Positions 1 to 64,000 of a stretch of 64,000 nt of DNA are shown here, piece by piece (the stretch's first letter is position 1; the number at the start of each line of letters is the position of its first letter). The translations under genes were made by a program, and so were the position numbers. Below the pieces are notes generated by a model. It was not told the origin of the DNA. It was given only the letters and a program-made list of their open reading frames with translations, and did no database searches. The DNA is from Bugula neritina (lineage: Eukaryota; Bryozoa; Gymnolaemata; Cheilostomatida; Bugulidae), in the NCBI GenBank assembly GCA_964035545.1, contig OZ037766.1, forward strand, positions 242,001 through 306,000. Reading direction: 5' to 3'.

Positions 1-216
1 ATTAACAAATATTTTCAGCAGTACTGTTCATGAATTATTTATATAACAAACAGCAAAGACTCTGTACTAGACACAACTAAAAACACAGACTTTACACTCC
101 CTCTTCCAGTTCAACAGAGTAACTCTTACATTCTGAGTCACCTCAGCTTGTCAACACTCTGTCACACAACGTAGCCCTAGAACCTAACTCTGAGCCCCAG
201 TGAAGCCTGTGCTCAC

Positions 217-1731
217 CTGTTTCTCTATGTTCACAGAGTCGTCAGTGTTGAGGGGAAGCTGAGAGAACGAGTTGGAACCAAAGCCATAGCAGAGGCCCTC
301 ATCAGTCCACACGATGGTATGTCGGGTGCCGCAGGACACCCCCGCTATGGACGTCACAGACTTATCGTATGGAAGTGAGATGCAAGTTGGTTGATATCTA
401 CAGTGTGTGTCTCCAGTACCAAGCCTATGAAATAACAAAAACATCACCTGACTGAGTGACTGACAGTACCTGAGAGACTAACAGTATCTGACTGAGTGAC
501 TGACAGTACCTGAGTGACTACCAGTACTCGAGTGAGTGAGTGAGTACAGTCGACACGATACCTGGTCTAGTAAAGTGACTAAACGTGAAACTGAACGCCA
601 GGAATGGCGACAAAGTCTTTAGAATCGAGTCACTCTGATTATGAGTCCCTCAGGAATTCAGAGCAACTCCAGTTTATACAGAATAACTTCGGTCAAAGTT
701 TTACCGGAAAAGGAAGTACAATTATTTAGCTTTGTCAGTCTGTCATTTAGTTCGACTCCCATGTGGTTTGGAGAGAAGTTAAAACCAGGTCAACTTTTCA
801 AATGCCAACAACTTCATGAGCTAAGAAAACTATAACCAAATTATCAAGTTTAGCCCATTAGTTTCTGAACTGACATTAGAAATACTGATTTAACAATACA
901 TACATTTTTTTAATTTAAATTCAATCCATACTATGATCAATAAATCAATGAATAACAATTAGTCACTGAGTTGAAGTAGTCATGCTTACAGGAGGTATGA
1001 TACATGGCTCTAGTAACTAAGTAGTTACAGGGAGATAATCTAACTTTCCATATTCCTACTTGTGTTCCACATCAGATGTGGTGATTGAGACAATAACTCC
1101 GACTAACAGTGCGGCAATGAACTTAGACTAAGTCCATAGTAAATATGCCACACAAATATGTTAGATTACATGAATCTCGGTCTACAGATTTGCTATGTTG
1201 ACTATAAGCAAACATAAAATTAATCGAAACTTTTTATAGAACAACATTAAGTAGAGAGAAAGTGACTTACTGCCCGTCTGCACCGTTTCCCCACACGTAC
1301 ACTTTATCTACAACATATATTCATCATTTGGGAGATACAAAACTTGAATAATTACACCAATACAAGCACTGCAGCTTCACTTTACCAGTTATACTAAGTT
1401 GAAGGAGTTGAAAGACAATGAGAATAACATGACAATATTACCTCCAACTCAACGAGAGTTACTTTGTACTCATTCTGAATGAATAATCAAATAGATTAAA
1501 CATATCAATTAGAAACACAAAGAGAGACATAAGTTTACCTTTGCTGATGCACACGGTATGACTAGAGCCACATGATAGTAAATAATTCTCATTAGTCCCT
1601 ATAGGGAGGACACTGTCCCTCAGGATAGTAAGTGAAGAGTCAGCAGGATGTTTACCCTCCCCTTGCCCTTTCTGTCCTCTCTGACCGTGATCATTTCCTC
1701 CCCAGCAAATCACCGAGCCGTCCTCAATCAT
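217..1731 (-). CDS. RCC1-repeat protein, partial (three exons)
   Basis: Three minus-strand exons join in frame: 1731-1539, 1307-1271 and 424-217. Each is bounded by AG acceptors and GT donors (GTAAAC, GTAAGT, GTGAGC). The joined reading gives textbook RCC1 blade motifs: GSVICWGGNDHGQRG, then CGSSHTVCISKDKVYVWGNG continuing ADGQLGTGD, then SCGTRHTIVWTDEGLCYGFG. The 37-bp middle exon codes KVYVWGNGADG and restores the frame exactly, which supports the model. RCC1 repeats form seven-bladed propellers used by Ran GTP-exchange factors and by many scaffold or ubiquitin-ligase proteins; which subtype this is cannot be said. Exon 1731 begins directly after an acceptor (TTCTAG), so its ATG is internal and upstream exons are missing. 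The gene probably also continues past the left window edge after the donor at 216. A truncated second copy lies at 14387-14847. Confidence 0.8.
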
Positions 1732-1744
1732 CTAGAATGAGTCA

Positions 1745-1960
1745 GCATACCTCAACAGTTAGCAGACGTCAACAGTTAGCAGATATCAACAGTTAGCAGA
1801 TGTCAACAGCTAGCATACCTCAACAGTTAGCAGATGTCAACAGTTAGCAGATATCAACAGTTAGCAGACGTCAACAGATAGCAGATATCAACAGTTAGCG
1901 TATATCAACAGTGAGTAGATGTCAACAGTTAGCAGACGTCAACAGATACCAGGTAACCGT
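1745..1960. repeat. 17-bp minisatellite in RCC1 intron
   Basis: About 12 imperfect tandem copies of a 17-bp unit (GTCAACAGTTAGCAGAT, with ATATCAAC and CGTCAAC variants). They start about 15 bp upstream of the RCC1 exon acceptor at 1731. The duplicated copy at 14869-15068 keeps the same unit in a different order of variants, so the array has rearranged since the duplication. Confidence 0.9.
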
Positions 1961-3770
1961 AGGTAACAGCGGGTAACTGCAGGTAACAAATTAAGTGAGT
2001 GGAACTCCTAACTTATAATTCCCAGCAGCAAATTACAGACAGTTTAACCAATTGCTATTTACTAGAATGAGTTGAATAGACTGACTTATATTAAATTTCC
2101 TAATCAATACCTGCATGAGCTATTATTAGTAGTTTTGTGTTGCGATACCTGATCCTGACATTACACAACACCTAAGAACATAAATTCCTCTTAATTACAG
2201 ATTAAATTTAACAAAATTGATTAATTATTTTTATAATATGCATAATTAGTTTTGGAAACTTCAATATATAGGCCTACTGTAAATAGGAGTTTTTACCAAC
2301 GTTGAAAAATTGGAACTTGATAACTAAAAGATACTAAAGCTCCTGATATCTAAAGAAATTGGTGATGAGCACCCAGGGTGTCCGGAAAAAATGGCACACT
2401 TTCGATATTAGGTTTTGTGGTGGGGATGGGTGTTTAGGATGGGGGTTTGAGTTTGGGGTTAGTTAAGAGTTGAGCGTTTGAGTTTGAGAAAATTTAACAT
2501 CAGAGTGCCAGTTTTTCTTATTTTTCCATTTGCACCATTATTACCTGTGCCATTTTTACCTAAAACTGAGCTTGCAGAGCAAACTTTTGTGAACATTATA
2601 TTAAGTATAAAGTTTAACTGTCAATAGTTGTATCAGGGGAGTGAGAAATAAACACAAAATCAAAAGTTGACAATAGTTATAAATATTTGCTCACAAATAA
2701 GTATATGGGCTGATGGTGTTAAGTGCGCGATCAAGTTTTTGACAAATCATAATCACTATGATAATTACTACTATTGCGATCATAATTCATTTAATTGTAT
2801 TAATGAATCATTGCACTGAACTGTCAAACTATGAATACCATTACTAATAGAGTAGACGAAAAAATACAAACTGGAAAGTGAATTTTTGTAAAATAGGCAC
2901 AAGACTAAGGTTTACTTACAAACACCATTTTTTTTAAAGTCATGTATTAATTATTTAATATATCCACTATCCAATGTGACTGACATCATAATTATGAAAA
3001 CTTCAACAATAAACAATAAACTATTTTGTGACTTACAATTACAGTAAGTGGCGGTGGGTAAGCGTCATCATCAAACTCAGTATAAGTTCAGCCGCAACAA
3101 CACACTTTAAACTAGTTCCTATTATTAAGTAGCACTCCAGTATCATCGGCGACCAAAATGAAAATGAACACGGGCAGTTTTGTTTTAAAAAAACAATGTC
3201 GACAGTATAACGAAAATTGTTACACTACTGCTGCTATTAGTATTACTCTATTAGTATTAAAATTACTGTTATTTTTTAATTTCACCCAGTGACACTCAGG
3301 TGAGGGACTGACGGTCTCACAGTGACTGCGAGAAACTGAAAGTAAGCTTTAAAGTCATTAGTGATTAGACTTAGTCAACTGTCACTGAATCGAAGAAAAT
3401 ATTCTTTTCAAGGAAGCAGTTCGAGTAACAAGAGCACCTCCATTGAGCTGTGATATATTATGTGGTTTCAATTTACATACCACAGGCAGCCGTACTAATG
3501 ACAATGGGAGCATTCACAACAAGTGAATTACTGTATAACAATGTGAACTACATGTATAATAATTAGATAGCCATGCTCTCCGTGTTGGGGCGTTAGTTTA
3601 AGTCACCACGCAGTAGGTAAAGCTTGGGTCATAGTCTCTAGAAGAGGGTTCGCACAGAACAAATAGTCCGGGTGTTGCCAATCAATAAAATCGGAGGGAC
3701 CTAATATTGTCGTTGGGCAGTGCCAACCGCAAAACAGAGCTTACAACTCCGAAATAGTTCGCAGCCTGTG
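1961..3770. other. Non-coding interval, RCC1 upstream introns or intergenic
   Basis: No convincing gene. At 2376-2562 a segment starts GGAAAAAATGGCACA and ends with the near-inverted TGTGCCATTTTTACC, so it may be an old MITE; the copy in unit 2 (about 15490-15680) has it too. A possible 39-bp minus-strand micro-exon lies at 3037-3075 (see its own entry). The remainder is AT-rich and conserved with 15070-16900 at the level expected of the duplication. Confidence 0.5.
3037..3075 (-). other. Possible 39-bp micro-exon upstream of RCC1
   Basis: On the minus strand this codes FDDDAYPPPLTVI and is followed by a perfect donor GTAAGT. The copy at 16155-16193 codes FEDDAYPPPLTVN with the same donor. 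The acceptor is TCAG in copy 2 but GAG in copy 1. Length and frame are preserved in both copies, which is suggestive, but 13 codons between two close duplicates is weak evidence. Confidence 0.2.
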
Positions 3771-3934
3771 TAATGATTTGGACTACTTTCATTACAGAAA
3801 GTCTCTCAACACGTGAAAGGACAACTCCGTCAGTAGACAAACTTGAAGAAAATTGTTTGTTTTATTGTATTAAGCTGAACAAGCTGCAAAATGCTTATAA
3901 TTTTAGGGAACTTGACCAACGTACAGAGTACTAC

Positions 3935-4068
3935 TTCAACTATACAGAGTATTATATACAGAGTATTATATACAGAGTACTACCTCAACTATACAGAGTA
4001 CTACCTCAACTATACAGAGTACTACCTCAACTATACAGAGTACTACCTCAACTATACAGAGTATTACC
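3935..4068. repeat. 21-bp tandem repeat
   Basis: About five copies of CTATACAGAGTACTACCTCA-type units, flanked by shorter TATACAGAGTATTA units. The homologous site at 17080-17130 keeps only the short units, so the array expanded in unit 1 or contracted in unit 2. It creates open frames in two registers (repeats of Y-R-V-L-P-Q-L and of N-Y-T-E-Y-Y-L) that are repeat artefacts. Confidence 0.85.
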
Positions 4069-4592
4069 TCAACATCACATACAACGTATATATTATATAC
4101 AATATACTTAACAATTCACTGTACTCTCATTAACTTAACTTATCTAACAGATACTGTTTAGTAACATTATATTCCTCTCCTCTGGTACCAGCTTACTTTC
4201 ATATAAGAGTTATCTTCTCTATTACCAGTAGGATTACGTAACTGGGCAATAGTTTTCTACCGCTATATATAATCAATAGAATACTATACATAGTTATATT
4301 CGTTATAATCTATGACCATGTAACTCATATAATATTATATAATCATGTTTATTGATGTATGACATCATAACACTATTGGAGTTGTCATACACAGCGCAGA
4401 GTATAGTGCTGGTTAGTATACTGCAGGTGGAGCTGAATATTTTATATCATAACATAATTATAGGGAGTTATCCTTTCCTGGTAAACTAGCAGTAGTCCAA
4501 GAATTATTGGATGACTCACACACAGCAGTAAAGCTATAGAGAAGATGGTGAGTTTATTCTACAAAAGGTAACACTGATATTAGCATATAAGG

Positions 4593-4825
4593 AACTGTGC
4601 GAGGGGGCAGTGTGTGAGGGGGCACTGTGTGAGGTGTGAGGGGGCAGTGTGTGAGGTGTGAGGGGGGCACTGTGTGAGGTGCGAGGGGGCAGTGTGTGAG
4701 GGGGCACTGTGTGAGGTGTGAGGGGGCAGTGTGTGAGGTGTGAGGGGGCAGTGTGTGAGGTGTGAGGGGGCACTGTGTGAGGTGTGAGGGGGCACTGTGT
4801 GAGGTGTCAGGTGTGAGGGTGTCAG
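4593..4825. repeat. G-rich GTGTGAGGGGGCA minisatellite
   Basis: Higher-order array of GTGTGAGG and GGGGGCAGT/GGGGGCACT modules in a locally GC-rich island. Runs of five or six G on the plus strand at regular spacing give G-quadruplex potential. The unit 2 equivalent (17657-17870) has a different module order. It yields long but meaningless H-T-S-P-rich open frames on the minus strand. Confidence 0.9.
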
Positions 4826-4859
4826 TAGAGAGCAAGTGAAGGGTTTCACATACACAACT

Positions 4860-5215
4860 GTTGATGGGATATTAAATGAAAGAGATACTGTTGCATGTAG
4901 GAGACCAATAGTTGCTGTGGTTAATAAAGGAGTGTATGTACAATGTTTTATTACTGTCTAAAATTACATAATACAGCATCAAAAAAGTTACAAGCTCACA
5001 TTCATTTAAACTCTGCCATAAGTATAGTTACAGACATTATTACTCTTATAAATGACAAGATACAATCTGATTGGCTACTCAATACACAGGAGTACCACGT
5101 GACTATCAAAGCACTTTGTGAGTGGAAGTCGCATGGTTTCAAAGTAGTTGCATGCTTTATTGATTATCCAGTGACTATGTTATACACAGCAATGTCCTTC
5201 ACCCTGTAATGACCT
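4860..5215 (-). promoter_or_regulatory. Possible minus-strand promoter, CCAAT plus E-box
   Basis: On the minus strand a GCCAATCAG box (about 5068-5076) follows a CACGTG E-box (5096-5101). That is the same pair found upstream of each TRIM gene. The copy at 17900-18265 keeps both. The interval also contains a degenerate copy of TRIM exon 7 (around 5170-5205, GACATTGCTGTGTATAACA on the minus strand), which suggests a local partial duplication. It could drive the RCC1 gene, whose first exons are unidentified. An 88-codon plus-strand frame here (4943-5209) has no recognisable motif. Confidence 0.3.
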
Positions 5216-5252
5216 CACTGAGCTGATTATTAGTAAACTGTAGCTGATAAGT

Positions 5253-8200
5253 TTAGTATTTTATTGTGTATCTCCTCAGTCCATCATCTCTACATGCTAG
5301 AAACACCTTGTCTCTGTTATACACAGCAATGTCACACACCCTGTCACTCACACCAAGACTTTCTCTGGGAATTCTTACCATCAGTTCACCTGCAAATAGA
5401 ATAACACCAGATTGTATCAGTTTGAGACAAACAGACAGACTACAGTGACATCACAACAGCTGACACAACTACATACGGTTTCTACTTTCTAGTATAATAT
5501 AGTAACTGAAATATGTTCAATAATATACCTGCAGCTGCACTTCTACCAGTCAGTATTGAATAATTCACTGAGCTGCTCTACACTTTACTTCATAATAAAT
5601 GACAACATGGAGAGAAGAAACTCAACATACAAACTTAGTGCTCAGCTAATATAATTATAAATAATTACATAATATAAGATATACTCCAACATTATCACAT
5701 ATTAAATACTTGACAAGAACCAACCACAGCCACCTGAGTCCCACCAGCAAACACTGCTCTACCAGCCATCATCAAATTACAATAGTCTCAGTAATGGCAG
5801 TCAAAAAGTATCAAATAATTTATCTTTAAATTATCTGATGACCAAAACAATAGCAGCACTAGACTGAAGTCAAACTACAACTCATAACTCATGTGTAGCT
5901 GGCAGTCTGTACAGTTGTTAGACTGAGCACCTCTAAAATTACTGTAAAACACTTCCATGAAATACTATTTATTATAAATTAGCCTCAGAACCAAGTATTT
6001 ACTAACAATATCATAACATAGCCTGTGATATTACTAGAATAAACTATCACAAAATTGCAATAAAGCAGGGGTGTCTAACCATTTCAGAGAGAGGACCACT
6101 GAAATGGAATATTCCAGTAGGGGGAGCCATTGTAAACTTTAACTTTATTCCAAATTCCTATGACTCATTACACAATGAAGTCCTAATAGTTACTGCAGGC
6201 TGAATGTATGTAGTATGTGTATAAATAAGGCATTTAAAAGGTTGCTTTTTCTACTCTAATTCATATACATGTGTAAAACAATGTTATGTGGGGTATACCT
6301 TTGAGGGCCACATAAATGTATACTGGGGGTCACAACCAGCCCTGGGGCCGCCTGTTGAACAGCCCTGTATTAGAGTAACTAAACTTACTATAATAAACAG
6401 AGTATTTACCTTCAAGTGAGAGGATGAGGAGAGGTCCTCTCTCTGTACAGATGTGAATCAGTTCAGATGTTGGATCAAAGGAAATACCAATTGGTTCTGA
6501 GATGTGAGGGAATTCCCACATCAGAGAGAGAGTTGTGTTCTCCACTTTATATCTTCTCACTTTACCATCTTCAGTGTAGTCTCCTATGAGGAGAGTTGAA
6601 TCTGGGAGGATGCATACAGGACGAGGGAACTTCATCTCAGGAAGTGGGAACTTCTGTGTTTTATTGTCAACTAGATTACAGACTACCAGCTGTTTCTCTC
6701 TCCTGTCTACAATATACACTAGAGAGAGGTGCTGAGCTATTCTATAGGCTGTGAGTTTATCTACTGGATGTTTGTAAATAGAGCGAGACTTCTTAAAAGA
6801 GTTCGGATCAAGAAGTGCGACTTTAGCTGATTTCTCCTTCTTGTTATAACAGCTGGCAACCATCACCCCTTCAGGTTGGATTATCTCCCCCCACACTGTA
6901 GTGTTGGTGTCCTTCACTGAGCTGATAGTATCCAGAGTGTGTCTATTTATTACTTCTACACCTTCTGGTGTCCAACACATGAGATGTCCATCAGCTGAGA
7001 TGTTTACTCTGTAATACCTTCCACGTACAGGAAGTCCATCAGACTGTAGAGAAGCTGGTGGCTGCAGCAGCTTCAGTCCCAGACTGTCTTCACTGTCTGC
7101 AACAACAAAATAACAATTCTATAACTTGAGAATCTCATCACCTGCACAGGTAGAGAGTGTTTTGTTAATACTGACAGCAGGTAGTCAGCATTACACAGTT
7201 TAGCAGCTCACTTATACATCATAAACTCTGAAACACTGCAGAAATGTCTCATAATGTGAGAGTAGAAATAACAAAACTCAATCCTCTAATAAATGTCAAA
7301 ATGAAACGCAGCAACATTTCTAAATATCTGAGACTTTAAAAAAAATTAACGAATGAAATTCAATTGATTTACAAGCAGAAAGTTATTTATAGTTAGTGTT
7401 ACTATTTATAGACTCCACCTACATGTTGGTACCAAGATGCTGTCAGGAAGTACACACTTCTCTATTACACCAATATCTGTAGCCTTTTCCATCTCCTCAC
7501 TCATCTCTTTGTAGTCTCTCACAATCCCTGCATCATTGAACTTATCAACTGCATGTTGTACTCTGTCCACCAGAGACTGTCTGCCTATTGTCTTACTCAA
7601 GGCCAGCTCTATTCTATAATTATCCACTATCTGTGTGCAGCTTTTCAAATATCCATATATTTCTAGCCTCAGGTTTGTAGCTCTCTTTCTAATCTCTTCT
7701 ATCTAATAAATAGTAACACATTATAACCACATCTGCACCTCACAACCTCTACACTTGACATGAGAGTGACAGCTGACAGACCACCCACTGAGTAGACACA
7801 CAGTGACTCAGTCATGTGACACTCTATACACAGTAGACTGCTAGTACATCATGTGACTAGTCTCCTCCTTCTAACAAATCAAGTAGTATACTGAAAGTAT
7901 TGTCTTCAAATAAAAATTAAATAGCCCGAGAGTTTGTGTGGAAAATAGACTGTGCAAAGAAACGTAAATCGTAAACTTCACGTCAGCATACCTGAGCATC
8001 AGCGACAGAGTTTACTCTGGCAACCATCTTCTTCACTTCATCTTCTATTTTACTCAGTTCTTTCCAGGCATCCTTCGAGATGTCATTCAACTCTGCAACT
8101 TTCTCAGACAGAGTCTCTATTCCACCAGTCAGACTTTCTCGTAACTCACAAGACAAATCACTCAATGATGCCATGTCATGGAATGCTGCCTCCCCTTCTG

Positions 8201-9885
8201 TATAAATAATATCACAATATTTCATTAAATCACATTCCTTCTAACAGGATGTGCTGATTGACTCACAGTAGAAGAGCAAACTTACAGAGCAGTTGATATT
8301 AGAAACACTGAGTAACACTACATAAAACATATCAAAAGTATAAATAAAGACATGCTGCCTGAACCCTTGACCTAAGGTATATGTTTAAATCAGCTGGCAG
8401 CACTATCATATGATATTTGTATAATACAGTATAATTATTAAACAGTTGTACTCTGTCTCAAGTATTGCTATCAGAGTTGGTCATAACTCAACCTTCACTA
8501 ACATGACTTGTACAGAGGAATATTCTAGAAACATGTCACTAAATATACATCCCTCACTTGAAGTCATTGAGTTACAGAAATTAAATCAACAGAAACTCCT
8601 CATAAAGGGAACAAAGAAAGTTGAAGATTAGAAATTCCTAAGAATTCAATTCAACAACAGAATATGAATTAATGTCTGCACTAACCACTGCTGTCTCACA
8701 CAAAGTTTAATTTTAGAGAATACATCCGGGTGTGGGCTGTGAAACTTATTTGAAAATAAAATCTTTCACAGAATCTACCCAACAACTAGTCCAAATGGAG
8801 TTGCTAAAACTCACTTTAGTCTCTCACATTGCTACTTTGCTACTGTTAGTCTTAATGAATATAACGTTACATTATTTATTTGGTTTCAATTTGATGTAAA
8901 CAGAAACAAGAAAATACCTGTCTTACCATTACAGCCAGTCTTCATATCACATCTCATACAGAATATCTGGTGACACTTGGAACACACTTCTGTCAGCTGT
9001 TCATGTTTGTGATGTTTACATTCAGTTATAGTATATCTTTGGGGAGAAGCTCTGTAGACCTCAATGTCAATCAACTGATGTCTATCTCCCATCAGCTCTC
9101 TGTGATTCTGTATAATAAAGGTCAACAGTTCAGTTGGTAGTATTTTCACTAACAAGTCTGTCATAGTTGACCTTCTGCATTGTAGAATCTGTTTATTTGG
9201 TATACAAAGTCACACATACTCAGTATTTCTATCTAATAACATTCTACACACAAAACAGTCCTGGTTTAGTAACCAAATACTGATACATGTTTTAAAGACT
9301 CACCTTGTGATGCTGTTCACACAACTTCTTCTGAATCTCTACACAGAAGACTACAGCCTCTGTTCCATCCTCACACACATCACAGAGAATGGGGGGAGGT
9401 TTGGGAGGAGTTTTGTATTCTAGAACATCGCCCAGCTTAGCCACTGGTAGCGTTGTGGGATCAGTGATGTCATAGAATCCCTTTCTAAAATATAGTATTA
9501 GTCAGTGAGTTACAAATAATGAGATAATCAGTGACCTTGAACTTTCATTATGAGAGATTATCCTGATGACTAGACAGCTAGTAACCAGAGTGTGCATGAA
9601 GATACAGAACTGACAGTTTTAAGATAAATACAGTCACTATGAGTGTTAGAGAATAATAATATGCACTCACATAAAACATATCATGTTCATTAGTGCAACT
9701 TACCTGCAGTACACACAGTCGATGTGGGTTTTCTTGTAGCCAATGTCTGTTTTAAGACAATTTATACAATAGACGTGTAAACAGGGCAAAGTTCTGGGAT
9801 CTTCCAGTTTATCAAAATGGTGTAGACAATACCCACATCTATAGGAGTTATTGAGTCTTTTCTTTACTACCCTGGAGTCTGCCAT
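5253..9885 (-). CDS. TRIM-1: RING, B-box, coiled-coil, NHL-propeller protein
   Basis: Seven exons with canonical splice sites: 9885-9704, 9484-9304, 9107-8927, 8197-7992, 7702-7423, 7096-6410 and 5389-5253. They join without a stop into 617 codons. The RING is C3HC4 (C17, C20, C35, H37, C40, C43, C57, C60). B-box 1 runs from C95/C98 through C108 and C116 to H123. B-box 2 has C151, H154, C163, C166, C171 and C174. A charged helical coiled coil spans about 190-320. Residues about 365-617 form six NHL-like blades. The order is that of TRIM-NHL proteins, which act as E3 ubiquitin ligases with the propeller as target binder; the substrate is unknown. ATG 9885 follows a spliced leader (intron 9900-10195) and fits the RING N terminus. 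Variable residues cluster periodically in the propeller. An AATAAA overlaps the last codons. Confidence 0.9.
6066..6367. mobile_element. hAT-like MITE in last intron of TRIM-1
   Basis: The left end CAGGGGTGTCTAAC and the inverted right end CAGGGCTGTTCAAC form short terminal inverted repeats. The right flank is TATTAGAG. In the three other TRIM copies TATTAGAG flanks both ends, a perfect 8-bp target-site duplication as expected for hAT elements. In TRIM-1 the left copy has decayed to CAATAAAG. There is no coding capacity, so it is non-autonomous. Confidence 0.75.
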
Positions 9886-10195
9886 TTTGATTTTGAATTC
9901 TAAAAATAAACAGATGATAATCTAATCATTTGATAAGTGAGAAATAAACACCCAACTCCATTACCACAGTGATAGTAATCTAAGTCCAAGACCTAATAGT
10001 CCTTATAATTTTAATTTAATCTAAACCTCTGCTTTTTCACTTCGAGTTAGCTTCATGCTAAATTATTATCAGAAAACTGTAGAGTAACTATATATATATA
10101 TTTCACGGTTGAATTTTCAGACAACTCAAATTAATCTTACAAATCAGAAATATTCAATGTAAACATAAAATAAACTACTAACCTGATAATTTTAC

Positions 10196-10335
10196 CTTCC
10201 GCTCTAACGCGCTACTAACTGTAGAATGTAGAGAGTAGGAACTGAGAAGATGATGTTGAAATACGAGCAGATTCACGTGGCATTCTATATTCATTATTTT
10301 GATTGGGTGAATTGACCAATCATTATCAAAAGGGT
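10196..10335 (-). promoter_or_regulatory. TRIM-1 5' UTR exon and promoter
   Basis: A donor GAAG|GTAAAA at 10195 pairs with the acceptor TTTTTAG at 9900, giving a non-coding first exon ending at 10196. Upstream on the minus strand lie a CACGTG E-box (10274-10279) and CCAAT motifs in both orientations (10302-10306 and 10316-10320). The arrangement is kept at TRIM-2. The transcription start is not defined. Confidence 0.5.
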
Positions 10336-10661
10336 AGTTAATCAACTGTCCAATCACAGCGTTCACATGAATCCAGCTTCGAGATAATTTGCCAAGTGTA
10401 TGGTTACCTGGTTACCTTCTCCCCAGTCATGAAGCTCTCAGTTACTTTCACCTAGTATCATATAAACAGATTATTTGACAGTATAATGTGCATCTTATTG
10501 AAGTGTAACTTTTAGTGGTATTTAAGTTCAATTCATGCATTAAATTTTGAATCAATAAGCTATTAAAATAAGCTACATTATGGACACGGGGTTATAAGTA
10601 TTGTAGAAATAGTCAATATAACTCTAGACTACATTATATCACATGATAATGTTTATCTCAA

Positions 10662-10757
10662 ATATTATATATTTATATTAAAAGTATTATATATTTATAT
10701 GAAAAGTATTATATATTTATATGAAAAGTATTATATATTTATATGAAAAGTATTATA
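10662..10757. repeat. 22-bp AT-rich tandem repeat
   Basis: About four copies of a unit beginning AAAAGTATTATATATTTATA. At the matching point in units 2-4 the sequence is single copy and continues differently, so the array and the following 1.3 kb are specific to unit 1. Confidence 0.85.
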
Positions 10758-10759
10758 TA

Positions 10760-13030
10760 CAAATACATATACAAATAACATCATCTCAGCTATTCTGTAT
10801 AATTCACATTCCTCAGTGAGAAGATCCGACAAGCATAACTCTAATGAATTCTCTACACTATAGAAATACTGTTGTAGTTTTATACACTACTATTTGGGGT
10901 GTTATTGTATGCTCTAGTAATTACTGCATGTCCACTAGCAGGTTATGTGAAGAAATAGTTGATGCTTAAAGAAAGAACTGCATTGAGATTTTAATTACAT
11001 ATAATCTAGGTCATAGAGAAACTCAATGAACTCAAAAATATTCAACTAAACTAAAGCTAAACTATTTGGCCATGCTAAAACGTCCTTGGCCTCTTCGGGT
11101 CTATTCCAGCTCAGTGGAGAAACTAATGAAAGAGAGTACAAGATGGGAACTATTACACAAGGCTAGCCTCTATCCCTGATAGTTATCGTCTGACTGACAC
11201 TAGGCGCCTGAAGGTGCTGTTTATATCCAAGAGGTTGGTCCTGATTGGTTAGTATATGGTATTGCCGATGCGATGCTGCGGCATCGCTAACGGAGTTGTA
11301 GTCCCTTGGAACATTTAATGCCTCATAATATAATACAAGTACTTAGGTAGGGGGTACTGGGAGGTATACTTGCCGCAGCCACTACAATAATCTTTCACTT
11401 TATTTCATATGAAATTAACATATTATATTACTGAAGGGAGACAATCCCAAAATGAGATTATCTATATGATAGATACTTAGTCAAGTTCTGTTTGATACTG
11501 CATTGTATAGTTTCTAATTAGTCCACTCTACAAAGACACAGAGCCATTTGAGGAGTTGAATATTTATCAAATTGAATATATTATAATGATACTTGTCATG
11601 AACTATCATTGTACCAGTATTCTATTATTAGGAGATATTACTCCAGCATATACATAATATCACTGTATCTTCACAACTTAGCACAGTTTCATATCAGTGT
11701 GTTGTTAGCCTCAGTTCTACAACTTAGTGGAAAGGATTTACTCAGTTACGATGGCTAGAAGTACCTACATGATGTTTATTAATACGAACACATACTACTA
11801 GTATATAATACTACCACGTGACTGTAGAGGAAGTTGGAGAGATGCCAAAATAATGACACAATAACTCTGTTTCCAGTATTTTGTGGAATTTTTTAATCAT
11901 GCATCAGAGGCGTGTCAGGGGGAAGTACGTAAGTCACTGAACTAACTGTAGATACAAACACATACAGTTTACAAATATACCTCTATATTATATACTATGA
12001 GTCATGTAATATAAATAAATACTAATAAATAGTAAATGTATGAAAATATAACATATTAACATCGTATGTTTATACAAACTAAAATGTTTGCTATTAATTT
12101 GCCAATATCCACTAATAGTGTTCAACTTATTGACCTCTTAGTGGTAAATTCTTGTTATATTGTCTATAATCTAGTTGATGTACAGAGATACTTTAGCAAG
12201 GGATGATAACTCCAACATACTCTTTCTCAGTAGGTACATCCCATCTATAATAAACACACAAGTATTATCTACTGACACACTAGTTGAATACAGGTGGGCG
12301 GAGCTTATAGAACCCCTGACAGCCACATTTATATAGTATTAATATCTATAGCAGGTAGTTTCATTTGTTTTCTCATTTAGCAGCATGCGTAGACTGTGTT
12401 CTAAACATTTAAGTCAGCTTAGTGATTATTCTGCAGCAGCAAAGAATAGCGAGCAATAAAAACCAGCAACAGTTACTTCATGCATCTAAACAGATTACAT
12501 AACTATTAGTTTAATTCACTTGATGTCACACTTACCTTGACACAACCACTTTGGAAAAGTAGGAAAACTCTGCGACTGTTGACCACAGACTTCCTTCTTT
12601 GACTGCCCACTAGTGTTGATAATATGCAGTACATTCTACAAGATATAATACATCTGAGTTATTGTAACTTACATGAATACAATATACTTCTGAAATGTGA
12701 AAATACCATCAATACTCACTCATTCCACACAAGGAAATTCACGTGTTAACACAATTAAATACTTTCACTTAAAGCTAAGCTTGATGAACCAATATGAACT
12801 GTTGACAAAGTTTAATCACCTGCGTAGGATTTGCACCTACAATAGTTACATCAAAGCTAAGTGAAAGTCTAACAGTTGATTTATTCTGTTGAAAGTTGAT
12901 GTGTTGAGTATTGATGTTATTACACAACTTCACTCACTTTACTGTAGAGTTTGTTGATGCAAGTTCACTTAATTAAACTCTCCGCACACAGTTCCAAGAG
13001 CACGCAACATGTTTCTTACTAGTTCTATCA
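10760..13030. other. Intergenic, largely unit-1-specific
   Basis: No gene recognised. The stretch 11040-11400 is less AT-rich than its surroundings and has no counterpart in the other units, so it may be an inserted element, but no terminal repeats were found. The stretch 12085-12475 is conserved in all four units and is listed separately. Confidence 0.4.
12085..12475 (-). other. Block conserved in all units; possible terminal exon
   Basis: Recurs at 27385-27775, 42585-42955 and 60010-60395 while neighbouring sequence has drifted or been replaced. On the minus strand, after an AG acceptor at about 12254, a short frame reads WDVPTEKEYVGVII and then PC-stop. The other copies end TC-stop, and one difference (ACT to ACC, Thr) is silent. 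It could be the last exon of an unrecognised minus-strand gene or a non-coding element. No upstream exon was found. Confidence 0.25.
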
Positions 13031-13034
13031 CATG

Positions 13035-13495
13035 ACAGTAGTGACAGCAGGGAACAGTAGTGACAGCAGGGAACACTAGTGACAGCAGTGAACAGTAGTG
13101 ACAGCAGGGAACAGTAGTGACAGCAGGGAACAGTAGTGACAGCAGGGAACACTAGTGACAGCAGGGAACAGTAGTGACAGCAGGGAACAGTAGTGACAGC
13201 AGGGAACAGTAGTGACAGCAGGGAACAGTAGTGACAGCAGGGAACAGTAGTGACAGCAGGGAACAGTAGTGACAGCAGGGAACAGTAGTGACAGCAGGGA
13301 ACACTAGTGACAGCAGGGAACAGTAGTGACAGCAGGGAACAGTAGTGACAGCAGGGAACAGTAGTGACAGCAGGGAACAGTAGTGACAGCAGGGAACAGT
13401 AGTGACAGCAGGGAACAGTAGTGACAGCAGGGAACAGTAGTGACAGCAGGGAACACTAGTGACAGCAGGGAACAGTAGTGACAGCAGGGAACAGG
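13035..13495. repeat. 19-bp minisatellite
   Basis: About 24 near-identical copies of GACAGCAGGGAACAGTAGT, with occasional CACTAGT variants. It sits where the 3' exon of the RCC1 gene would be expected in the duplicated unit. The duplication boundary lies just beyond, near 13718. Confidence 0.95.
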
Positions 13496-14386
13496 TAGAT
13501 CGTGAGACACATAATGTGTCAAACAGTGAATACTTGACTTAGTTATTACTCTGCATCTCATACATACCCAGCATGTTTATGAGTAATATGTCAGGAGTTG
13601 TTTACTCAATTTCATCTTATCATGTTATTTCAAGTGTCAGTCAGCTCCGTAGTGTTGGTGAACAAACTCCTTTATACAAAGTTGGAACTTGTTTACAGTG
13701 ACATCCATCTACAAGGACAAAGTCTTTAGAATCGAGTCACTCTAATTATGAGTCCCTCAGGAATTCAGAGTAACTCCAGTTTATACAGAATAACTTCGGT
13801 CAAAGTTTTACCGGTAAAAGGAAGTACAATTATTTAGCTTTGTCAGTCTGTCATTTAGTTCGACTCTCGTGTGGTTTGGAGAGAAGTTAAAACCAGGTCA
13901 ACTTTTCAAATGCCAACAACTCCATGAGCTAAGAAAACTATAACCAAATTATCAAGTTTAGCCCATCAGTTTCTGAACTGACATTAGAAATACTGATTTA
14001 ATAATACATAAAAACACAAAAAAAACCAAGATTTATTTAAATTCAATCCATACTATGATCAATAAATCAATGAATAACATTTAGTCACTGAGTTGAAGTA
14101 GTCATGCTTGCAGGGTGTATGTTCTAGCAACTGGCTAATTACAGGGGAGATAATCTAACTTTCCATATTCCTACTTGTGTTCCACACCAGATGTGGTGAT
14201 TGAGACAATAACTCCAACTAACAGTACGGCAATGAGCTTAGACTAAGTCCATAGTAAAATATGCCACACAAATATGTTAGATTACGTGAATCTCAGTCTA
14301 CAGATTTGCTATGTTGACTATAAGCAAACATAAAATTAATCGAAACTTTTTATAGAGCAACATTAAGTAGAGAGAAAGTGACTTAC

Positions 14387-14847
14387 TGCCCGTCTGCACC
14401 GTTCCCCCACACGTACACTTTATCTACAACATATATTCAACATTTGGGAGATACAAAACTTGAATAATTACACCAATACAAGCACTGCAGCTTCACTTTA
14501 CTAGTTATACTAAGTTGAAAGAGTTGAAAGACAATGAGAATAACATGAAAATATTACCTCCAACTCAACGAGAGTTACTTTGTACTCATTCTGGATGAAT
14601 AATCATATAGACTAAAAATATCAATTAGAAACACAAAGAGAGACATAAGTTTACCTTTGCTGATGCACACGGTATGACTAGAGCCACATGATAGTAAGTA
14701 ATTCTCATTAGTCCCTATAGGGAGGACACTGTCCCTCAGGAGAGTAAGTGAAGAGTCAGCAGGATGTTTACCCTCCCCTTGCCCTTTCTGTCCTCTCTGA
14801 CCGTGATCATTTCCTCCCCAGCAAATCACCGAGCCGTCCTCAATCAT
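14387..14847 (-). pseudogene. Truncated RCC1-repeat copy
   Basis: Duplicate of two of the three RCC1 exons: 14847-14655 and 14423-14387. Splice sites and frame are preserved, and the one amino-acid change in the long exon (ILRDS to LLRDS) is conservative. The exon corresponding to 424-217 is absent: homology to unit 1 stops at about 13718, and the next sequence is unrelated followed by the 19-bp minisatellite. The copy therefore lacks the next RCC1 blade and is probably a fragment, unless it splices to a new exon. Upstream exons are unknown, as in the parent. Confidence 0.7.
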
Positions 14848-14868
14848 CTAGAATGAGTCAGCATACCT

Positions 14869-15068
14869 CAACAGTTAGCAGATGTCAACAGTTAGCAGAC
14901 GTCAACAGTTAGCAGGTGTCAACAGTTAGCAGATATCAACAGTTAGCAGACGTCAACAGATAGCAGACGTCAACAGTGAATAGATGTCAACAGTTAGCAG
15001 ATATCAACAGTTAGCAGATATCAACAGATAGCAGATGTCAACAGTTAGCAGACATCAACAGATACCAG
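14869..15068. repeat. 17-bp minisatellite (second copy)
   Basis: Same GTCAACAGTTAGCAGAT-type unit as 1745-1960, about 11 copies, with a different arrangement of ATATC, ACGTC and GTGTC variants. Confidence 0.9.
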
Positions 15069-15069
15069 G

Positions 15070-17650
15070 TAACAGCAGGTAACAGCGGGTAACTGCAGGT
15101 AACAAATTAAGTGAGTGGAACTCCTAACTTATAATTCCCAGCAGCAAATTACAGACAGTTTAACCAATTGCTACTTACTAGAGTGAGTTGAATAGAGTGA
15201 CTTATATTAAATTTCCTAATCAATACCTGCGTGAGCTATTATTAGTAGTTTTGTGTTACGATACCTGATCCTGACATTACACAATACCTAAGAACATAAA
15301 TTCCTCTTAATTACAGATTAAATTTAACAAAATTGATTAATTATTTTTATAATATGCATAATTAGTTTTGGAAACTTCAATATATAGGCCTACTGTAAAT
15401 ATGAGTTTTTACCAACGTTGAAAAATTGGAACTTGATAACTAAGAGATACTAAAGCTCCTGATATCTAAAGAAATTGGTGATGAGCACCCAGGGTGTCCG
15501 GAAAAAATGGCACACTTTCGATATTAGGTTTTGTGGTGGGGATGGGTGTTTAGGATGGGGGTTTGAGTTTGGGGTTAGTTAAGAGTTGAGCGTTTGAGTT
15601 TGAGAAAATTTAACATCAGAGTGCCAGTTTTTCTTATTTTTCCATTTGCACCATTATTACCTGTGCCATTTTTACCTAAAACTGAGCTTGCAGAGCAAAC
15701 TTTTGTGAACATTATATTAAGTATAAAGTTTAACTGTCAATAATTGTATCAGGGGAGTAAGAAATAAACACAAAATCAAAATTTGACAATAGTTATAAAT
15801 ATTAGCTCACAAATAATTATATGGGCTGATGGTAGGTTGAGTGCACGATCAAGTTTTTGACAAATCATAATCACTATGATAATTACTACTATTGCGATCA
15901 TAATTCATTTAATTGTGTTAATGAATCATTGCACTGAACTGTCAAACTATGAATACCATTACTAATAGAGTAGACGAAAAAATACACACTGGAAAGTGAA
16001 TTTTTGTAAAATAGGCACAAGACTAAGGTTTACTTACAAACACCATTTTTTTTAAAGTCATGTATTAATTATTTAATATATCCACTATCCAATGTGACTG
16101 ACATTACAATTACGAAAACTTCAACAATAAACAATAAACTATTTTGTGACTTACATTTACAGTAAGTGGCGGTGGGTAAGCGTCGTCCTCAAACTGAGTT
16201 TAAGTTTCAGCCGCAACAACACACTTTAAACTAGTTCTTATTATTGAGTAGCATTCCAGTATCATTGGCGACCAAAATGAGAATGAAAACGAGCAGTTTT
16301 GTTTAAAAAAACAATGTCGACAGTATGAGTATAACGAAAATTGTTACACTACTGCTGCTATTAGTATTAGTATTAAAATTACTTCTATTTTTTAATTTTA
16401 CCCAGTGACACTCAGATGAAGGACTGGTGGTCTCACAGTGACTGCGAGAAACTAAAATTAAGCTTTAAACTGTTACAGTTCAACTGTAACACTTTACAAT
16501 TTAAACTTTAAACTTAGTCAACTGTCACTGAATCGAAGAAAATATTCTTTTCAAGGAAGCAGTTCGAGTAACAAGAGCACCTCCATTGAGCTGTGATATA
16601 TTACGTGGTTTCAATTTACATACTACAGGCAGCCGTACTAATGACCATGGGAGCATTCACAACAAGTGAATAACTGTATAACAATGTGAACTACATGTAT
16701 AATAATTAGATAGCCATGCTCTCCGAGTTGGGGCGTTAGTTTAAGTCACTACGCAGTAGGTAAAGCTTGGGTCATAGTCTCTAGAAGAGGGTTCGCACAG
16801 AACAAATAGTCCGGGTGTTGCCAATCAATAAAATCGGAGGGACCTAATATTGTCGTTGGGCGGTGCAAACCGCCAAACAGAGCTTACAACTCCGAAATAG
16901 TTCAAGCCTGTGTAATGATTTGGACTACTTTCATTACAGAAAGTCTCTCAACACGTGAAAGGACAACTCCGCCAGTAGCCAACCTTGAAAAAAACTGTTT
17001 GTTTTATTGTATTAAGCTGAACAAGCTGCAAAATGCTTATAATTTTAGGGAACTTGACCAACGTACAGAGTACTACTTCAACTATACAGAGTATTATATA
17101 CAGAGTATTATATACAGAGTACTACCTCAACATCACATACAACGTATATATTATATACAATATACTTAACAATTCACTGTACTCTCATTAACTTAACTTA
17201 TCTAACAGATACTGTTTAGTAACATTATATTCCTCTCCTCTGGTACCAGCTTACTTTCATATAAGAGTTATCTTCTCTAATACCAGTAGGATTACGTAAC
17301 TGGGCAACAGTTTTCTACCATTATATATAATCAATAGAATACTATACATAGTTATATCCGTTATAATCTATGACCATGTAACTCATATAATATTATATAA
17401 TCATGTTTATTGATGTATGACATCATAACACTATTGGAGTTGTCATACACAGCGCAGAGTATAGTGCTGGTTAGTATACTGCAGGTGGAGCTGAATATTT
17501 TATACTATAACATAATTAGAGGGAGTTATCCTTTCCTGGTAAACTAGCAGTAGTCCCAAGAATTATTGGATGGCTCACACACAGCAGTAAAGCTATAGAG
17601 AAGATGGTGAGTTTATTCTACAAAAGGTAACACTGATATTAGCATCTAAG
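15070..17650. other. Duplicate of the 1961-4590 non-coding interval
   Basis: Closely similar to unit 1, including the possible old MITE at about 15490-15680 and the possible micro-exon at 16155-16193. The 21-bp array is contracted here. A 34-codon minus-strand frame that is open in unit 1 near 3700-3795 is stopped here, which argues against coding. Confidence 0.5.
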
Positions 17651-17656
17651 GAACTG

Positions 17657-17870
17657 TGTGAGGGGGCACTGTGTGAGGGGGGCAGTGTGTGAGGGGGCAG
17701 TGTGTGAGGGGGCAGTGTGTGAGGGGGCAGTGTGTGAGGGGGCAGTGTGTGAGGTGTGAGGGGGCAGTGTGTGAGGGGGCAGTGTGTGAGGTGTGAGGGG
17801 GCAGTGTGTGAGGGAGAACTGTGTGAGGTGTGAGGGGGCATTGTGTGAGGGGGCAGTGTGTGAGGTGTCA
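17657..17870. repeat. G-rich GTGTGAGGGGGCAGT minisatellite (second copy)
   Basis: Mostly runs of the simple GGGGGCAGTGTGTGA unit, more homogeneous than the unit 1 array. Strong plus-strand G-quadruplex potential. Confidence 0.9.
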
Positions 17871-17899
17871 GGGTGTCAGTAGAGAGCAAGTGAAGGGTT

Positions 17900-18265
17900 T
17901 CACATACACAACTGTTGATAGGATATTAAATGAAAGAGACACTGTTGTGTGTAGGAGACCAATAGTTGCTGTGGTTAATAAAGAAGTGTATGTACAATGT
18001 TTTATTACTGTCTAAAATTACATAATACAGCATCAAAAAAGTTACAAGCTCACATTCATTTAAACTCTGTCATAAGTATAGTTACAGACATTACTCTTAT
18101 AAATGACAAGATACAATCTGATTGGCTACTAAATACACAGGAGTACCACGTGACTATCAAAGCACTTTGTGAGTGGAAGTCGCATGGTTTCAAAGTAGTT
18201 GCACGCTTTATTGATTATCCAGTGACTATGTTATACACAGCAATGTCCTTCACCCTGTAATGACC
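17900..18265 (-). promoter_or_regulatory. Possible minus-strand promoter, copy 2
   Basis: Counterpart of 4860-5215. The minus-strand CCAAT (near 18120) and the CACGTG E-box (near 18149) are both retained, as is the degenerate TRIM exon 7 fragment. In this unit the downstream RCC1 copy is truncated. Confidence 0.25.
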
Positions 18266-18303
18266 TCACTGAGCTGATTATTAGTAAACTGTAGCTGATA
18301 AGT

Positions 18304-19645
18304 TTAGTATTTTATTGTGTATCTCCTCAGTCCATCATCCCCACATCCTAGAAACACCTTGTCTCTGTTATACACAGCAATGTCACACACCCTGTCACTC
18401 ACACCAAGACTTTCTCTGGGAATTCTTACCATCAGTTCACCTGTAAATAGAATAACACCAGATTGTATCAGTTTGAGACAAATAGACAGACTACAGTGAC
18501 ATCACAACAGCTGACACAACTACATACAGTTTCTACTTTCTAGTATAATATAGTAACTGAAATATGTTCAATAATATACCTGCAGCTGAACTTCTACCAG
18601 TCAGTATTGAATAATTCACTGAGCTGCTCTACACTTTACTTCATAATAAATGACAACATGGAGAGAAGAAACTCAACATACAAACTTAGTGCTCAGCTAA
18701 TATAATTATAAATAATTACATAATATAAGATGTACTCCAACATTATCACATATTAAATACTTGACAAGAACCAACCACAGCCACCTGAGTCCCACCAGCA
18801 AACACTGCTCTACCAGCCATCATCAAATTACAATAGTCTCAGTAATGGCAGTCAAAAAGTATCAAATTATTTATCTTTAAATTATCTGATGACCAAAACA
18901 ATAGCAGCACTAGACTGAAGTCAAACTACAACTCATAACTCATGTGTAGCTGGCAGTCTGTACAGTTGTTAGACTGAGCACCTCTAAAAGTACTGTAAAA
19001 CACTTCCATGAAATACTAATTATTGCCAGTACTAATTAGACATATAATATAGCCTATGAGTGGAAGTTGTTTACAGATAATAATCATTTATCACAATATT
19101 GTATTAGAGCAGAGGGGGGGGGGCTGTCTAAATATTTCAGAGCAAAGGCCACTGAAATGGAATATTCTGGTAGGGAGGGCCACACTGTAAACTTTAGTGC
19201 AGTGTGGTATATTTAAGACTGTTGCCATTAGCAAATCTTACGGAATCATATGGGCGCCATTATGCCGAGATTGGTACCGCGAGTTTATATAAGTTATAAA
19301 GGAAAAATTTTGCCACTTTTGTTATTTTATTTTTTTTCTATTTTATGTGTACATTTTTTTAATTTTTTTATTGGTAAAGTTTTTAAACACATTTTTAATG
19401 CACATAAAATTAAAAGAAAAATTAAAACTCAATCATGCACATAAATACAAAGCTATAAAGTTAAAGCTTCGCTGTGATTTTAATGTGAATATGAATTGAA
19501 TAATGCTTGCAATAACCATTATACACAAAATACGTTACAGTTGCTATAAATGCAAGACTAGTTAATTGGATGCAAATAGGCACGGTAATACTACTTAATT
19601 TATGCTATTTTTGAATTTTGTAGTAAATATTTGGCATGTATATAT

Positions 19646-19728
<83 letters not shown>

Positions 19729-19967
19729 TATTATATATATATAATATATAATATTATTATATGTATATATATATATATTATATATAATATCATTATATAT
19801 ATAATGTATATAATTTAATATATAATATAATAATATATTATATATGATATTATTATATATATAATATAATATATAATATAATAATATATTATATATATTA
19901 TATATGATATTATTATATAAATATAATATATAATATATATATAATATAACAATATATAATATATTAT

Positions 19968-20041
<74 letters not shown>

Positions 20042-23000
20042 CATGCCGAATATTTACTACAAATTTCAAAAATGGCATAAATTAAATAGTATTACCGTGC
20101 CTATTTGCATCCAATTTACTAGTCTTACATTTATAGCAACTGTAACGTATTTTGTGTAAAATGGTTATTGCAAGCATTATTCAATTCATATTCACATTGT
20201 AATCACAGCGAAGCTTAGACTTTATAGCTTTGTATTTACGTGCACGATTAAGTTTTAATTTTTTTTAAAATTTTTAAATGTATTGAAAATATGTTTAAAA
20301 ACTTTACCAATAAACAAAACTAAAAAAAAATGGACACATAAAAAAAAAAAATAAAATTACAAAATTGGCAAAATTTTTCCTTTATAACTTATATAAACTT
20401 GCGGTACCATTAGCGACATAATGATTTTTTATGGTTTAAAGTCAACACTTTTAAATATACCACACTGCTTTAGTGTAAGCTGCAGGTCACAGTATCAGTA
20501 TTTTTCAAACTGCTTTATGCTAAACTCCAATGACTCATTACACAATGAAGTCCGAACAGTTACTGCAGGCTGCATGTATGTAGTATGTGTATAAATATGG
20601 CATTTAAAATGTTGCTTTTTTTACTCTAATTCATATACATGTGTAAAACAATGTTATGTGGGGTATACCTTTGAGGGCCACATAAATGTATACTGGGGGT
20701 CACAACCAGCCCTGGGGCCGCCTGTTGAACAGCCCTGTATTAGAGTAATTAAATTTACTATAATAAACACAGTATTTACCTTCAAGTGAGAGGATGAGGA
20801 GAGGTCCTTTCCTTGTACAAATGTGAATCAGTTCAGATGTTGGATCAAAGGAAATACCAGTTGGTCGTGAGATGTGAGGGAATTCCCACATCAGAGTGAG
20901 AGTTGTGTTCTCCACTTTATATCTTCTCACTTTACCATCTGCAGTGTAGTCTCCTATGAGGAGAGTTGAGTCTGGGAGGATGCATACAGGATAAGGGTTC
21001 TTCATCTCAGGAAGTGGGAACTTCTGTATTTTATTGTCAACTAGATTATAGACTACCAGCTGTTTCTCTCTCCAGTCTACAATATACACCAGAGAGAGGT
21101 GCTGAGCTATACTATAGTAAGTGAGTTTATCTACTGAATGTTTGTAGAGAGAACGAGACTTCTTAAAGGAGTTCGGATCAAGAAGTGCGACTTCAGCTGA
21201 TTTCTCCTTCTTGTTATACCAGCTGCCAACCATCACCCCTTCAGGTTGGATTATCTCCAACCACAGTGTAGTGTTGGTGTCCTTCACTAAGCTGATAGTA
21301 TCCAGAGTGTGTCTATTTATTACATCTACACCTTCTGGTGTCCGACACATGAGATGTCCATCAGCTGAGATGTTTACTGTCCAACACTTTCCACGTACAG
21401 GAAGTCCATCAGACTGTAGAGAAGCTGGTGGCTGCAGCAGCTTCAGTCCCAGACTGTCTTCACTGTCTGCAACAACAAAAAAACAATTCTATAACTTGAG
21501 AATCTCATCACCTGCACAGGTAGAGAGTGTTTCGTTAATACTGACAGCAGGTAGTCAGCATAACACAGTTTAGCAGCTCACTTATACATCATAAACTCTG
21601 AAACACTGCAGAAATGCCTCATAATGTGAGAGTAGAAATAACAAAACTCAATCCTCTAATAAATGTCAACATGAAACGCAGCAACATTTCTAAATATCTG
21701 AGACTTTAAAATAAAATTCAAATTGATTGCAAGCAGAAAGTTATTTATAATTAGTGTTACTATTTATAGACTCCACCTACATGTGGGTACCAAGATGCTG
21801 TCAGGAAGTACACACTTCTCTATTACACCAATATCTGTAGCCTTTTCCATCTCCTCACTCATCTCTTTGTAGTCTCTCACAATCCCTGCATCATTGAACT
21901 TATCAACTGCATGTTGTACTCTGTCCACCAGAGACTGTCTGCCCATTGTCTTACTCAAGGCCAGCTCTATTCTATAATTATCCACTATCTGTGTGCAGCT
22001 TTTCAAATATCCATATATTTCTAGTCTCAGGTTTGTAGCTCTCTTTCTAATCTCTTCTATCTAATAAATAGTAACACATTATAACCACATCTGCACCTCA
22101 CAACCTCTACACTTGACATGAGAGTGACAGCTGACAGACCACCCACTGAGTAGACACACAGTGACTCAGTCTTGTGACACTCTATACACAGCAGACTGCT
22201 AGTACATCATGTGACTAGTCTCCTCCTTCAAACAAATAAAGTAGTATACTGAAAGTATTGTCTTCAAACACAAATTAAATGGCCCGAGAGTTTGTGTGAA
22301 AAATAGACTGTGCAAAGAAACATAAATCATAAATTTCACGTCAGCATACCTGAGCATCAGCGACAGCGTTTACTCTGGCAACCATCTTCTTCACTTCATC
22401 TTCTATTATACTCAGTTCTTTCCAGGCATCCTTAGAGATGTCATTCAACTCTGCAACTTTCTCAGACAGAGTCTCTATTCCACCAGTCAGACTTTCTCGT
22501 AACTCACAAGACAAATCACTCAATGATGTCATGTCATGGAATGCTGCCTTCCCTTCTGTATAAATAATATCACAATATTTCATTAAACTACATTCCTTTT
22601 AACAGAATGTGCTGATTGACTCACAGTAGAAGAGCAAACTTTCAGGGCAGTTGATATTAGAAAAACACTGAGTAACACTACAGAAAACATATCAAAAGTA
22701 TAAATAAAGACATGCTGCCTGAACCCTTGACCTAAGGTATATGTTTAAATTAGCTGGCAGCACTATCATATGATATTTGTATAATACAGTATAATTATTA
22801 AACAGTTGTACTCTGTCTCAAGTATTGCTATCAGAGTTGGTCATAACTCAACCTTCACTAACATGACTTGTACAGAGGAACATTCTAGAAACATGTCACT
22901 AAATATACATCCCTCACTTGAAGTCATTGAGTTACAGAAATTAAACCAACAGAAACTCCTCATAAAGGAAACAAAGAAAGTTGAAGATTAGAAATTCCTA

Positions 23001-24599
23001 AGAATTCAACTCAACAACAGAATATGAATTAATGTCTGCACTAACCACTGCTGTCTCACACAAAGTTTAATTTTAGAGAATACATCCAGGTGTGGGCTGT
23101 GAAATTTAACTTATTTGGAAAGAAAATCTTTCACAGAATATACCCAACAACTAGTCCAAATGGAGTTGCTATAACTCACTTTAGTCACTCACATTGTTAC
23201 TTTGCTACTGTTAGTGTTAGCCTAGGGCCACACTGTGCGTATTTTCGCATGCGAAAATTGAAACCACAAGTAGCAAAGGTGTCCACTGTAGGGTCAGTGA
23301 TGCGTGATAAATAAAGCTTTCATTTTTAAGTCGAACTCGCTTTCAATAAAACGCAATTTACTGGAATGTAGGGCTAAAATAAAGAAATTGGGCTCGCTTA
23401 ATAACTACCAGCCAATTAGGTGACGACGACAGAGACGATTCGCACTTGCGTTGAAAATGCAGAGCGACAAGTGCGAACATTTTCTCAACGCGCACAGTGG
23501 ACACCTTTGCTACTTGTGATTTCAATTTTCGCATGTGAAAATACGCACCGTGTGGCCCTAGGCTTACTGAATATAAAGTTACATTATTTATTTGGTTTCA
23601 ATTTGATGTAAACAGAAACAAGAAAATACCTGTCTTACCATTACAGCCAGTCTTCATATCACAGCTCATACAGAATATCTGGTGACAATTGGAACACACT
23701 TCTGTTAGCTGTTCATGTTTGTGATGTTTACATTCAGTTATAGTATATCTTTGGGGAGAAGCTCTGTAGACCTCAATGTCAATCAACTGATGTCTATCTC
23801 CCATCAGCTCTCTGTGATTCTGTATAATAAAGGTCAACAGTTCAGTTGGTAGTATTTTCACTAACAAGTCTGTCATAGTTGACCTTCTGCATTGTGAAAT
23901 CTGTTTATTTGGTATACAAAGTCACACATACTCAGTATTTCTATCTAATAACATTCTACACAAAACAGTCCTGGTTTAGTAACCAAATACTGATACACGT
24001 TTTAAAGACTCACTTTGTGATGCTGTTCACACAACTTCTTCTGAATCTCTACACAGAAGACTACAGCCTCTGTTCCATCCTCACACACATCGCAGAGAAT
24101 GGGTGCAGGTTTGGGAGGAGTTTTGTATTCTAGAACATCACCTAACTTAGCCACTGGTAGAGTTGTGGGATCAGTGATGTCATAGAATCCCTTCCTAAAA
24201 TATAGTATTAGTCAGTGAGCTACAAATAATGAGATAATCAGTAACCTTGAACTTTCATTATGAGAGATTATCCTGATGACTAGATAGCTAGTAACCAGAG
24301 TGTGCATGAAGATACAGAACTGGCAGTTTTAAGATAAATACAGTCACTATGAGTGTTACAGAATAATAATAATATGCACTCAGATAAAAAGATATCAAGT
24401 TCAGTAGTGCAACTTACCTGCAGTACGCACAGTCAATGTGGGTTTTCTTGTGGCCAATGTCTGTTTTAAGACAATTTATACAATAGACGTGTAAACAGGG
24501 CAGAGTTCTGGGATCTTCCAGTTTATCAAAATGGTGTAGACAATACCCACATCTATAGGAATTATTGAGTCTTTTCTTTACTACCCTGGAGTCTGCCAT
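18304..24599 (-). CDS. TRIM-2: RING, B-box, coiled-coil, NHL-propeller protein
   Basis: Exons 24599-24418, 24194-24014, 23819-23639, 22555-22350, 22060-21781, 21466-20780 and 18440-18304 have the same lengths and phases as TRIM-1 and join into 617 uninterrupted codons. RING, both B-boxes and the coiled coil are nearly identical to TRIM-1. In the propeller the changes concentrate at the periodic variable sites: 370-373 are KCWT instead of RYYR, 411/413 are L/L, 475 is W, 500/502 are N/Y and 562-563 are RK. The exon 2 donor is AAA|GTGAGT where TRIM-1 has AAG|GTGAGT, both Lys. Intron 3 carries a MITE (23220-23563) and intron 6 carries nested hAT-like elements (19110-20737). The coding sequence is unaffected, so the gene is probably functional. 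Confidence 0.9.
19200..20467. mobile_element. Foldback hAT-like element nested in the older MITE
   Basis: Ends are CAGTGTGGTATATTTAA and its inverted complement. An 8-bp target duplication CTTTAGTG lies on both sides (19192-19199 and 20468-20475). Arms of about 430 bp (19200-19635 and 20040-20467) are near-complementary along their length, separated by an AT-dinucleotide core. TRIM-3 and TRIM-4 keep the empty site with a single CTTTAGTG, proving insertion after duplication. No transposase frame is visible. Confidence 0.85.
19637..20040. repeat. AT-dinucleotide core of the foldback element
   Basis: About 400 bp of (TA)n and TATAATATTA variants between the inverted arms, self-complementary and prone to cruciform formation. 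The minus-strand open frame of Ile and Tyr codons is an artefact. Confidence 0.95.
23220..23563. mobile_element. PIF/Harbinger-like MITE in TRIM-2 intron 3
   Basis: Terminal inverted repeats of about 65 bp begin GCCTAGGGCCACACTGTGCG on the left and match the inverted right end with few changes. The flanking 3-bp direct repeat TTA (23217-23219 and 23564-23566) is typical of PIF/Harbinger elements. TRIM-1 has the uninterrupted site with a single TTA near 8855. There is no coding capacity. Confidence 0.8.
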
Positions 24600-24907
24600 T
24601 TTGATTCTGAATTCTAAAAATAAACAGATGATAATCTAATCATTTGATAAGTGAGAAATAAACAATCAACTCCGTTACCATAGTGATAGTAATCTAAGTC
24701 CAAGACCTAATAGTAATTATAATTTTAATTTAATCTAAACCTCTGCTTTTTCACTTCGAGTTAGCTTCATGCTAAATTAATATCAGAAAACTGTAGAGTA
24801 ATTATATATATATTTCACGATTGAATTTTCAGACAACTCAAATTAATCTTACAAATCAGAAATATTCAATATAAACATAAAATAACCTACTAACCTGATA
24901 GTTTTAC

Positions 24908-25035
24908 CTTCAGTTCTCACGCGCTACTAACTGTAGAATGTAGAGAGTAGAAACTTAGAAGGCTATGTTGAAATACGAGTTAGCAGATTCACGTGACATT
25001 CCTTATTCATTATTTTGATTGGGTGAATTGACCAA
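24908..25035 (-). promoter_or_regulatory. TRIM-2 5' UTR exon and promoter
   Basis: The leader donor GAAG|GTAAAA at 24907 pairs with an acceptor at 24614 just before the start codon. Upstream are CACGTG (24990-24995) and minus-strand CCAAT (25018-25022), as at TRIM-1. Confidence 0.5.
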
Positions 25036-25039
25036 TCAT

Positions 25040-26765
25040 TATCAAGAGGGTAGTTAATCAACTGCCCAATCACAGCGTCCACATGAATCCAGCTTCGAGA
25101 TAACTTGCAGAGTTTATGGTTACCTGGTTACCTGGTTACCTTCTCCCTAGTTATGAAGCTCTCAGTTGCTTTCACCTAGTATTATATAGACAGATTATTT
25201 GACAGTATATTGTGCATCTTATTAAAGTGTAACTTTTAGTGGTATTTAGGTTCAATTTGTGCATTTAATTTTGAATCAATAAGCTATTAAAATAAGCTAC
25301 ATTATGAACACAGGGTTATAAGTATTATAGAAATAGTCAATATAACTCTAGACTACATTATATCACATGAGAATGTTTATCTCAAGTATTATATATTTAT
25401 ATTTAACAAGTGACAAATATGACGTCAATACATTGATAACAGCACAGAAGTATTCCTCCCCTATTTACTTAATCTAAAACTTAGTAACACAGTATATAAA
25501 ACACACCCCTTCACCTTTGGACTTTAACCTTCATCTAGTACATTTATCAGCTAAATAGTGTTTGTATAATACTTAATACTGCAGCTTTAGATAACAATAT
25601 TTCCCATCAGTTTTGTGTTACAGATAAAAATTTTCCATCACACCCGCTGCCCATGTCTTTGAGCTGACTTACAGTCACAGTAACTATTGCTGACTATTCA
25701 CTATGATTGACTCACTCAATAGTATTTCACAGTCAAGTCCCCACTATATCAATGTTGGTGTAGCTAATGTACACATCTTAGAGTGTCAACTAACTCACTA
25801 CTCTATCAAATGTTACTCCATCTAACAGTTGATGTTGTCTCCCCCTTCAGCATTCTCACTGCGTGTTGAGACCCTGTAGCCTCTGTCCCATCTCTTCTCA
25901 CAACTTCTCACTCATATCTGTTTGTTGACAGTCTGAGTCTACTCATGTTTATATGTTACATTACATAATATAAGACTATGAGATAGTATGAGTCATGGGG
26001 TAATATGGACACTGCTTTACCAGATTGACACAAACACTACATAAATGAGCTTAGAGCTTAGAGCAAGGCAGAAAATACTTTACTGCTGTCTTATTGGTTA
26101 GATTATTCCACTTCCTACCAGCAGCTGGGTAGAATAATAGGCAGCAGGTAAAATAGCTGACTTTAACCTCTAGTCTGGAAGGGATAGTAAAGTGGTACAT
26201 GATTATATACAAGAGTTGGACTGGGTGAGACATCATTAAGTATAGAGTAATACCTGAGTGACCAAACTACTCTGGAATATGTCAAACTGTATTATATTTA
26301 TAGTTAGGCTAATCAAAGTGTGTAAATATTTAAGTTACAAGCAAGTAATGAGATATTTTATCTACAAAACAAGTTCTTTCTCTAAAATATTGTCAACCAG
26401 AAAAGGTTGGCCCTAAAATATGTTGAGTTGTCACTTTAAAGTAATCAACATTATCTTCATAATATTTATAATTATACTAATAAATCTCTTGGAATATTTA
26501 ATCTGCACTCAAGTGTTTGGGATATTTTATCACTAAACCAACAAGTTTCTTTCTCTAAAGTGTTAGCAGCCATTAAAGGGTTGGCACTAAAATATGTTAA
26601 GTAGCAGCTACCCCAGAGTGAATATATTATGTATTATCTTTATTATATTGATATTACTTATTAGACATTGCTCAATAACAAGGAGTCACGTGGTACTACT
26701 ATCAGAGTGAGGTTTAGCTATTTCCTGTCTCTGTTATTAGTTGTCATGGAAACTGGGTTTGAGAC
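25040..26765. other. Intergenic, TRIM-2 upstream side
   Basis: No gene recognised. Homologous stretches occur at 40370-41670 and 56820-58255. A 61-codon minus-strand frame (26051-26236) is listed separately. Confidence 0.5.
26051..26236 (-). other. Conserved 61-codon frame, hypothetical
   Basis: Stays open at identical length in three units (also 40955-41140 and 57545-57730), with about 90% amino-acid identity. The stretch AAGRKWN-LTNKTAVKYF faintly recalls tails following reverse-transcriptase domains, so it may be a retroelement fossil. No start context or splice sites support a gene, and close duplicates keep frames open by chance. Confidence 0.2.
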
Positions 26766-26770
26766 AAACT

Positions 26771-27025
26771 TACTTGGTGGGTGGTCACATGATTACTTAG
26801 TGGGTGGTCACATGATTACTTAGTGGGTGGTCACATGATTACTTAGTGGGTGGTCACATGATTACTTAGTGGGTGGTCACATGATTACTTAGTGGGTGGT
26901 CACATGATTACTTAGTGGGTGGTCACATGATTACCTAGTGGGTGGTCACATGATTACTTAGTGGGTGGTCACATGATTACTTAGTGGGTGGTCACATGAT
27001 TACTTAGTGGGTGGTCACATGATTA
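26771..27025. repeat. 23-bp minisatellite with TCACATGA cores, 11 copies
   Basis: About 11 tandem units (core GTGGGTGGTCACATGATTA). It lies between divergently transcribed TRIM-2 and MK-1. The homologous arrays hold about 23 units (41674-42205) and 60 units (58260-59644). Confidence 0.95.
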
Positions 27026-27384
27026 TTCCTCAGAGAAGCAGTTTCTTGCACTCACTTTAGACACAGTGAATATAGAAGACAACTCCTAGCTCTCAATGTA
27101 CATTGGAAAACTTTTACAGCAGTTAATAGATCTCACATTATAGTTGGTAATAATTAGCAGACCAAGTGTTGGATATTTACACTGTCTGTCACTATCAAGA
27201 CATGAGAAACACCTGCTGTATACATGTCAACAAAGTCAACTGGTGTGACAGGTACAGTAACTGTCACTAATATAGTAATTAAATGACAATAAATTGAAAA
27301 AAGAATAAGTTATACAGTGCAACAAAACTTATTAGTGGTTATCTCCACTTAAAATATCATAACACTGATAATGCTATACAAATA

Positions 27385-27775
27385 TCCAGCCAGTAATTGG
27401 CCAATATCCACTAATAGTGTTTAACTATTGACATCTTAGTGGTCAATTCTTGTTACTGTATTGTCTATAATCTAGTTGATGTACAGAGATACTTTAGCAA
27501 GTGATGATAACTCCAACATACTCTTTCTCGGTAGGTACATCCCATCTAAAATAAACACACAAGTATTATCTACTGACACACTGGTTGAATACAGGTGGGC
27601 GGAGCTTATAGAATCCCTGACAGTCACATTTATATAGTATTAATATCTATAGCAGGTAGTTTACTTGTTTTCTCATTTAGCAGCATGTTTAGCCTGTGTT
27701 CTAAACATTTAAGTCAGCTTAGTGATTATTCTGCAGCAGCAAAGAATAGCGAGCAATAAAAACCAGCAACCATTA
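27385..27775 (-). other. Conserved block, copy 2
   Basis: Counterpart of 12085-12475. The candidate terminal exon reads WDVPTEKEYVGVIITC-stop after the acceptor TTTTAG, with one silent codon difference from the other units. Confidence 0.25.
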
Positions 27776-27779
27776 ACCT

Positions 27780-28470
27780 TGCCTTCGTAGGGCTAGAAGT
27801 ACACGCCTATAAACATATCCGTTTCCGCTCTTTAATGTTTACGCGAGCATTATCAGTTGGAATTACTTTTTAAAAGTGACTATGAGTATGAAATATTCTT
27901 TTTTAACTTTTTATAGTTATACTTTTTTGTCATCGGATAATAATAAAACTGAAGACTAACTTGTATATTAGGAACTAGCGCTTTCTGATTTTTCAATGTT
28001 ATAATTATAGAGTTATAGTTATACTTTCACTAACTAATAACTTAGTCTTAGTCTTATACTTATACTATAAGTATAAGTATAAGTTATAGTTATACTTGTA
28101 ACTTAATTACTTATAAGTTATACTAATACTTACCGACTTATAGTTATACTAACTTAGACTTACTCTTAATCTTAGAGTTAGTAGTGGTACTTTGGTATTT
28201 AGTGTTACTTTTCAATCCTGCATTCATGACCAGAGGCCTAAATTCAAATTGCCTTATCATTTATGGCTTATGGTTACTGTTGTTGTGATAGAAAAATTCA
28301 AATTCACATTCTTAATTCTATCTCTTTTAAAGTCTTTGATCCCAACTTTCATTCCATTAATGTTTTATTCGGATGCAGACTGAAAATAATTATTATCATA
28401 AGGATATACACTAACTTCTGTTGTCTGTAACAATTACTAGTTTTGCTATAATATTAATTACATTTTGATT
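27780..28470. other. AT-rich low-complexity interval upstream of MK-1
   Basis: Degenerate TATACTTATAAGTTATAC tracts near 28020-28170, also in units 3 and 4. A 63-codon plus-strand frame (28192-28383) is shared with unit 3 but breaks in unit 4, so it is unlikely to be coding. Confidence 0.5.
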
Positions 28471-28482
28471 TTTGTCTACCAG

Positions 28483-28661
28483 ACACTGTTACAGTTGCCA
28501 TTAATATCAACTTCAAAGCTGAATTGCAGCTACGTGGCTTTATCCTTATATGGAGATGCAGCCATCCTTGTAACTACAGCAACCTACCCTGAGCTAGCTG
28601 ACGTGGACCTAACCGGGAGAAAGTCTTGCTGCATTTAAAAGTTATCCGAAGTCACTCCTCT
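28483..28661 (+). other. 179-bp conserved block, possible degraded exon
   Basis: Bounded by an acceptor (CTACCAG) and a donor (CT|GTAAGA), and exactly 179 bp long in all three units (also 43630-43808 and 61159-61337). One frame codes TSKLNCSYVALSLYGDAA and continues to PELADVDL. It is stopped here by TAA after SCCI, by a different TAA in unit 3, and is open in unit 4. That parallels the fate of the adjacent kinase copies. The protein family is not recognised. Confidence 0.35.
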
Positions 28662-29420
28662 GTAAGACCCAGCTTCAGGTAGACGTACCAGAACATGAGG
28701 AGTCATCTACAAGGTAATTACCATAAGTTATATGCATATAATACTGTTATAGTAAACCACTAAGTGCTTAGCTATATTATTATACACTATACAGTCAGTT
28801 GTAACAGTGATACCTCAGTTTCACGTTACAGTACTGTCAGTGTCATGGTATCATATTTATGAATATCATAATATTATTATTAATAGGATCATGTTATAAC
28901 TTGGAGGTTTTCTCTAGTAGTTAGCATAAAAAGAAATTATCAACCTTCTATACTGTTTTTAGGTTCTTCATCATCTTTACCAATAGCTAAATTAAATATT
29001 CAAATTAACATAGCAGTCTATATGCATTGACTTTGAGAGTGAGACCGAATGATTACATTCTTTGTCTTCATGAATGTTAAACACTGTACTATTTCAAAAA
29101 CTATATAAGCCCTAAAAGTAAGTGCGAATATTTTGAGGCAAACCTCAGCTTTAAAATAGAAACTAGCAGGCACAGCTACAAATACATAGAGGTACAGCCC
29201 ACCCTTTCTAATCAATAGTAACTGATTAGAGACTTACCTTATTGTTTCTTGTCTAGGGGTGTATATCTACAGTGGTGAGGAGAGGGGAGTTGAGTCATAG
29301 CAGTAAAACTGTGAAGTCAAGTTCTGCAGACAGACACTAAGAGTACCTGCACTATCTAGTCACCATAGACAAGGGGAAGACAACTTGTGACTCATCAGCA
29401 TGCGTCTGTCAAACATGGCA

Positions 29421-29540
29421 ATGTAAGTTACTGAATTATATGTACTCTTAGTATGATAATGTAAGTTACTGAATTATATATACTCTTAGTATGATAATGT
29501 AAGTTACTGAATTATATATACTCTTAGTATGATAATGTAA
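29421..29540. repeat. 38-bp tandem repeat, three copies
   Basis: About three units starting ATGATAATGTAAGTTACTGA and ending TACTCTTAGT. Homologous arrays in units 3 and 4 have about 37 and 26 copies. Each unit contains a GTAAGT donor, a TTACTGAA branch-like site and a CTTAG acceptor-like end. Confidence 0.95.
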
Positions 29541-30344
29541 GACTTTCTAAGGATACAAATAGCAGGGTGGTAGAACAGCTTCTATCAGTACTTGTCAACT
29601 GAGATATCTTTTCCTATACTAACTCAATGTTATTGTTGAGGTATAATAAGACATGAATTTGTAGGTTCTTAGAGATGTTCCGAAAGCACGGCGAGAAATA
29701 CAGCTACACTCGAGGGCGTCTTCCTGCAGACATATTGTGTCTATAATAGACGTGTACGAGAATGTATACGGTGGTAACAGGTGTCTGCTCGTTGTCATGG
29801 AATGGTAGGCTGATGTTTACTCAGTTTCTTGTTTTTATTGGTCAATGAAATGATTTTTATCGATAATATTGATCTATGTGAAGAACGTATGAACTTTGAA
29901 CTTTCAAGCCAGTTCAATGGTTAAGCTGTGTAAGAATAACCTGCAATGAAAGTCATCAATAAATGATATTATGGTAACAGATGTAGTAACTATGGTAACA
30001 GATGTGGTGATGTAATGCTATGTGTAGTTTTACTTTGTATTTCCAGCATGGAAGGTGGGGAGTTGTTCACTTCTATTCAAGCATGAGCAGACAATGCCTT
30101 TACTGAGAGAGGTGAGATTATCTTCCCTTTGTTACTATTAGACTGGCTGTTATAGTAGCAGCAGTAGTGGTACTGGTAGTAGTATTCATTAGAATACACT
30201 GTATCTTCTAGTCATGTATAACACATGTTTTGTGTTGTAGAAGCAGCTGCTATTATGAGGGACATTGTGGAGGCCATAGCATTTCTACACCATCTAGACA
30301 TTGCTCACAGAGACTTGAAGGTCATACTTCTCTCTCTTTAGTAC

Positions 30345-31035
30345 TAACTCTATCACTAACTCTAGTGCTAACTCTATCACTAACTCTATTACTAACTCTA
30401 TCACTAACTCTCTCACTAACTCTCTCACTAACTCTATCACTAACTCTCTCACTAACTTTATCACTAACTCTAGTACTAACTCTCTCACTAACTCTATCAC
30501 TAACTCTATCACTAACTCTATCACTAACTCTAGTACTAACTCTCTCACTAACTTCATCACTAACTCTCTCACTAACTCTATCACTAACTCTCTAGTACTA
30601 ATTCTCTCACTAACTCTCTCACTAACTCTAGTACTAACTCTATCACTAACTCTATCACTAACTCTATCACTAACTCTATCAATAACTCTCTCACTAACTT
30701 TCTCACTAACTCTATCACTAACTCTCTCACTAACTTTATCACTAACTCTAGTACTAACTCTCTCACTAACTCTATCACTAACTCTATCACTTATAACTCT
30801 ATCACTAACTCTAGTACTAACTCTCTCACTAACTTTATCACTAACTCTCTCACTAACTCTATCACTAACTCTCTTGTACTAATTCTCTCACTAACTCTCT
30901 CACTAACTCTAGTACTAACTCTATCACTAACTCTATTCACTAACTCCAGTACTAACTCTATCACTAACTCTATCACTAACTCTCTCACTAATTCTCTCAC
31001 TAACTCTATCACTAACTCTAGTACTAACTCTCTCA
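30345..31035. repeat. 12-bp minisatellite in MK-1 intron 3
   Basis: Roughly 57 copies of AACTCTATCACT with CTCTCACT and CTAGTACT variants, starting about 25 bp after the exon 3 donor. The MK-2 array is about 265 bp, and the MK-3 array runs off the window. Long Leu/Thr/Ser or Glu/Leu/Val frames in it are artefacts. Confidence 0.95.
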
Positions 31036-31091
31036 CCCACTCATTCTATTTACTCGTATACATGATAATTAATTTCTACTGTGTCTTGTAG

Positions 31092-31223
<132 letters not shown>

Positions 31224-31345
31224 TAGGGAATAGGGCTATACACGTGTAGTTAGTACTAGTCAAGACTCTATCTGCTGAAGTACTGGACCTTCAAGTCACG
31301 TCTATTTATGCTACACTGGAGAATTATTCACACAAAACTGTCATT

Positions 31346-31509
31346 CACTGCGTTTCCATTATCGCATTATGCGAATGGATTTTTTCATTCGGCTAATGGA
31401 AACAGTTACATCGGATGAAACCGCAACTATAAGGTAATGCAAACCACAAACCACAAATAATCCGTACGAAGCATTCATTCGCATTATGCGCAGTCATGGA
31501 AACGCAGTG
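31346..31509. mobile_element. Short MITE in MK-1 intron 4
   Basis: Terminal inverted repeats CACTGCGTTTCCAT on the left and its complement on the right, with internal GCATTATGCGAATG inverted motifs. An ATT direct repeat flanks it (31343-31345 and 31510-31512). The matching intron of MK-2 is uninterrupted (near 48030), so the insertion is specific to MK-1. The superfamily is uncertain. Confidence 0.75.
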
Positions 31510-31621
31510 ATTACTGTAGTAAACATAGCGAGTAACCATGGTAACTCTAGTAAACATAGCGAGTAACCACGGTAACTGTAATATAATTTTAGCTCCGGAG
31601 GTTCTGGGACCAGAGAAGTAG

Positions 31622-31723
<102 letters not shown>

Positions 31724-33692
31724 TGAAGAAGAGAATAAGGAATGGCCAGTATGAGTTCCCGGTGGCCGAGTGGGGACAAGTCTCAGACGATGGTCTGTAT
31801 TTAGTGTCTTCTCACGTGGTAACTGGTAACTCTGTGTGACTGAGTATGATTATTGAGTGTTACTTTGAGTGTGTGCTTGTTATCTGAAGGTAGTGTTTGA
31901 AATGTAATACACTCATCAGCTATAGAACTGTTATGATTCTCTTACAGCCAAATCCTTAATAAAGAGTTTGTTGAACACAGACCCTGATAAGAGGTTGACC
32001 ATACAGCAAGTGGTTAGACATCCTTGGATAGCTGTAAGTTCTCTAGACATCAGTGTTACTTTAATGTGACTTGTTATAAGGGTTGTTGGAGCTCGAGTTT
32101 AGCCCTAGAACTATCCCACTACAGCATTGCGGGCCCACAGGGTACACCCTGATTGCTTAGTGACAGTGTTCTAGGGGATAGATCTGTAGCTATATTCTCT
32201 GGCTGTTTTATAAATCAAAATATATTTGTATAATAATAATAATAATAATAATAATAATGTGTGCACCAACTTACAGCTGTGACTGTGTGTTATACTGAAT
32301 AACCTGGCTGTCCCCCAGACACCTCTGGCTACTCAGGATATCCTCAGAGAAGAGAATGATCACTGGATGGAAGTTGAGGTTAGTGTCTGTCTGTGTGTCT
32401 GTATAATATATACTATATATACACTACATATTATACTACTCTGATATATATGCTCTGATAATACTCTGTTTGATAGGATGAGATGGACAGAGCATTGGCA
32501 GAGAGGAGAATAGATGAGGACCAAGTACATCTCAAGAATATCGGGCTTTCAGAGAACCCCCTTCTTGCTCGTAGACGAAACAACAGGAACTGAAGTCTAC
32601 TTTGTTTGAAATATTGTTGCTATGGAAACACTGACATTGCTAGAGAAATAAATTATCAGTATGTGACATTGTGGATGTAGTTCTCAGCTTAGAATGTTTA
32701 CATTGTGGAGTAATCATTAAATATTCTCTCTATTTACAATTAGCATAGTGAGTATCAAGATCTGAAATGTATAATATTCTTATGTCATATTATTTACCTG
32801 TACTTTTAGCAGGTAAATATATTGAAACAGTATCCATGTTTGTATATAGTTAATAGTACATATCTAGTGACTAGCATATCTGGTAACATTTATATTGGCT
32901 ATAGAATATATTTTTATTATTTCTATTTCATGTTGAGCTATGAACAATGTTTTAGGTTTTTATATGTAAAATATTTTATGTAAGTTTTGGTATTATATTT
33001 CTATGCAATAATATGCTACAATTGATTATTTGTATTTGATGTTTTTTAATTTTATTAAAAATGCACTAATTTAGTTATTCACGATATTGGTATTTGATAC
33101 AATGTTCTTGATGCATCTCATGTTCTACCTTTTGAATGGGACTGAAGTTATGCTGGTTATAGCTAGACATGCTTTTCATGTGTCTAAATACAAAGACAGA
33201 TAATAAACAGATACTGGTGAATTATATACAAGGGCACACATTGGAGTTAGTAAAGTCAAGTTGAGGTTACAGTGGTAATTTGCATAATAAAATAAAATTA
33301 TTTGTAAGCCATTTGTGTGGTGCTTTTCCTGACCAGAAAAACTGGAAGCTATTCTGTTTTCCACAGTGAAATAACAACCAGTATTTAGTTGAACCTCCAT
33401 GACAGCTATTTGTATCCTTATGATGGTACAGGAAGTTACTCAAATTAAATCTAACTCCTTCACAATTCTAGCAACAATACAGCAATTTCACTTGTTGCTC
33501 ATCTAACAGATAGTAATACTAGTTTGCTTTATGTAATCAGCTAATGGAAGTACATTATTGGCTGATTGGCTGGTTCTTAGGTAGAGGAACTTAGTGGGGA
33601 GGAACATGTACACCAAGTTTAACAATGCAACCCTACCACCATAATGCAAGTCACGTGACAGGCTTGGACAATATAATATTAGTTGTGAAGCA

Positions 33693-33905
33693 TTGCAGAG
33701 CACACACTGCATGGTGCATATACAAGAATATAATCTTTCTATAAGCAGCTCCGAGTTGGGGGTGATCAAGTGCAGCAAGTTTGTGGTTCTCAAGTGTAGA
33801 GTTAAGGGCTTAGACTGGAAACTTAAACCCCCAACTTCAAACTCAATCTCCCAAACTACTGCACTGGGGTTGCTTATACATGATATAAATACTGAAACAA
33901 GATAA
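33693..33905 (+). other. Conserved 70-codon frame, hypothetical
   Basis: Open at the same length at 50335-50547. Differences include about four replacements and three silent third-position changes, so constraint is ambiguous. No domain is recognised. The antisense strand is also largely open. Confidence 0.2.
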
Positions 33906-33972
33906 ATTTAAATTAAATTACTGGAGTTGTCTTACACTGGTACTGACTTCAGTATGGCGGTTAGACTATCCC

Positions 33973-34247
33973 CCTGGACACACTCTGCCACATCGTAGGC
34001 CGTAACGTAAAATGTCAGCCATTTTAATATGTCCGACTGAAGTTCTCAAAGTGCGCTACTAGGTACGATCTATGAGACTTCATTTATATCCAATGAATTG
34101 ACGCGAATGTCTGCCTGTCCAATAGGAGCCAGCCACAACTTTTTTGAAACAAACAGTGCTCGATCCTAACGTACCACAACGCCGTACAAGAAACTCGAAC
34201 ACTCGCAAAAGTATGGCTGACATTTTATGTTATGTCAAAGTGTGGTA
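33973..34247. mobile_element. Possible MITE with GACACACTCTGCC-type ends
   Basis: The left end CCTGGACACACTCTGCC and the inner AACGTAAAATGTCAGCC have inverted partners near 34213-34247 (GGCTGACATTTTATGTTATG, AAAGTGTG). The copy at 50613-50893 has cleaner ends (CCTAGACACACTTTGC, inverted). Target duplications were not identified. Confidence 0.5.
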
Positions 34248-34916
34248 TACCCTAAACATGGATAATTGGTAGGATTGGAGTTGTCTTTTACCAGCAAACA
34301 GCAATTCCCACACACTGGGACATATTCACACACAAACTACATAATATAGTTTCTGAGGCTCTTATTAAACTATTGAAGGAAAACTTGCTAAGAATAGCTG
34401 CAGTTCTATAATTTATTACAGTAACTCTTTTTATATACTATACTTATAAAACACATGATATCTGCAGGAATATTTGTTCTACTCTGTACCAGCCATTTAA
34501 ACTCACAAGTTATATACAGCTACTACTTGATAAGGAAGTAGCTAGACTCATGTTGAGCTGTAACACACTCATTATTTACCTCTCAAATAAAAGAGCTACT
34601 GTTGTAGAGAGAAATATTTATATTATTATGGCTAAGTAGGTAGATGAGTCATAAACCAGTCAGAAACAAGCAAACTTTTATTGAGTAAATATGACTACAG
34701 AGTAGTGACAGCATAGCAGAGTGAATATGTTACATAATAATTACTAATCAACAAAAAAAATACATATAAGCAGTGTAAGTCCTGTGGAATATATAATATT
34801 ATACTGAAGTATTATCACACTGTGAGTAGAACACAATATATTATATTTGACATGTACTATGTGTGTGTATTGATGACCTCACTGAGCTGATTATTAGTAA
34901 ACTGTAGCTGATAAGT

Positions 34917-37900
34917 TTAGTATTTTATTGTGTATCTCCTCAGTCCATCATCTCTACATCCTAGAAACACCTCATCTCTGTTATACACAGCAATGTCCAA
35001 CACCCAGTCACTCACACCAAGACTTTCTCTGGGAATTCTTACCAGCAGTTCACCTGTAAATAGAATAACACCAGATTGTATCAGTTTGAGACAAACAGAC
35101 AGACTACAGTGACATCACAACAGCTGACACAACTACATACGGTTTCTACTTTCTAGTATAATATAGTAACTGAAATATGTTCAATAATATACCTGCAGCT
35201 GCACTTCTACCAGTCAGTATTGAATAATTCACTGAGCTGCTCTACTCTTTACTTCATAATAAATGACAACATGGAGAGAAGAAACTCAACATACAAACTT
35301 AGTGCTCAGCTAATATAATTATAAATAATTACATAATATAAGATGTACTCCAACATTATCACATATTAAATACTTGACAAGAACCAACCACAGCCACCTG
35401 AGTCCCACCAGCAAACACTGCTCTACCAGCCATCATCAAATTACAATAGTCTCAGTAATGGCAGTCAAAAAGTATCAAATTATTTATCTTTAAATTATCT
35501 GATGACCAAAACAATAGCAGCACTAGACTGAAGTCAAACTACAACTCATAACTCATGTGTAGCTGGCAGTCTGTACAGTTGTTAGACTGAGCACCTCTAA
35601 AATTACTGTAAAACACTTCCATGAAATACCAACTATTGCCAGTACTAATTAGACATATAATATAGCCTATGAGTGGAAGTTGTTTACAGATAATAATAAG
35701 TTATCACAATATTGTATTAGAGCAGGGGGAGGGGGGGGGGGGCTGTCTAACTATTTCAGAGCAAAGGCCACTGAAATGGAATAATCTAGTAGGAAGGGCA
35801 TATTGTAAACTTTAGTGTAAGCTGCAGGTCACAGTATCAGTATTTTTCAAACTGCTTTATGCTAAACTCCTATGACTCATACATAATGAAGTCCTAATAG
35901 TTACTGCAGGCTGAATGTATGTAGTATGTGTATAAATATGGCATTTAAAATGTTGCTTCTCTACTCTAATTCATATACATGTGTAAAACAATGTTATGTG
36001 GGGTATACCTTTGAGGGGCACATAAATGTAGGCTGGGGGTCACAACCAGCCCTGGGGCCGCCTGTTGAACAGCACTGTATTAGAGTAACTAAACTTACTA
36101 TAATAGACACAGTATTTACCTTCAAGTGAGAGGATGAGGAGAGGTCCTAACCCTGTACAGATGTGAATCAGTTCCGATGTTGGATCAAAGGAAATACCAG
36201 TTGGTTCTGAGATGTGAGGGAATTCCCACATCAGAGTGAGAGTTGTGTTCTCCACTTTATATCTTCTCACTTTACCATCTTCAGTGAAGTCTCCTATGAG
36301 GAGAGTTGAGTCTGGGAGGATGCATACAGGTATAGGGTACTTCATCTCAGGAAGTGGGAACTTCTGTATTTTATTGTCAACTAGATTATAGACTACCAGC
36401 TGTTTCTCTCTGCAGTCTACAATATACACTAGAGAGAGGTGCTGAGCTAAACAATAGTGAGTCTGTTCATCTACTGAATGTTTGTACAGAGAGCGAGACT
36501 TCTTAAAGGAGTTCGGATCAAGAAGTGCGACTTCAGCTGATTTCTCCTTCTTGTTATAGCAGCTGCCAACCATCACCCCTTCAGGTTGGATTATCTCCAC
36601 CCACCATGTAGTGTTGGTGTCCTTCACTGAGCTGATAGTATCCAGAGTGTGTCTATTTATTACTTCTACACCTTCTGGTGTCCCACACATGAGATGTCCA
36701 TCAGCTGAGATGTTTACTCTCCCACACCTTCCACGTACAGGAAGTCCATCAAACTGTAGAGAAGCTGGTGGCTGCAGCAGCTTCAGTCCCAGACTGTCTT
36801 CACTGTCTGCAACAACAAAATAACAATTCTATAACTTAAGAATCTCATCACCTGCACAGGTAGAGAGTGTTTTGTTAATACTGACAGCAGGTAGTCAGCA
36901 TAACACAGTTTAGCAGCTCACTTATACATCATAAACTCTGAAACACTGCAGAAATGTCTCATAATGTGAGAGTAGAAATAACACAAGTTAATATTCTAAT
37001 CACTAATGAATATCGACATAAAATACACAAACTTAATTTTTTACTTGTCAGCTTCCAAAGCTGAACTATTTGAGAAAAAAAGCTTATCAAAACCTGCAAG
37101 TGGAAAGCTGTGAATAAATTCTGAATTTGTGGTGATGAATTCTGTTTAATAATTCTACATACTTGCAGATGCCAGGAATTTGCGAGGAACAGAACATTTC
37201 TCTATCATGCTGATGTCTAAAGCCTTTTCTATCTTCTCACTCATCTCTTTGTAGTCTCTCACAATGCCTGCATCATTGAACTTATCAACTGCATGTTGTA
37301 CTCTGTCCACCAGAGACAACTTATCAACACCATGTTTCACTGCCAGGTCATATCTATAATTAACCACCATCTCTGTGCTGCTTCTCAGATATTCTGATAA
37401 TTCATCCTTCAGTTCCTCACCTCTCTTTCTAATCTCTTCTATCTAATAAATAGTAACACATTATAACCACATCTGCACCTCACAACCTCTACACTTGACA
37501 TGAGAGTGACAGCTGACAGACCACCCACTGAGTAGACACACAGTGACTCAGTCATGTGACACTCTATACACAGTAGACTGCTAGTACATCACGTGACTAG
37601 TCTCCTCCTCCTTCCTGTCAATCACTCACACAGCCAACCTCCCTGTGTGAGTGATTGACAGTTGCAGAAGGATGAGTGAGTCACCTGTATTGACAGGTTC
37701 ACCTGCACTGAGTGTCACGTGATGAATGACTACTGCTACTTGTACACAGAATGGTGATGGTTTAATGGCTGCCGATTTCTGAGTACATATGAAGTTTTGT
37801 ACTGCAGCATAACATTAGAGAATTAACACATAGTATGAAGTCTTCCTTACAATAGCTATACATATTATAATAAATACATAGTTTCTTGGAATGGGAGAAA

Positions 37901-39390
37901 CATTACGTAATAGTTATCTATATTCTCTACAAACATGTCTGCCAACCTTTGCATTAACTGTAGCATATACTCTGGCAAACATCTTCTTCACATCATCTTC
38001 TATTTCACTCAGCTGTCTCCAGGCATCCTTTGAGATGTCATCCAACTCTGAAATCTTCTCAGACAGAATCTTCATTTCCTCAGTCAGTTTGTCTCTCAGC
38101 TCACGGGATAAATCATTCAACGATGTTACGTTGTGAGAAGCTGCTTTTCTCTCTGAAATAATATTCAAGTATTTACCTCAAGACATTCAGTGTATCGTTA
38201 CCTTAGACTGAGTTCTATTCATGTGGCTACACAGGAACACATGCTATTCTCATTTAAACTAAGATATGCTTTCTCAAACTTGGTGGATGTTATAAACAGC
38301 CAAAGTTAGAAAAGTGAAAGAATGAAATCACCTGCCACTTTTCCACATCCTCTCTTAGAGTCACACCGAATACAGAATCTCTGGTGACACCGAGAACACG
38401 CCTCCATCAGCTGATGGTGTTCATGATGTTCACAGTTAGTAACGGAGTAACGCTGTGGAGATGCTGTGTAGAGGTCAATGGGAACAAACTGGTGTGTAGT
38501 GTTCATGTAAGTCTTCAAGTGTGTTTCATGGTTCTGACAACAGAAAACATGGTTGAATCATGAATCACAGCTAGTAGGTTGGTGCTTGCATATAAGTTAC
38601 TGATAGTCAGGTTGACAGTACTAGATGGTATATAATGTAAGGTGATAACAGCAGCACAGAGGACTGTGTGCTGTACTATACACACCGACAGACACACAGA
38701 CATACAGCCATGACATATCTCTGTCTTTCCTGAGACTAGAAGAGAATTCTACAGTATAACTCATCAGTATGTCCCGTACTAGTAGCTACAGTCAACACAC
38801 AACTCACCTGCTGATGCTGTTCACACAACTTCTTCTCACTCTCTACACAGAAGACTACAGCTTCTGTTCCATCCTCACACACATCACAGAGAATGGGTGG
38901 AGGTTTGGGAGGAGCTTTGTATTCTAGAACATCACCCAGCTTAGCCACTGGTAGAGTTGTGGGATCCGTGATGTCATAGAATTCCTTACTGCAAACAAAA
39001 TTTCATAGAAGTTGTATTCATTAAATGTTTCACCAACAAGTTTTTTTAGCTTCAGCGTACCTTAATTTTGACATAGTTTGTCCAACAATTCAATACAGCA
39101 ATTAGTAATATACAAATCTAATCACTTGTTCAGAGAATTGATTACTGTGTTACATATTGGAAATTATAAACAGTAAGTTATATTGTTTGTGGGCTGACAG
39201 TAACTCACCCACAATATGCACACTTGATGTGATCTTTCCTGTAGCCAATATCTGTCTGCAAACACCTCATACAGTAGACATGTAGACAGGGCAGGGTTCT
39301 GGGATCTCCTAAATTGTTGAACTGCTGGTTGCAGTATCCACATCTGTATGAGTCATTGAGCTTTCTCTTGATTATTCTAGAATCTGCCAT
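34917..39390 (-). CDS. TRIM-3: RING, B-box, coiled-coil, NHL-propeller protein
   Basis: Exons 39390-39209, 38988-38808, 38533-38332, 38152-37947, 37442-37163, 36806-36120 and 35053-34917 give 624 uninterrupted codons. Exon 3 is 21 bp longer than in TRIM-1. RING spacing is identical to TRIM-1, but about a quarter of N-terminal residues differ (for example NQQFNNLGDPRT and MRCLQTDIGYRKDH), which defines a second subtype shared with TRIM-4. The exon 4 donor is the weak GTTGGC, as in TRIM-4. The propeller framework matches TRIM-1 and TRIM-2 closely, while the variable sites are unique: RCGR in blade 1, WWVE, VDEQTHYCL, IVDC, KYPIP, CTGLG and SDWVLD. The end of exon 5 (EKCSVPRKFLASA) differs from the other three copies. 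Confidence 0.9.
35723..36077. mobile_element. hAT-like MITE in TRIM-3 intron 6
   Basis: Perfect TATTAGAG target duplications at 35715-35722 and 36078-36085. The ends are CAGGGGG with an expanded G run, and the inverted CAGTGCTGTTCAAC. The body retains the empty CTTTAGTG site used by the foldback element in TRIM-2. Confidence 0.85.
37615..37661. other. Perfect 19-bp hairpin in TRIM-3 intron 4
   Basis: CTGTCAATCACTCACACAG, a 9-nt loop, then its exact reverse complement. It is conserved without change in TRIM-4 (54160-54206) and absent from TRIM-1 and TRIM-2. It may be a relic of a tiny foldback element or a structured RNA. Confidence 0.8.
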
Positions 39391-39662
39391 TCTGAGTTGG
39401 AAAAAAAACCTAAAATATTGTATAAAATACTAGCATTCATTTTGATTACTAGAAAATTGTTGGTTATCTACTTTTCAACTCAAGAATTACACTTTGCAAA
39501 TGCAAAAGTTATAAAATATCAATTACAATTTTAATGTATTTTAATATTAATGCATCTGCGTGCTACATAATAATATGAAAATAGCAGTCTATTATGATAT
39601 TATTTGAAATGATAGTAGAATAAAAGTAACTTACAATAATAAAATATAATTTACAAACTTAC

Positions 39663-39800
39663 TAGTTTCGGCTCTGCTATGGAAGATGTCGGTTGAAAGG
39701 TGATCTCTGCGCGAGTGTAGACAGTGCAGCTGTATTGAAACAGACTGCTAAGTCACGTGACAACTTTAACCAAGAATCAACATTTGATTGGATAAACTAA
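39663..39800 (-). promoter_or_regulatory. TRIM-3 5' UTR exon and promoter
   Basis: A non-coding leader ends at 39663 with the donor GTAAGT and splices to an acceptor just before the start codon (39390). Upstream are GTCACGTGAC (39752-39761), a perfect 10-bp palindromic E-box of CLEAR type, and minus-strand CCAAT (39787-39791). Confidence 0.55.
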
Positions 39801-41670
39801 ATAACGAGTAAGTAAATAAGTAAGTAGTTAAAAGACCACAATTCTCAGTCCCCCATTAACAAACATGGTTAATTTGATTAGTCAATGTGACCACACACTC
39901 TGATTATGACACGGACACGCCCACCATATAATTCCATAAGAACACTCATCTTTCAAATAATAATATATCTACTGAACTAAAATATGATATCTATTCAGAT
40001 GTAATGAGGTTTTTAAACTGGAAATTCACAAAAGAAGTTTTGTATTGAAGCTTGCTCTTCAGGCTTTTACAAATGATCACACCTGGTATCTATTATGACA
40101 AGGAAGTCCATTTTCTATGATATTTCATATTCCCTGCAGTATTAGATATAAACTGTTTGATTGAGTGTCGTGACATGGAAAGAATCTGTGGTACTGAGAC
40201 TGAGTTCTAGAGAGAATCTCTGTGGTACTACAGACACGTGACTGTATATATAATGCTAGAATGAAGGCAGCTCATTTCTATACTACATCTTCAACTGAGG
40301 GGAAGTACCTACACGTGTTGTAGTGTGTAGATACATGTGGGCTGTCAGGTGACCCACCCTGAGTATTGTAGAAATAGTCAATATAACTCTAGACTACATT
40401 ATATCACATGAGAATGTTTATCTCAAATATTATATATTTATATTTAACAAGTGACAAACATGAAGATAACAGCACAGAAATATTCCTCCTCTATTTACTT
40501 AATCTAAAACTTAGTAACACAGTATATAAAACACACCCCTTCACCTTGGACTTTAACCTTTATCTGGTACATTTATCAGCTAAATAGTGTTTGTATAATA
40601 CTTCATAATGCAGCTTTAGATAACAATATTTCCCATCAGTTTTGTTTTACAGATAAAAAGTTTCCATCACACCCGCTGCCCATGTCTTTGAGCTGACTTA
40701 CAGTCACAGTAACTATTGCTGACTATTCACTATGATTGACTCACTCAGTAATATTTCACAGTCAAGTCCCCACTATATCAATGTTGGTGTAGCTAATGTA
40801 CACATCTTAGAGTGTCAACTAACTCACTACTCTATCAAATGTTACTCCATCTAACAGTTGATGTTGTCTCCCCCTTCAGCATTCTCACTGTATGAGTCAT
40901 GGGGTAATATGGACACTGCTTTACCAGATTGACACAAACACTACATAAATGAGCTTAGAGCTTAGAGCAAGGCAGAAAATACTTTACTGTTGTCTTATTG
41001 GTTAGAATATTCCACTTCCTAGCAGCAGCTGAGTAGAATAATAGGCAGCAGGTAAGGTAGCTGACTTTAACCTCTAGTCTGGAAGGGAGAGTAAAGTGGT
41101 ACATGATTATATACAAGAGTTGGACTGTGTGAGACATCATTAAGTATAGAGTAATACTTGAGTGACCAAACTACTCTGGAATATGTCAAACTGTATTATA
41201 TTTATAGTTATGCTAATAAAAGAGTGTAAATATTTAAGTTACATGCAAGTAATGAGATATTTTATCTACAAAACAAGTTCTTTCTCTAAGGTGTTGTCAA
41301 CCAGAAAAGGTTGGCACTAAAATATGTTAATTTGTCACTTTAATGTAATTACCATTATCTTTATAATATTTATAATTATACCAATAAATCTCTTGAAATA
41401 TTTAATCTGCACTCAAGTGTTTAGGATATTTTATCACAAAACAAACAAGTTTCTTTCTCTAAAGTGTTAGCAGCCATTAAAAGGTTGACACTAAAATATG
41501 TTAAGTAGCTGCTACCCCAGAGTGAATATATTATGCATTATCTTTATTATATTGATATTACTTATTAGACATTGCTCAATAACAAGGAGTCACGTGGTAC
41601 TACTATCAGAGTGAGGTTTAGTTATTTCCTGTCTCTGTTATTAGTTGTCATGGAAACTGGGTTTGAGACA
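39800..41670. other. Intergenic, TRIM-3 upstream side
   Basis: The part 40370-41670 matches unit 2 (25340-26770), minus a roughly 140-bp stretch corresponding to about 25860-25990. It contains the hypothetical frame 40955-41140. No gene recognised. Confidence 0.5.
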
Positions 41671-41673
41671 AAC

Positions 41674-42205
41674 TTACTTAGTGGGTGGTCACATGATTAC
41701 TTAGTGGGTGGTCACATGATTACTTAGTGGGTGGTCACTTGATTACTTAGTGGGTGGTCACATGATTACTTAGTGGATGGTCACATGATTACTTAGTGGG
41801 TGGTCACATGATTACTTAGTGGATGGTCACATGATTACTTAGTGGGTGGTCACATGATTACTTAGTGGATGGTCACATGATTACTTAGTGGGTGGTCACA
41901 TGATTACTTAGTGGATGGTCACATGATTACTTAGTGGGTGGTCACATGATTACTTAGTGGGTGGTCACTTGATTACTTAGTGGGTGGTCACATGATTACT
42001 TAGTGGGTGGTCACATGATTACTTAGTGGATGGTCACATGATTACTTAGTGGGTGGTCACATGATTACTTAGTGGGTGGTCACTTGATTACTTAGTGGGT
42101 GGTCACATGATTACTTAGTGGATGGTCACTTGATTACTTAGTGGGTGGTCACATGATTACTTAGTGGGTGGTCACATGATTACTTAGTGGGTGGTCACTT
42201 GATTA
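41674..42205. repeat. 23-bp minisatellite with TCACATGA cores, 23 copies
   Basis: Same unit as 26771-27025. Units with GTGGATGG and with TCACTTGA variants recur in a higher-order pattern, suggesting block amplification. Confidence 0.95.
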
Positions 42206-42584
42206 TTTCTCAGAGTAACAGCTTCTTGCACTCACTTTAGACACAGTGAATATAGGAGACAACTCCTAGCTTTTAATGTACATTGGAAAACTTTTACATC
42301 AGCTAATAGATCCCACATTATAGTTGGTAATAGTTAGCAGACCAAGTGTTAGATATTTACAGTGTCTGTCACTATCAAGCTATGAGAACCACCTGCTGTA
42401 TACATGTCAACAAAGTGACACATGTCAACTGGTGTGACAGGTACAGCAACTGTCATTAATGTAGTAATTAAATAACAATAAACTGAAAAAAGAATAAATT
42501 ATACAGTGCAACAAAACTTATTAGTGGTTATTTCCACTTAGACAATCATAACACTAATAATACTATACAAATATCCAGCCAATA

Positions 42585-42955
42585 ATTGGCCAATAGTGTT
42601 TAACTATTGACCTCTTAGTGGTAAATTCTTGTTACTGTATTGTCTATAATCAAGTTGATGTACAGAGATACTTTAGCAAGTGATGATAACTCCAACATAC
42701 TCTTTCTCAGTAGGTACATCCCATCTAAAATCAACACACAAGTATTATCTACTGACATACTAGTGGAACATAGGTGGGCGGAGCTTATAGAATCCCTGGC
42801 AGTCACATTTATATAGTAATAATATCTACAGCAGATAGTTTCATTTGTTTTCTCATTTAGCAGCATGCATAGCGTGTGTTCTAAACATTTAAGTCAGCTT
42901 AGTGATTATTCTGCAGCAGCAAAGAATAGCAAGCAATAAAAACCAGAAACCGGCA
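42585..42955 (-). other. Conserved block, copy 3
   Basis: Counterpart of 12085-12475, with the candidate terminal exon WDVPTEKEYVGVIITC-stop after a TTTTAG acceptor. A larger 83-codon minus-strand frame (42615-42866) exists only in this copy. Confidence 0.25.
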
Positions 42956-43629
42956 ACCTTGCCTTCATAAGAGCTAGAAGTACACGCCCATTACCATATC
43001 CGTTTCCGCTCTTTAATGTTTACCCGTGCATTATCAGTTGGAATTACTTTTTAAAAGGTGACTATGAGTATGAAATATTCTTTTTTAACTTTTTATAGTT
43101 ATACTATTTGTCGCCGGATAATAATAAAACTGAAGATTAACTTGTATATTAGGAACTAGTGCTTTTTGATTTTTCAATGTTATAATTATAGAGTTATAGT
43201 TATACTTTCACTAACTAATAACTTAGTCTTATACTAATACTTATACTTGTAACTTAATTACTTATAAGTTATACTAATACTTACCGTCTTATAGTTATAC
43301 TAACTTAGACTTACTCCTAATCTTAGAGTTAGTAGTGGTACTTTGCTATTTAGTGTTACTTTTCAATCCTGCATTCATGACCAGAGACCTAAATTGCCTA
43401 ATCATTTATGGCTTATGGTTACTGTTGTTGTGATGGAATTATTCAAATTCACATTCTTAATTCTATCTCTTTTGAAGTCTTTGATTCCAACTTTCATTCC
43501 ATTAATATTTTATTCGGATGCAGTCTGAAGATAATTATTATCATAAGGATATACACACTAACTTCTGTTGTCTGTAACAATTACTAGGTTTGCTATAATA
43601 TTAATTACATTTTGATTTTCGTCTACCAG

Positions 43630-43808
43630 ACACCGTTACAGCTGCCATTAATATCAACTTCAAAGCTGACCTACAGCTACGTGGCTTTATCTTTATTTGG
43701 AGATGCAGTGACCCTTGTAACTACAGCAACCTATCCTGAGCTAGCTGACGTGGACCTAACCGGCAGGAAGTCTTGCTACATCCAACAGCTATCCTAAGTC
43801 ACTCCTCT
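43630..43808 (+). other. 179-bp conserved block, copy in unit 3
   Basis: Same acceptor, donor and length as 28483-28661. The frame is open through SCYIQQLS and then stops at TAA close to the donor. Confidence 0.35.
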
Positions 43809-44570
43809 GTAAGACCCAGCTTCAGGTAGACGTACCAGAACAAAAGGAGTCATCTACAAGGTAATTACTATAAGTTATATGCATATAATACTGTTATAGT
43901 AAACCACTCAGTGCTTAGCTATATTATTATACACTATACAGTCAGTTGTACATTGATACCTCAGTTTCACGTTACAGTACTGTCAGTGTCATGGTATCTT
44001 ATTTATGATTATCATAATATTATTATTAATAGGATCATGTTATAACTTAGAGGCTTTCTCTAGTAGTTATCATGAAAAAAAATTATCAACCTTCTATACT
44101 GTTTTTAGGTTCTTCATAATCTTTGCCAATAGCTAAACTGAATATTCAAATTAACATAGCAGTCTATATGCGTTGACTTTGAGATTGAGACCCAATGATT
44201 ACATTTAATGTCTTCATGAATGTTAAACACCCCAGTTCCGTACCTTTTCAACAACTACATAGGCCCTGAAAGTAAGTTTGAATAATTTGAGGCAATTCTC
44301 AGCTTTAAAATAGAAACTATAGCAAGCACAGCTACGAATACACAGAGGTACAACCCACCCTTTCTAATCAATAGTAACTGATTAGAGACTTACCTTATTG
44401 TTTGTTGTCTAGGAGTTTATGTCTACAGTGGTGAGGAGAGGGGAGTTGAGTCATAGCAGTAAAACAGTGAAGTCAAATTCTGTAGACAGACACCAAGAGT
44501 ACCTGCACTTTCTAGTCACCATAGACAAGGAGAAGACAACTTGTGATTCATTGGCATGCGTCTGTCAAAC

Positions 44571-45982
44571 ATGATAATGTAAGTTACTGAATTATATGTA
44601 CTCTTAGTATGATACTGTAAGTTACTGAATTATATATACTCGTAGTATGATAATGTAAGTTACTGAATTATATGTACTCTTAGTATGATAATGTAAGTTA
44701 CTGAATTATATGTACTCTTAGTATTATAATGTAAGTTACTGAATTATATGTACTCTTAGTATTATAATGTAAGTTACTGAATTATATGTACTCTTAGTAT
44801 TATAATGTAAGTTACTGAATTATATGTACTCTTAGTATTATAATGTAAGTTACTGAATTATATATACTCTTAGTATTATAATGTAAGTTACTGAATTATA
44901 TGTACTCTTAGTATTATAATGTAAGTTACTGAATTATATGTACTCTTAGTATTATAATGTAAGTTACTGAATTATATATACTCTTAGTATGATAATGTAA
45001 GTTACTGAATTATATGTACTCTTAGTATTATAATGTAAGTTACTGAATTATATATACTCGTAGTATGATAATGTAAGTTACTGAATTATATATACTCTTA
45101 GTATGATAATGTAAGTTACTGAATTATATTAACTCTTAGTATGATAATGTAAGTTACTGAATTATATATACTCTTAGTATTATAATGTAAGTTACTGAAT
45201 TATATGTACTCTCAGTATGATAATGTAAGTTACTGAATTATATATACTCTTAGTATGACAATGTAAGTTACTGCATTATATGTACTCTCAGTATGATAAT
45301 GTAAGTTACTGAATTATATGTACTCTTAGTATGATAATGTAAGTTACTGAATTATATGCACTCTCAGTATGATAATGTAAGTTACTGAATTATATATACT
45401 CTTAGTATGATAATGTAAGTTACTGAATTATATGTACTCTTAGTATGATAATGTAAGTTACTGAATTATATATACTCTTAGTATGATAATGTAAGTTACT
45501 GAATTATATATACTCTTAGTATGATAATGTAAGTTACTGAATTATATGTACTCTTAGTATGATAATGTAAGTTACTGAATTATATGTACTCTTAGTATGG
45601 TAATGTAAGTTACTGAATTATATATACTCTTAGTATGATAATGTAAGTTGCTGAATTATATGTACTCTTAGTATGATAATATAAGTTACTGAATTATATA
45701 TACTCTTAGTATGATAATGTAAGTTACTGAATTATATATACTCTTAGTATGATAATGTAAGTTACTGAATTATATGTACTCTTAGTATGATAATGTAAGT
45801 TACTGAATTATATATACTCTTAGTATGATAATGTAAGTTACTGAATTATATTTACTCTTAGTATGATAATGTAAGTTACTGAATTATATATACTCTTAGT
45901 ATGATAGTGTAAGTTACTGAATTATATATACTCTTAGTATGATAATGTAAGTTACTGAATTATATGTACTCTTAGTATGATA
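44571..45982. repeat. 38-bp tandem repeat, about 37 copies
   Basis: The largest array of the ATGATAATGTAAGTTACTGA-type unit. GTATTATAAT and GTATGATAAT variants cluster in blocks. It sits in the same position upstream of the first recognised kinase exon as in units 2 and 4. Confidence 0.95.
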
Positions 45983-46615
45983 TCACAATATAGAAAGTAT
46001 TAGTCTTCCTGCATACATTCACAGTAGACAAGACACAATCATTATATATTTAAATTATTAATTATTATTATTACTTATTATCATTATGATATGACTTAAA
46101 ATATGAGTATCAGTATGAATGTAATATAATTTAATCATTAGTTCATAATATAATAATTCTGAAAGTTTATCAATACTGGTGCCGGTGGAATAGTAGTACA
46201 CTTAGACGTGTTATAACCTGCTCTCTAATGTTAGTGGTAATACCCGCAGACAGTGACTGTATGCACACAACTTGTGGCTCTCACTTAGACTATAGTCCAT
46301 ATTCAAGCTAACTATTTTTATATCGGTCTTAGACTCTACAAAATCCTGTTGGGTGTTGGCAAGTAATGTCAACGAATATATCAAATGATGGTGTCCAAAG
46401 CTTAGCTTAGCAATGTGGGGGGAGTCTCTATTAAATCAGAAAGAAGGTTGAGTAGTAAGCTTGCTGACATATTAAAAAGAGCATATCTAGCATGTATCAG
46501 AAAAATAGATGTCACAATATAGACGGCATCATCTCAGGTTAAGTGGATATTTTATCTTCCTGCATATATTCACAGTAGACAAGACACAACCATGTTGGTC
46601 AGAATCACCACAGTT
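45983..46615. other. Unit-3-specific insertion bounded by direct repeats
   Basis: This segment separates the 38-bp array from the GACTTTCTAAGG sequence that directly follows the array in units 2 and 4. About 37-bp direct repeats (46004-46040 and 46556-46592, TCTTCCTGCATA... GACAAGACACAA) lie near its ends. No coding capacity. Confidence 0.6.
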
Positions 46616-47479
46616 CAGACTTTCTAAGGATACAAATAGCAGGGTGGTAGAACAGCTTCTATCAGTACTTGTCAACTGAGATATCTTTTCCTATATTAAC
46701 TCAGTGTTATTGTTGAGGTATTATAAGACAAGAATTTGTAGGTTCTTAGAGATGTTCCGAAAGCACGGAGAGAAATACAGCTACACTCGAGAGCGTCTTC
46801 CTGCAGACATATTGTGTCTATAATAGACGTGTACGAGAATGTATACGGTGGTAACAGGTGTCTGCTCGTTGTCATGGAATGGTAGGCTGGTGTTTACTCA
46901 GTTTCTTGTTTCTATTGGTCAATGAAATGATTTTTAACGATAATATTGATCTACATGTATGTGAAGAACGTATGAACTTTGAACTTTCAAGCCAGTTCAA
47001 TGGTTAAGCTGTGTAAGAATAACCTGCAATGAAAGTCATCAATAAATGATATTATGGTAACAGATGTAGTAACTATGGTAACAGATGTGGTAACTAGGGT
47101 AACAAGTGTGGTAACTATAGTAACATTTGTGGTAACTATGGTAACAGATGTGGTGATGTAATGCTATGTGTAGTTTTCCTTTGTATTTCCAGCATGGAAG
47201 GTGGGGAGTTGTTCACTTCTATTCAAGCATGAGCAGACAATGCCTTCACTGAGAGAGGTGAGATTATCTTCCCTTTGTTACTATTAGACTGGCTGTTATA
47301 GTAGCAGCAGTAGTGGTACTGGTAGTAGTATTCATTAGAATACACTGTATCTTCTAGTCATATATAACACATGTTTTGTGTTGTAGAAGCAGCTGCTATT
47401 ATGAGGGACATTGTGGAGGCCATAGCATTTCTACACCATCTAGACATTGCTCACAGAGACTTGAAGGTTATACTTCTCT

Positions 47480-47745
47480 CTCTCTCTCTATCACTAACTC
47501 TATCACTAACTCTCTCACTAACTCTATCACTCACTCTAGTACTAACTCTATCACTAACTCTATCACTAACTCTCTCACTAACTCTATCACTAACTCTAGT
47601 ACTAACTATCACTAACTCTCTTCACTAACTCTCTCACTAACTCTCACTAACTCTCTCACTAACTATATCACTCACTCTACCACTAACTCTATCACTAACT
47701 CTAGTACTAATTCTATTCACTAACTCTAGTACTAATTCTATTTAC
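47480..47745. repeat. 12-bp minisatellite in MK-2 intron 3
   Basis: About 22 copies of the AACTCTATCACT unit, far fewer than in MK-1. Confidence 0.95.
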
Positions 47746-47785
47746 TCGTATACATGATAATTAATTTCTACTGTGTGTCTTGTAG

Positions 47786-47917
<132 letters not shown>

Positions 47918-48037
47918 TAGGGAATAGGGCTATACATGTGTAGTTAGTACTAGTCAAGACTCTATCTGCTGAAGCACTGGACCTTCAAGTCATGTCAAAT
48001 TATGCTACACTGGAGAATTATTGACACAAAACTGTCA

Positions 48038-48457
<420 letters not shown>

Positions 48458-50334
48458 TGACTGAGTATGATTATTGAGTGTTACTTTGAGTGTGTGCTTG
48501 TTATCTGAAGGTAGTATTTGAAATGTAATCCACTCATCAGCTATAGAATTGTTATGATTCTCTTACAGCCAAATCCTTAATAAAGAGTCTGTTGAACACA
48601 GACCCTGATAAGAGGTTGACCATACAGCAAGTGGTTAGACATCCTTGGATAGCTGTAAGTTCTCTAGACATCAGTGTTACTTTAATGTGACTTGTTATAA
48701 GAGTCGTTGGAGCTCGGGTTTAGCCCTAGAACTATCCCACTACAGCACTGAGGGACCACAGGGTACACACTGAGTGGTTAGTGACAGTGTTCTAGAGGAT
48801 AGATCTGTGGCTATATTCTCTGGCTGTTTTATAAATCAGCAATATATTTATATCGTATTATAATAATGATAATAATGTGTGCACCAACTCATAGCTGTGA
48901 CTGTGTGTTATACAGAATAACCTGGCTGTCCCCCAGACACCTCTGGCTACTCAGGATATCCTCAGAGAAGAGAATGATCACTGGATGGAAGTTCAGGTTA
49001 GTGTCTGTCTGTGTGTCTGTGTGTCTGTATAATATATACTATATATACACTACATATTATACTACTCTGATATATATGCTCTGATAATACTCTGTTTGAT
49101 AGGATGAGATGGACAGAGCATTGGCAGAGAGGAGAATAGATGAGGACCAAGTACATCTCAAGAATATCGGGCTGTCAGAGAACCCCCTTCTTGCTCGTAG
49201 ACGAAACAACAGGAACTGAAGTCTACTTTGTTTGAAATATTGTTGCTATGGAAACACTGACATTGCTAGAGAAATAAATTATCAGTATGTAACATTGTGG
49301 ATGTAGTTCTCAGCTTAGAATGTTTACATTGTGGAGTAATCATTAAATATTCTCTCTATTTACAATTAGCATAGTGAGTATCAAGATCTGAAATGTATAA
49401 TATTCTCATGTCATATTATTCACCTGTACTTTTAGCAGGTAAATATATTGTAACAGTATCCATGTTTGTATATAGTTAATAGTACATATCTAGTGACTAG
49501 CATATCTCGTAACATTTATATTGGCTATAGAATATATATTTTTATTATTTCTATTTCATGTTGAGCTATGAACAATGTTTTAGGTTTTTATATGTAAAAT
49601 ATTTTATGCAAGTTTTGGTATCATATTTCTATGCAATAATATGCTACAATTGATTATTTGTATTTGATGTTTTTAATTTTATTAAAACTGCACTAATTTA
49701 GTTATTCACGATATTGGTATTTAATACAATGTTCTTAATGCATCTCATGTTCTACCTTTTGAATGGGAAATAAATATAGAAATATTGCTGGTGATGGCTA
49801 GACATGTTCTTCAGTTTTCAAATATAAATATAGATGCTAGTGAATTATATACAGAGTAGAGGAAGGGCACACAGAGGAGTTAGTAAAGTCAAGTTGAGGT
49901 TACACTGGTTATTTACATAATGAAACAAAATTATTTGTAAGCCACTTGTGTGGTGCTTTTCCTAACCAGAAAAACTGGAAGCTATACCTATACTTATTCT
50001 GTTTTCCACAGTGAAATAACAACCAGTATTTAGTTGAACCTCCATGACAGCTATTTATATCCTTATGATGGTACAGGAAGTTATTCAACTTAACTCCTAC
50101 ACAATTCTAGCAACAACACAGCAATTTCACTTGTTGCTCATCTAACAGATAGTAATACTAGTTTGCATTACGTAATCAGCTAATGGAAGTACATTATTGG
50201 CTGATTGGCTGGTTCTTAGTTACAGGAACTTACAGGGGAGGAACATGTACACCAAGTTTAGCAATGCAATCCTACAATCATGATGTAAGTCACGTGACAG
50301 GCTTGTATAATAATATAATATTAGATGTGAAGCA

Positions 50335-50547
50335 TTGCAGAGCACACACTGCATGGTGCAAATACAAGAAAATAATCTTTCTATAAGCAGCTCCGACTTG
50401 GGGGTGATCAAGTGCAGCAAGTTTGTGGTTCTCAAGTGTAGAGTTAAGGACTTAGACTGGAAACTTAAACCCCCAACTTCAAACTCAATATCCCAGACTA
50501 CTGCACTCGGGTTGCTTATACATGATATAAATACTGAAACAAGATAA
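50335..50547 (+). other. Conserved 70-codon frame, copy 2
   Basis: Counterpart of 33693-33905, with no indels. No recognisable domain. Confidence 0.2.
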
Positions 50548-50612
50548 ATTTACACTAATTACTGGAGTTGTCTTGCATTGGTACTGAGTTCAGTATGGCA
50601 GTCAGGCTATCC

Positions 50613-50893
50613 CCCTGGACACACTCTGCCACGTCGTAGGCCGTAACGTAAAATGTCAGCCAGTTTAATGTCCGACTGAATTTCTCAAAGTGCGGTATTG
50701 GGTACCATCGATGACACTTAATTGGACATTTATATCCAATGAATTGACGCGAATGTCTTCCTCTCCAATAGGAGCCCGCCGGAATTTGTTTGAATCAAAC
50801 AGTGCTTGATCCTAACGTACCACAACGCTGTACAAGAAGCTCAGACACTTGTAAAAATGGCTGACATTTTATGCTACAGCAAAGTGTGTCTAG
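50613..50893. mobile_element. Possible MITE, copy between MK-2 and TRIM-4
   Basis: CCTGGACACACTCTGCC on the left and GCAAAGTGTGTCTAGG on the right are imperfect inverted repeats. Inner TAAAATGTCAGCC repeats also pair. Shared with unit 3, so it predates that duplication. Confidence 0.5.
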
Positions 50894-51499
50894 GCCCTAG
50901 GGAGTATACCCTAAACATGACTGATTGGTGGGATATGAGTCATCTTTTACCAGCAATTCCTACATACTTGCTAAGAATAGCTGCAGTTCTACAATTTATT
51001 ACAGTCACCCTTTTTATATACAATACTTATAAAACACATGATATATGCAGGAATATTTGTTCTACTCTGTACCAGCCATTTAAATTCACAAGTTATATAC
51101 AGCTACTACTTGATAAGGAAGTAACTAGACTCATGTTGAGCTGAAAAGCATGCATTATTTACCTCTCAAATAAAAGAGCTATTGTTGTGAAGAGAAATAT
51201 TTAAATTATTATGACTAAGTAGGTAGATGAGTCATAAACCAGTCAGAAACAAGCAAACTTTATTGAGTAAATATGACTACAGAGTAGTGACAGCATAGCA
51301 GAGTGAATATGTTACATAATAATTACTAATCAACATCAAATACTACATATAAGTAGTGTAAGTCCTGTGGAATATATAATATTATACTGAAGTATTATTA
51401 CACTGTAAGTAGAACACAATATATTATATTTGACATGTACTAAGTGTATGTATTGATGACCTCACTGAGCTGATTATTAGTAAACTGTAGCTGATAAGT

Positions 51500-54400
51500 T
51501 TAGTATTTTATTGTGTATCTCCTCAGTCCATCATCTCTACATGCTAGAATCACCTTGTCTCTGTTATACACAGCAATGTCACACACCCAGCTACTCACAC
51601 CAAGACTTTCTCTGGGAATTCTTACCAGCAGTTCACCTGTAAATAGAATAACACCAGATTGTATCAGTTTGAGACAAACAGACAGACTACAGTGACATCA
51701 CAACAGCTGACACAACTACATGCAGTTTCTACTTTCTAGTATAATATAGTAACTGAAATATGTTCAATAATATACCTGCAGCTGCACTTCTACCAGTCAG
51801 TATTGAATAATTCACTGAGCTGCTCTACTCCTTACTTCATAATAAATGACAACATGGAGAGAAGAAACTCAACATACAAACTTAGTGCTCAGCTAATATA
51901 ATTATAAATAATTACATAATATAAGATATACTCCAACATTATCACATATTAAATACTTGACAAGAACCAACCACAGCCACCTGAGTCCCACCAGCAAACA
52001 CTGCTCTACCAGCCATCATCAAATTACAATAGTCTCAGTAATGCCAGTCAAAAATTATCAAATTATTTATCTTTAAATTATCTGATGACCAAAACAATAG
52101 CAGCACTAGACTGAAGTCAAACTACAACTCATAACTCATGTGTAGCTGGCAGTCTGTACAGTTGTTAGACTGAGCACCTCTAAAATTACTGTAAAACACT
52201 TCCATGAAATACTAACTATCGCCAGTACTAATTAGACATATAATATAGCCTATGAGTGGAAGTTGTTTACAGATAATAATAAGTTATCACAATATTGTAT
52301 TAGAGCAGGGGGGGAGGGGGGCTGTCTAAATATTTCAGAGCAAAGGTCACTGAAATGGAATATTCTAGTAGGGAGGGCCACATTGTAAACTTTAGTGTAA
52401 GCTGCAGGTCACAGTATCAGTACTTTTCAAATAACTTTATTCCAAATTCCTATGACTCATTACATAATGAAGTCCTAATAGTTACTGCAGGCTGAATGTA
52501 TGTAGTATGTGCATAAATATGGCATTTAAAAAGCGATGTTTTCACTACAATTCACATACATGCGTGAAATGACTTTGTATTGGCCTTTGAGAGGCACATA
52601 AATGTAGGCTGGGGGTCACAACCAGCCCTGGGGTCGCCTGTTGAACAGCCCTGTATTAGAGTAACTAAACTTACTATAATAAACAGAGTATTTACCTTCA
52701 AGTGAGAGGATGAGGAGAGGTCCTTCCAGTGTACAGATGTGAATCAGTTCAGATGTTGGATCAAAGGAAATACCAGTTGGTTCTGAGATGTGAGGGAATT
52801 CCCACATCAGAGTGAGAGTTGTGTTCTCCACTTTATATCTTCTCACTTTACCATCTTCAGTGCAGTCTCCTATAAGGAGAGTTGAGTCTGGGAGGATGCA
52901 TACAGGGTCAGGGTACTTATTCTCAGGAAGTGGAAACTTCTGTATTTTATTGTCAACTAGATTATAGACTACCAGCTGTTTCTCTCTCCTGTCTACAATA
53001 TACACTAGAGAGAGGTGCTGAGCTATTCTATAGGCTATGAGTCCATCTACTGAATGTTTGTAGAGAGAGCGAGACTTCTCAAAGGAGTTCGGATCAAGAA
53101 GTGCGATTTCAGCTGATTTCTCCTTCTTGTTATAACAGCTGCCAACCATCACCCCTTCAGGTTGGATTATCTCCCCCCACACTGTAGTGTTGGTGTCCTT
53201 CACTGAGCTGATAGTATTCAGAGTGTGTCTATTTATTACTTCTACACCTTCTGGTGTCACACACATGAGATGTCCATCAGCTGAGATGTCTACTGTCCCA
53301 CACTTTCCACGTACAGGAAGTCCATCAGACTGTAGAGAAGATGGTGGCTGCAGCAGCTTCAGTCCCAGACTGTCTTCACTGTCTGCAACAACAAAATAAC
53401 AATTCTATAACTTGAGAATCTCATCACCTGCACAGGTAGAGAGTGTTTTGTTAATACTGACAGCAGGTAGTCAGCATAACACAGTTTAGTAGCTCACTTA
53501 TACATCATAAACTCTGAAACACTGCAGAAATGTCTCATAATGTGAGAGTAGAAATAACAAAACTCAATCCTCTAATAAATGTCAACATGAAACGCAGCAA
53601 CATTTCTAAATATCTGAGACTTTAAAAAAATTAACGAATGAAATTCAATTGATTTACAAGCAGAAAGTTATTTATAGTTAGTGTTACTATTTATAGACTC
53701 CACCTACATGTTGGTACCAAGATGCTGTCAGGAAGTACACACTTCTCTATTACACCAATATCTGTAGCCTTTTCCATCTCCTCACTCATCTCTTTGTAGT
53801 CTCTCACAATGCCTGCATCATTGAACTTATCAACTGCATGTTGTACTCTGTCCACCAGAGACTGTCTGCCCATTATCTTACTCAAGGCCAGGTCATATCT
53901 ATAATTAACCACCATCTCTGTGCTGCTTCTCAGATATTCTGATAATTCATCCTTCAGTTCCTCACCTCTCTTTCTAATCTCTTCTATCTAATAAATAGTA
54001 ACACATTATAACCACATCTGCACCTCACAACCTCTACACTTGACATGAGAGTGACAGCTGACAGACCACCCACTGAATAGACACACAGTGACTCAGTCAT
54101 GTGACACTCTATACACAGTAGACTGCTAGTACATCATGTGACTAGTCTCCTCCTCCTTCCTGTCAATCACTCACACAGCCAACCTCCCTGTGTGAGTGAT
54201 TGACAGTTGCAGAAGGATGAGTGAGTCATCTGTATTGACAGGTTCACCTGCACTGAGTGTCACGTGATGAATGACTACTGCTACTTGTACACAGAATGGT
54301 GATGGTTTAATGGCTGCCGATTTCTGAGTACATATGAAGTTTTGTACTGCAGCATAACATTAGAGAATTAGACTACACAGTTTTACTCTAAATAGTAGTT

Positions 54401-55873
54401 ATCTATATTCTCTACAAACATGTCTGCCAACCTTTGCATTAACTGTAGCATATACTCTGGCAAACATCTTCTTCACATCATCTTCTATCTCACTCAGCTG
54501 TCTCCAGGCATTCTTTGATATGTCATTCAACTCTGAAATCTTCTCAGACAGAATCTTCATTTCCTCAGTCAGTTTGTCTCTCAGCTCACGGGATAAATCA
54601 TTCAACGATGTTACGTTGTGAGAAGCTGCTTTTCTCCCTGAAATAATATTCAAGTATTTACCTCAAGACATTCAGTGTATCGTTACCTTAGACTGAGTTC
54701 TATTCATGTGGCTACACAGGAACACATGCTACTCTCATTTAAACTTAGATATGCTTTCTCAAACTCGGTGGATGTTATAAACAGCTAAAGTTAGAGAAGT
54801 GAAAGAAAGAAATCACCTGCCACTTTTCCACATCCACTCTTAGAGTCACACCGAATACAGAATCTCTGGTGACACTGAGAACACGCCTCTATCAGCTGAT
54901 GGTGTTCATGATGTTCACAGTTAGTAACGGAGTAACGCTGTGGAGATGCTGTGTAGAGGTCAATGGGAACAAACTGGTGTGTAGTGTTCATGTAAGTCTT
55001 CAAGTGTGCTTCATGGTTCTAACAACAGAAAACATGGTTGAATCATGAATCACAGCTAGTAGGTTGGTGCTTGCATATAAGGTATTGATAGTCAGGTTGA
55101 CAGTACTAGATGGTATATAATGTAAGGTGATAACAGCAGCACAGAAGACAGTGTGCTGTACTATACACACCGACAGACACACAGACATACAGCCATGACA
55201 TATCTCTGTCTTTCCTGAGACTAGAAGAGAATTCTACAGTATAACTCATCAGTATGTCCTGTACTAGTAGCTACAGTCAACACACAACTCACCTGCTGAT
55301 GCTGTTCACACAACTTCTTCTCACTCTCCACACAGAAGACTACAGCCTCTGTTCCATCCTCACACACATCACAGAGAATGGGTGTAGGTTTGGGAGGAGT
55401 TTTGTATTCTAGAACATCACCCAGCTTAGCCACTGGTAGAGTTGTGGGATCCGTGATGTCATAGAATTGCTTACTGCAAACAAAATTTCATAGAAGTTGT
55501 ATTCAATAAATGACTCACAAAAAGGTTTTTTACTTCAGCGTACCTTAATTTTGACATAGTTTGTCCAACAATTCAATACAGCAATCAGTAATATACAAAT
55601 CTAATCACTTGTTCAGAGAATTGATTACTGTGTTACATATTGGAAATTATAAACAGTAAGTCATATTGTTTGTGGGCTGACAGTAACTCACCCACAATAT
55701 GCACACTTGATGTGATCTTTCCTGTAGCCAATATCTGTCTGCAAACACCTCATACAGTAGACATGTAGACAGGGCAGGGTTCTGGGATCTCCTAAATTGT
55801 TGAAATGCTGGTTGCAGTATCCACATCTGTATGAGTCATTGAGCTTTCTCTTGATTATTCTAGAATCTGCCAT
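51500..55873 (-). CDS. TRIM-4: RING, B-box, coiled-coil, NHL-propeller protein
   Basis: Exons 55873-55692, 55473-55293, 55018-54817, 54637-54432, 53987-53708, 53382-52696 and 51636-51500 give 624 uninterrupted codons. Exons 1-4 are almost identical to TRIM-3. Exon 5 switches identity: its first part matches TRIM-3 (MVVNYRYDLA) and its second part matches TRIM-1/2 (GRQSLVDR through EKCVLPDSILVPT). Intron 5 also follows TRIM-1/2. The gene is thus a recombinant. The propeller has its own variable set: KCGT, MCVTPEG, VDGLIAYRI, NKYPDP, GDCTED, CTLEG and SSWVCD. All metal-binding residues of RING and B-boxes are present. Confidence 0.9.
52306..52653. mobile_element. hAT-like MITE in TRIM-4 intron 6
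   Basis: Perfect TATTAGAG target duplications at 52298-52305 and 52654-52661. A G-rich left end and an inverted CAGGGCTGTTCAAC right end. It retains the empty CTTTAGTG site. Confidence 0.85.
54160..54206. other. Perfect 19-bp hairpin in TRIM-4 intron 4
   Basis: Identical to 37615-37661, with the same loop CCAACCTCC. Confidence 0.8.
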
Positions 55874-56147
55874 TCTGAGTTGGAAAAAAAACCTAAAAAT
55901 ATTGTATAAAATACTAGCATTCTTTTTGATTACTAAAAAATTGTTGGCTATCTACTTTTCAACTCAAGAATTACACTTTGCAAATCCAAAAGTTATAAAA
56001 TATCAATTACAATTTTAATGTATTTTAATATTAATGGCATCTGTGTGCTACATAATAATATGGGAATAGCAGTCTATTATGAAATTATTTGAAATGATAG
56101 CAGAATAAAAGTAACTTACAATAATTAAATATATTTTACAAACTTAC

Positions 56148-56280
56148 TAGTTTCGGCTCTGATATAGAAGATGTTGGTTGAAAGATGATCTCTGTGCGAG
56201 TGTAGATAGTGCAGCAGTATTGAACCGGACTGCTAAGTCACGTGACAACTTTAACCAAGAATCAACATTTGATTGGATAA
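56148..56280 (-). promoter_or_regulatory. TRIM-4 5' UTR exon and promoter
   Basis: The leader ends at 56148 with donor GTAAGT. GTCACGTGAC lies around the CACGTG at 56239-56244, and minus-strand CCAAT is at 56272-56276, as in TRIM-3. Confidence 0.55.
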
Positions 56281-56284
56281 ACTA

Positions 56285-58255
56285 AATAACAACTAAGTAA
56301 ATAAGTAAGTAGTTAAAAGACCACAATTATCAGTCCCCCATTAACAAACATGATTAATTTGATTAGTCAATGTGACCACACACTCTGATTATGACACGGA
56401 CACGCCCGCCAAATATTTCCATAAGAACGCTCATCTGTCAAATCAAATAATATTCAGATAATGAGGTTTTTAAACTGGAAACTCACAAAAAAAGTTTTAT
56501 ATTGAAGCTTGCTCTTCAGGCTTTTACAAAAGATCACACCTGGTATCTATTATGACAAGGAAGTCCATTTTCTATGATATTTCAAGTTCCCTGCAGTATT
56601 AGATATAAACTGTTTGATTGAGTGTCGTGACATGGAAAGAATCTGTGGTACTGAGACTGAGTTCTAGAGAGAATCTCTGTGGTACTACAGACACGTGACT
56701 GTATATATAATGCTAGAATGAAGGCAGCTCATCTCTATACTACATCTTCAACTGAGGAGAAGTACCTACATGTGTTGTAGTGTAGATACATGTGGGCTGT
56801 CAGGTGACCCACCCTGAGTATTGTAGAAATAGTCAATATAACTCTAGACTACATTGTATCACATGAGAATGTTTATCTCAAGTATTATATATTTATATTT
56901 AACAAGTGACAGACATGACGTCAATACATTGATAACAGCACAGAAATATTCCTCCCCTTTGCTTAATTCAAAACTTAGTAACAGAGTATATAAAACACAC
57001 CCCTTCACCTTGGGACTTTAACCTTCATCTAGTAAATTTATCAGCTAAATAGTGTTTGTATAATACTTAATACTGCAGCTTTAGATAACAATATTTCCCA
57101 TCAGTTTTGTGTTACAGATAAAAATTTTCCATCACACCCGCTGCCCATGTCTTTGAGCTGACTTACAGTCACAGTAACTATTGCTGACTATTCACTATGA
57201 TTGACTCACTCAGTAATATTTCACAGTCAAGTCCCCACTATATCAATGTTGGTGTAGCTAATGTACACATCTTAGAGTGTCAACTAACTCACTACTCTAT
57301 CCAATGTTACTCCATCTAACAGTTGATGTTGTCTCCCCCTTCAGCATTCTCACTGCGTGTTGAGACCCTGTAGCCTCTGTCCCATCTCTTCTCACAACTT
57401 CTCACTCATATCTGTTTGTTGACAGTCTGAGTCTACTCATGTTTATATGTTACATTACATAATATAAGACTATGAGATAGTATGAGTCATAGGGTAATAT
57501 GGACACTGCTTTACCAGATTGACACAAACACTAAATAAATGAGCTTAGAGCTTAGAGCAAGGCAGAAAATACTTTACTGCTGTCTTATTGGTTAGAATAT
57601 TCCACTTCCTACCAGCAGCTGAGTAGAATAATAGGCAGCAGGTAAGATAGCTGACTTTAACCTCTAGTCTGGAAGGGAGAGTAAAGTGGTACATGATTAT
57701 ATACAAGAGTTGGACTGTGTGAGACATCATTAAGTATAGAGTAATACTTGAGTGACCAAACTACTCTGGAATATGTCAAACTGTATTATATTTATTACGT
57801 TTATAGTTAGGCTAACAAAAGTGTGTAAATATTTAAGTTACAAGCAAGTAATGAGATATTTTATCTACAAAACAAGTTCTTTCTCTAAAATGTTGTCAAC
57901 AAGAAAAGGTTGGCACTAAAATATGTCAAGTTGCCACTTTAAAGTAATTAACATTATCTTTATAATATTTATAATTATACCAATAAATCTCTTGGAATAT
58001 TTAAACTGCACTCAAGTGTTTGGGATATTTTATCACCCAACAAACAAGTTTTTTTCTCTAAAGTGTTAGCAGCCATTAAAGGGTTGGCACTAAAATATGT
58101 TAAGTAGCTGCTACCCCAGAGTGAATATATTATGTATTATCTTTATTATATTGATATTACTTATTAGACATTGCCCAATAACAAGGAGTCACGTGGTACT
58201 AGTATCAGAGTGAGGTTTAGCTATTTCCTGTCTCTGTTACTAGTTGTCATGGAGA
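56285..58255. other. Intergenic, TRIM-4 upstream side
   Basis: Matches the equivalent regions of units 2 and 3. Includes the hypothetical 61-codon frame 57545-57730. No gene recognised. Confidence 0.5.
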
Positions 58256-58259
58256 CAAA

Positions 58260-59644
58260 CTTACTTGGTGGGTGGTCACATGATTACTTAGTGGGTGGTC
58301 ACATGATTACTCAGTGGGTGGTCACATGATTACTTAGTGGGTGGTCACATGATTACTTAGTGGGTGGTCACATGATTACTCAGTGGGTGGTCACATGATT
58401 ACTCAGTGGGTGGTCACATGATTACTTAGTGGGTGGTCACATGATTACTTAGTGGGTGGTCACATGATTACTTAGTGGGTGGGTCACATGATTACTTGGT
58501 GGGTGGTCATATGATTACTTAGTGGGTGGTCACATGATTACTTAGTGGGTGGTCACATGATTACTTAGTGGGGGGTCACATGATTACTTAGTGGGTGGTC
58601 ACATGATTACTTAGTGGGTGGTCACATGATTACTTAGTGGGTGGTCACATGAATACTTAGTGGGTGGTCACATGATTACTTAGTGGGTGGTCACATAATT
58701 ACTTAGTGGGTGGTCACATGATTACTTAGTGGGTGGTCACATGATTACTTAGTGGGTGATCACATGATTACTTAGTGGGTGGTCACATGATTACTTAGTG
58801 GGTGGTCACATGATTACTTAGTGGGTGATCCCATGATTACTTAGTGGGTGGTCACATGATTACTTAGTGGGTGGTCACATGATTACTTAGTGGGTGGTCA
58901 CATGATTACTTAGTGGGTGGTCACATGATTACTTAGTGGGTGGTCACATGATTACTTAGTGGGTGGTCACATGATTACTTAGTGGGTGGTCACATGATTA
59001 CTTAGTGGGTGGTCACATGATTACTTAGTGGGTGATCACATGATTACTTAGTGGGTGGTCACATGATTACTTAGTGGGTGGTCACATGATTACTTAGTGG
59101 GTGGTCACATGATTACTTAGTGGGTGGTCACATGATTACTTAGTGGGTGGTCACATGATTACTTGGTGGGTGGTCACATGATTACTTAGTGGGTGGTCAC
59201 ATGATTACTTAGTGGGTGGTCACATGATTACTTAGTGGGTGGTCACATGATTACTTAGTGGGTGGTCACATGATTACTTAGTGGGTGGTCACATGATTAC
59301 TTAGTGGGTGGTCACATGATTACTTAGTGGGTGGTCACATGACTACTTAGTGGGTGGTCACATGATTACTTAGTGGGTGGTCACATGATCACTTAGTGGG
59401 TGGTCACATGATTACTTAGTGGGTGGTCACATGATTACTTAGTGGGTGGTCACATGATTACTTAGTGGGTGGTCACATGATTACTTAGTGGGTGGTCACA
59501 TGATTACTTAGTGGGTGGTCACATGATTACGTAGTGGGTGGTCACATGATTACTTAGTGGGTGGTCACATGATTACTTAGTGGGTGGTCACATGATTACT
59601 TAGTGGGTGGTCACATGATTACTTAGTGGGTGGTCACTTGATTA
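58260..59644. repeat. 23-bp minisatellite with TCACATGA cores, about 60 copies
   Basis: The longest array of this family, highly homogeneous, with most units carrying an intact TCACATGA. Placed between TRIM-4 and MK-3, 2.4 kb from the TRIM-4 start codon. Confidence 0.95.
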
Positions 59645-60009
59645 TTCCTCAGAGTAACAGCTTCTTGCACTCACTTTAGACACAGTAAATATAGGAGACA
59701 ACTCCTAGCTTTTAATGTACATTGGAAACCTTTTACAGCAGTTAATAGATCCTACATTATAGTTGGTAATAGTTAGCAGACCAAGTGTTATATATTTACA
59801 GTGTCTGTCACTATCAAGACATGAGAACCACCTGCTATATACATGTCAACAAAGTGACATATGTCAACTGGTGTGACAGGTACAGCAACTGTCATTAATA
59901 TAGTAATTAAATAACAATAAAATAAAAAATGAATAAATTATACAGTGCAACAAAGTTTATTAGTGGTTATCTCCACTTAGACAATCATAACACTGATAAT
60001 ACTATACAA

Positions 60010-60395
60010 ATATCCAGCCGATAATTGGCCAATATCAACTAGTAGTGTTTAACTATTGACCTCTAAGTAGTAAATTCTTGTTACTAGATTGTCTATAATC
60101 TAGTTGATGTGAAGAGATACTTTAGCAAGTGATGATAACTCCAACATACTCTTTCTCAGTAGGTACATCCCATCTATAATAAACACACAATTATTATCTA
60201 CTGACACACTGGTGGAACACAGGTGGGCGGAGCTTATAAAATTCCTGGCTGTCACATTTATATAGTATTATTATATACAACAAGTAGTTTCATTTGTTTT
60301 CTCATTTAGCAGCATGTATAGCCTGTGTTCTAAACGTTTAAGCCAGCTTAGTGATTATTCTGCAGCAGCAAAGAATAGCAAGCAATAAAAACCAG
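60010..60395 (-). other. Conserved block, copy 4
   Basis: Counterpart of 12085-12475. The candidate terminal exon reads WDVPTEKEYVGVIITC-stop with acceptor TTATAG. Confidence 0.25.
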
Positions 60396-60399
60396 CAAA

Positions 60400-61140
60400 C
60401 AGCAACTTTACCTTCATAAGGGCTAGAAGGGCTCGAAGTACACGCCTATCATCATATCCGTTTCCGCTCTTTAATGTTTACCCGTGCATTATCAGTCGGA
60501 ATTACTTTTTAAAAAGGTGACTATTTAAGTGACTATGAGTATGAAATATTCTTTATTAACTTTTTATAGTTATACTTTTTGTCGTCGAATAATATTAAAA
60601 CCGAGAATTAACTTGTATATTAGGAACTAGCGCTTTCTGAATTTTAAATGATATAATTATAGAGTTATACTTATGCTTTCACTAACTTAGTCTTATACTT
60701 GCAACTTATAACTATAAGTATAAGTTATAACTTATAATATATCAGTTATATGAGTTATACTGATACTAATAGTAATAGTAATACTTATCGTTATCGACTT
60801 ATAGTTATACTAACTTAGACTTACTCTTAATCTTAGAGTATGTAGTGGTACTTTGCTATTTAGTTTTACTTTTTAATCATGCATTCATGACCAGAGACCT
60901 GAATTACTATTACTATTAGTATTAGTGTCCACACGTTATGCTTATGGTTACTGTTGTTGTGATGGAATTATTCAAATTTACATTCTTATTCTCATCTCTT
61001 TGAAAGTCTTTGATCCCAACTTTTATTTCATTAATGTTCTCTTTGGATGCATACTGAAGATAATTAATGTCATGGGGATATACACACTAACTTCTGTTGT
61101 CTATAACAATTACTAGTTTTGCCATAATATTAATTACATT
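60400..61140. other. AT-rich interval upstream of MK-3
   Basis: ATACTTATAACTATAAGTAT palindromic tracts around 60690-60790. No gene recognised. Confidence 0.5.
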
Positions 61141-61158
61141 TTGATTTTCGTCTACCAG

Positions 61159-61337
61159 ACGCTGTTACAGTTCCCAATAATATCAACTTCAAAGCTGACC
61201 TGCAGCTACGTGGCTTTATCCTTATATGGAGATGCAGCGACCCTTGTAACTACAGCAACCTATCCTGAGCTAGCTGATGTGGACCTCACCAGCAGGAAGT
61301 CTTGCTGCATCCAAAAGCTATCTGAAGTCACTCCTCT
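61159..61337 (+). other. 179-bp conserved block, frame open in unit 4
   Basis: The only copy without a stop between acceptor and donor: it codes about 59 residues including YVALSLYGDAATLVTTATYP and KLSEVTP. It has not been joined in frame to the kinase exons, so it may belong to another transcript. Confidence 0.4.
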
Positions 61338-62100
61338 GTAAGATCCAGCTTCATGTAGACGTACCAGAACGAGAGGAGTCATCTACAAGGTAATTACCAT
61401 AAGTTATATGCATATAATACTGTTATAGTAAACCACTCAGTGCTTAGCTATATTATTATATACTATACAGTCAGTTGTAACAGTGATACCTCAGTTTCAC
61501 GTTACAGTACTCTCAGTGTCATGGTATCATATTTATGATTATCATAATATTAATATTAATAGGATCATGTTATAACTTAGAGGCTTTCTCTAGTAGTTAG
61601 TATAAAAAGAAATTATCAACATTCTATACTGTTTTTAGGTTCTTCATAATCTTTACCAATAGCTAAATTATATATTCAAATTAACATAGCAGGCTATATG
61701 CATTGACTTTGAAAGTGAGACCAAATGATTACATTTAATGTCTTCACGAATGTTAAACACCCCAGTCACTGTACCATTTCAACAACTACTTAGGCCCTAA
61801 AAGTAAGTGTGAATAATTTGAGATAATTCTTAGCTTTAAAATAGAAACTAACAGGCACAGCTACAAATACATAGCGGTACAACCCACCCTTTCTATTCAA
61901 TAGTAACTGATTAGAGACTTACCTTATTGTTTCTTGTCTAGGAGTGTATATCTACAGTGGTGAGGAGAGGGGAGTTGAGTCATAGCAGTAAAACAGTGGA
62001 GTCAAGTTCTGCAGACAGACACCAAGAGTACCTGAACTATCTAGTCACCATAGACAAGGAGAAGACATCTTGTGATTAGTTGGCATGCGTCTGTCAAACA

Positions 62101-63099
62101 TGGCAATGTAAGTTACTGAATTATATTTACTCTTAGTATGATAATGTAAGTTACTGAATTATATATACTCGTAGTATGATAATGTAAGTTACTGAATTAT
62201 ACTTACTCTTAGTATGATAGTGTAAGTTACTGAATTATATTTACTATTAGTATGATAATGTAAGTTACTGAATTATATATACTCTTAGTATTATAATGTA
62301 AGTTACTGAATTATATATACTCTTAGTATGATAATGTAACTTACTGAATTATATGTACTCTTAGTATGATAATGTAACTTACTGAATTATATGTACTCTT
62401 AGTATGATAATGTAAGTTACTGAATTATATATACTCTTAGTATGATAATGTAAGTTACTGAATTATATATACTCGTAGTATGATACTGTAAGTTACTGAA
62501 TTATATGTACTCTTAGTATGATAATGTAAGTTACTGAATTATATGTACTCTTAGTATGATAATGTACGTTACTGAATTATATATACTCTTAGTATGATAA
62601 TGTAAGTTACTGAATTATATGTACTCTTAGTATGATAATGTAAGTTACTGAATTATATATACTCTTAGTATGATAGTGTAAGTTACTGAATTATATATAC
62701 TCTTAGTATGATAATGTAAGTTACTGAATTATATATACTCTTAGTATGATAATGTAAGTTACTGAATTATATATACTCTTAGTATGATAATGTAAGTTAC
62801 TGAATTATATGTACTCTTAGTATGATAATGTAAGTTACTGAATTATATGTACTCTTAGTATGATAATGTAAGTTACTGAATTATATATACTCTTAGTATG
62901 ATAATGTAAGTTACCGAATTATAAATACTCTTAGTATGATAATGTAAGTTACTGAATTATATGTACTCTTAGTATGATAATGTAAGTTACTGAATTATAT
63001 GTACTCTTAGTATGATAATGTAAGTTACTGAATTATATGTACTCTTAGTATGATAATGTAAGTTACTGAATTATATATACTCTTAGTATGATACTGTAA
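62101..63099. repeat. 38-bp tandem repeat, about 26 copies
   Basis: Same ATGATAATGTAAGTTACTGA-type unit as 29421-29540 and 44571-45982. Confidence 0.95.
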
Positions 63100-63223
63100 G
63101 ACTTTCTAAGGATACAAATAGCAGGGTGGTAGAACAGCTTCTGCCAGTACTTGTCAACTGAAATATCTTTTCCTATACTAACTCAGTGTTATTGTTGAGG
63201 TATAATAAGACATGAGTTTGTAG

Positions 63224-63917
63224 ATTCTTAGAGATGTTCCGAAAGCACGGCGAGAAATACAGCTACACTCGAGAGCGTCTTCCTGCAGACATATTGTGTC
63301 TATAATAGACGTGTACGAGAATGTATACGGTGGTAACAGGTGTCTGCTCGTTGTCATGGAATGGTAGGCTGATGTTTACTCAGTTTCTTGTTTTTATTGG
63401 TCAATGAAATGATTTTTATCGATAATATTAATCTATGTGAAAAACGTATAAACTTTGAGCTTTCAAGCCAGTTCAATGGTTAAGCTGTGTAAGAATAACC
63501 TGCAATGAAAGTCATCAATAAATGATATTATGATAACAGATGTGGTAACTAGGGTAACAAGTGTGGTAACTATAGTAACATTTGTGGTAACTATGGTAAC
63601 AGATGTGGTGATTGATGCTATGTGTAGTTTTACTTTTTATTTCCAGCATGGAAGGTGGGGAGTTGTTCACTTCTATTCAAGCAAGAGCAGACAATGCCTT
63701 CACTGAGAGAGGTGAGATTATCTTCTCTTTGTTCTCACAAGACTCACTGTATTTACTCATTCTATTTAGTATTTAGTAGTATTCATTAAAATACACTGTA
63801 TCTTCTAGTCATGTATAACACATGTTTTGTGTTGTAGAAGCAGCTGCTATTATGAGGGACATTGTGGAGGCCATAGCATTTCTACACCATCTAGACATTG
63901 CTCACAGAGACTTGAAG
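63224..63917 (+). CDS. MK-3: MAPKAPK2/3-like kinase, 5' part, runs off window
   Basis: Exons 63224-63363, 63647-63711 and 63838-63917 are homologous to exons 1-3 of MK-1 and MK-2 and join in frame: [15 protein letters not shown], then [17 protein letters not shown], then [20 protein letters not shown] and [20 protein letters not shown] up to HRDLK. The codon that is TGA in the other two copies is AGA here (63672-63674), so this copy is uninterrupted as far as visible and may be the functional or ancestral gene. Exons 4-8, including DFG and the activation loop, would lie beyond the window. The glycine loop and ATP-binding lysine were not found upstream, so whether it is an active kinase is open. 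Confidence 0.65.
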
Positions 63918-63929
63918 GTCATACTTCTC

Positions 63930-64000
63930 TCTCTCTAGTACTAACTCTATCACTAACTCTAGTACTAACTCTATCACTAACTCTCTCACTAACTCTATCA
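63930..64000. repeat. 12-bp minisatellite in MK-3 intron 3, cut by window end
   Basis: Start of the AACTCTATCACT array, directly after the exon 3 donor. Confidence 0.9.

Follow-up and report, generated by a model that had tools for sequence, protein, structure and literature searches.

A large TRIM family with one hypervariable face on an NHL-type propeller in the bryozoan Bugula neritina

We analysed a stretch of 64,000 nucleotides of the Bugula neritina genome (contig OZ037766.1, positions 242,001 to 306,000), called the window in the following. COI identifies the genome as that of B. neritina, and a sponge origin was discarded on this ground. It contains four genes, TRIM-1 to TRIM-4, each consisting of seven stop-free exons on the minus strand (Table 1). 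The introns follow the GT/AG rule at all junctions checked, exon 3 of TRIM-2 being positioned by similarity alone with its splice sites unchecked, and the joining of the exons in all four genes is predicted from the sequence. Residue numbers refer to TRIM-4, in which they are higher by 7 than the TRIM-1 numbers used in an earlier note on this DNA.

Table 1. TRIM gene models and propeller exons, given as positions in the window.
Feature	Position	Strand	Details
TRIM-4	51500..55873	minus	624 aa; introns GT/AG
TRIM-4 exons 1-5	55873-55692 (RING), 55473-55293, 55018-54817, 54637-54432, 53987-53708	minus	
TRIM-4 exons 6-7	53382-52696 (blades 1-5), 51636-51500 (blade 6, stop)	minus	
TRIM-4 propeller exon, in-frame part	52697..53380	minus	used for alignment, site tests and model
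TRIM-3	34917..39390	minus	exons 39390-39209, 38988-38808, 38533-38332, 38152-37947, 37442-37163, 36806-36120, 35053-34917
TRIM-3 propeller exon, in-frame part	36121..36804	minus	
TRIM-2	18304..24599	minus	exons 24599-24418, 24194-24014, about 23819-23630, 22555-22350, 22060-21781, 21466-20780, 18440-18304
TRIM-2 propeller exon, in-frame part	20781..21464	minus	
TRIM-1	5253..9885	minus	exons 9885-9704, 9484-9304, 9107-8918, 8197-7992, 7702-7423, 7096-6410, 5389-5253
TRIM-1 propeller exon, in-frame part	6411..7094	minus	

Residues 16-318 of TRIM-4 match the RBCC region of TRIM28 (phmmer, E 8.1e-9), placing RING, B-box(es) and coiled coil in this order, and the RING by itself matches TRIM2, TRIM56 and TRIM32 (phmmer). 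In a Pfam scan the RING reaches 22.4 bits, below the cut-off of 25.2, and the C3HC4 pattern is seen in the RING exons read; an E3 ligase role of the family is predicted from these sequences. A six-bladed NHL propeller forms the C terminus of the predicted fold, the model being confident and having as nearest solved folds the TRIM-NHL domains of TRIM2/3/71, Brat, LIN41, Mei-P26 and Thin. The Pfam scan of TRIM-4 gave no row at E<=1 for NHL (PF01436), NACHT or WD40, no row for SPRY (B30.2), in place of which the propeller is found, and no match for filamin, a domain carried by TRIM2/3/71. TRIM-4 has no membrane-spanning stretch. The RING/B-box/coiled-coil layout with a propeller, in line with the TRIM and NHL-propeller reading of the earlier note, is supported by the TRIM28 match for the former part and by the predicted fold for the latter.

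The earlier note treated the genes as a group of four paralogues. All four are present, but they are members of a family about 90 strong: searching the B. neritina genome with the propeller exon yielded at least 90 near-full-length matches of at least 63% identity, a lower bound like the other family counts since 146 of 247 candidates were scored, and the window holds four of six neighbouring members at C2:248-325 kb. Contig C8 carries 63 of the 90 matches, nearly all within 4 kb-4.7 Mb, and the others are distributed over C2, C3, C1, C4, C5, C6 and C9. The arrays on C8, C2 and C1 lie near contig starts, the one on C3 mid-contig. Stops are flagged in 14 of the 90 matches, or in 13 without L013, whose stop falls outside the aligned part. 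The RING exon has at least 102 genome matches of at least 68% identity, 53 of them with equal score. Our alignment comprises 70 exons, i.e. the best 72 matches minus C8:3797593 and C8:2339708, each having a stop, with match rows 73-90 lying outside it; all 70 are open and encode 70 different proteins. A protein-database search detecting only sequences that share 5-residue words returned no relatives, either for the full length at E 0.001 or for residues 352-624 at E 0.01.

We defined codons with an amino-acid entropy of at least 1.9 bits across the 70 exons as hot, resulting in 16 codons: 377, 379, 392, 394, 418, 420, 436, 464, 482, 507, 509, 524, 526, 551, 569 and 570. The earlier note had described two hot spots per blade throughout six blades, which holds with five blades in exon 6 and the sixth in exon 7, where two spots, 595-598 and 613-614, vary among 25 proteins, also slightly in length; the variable residues it cited in TRIM-1 numbering are found as described (385 W/R/G/V, 502 R/Y/I/D, 475 R/W/C/R, 562-563 ER/RK/GL/LE). 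We mapped the hot codons onto the predicted model, which spans blades 1-5 and in which faces were assigned by DSSP topology, not coordinates. All 16 lie at connections between strands D and A or B and C of successive blades, eight at each type and none at A-B or C-D connections, the D-A and B-C connections comprising 106 of 203 residues (P 2e-5). Of the 43 in-blade codons with a posterior for dN>dS of at least 0.95 in the site test given below, 35 are at D-A/B-C and 8 elsewhere. Several hot codons are two residues apart (377/379, 392/394, 418/420, 507/509, 524/526), as expected for side chains facing one way. In beta-propellers the D-A and B-C connections make up the top face, so that variation is concentrated on one face, as the earlier note had supposed.

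This is the face with which Brat and LIN41 bind RNA, and NHL domains are described as binding RNA on a charged top surface (available parts of PMC9070667, PMC9634614), making foreign RNA a serious alternative as ligand. According to this reading, RNA of foreign or transposon origin would be bound by the top face and then silenced or marked by the ligase. The hot sites are rich in Arg (17%) and Trp (11%), as would suit RNA, but they also carry Glu (9%), Val, Leu and Gly and have no fixed positive residue, and we consider an RNA-directed defence unlikely.

The same pattern is shown by a second family, which comprises 33 stop-free copies at C8:6.63-7.21 Mb in the vicinity of RING exons and shares about 25% identity with the first. 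In the 15 of 33 copies analysed, 17 of 19 interior variable columns are no more than two residues away from a site of the first family (70 of 203 in the background, P 3e-7); if the last loop is disregarded, the figure is 12 of 13. A separate model of this family (pLDDT 80.7) places 19 of 20 variable columns at D-A/B-C connections (background 101 of 199, P 1.1e-5), where the 20 counted exclude six N-terminal columns of low pLDDT and one C-terminal column from a total of 27 hypervariable columns, and seven of the 20 sit in one loop of uncertain alignment. C8:9.31-9.42 Mb harbours a further, third set: 11 near-full-length copies, of which two contain a stop. The paralogue count suggested in the earlier note thus revealed, besides the at least 90 matches, two more related families.

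The propeller exon was analysed with a FUBAR-like grid test in our own implementation, not HyPhy or PAML, giving the site-wise dN/dS that the earlier note had suggested as a check. Overall dN/dS is 1.68; dN exceeds dS at a posterior of at least 0.95 in 46 of 228 codons and the reverse applies at 0.9 or above to 67 codons; relative to a model lacking positive selection, the doubled log-likelihood gain is 391. When the hot codons are withheld from tree building, 45 codons reach the 0.95 threshold, 15 of the 16 hot ones among them (gain 425), compared to 0, 0, 0, 2 and 2 codons in five null simulations with gains of 0.3-7.2. Recombination inflates site tests, and since the copies recombine the tree-free measures weigh more. 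Diversity at hot codons is 0.50 at base 1 and 0.58 at base 2, i.e. 11- to 13-fold above the 0.044 at fourfold third bases of invariant residues, this contrast being partly a matter of definition because hot codons were chosen by entropy; the definition has no such effect on the face mapping or on the results for third bases, the RING and the second family. Intron 6 supplies a second yardstick, usable together with exon 7 in 26 of 30 loci. For the 176 of 325 locus pairs picked for low intron divergence (below 6%), diversity is 0.039 in the intron, 0.043 at other exon bases and 0.52 at hot bases 1-2, about 13-fold above the intron. Across all 325 pairs the values are 0.16, 0.055 and 0.54, respectively, intron 6 being more diverged than the exon backbone in more distant groups.

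Individual pairs illustrate this. The near-identical pairs L060/L061 and L084/L088 differ in their aligned exons only at single hot codons, and L020/L030 have no difference in 1034 positions of intron 6, yet nine exon codons differ, three of them hot; L038/L059 are a counter-example with six differences and none hot. Fourfold third-base diversity is 0.042 in hot codons and 0.047 in the others, and as silent diversity is equal in both we rejected local mutation hot spots.

The remaining exons are conserved. The RING protein is identical in 14 of 16 copies read (15 on C8, one on C3), and the variable columns of the RING exon in the 15 C8 copies number 2, 1 and 10 at codon positions 1, 2 and 3, the excess at position 3 being a sign of purifying selection. 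Exons 2-5 have 2, 1, 0 and 0 highly variable residue columns (15, 15, 15 and 16 of 16 C8 genes), compared to 25 in exon 6 (16 C8 genes). Open frames, tree-free contrasts, conserved other exons and the near-invariant RING led us to reject mere relaxed constraint. In a broader form, an explanation by relaxed constraint, gene conversion and a wrong tree that together inflate dN/dS in the absence of selection could draw on the strong recombination among copies; it is largely refuted and highly improbable, since the contrasts with fourfold sites and with the intron hold, 70 of 70 frames are open and the variable sites lie on one face in two families. Site tests, neutral yardsticks, the mapping onto the structure model and the independent second family thus lend strong support to the diversifying selection on one propeller face that the earlier note suggested.

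Variation is distributed among the copies in a way that indicates exchange. In 52 C8 copies, r2 between common variants outside the hot codons is 0.33 at 1-2 bases, 0.034 at 30-60 bases and 0.022-0.049 beyond 60 bases, with 0.020 expected if unlinked, and 590 of 666 variant pairs break the four-gamete rule. Hot variation is uncorrelated between blades (r <=0.08) and correlates weakly with the backbone (r -0.01 to 0.25). The C8 array is much like a freely recombining population within one genome, and we read the pattern as frequent short-tract interlocus conversion combined with selection for face diversity. Chromosomal distance between C8 copies has little effect: copies less than 60 kb apart (20 pairs) differ by 0.110 in the backbone and 0.72 at hot codons, copies 2-5 Mb apart by 0.125 and 0.81. 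Neighbouring hot codons are hardly linked (mean z 1.7; six pairs, 1-3 codons apart), r2 between hot codons being 0.014 at 3-10 bases (12 pairs). TTG, GAC and TCA at 377, 379 and 380 occur jointly in both L020 and L094; moving multi-codon patches as the sole source of variation are weakly supported.

At codons 392, 418, 507 and 526 the third base shows 0 steps, as low as in none of 40 simulations, whereas bases 1-2 underwent 14-27, 19-25, 18-19 and 7-24 steps, respectively. If all replacements were equally favoured 2.7-8.8 third-base changes would be expected, values somewhat too high because the fourfold rate in the simulations was about double the observed one (2.07 versus 1.07 steps). Third bases of codons 436, 482, 509 and 551 change above expectation. 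The frozen third bases may reflect selection for particular residues or, alternatively, might result from a process directed to positions and not targeted to a single base. A germline mechanism that randomises bases 1-2 of chosen codons, with selection only filtering the outcome, would account for these frozen bases and for the weak linkage of hot bases 1-2 apart (mean r2 0.11 in 15 pairs versus 0.33 in eight pairs of other common variants). We consider it very unlikely, because hot and other codons have equal fourfold diversity, the restricted palette of each site suits amino-acid selection with shuffling, the simulations overstate the expected third-base changes, and no base-specific mutagenesis fits. 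In diversity-generating retroelements changes are limited to one template base, adenine; frozen bases (at least 97% conserved) within 3 nt of hot bases comprise 15 G, 15 A, 12 C and 9 T, and with all four letters frozen beside hot bases we rejected mutagenesis of this type.

Sequence and predicted model together establish a near-invariant RING, conserved B-box/coiled-coil exons, one hypervariable face, open frames in the 70 aligned exons and near-free assortment of variants among copies over 4.4 Mb. This supports a model, which we regard as probable, according to which the family is a germline repertoire of cytosolic TRIM-NHL ligases whose face is diversified most likely for recognising intracellular pathogens. 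The ligands of the variable top face would be many and diverse and would change rapidly, intracellular pathogens being their most likely source, either as proteins or as RNA, and the RING would ubiquitinate the bound target or signal. Selection would favour copies differing at the face, while short interlocus conversion tracts would homogenise the backbone and reassort face variants. TRIM coiled coils form dimers, and the coiled coil should accordingly allow two faces to act together. The structural and evolutionary part of this reading is well supported; the recognition-ligase role is suggested by the near-invariant RING combined with a hypervariable face, by analogy to TRIM5 and the finTRIMs. 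Since TRIM-4 lacks a membrane-spanning stretch, a target inside the cell is favoured, viruses or intracellular bacteria being the simplest candidates.

The earlier note considered immunity or allorecognition, and a role in one of these we infer. For allorecognition or kin recognition, the face would read polymorphic self labels between colonies or larvae, as HET-D and HET-E read HET-C. Known animal allorecognition receptors are, to our knowledge, cell-surface proteins, whereas TRIM-4 without a membrane-spanning stretch would not by itself meet partners at the cell surface, and dozens of copies per genome fit a repertoire better than a label system of one or two loci. Bryozoan fusion and self/non-self discrimination as well as kin recognition in B. 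neritina larvae are on record (in the available part of PMC11686985), and in fungal HNWD propellers each blade similarly has few hypervariable positions (PMC12222747). The accessible text of the B. neritina genome paper mentions weak Alr1 similarities and no TRIM genes (PMC7576161). We judge allorecognition to be quite unlikely. A family involved in genomic or reproductive conflict, i.e. in gamete recognition or selfish drive, could be suspected from the large arrays near contig starts, but the C3 array is mid-contig, the layout is that of a TRIM-type ligase without a membrane-spanning stretch and nothing specific speaks in favour, leaving this barely probable.

More tentatively, and in our view doubtful, the intracellular repertoire might be a lophotrochozoan anticipatory repertoire on an NHL-type propeller, with several families, one of about 90, near-independent face codons, and pervasive micro-conversion or position-directed germline diversification. 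If so, each genome would carry its own combinatorial set of faces on one near-invariant ligase. NHL-type propellers are best known from RNA-binding proteins of development; here such a propeller bears marks of a recognition repertoire, and these accompany a near-identical RING in every C8 copy read. Diversified TRIMs based on B30.2 and hypervariable propellers of fungal NLRs are known already; the literature matches listed, a limited part, contain no report of hypervariable NHL domains or a bryozoan TRIM expansion. The family represents a concrete candidate system for bryozoans, in which genes for immunity and allorecognition seem to have received little study, and makes it testable how a multi-megabase array keeps its backbone alike but its binding face very different.

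Known TRIM-NHL proteins (TRIM2/3/71, Brat, LIN41, Mei-P26, Thin) likewise combine RING, B-box and coiled coil with an NHL-type propeller; they are conserved regulators with one or few per genome, whereas the B. neritina family is large and diversified. The C1q and SRCR families have secreted or surface domains, in contrast to the predicted ubiquitin ligases described here, but bivalve C1q and sponge SRCR genes are likewise invertebrate expansions of candidate recognition genes (available parts of PMC6835236, PMC10855680). The comparison with fungal WD40 NLRs drawn in the earlier note is a good one: in the HNWD proteins HET-D and HET-E, too, few propeller positions per repeat are hypervariable and lie on the interaction surface, with concerted evolution elsewhere (as far as given in PMC12222747). 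The HNWD repeats are near-identical WD40 repeats within one NLR protein, whereas the B. neritina blades are diverged and the variation is among RING-protein paralogues. In its logic the B. neritina family would correspond to the fish finTRIM/BTR/HLTR genes and primate TRIM5alpha, which share with it a lineage-specific TRIM expansion, a conserved RBCC and a C-terminal recognition domain that is hypervariable and under positive selection, and for which the authors proposed virus-driven diversification (available part of PMC3137616). The B. neritina family is likewise expanded with a hypervariable, positively selected face, by which recognition would take place; finTRIMs and TRIM5alpha vary loops of B30.2/SPRY, whereas here the face of a propeller varies, with hot spots arranged blade by blade.

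The hypervariability of the propeller face in the first family, to which TRIM-1 to TRIM-4 belong, recurs in a second TRIM-propeller family of the same assembly (G000), whose hypervariable sites coincide with the first-family face positions in the comparison of 15 of its 33 copies together with one predicted structure model. A third, related propeller set shares 44-57% identity with this second family, and a stop is present in 2 of its 11 copies. Strongly diverged RING and propeller exons lie about 10 kb to the left of the window. In L018, a first-family copy on C8, exon 7 contains a stop close to the C terminus, in blade 6 at its second hot spot.

Coordinates of propeller loci, exon-6 frame extensions and minisatellites
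Feature	Location	Strand	Description
Second TRIM-propeller family	G000 C8:6.63-7.21 Mb		33 copies, all open; L104-L118 are the copies taken for comparison
Third, related propeller set	G000 C8:9.31-9.42 Mb		11 near-full-length copies
Diverged exons: RING (43%), propeller (25% identity)	G000 C2:229103-232774	plus
L018 exon 7	locus positions 396-532	minus
Exon-6 frame extension	window 6330, 20700, 36040, 52616		four TRIM genes
Minisatellites	window 13035-13494, 26770-27025, 30343-31036, 41674-42205, 44571-45982, 58261-59644, 62105-63100		spacers between genes

The assembly also holds a COX1 match at C6:11174072 almost equal in quality to the mitochondrial one, representing either a nuclear copy or an assembly matter. 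Further matches were found on C65, C196, C4 and, without TGA codons, C17; the extra matches perhaps derive in part from other organisms.

In all four window genes the exon-6 reading frame stays open across the splice site, reaching into intron 6, where it stops at a common point, FNRRPQGWL. Retention of this intron could possibly yield a shorter protein. The intergenic minisatellites have unit lengths of 12, 19, 23 and 38 bases, and units of 12, 17, 23 and 38 bases occur in more than one spacer, a recurrence that would be expected under segmental duplication. Between TRIM-1/2 and TRIM-4, exons 1, 3 and 4 differ strongly (about 73-81% at the DNA level where aligned), whereas exons 2 and 6 are 95% and 94% alike, suggesting, from these sequence comparisons, exchange between lineages. 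The N-terminal mosaic separates window positions 5253-24599 from 34917-55873.
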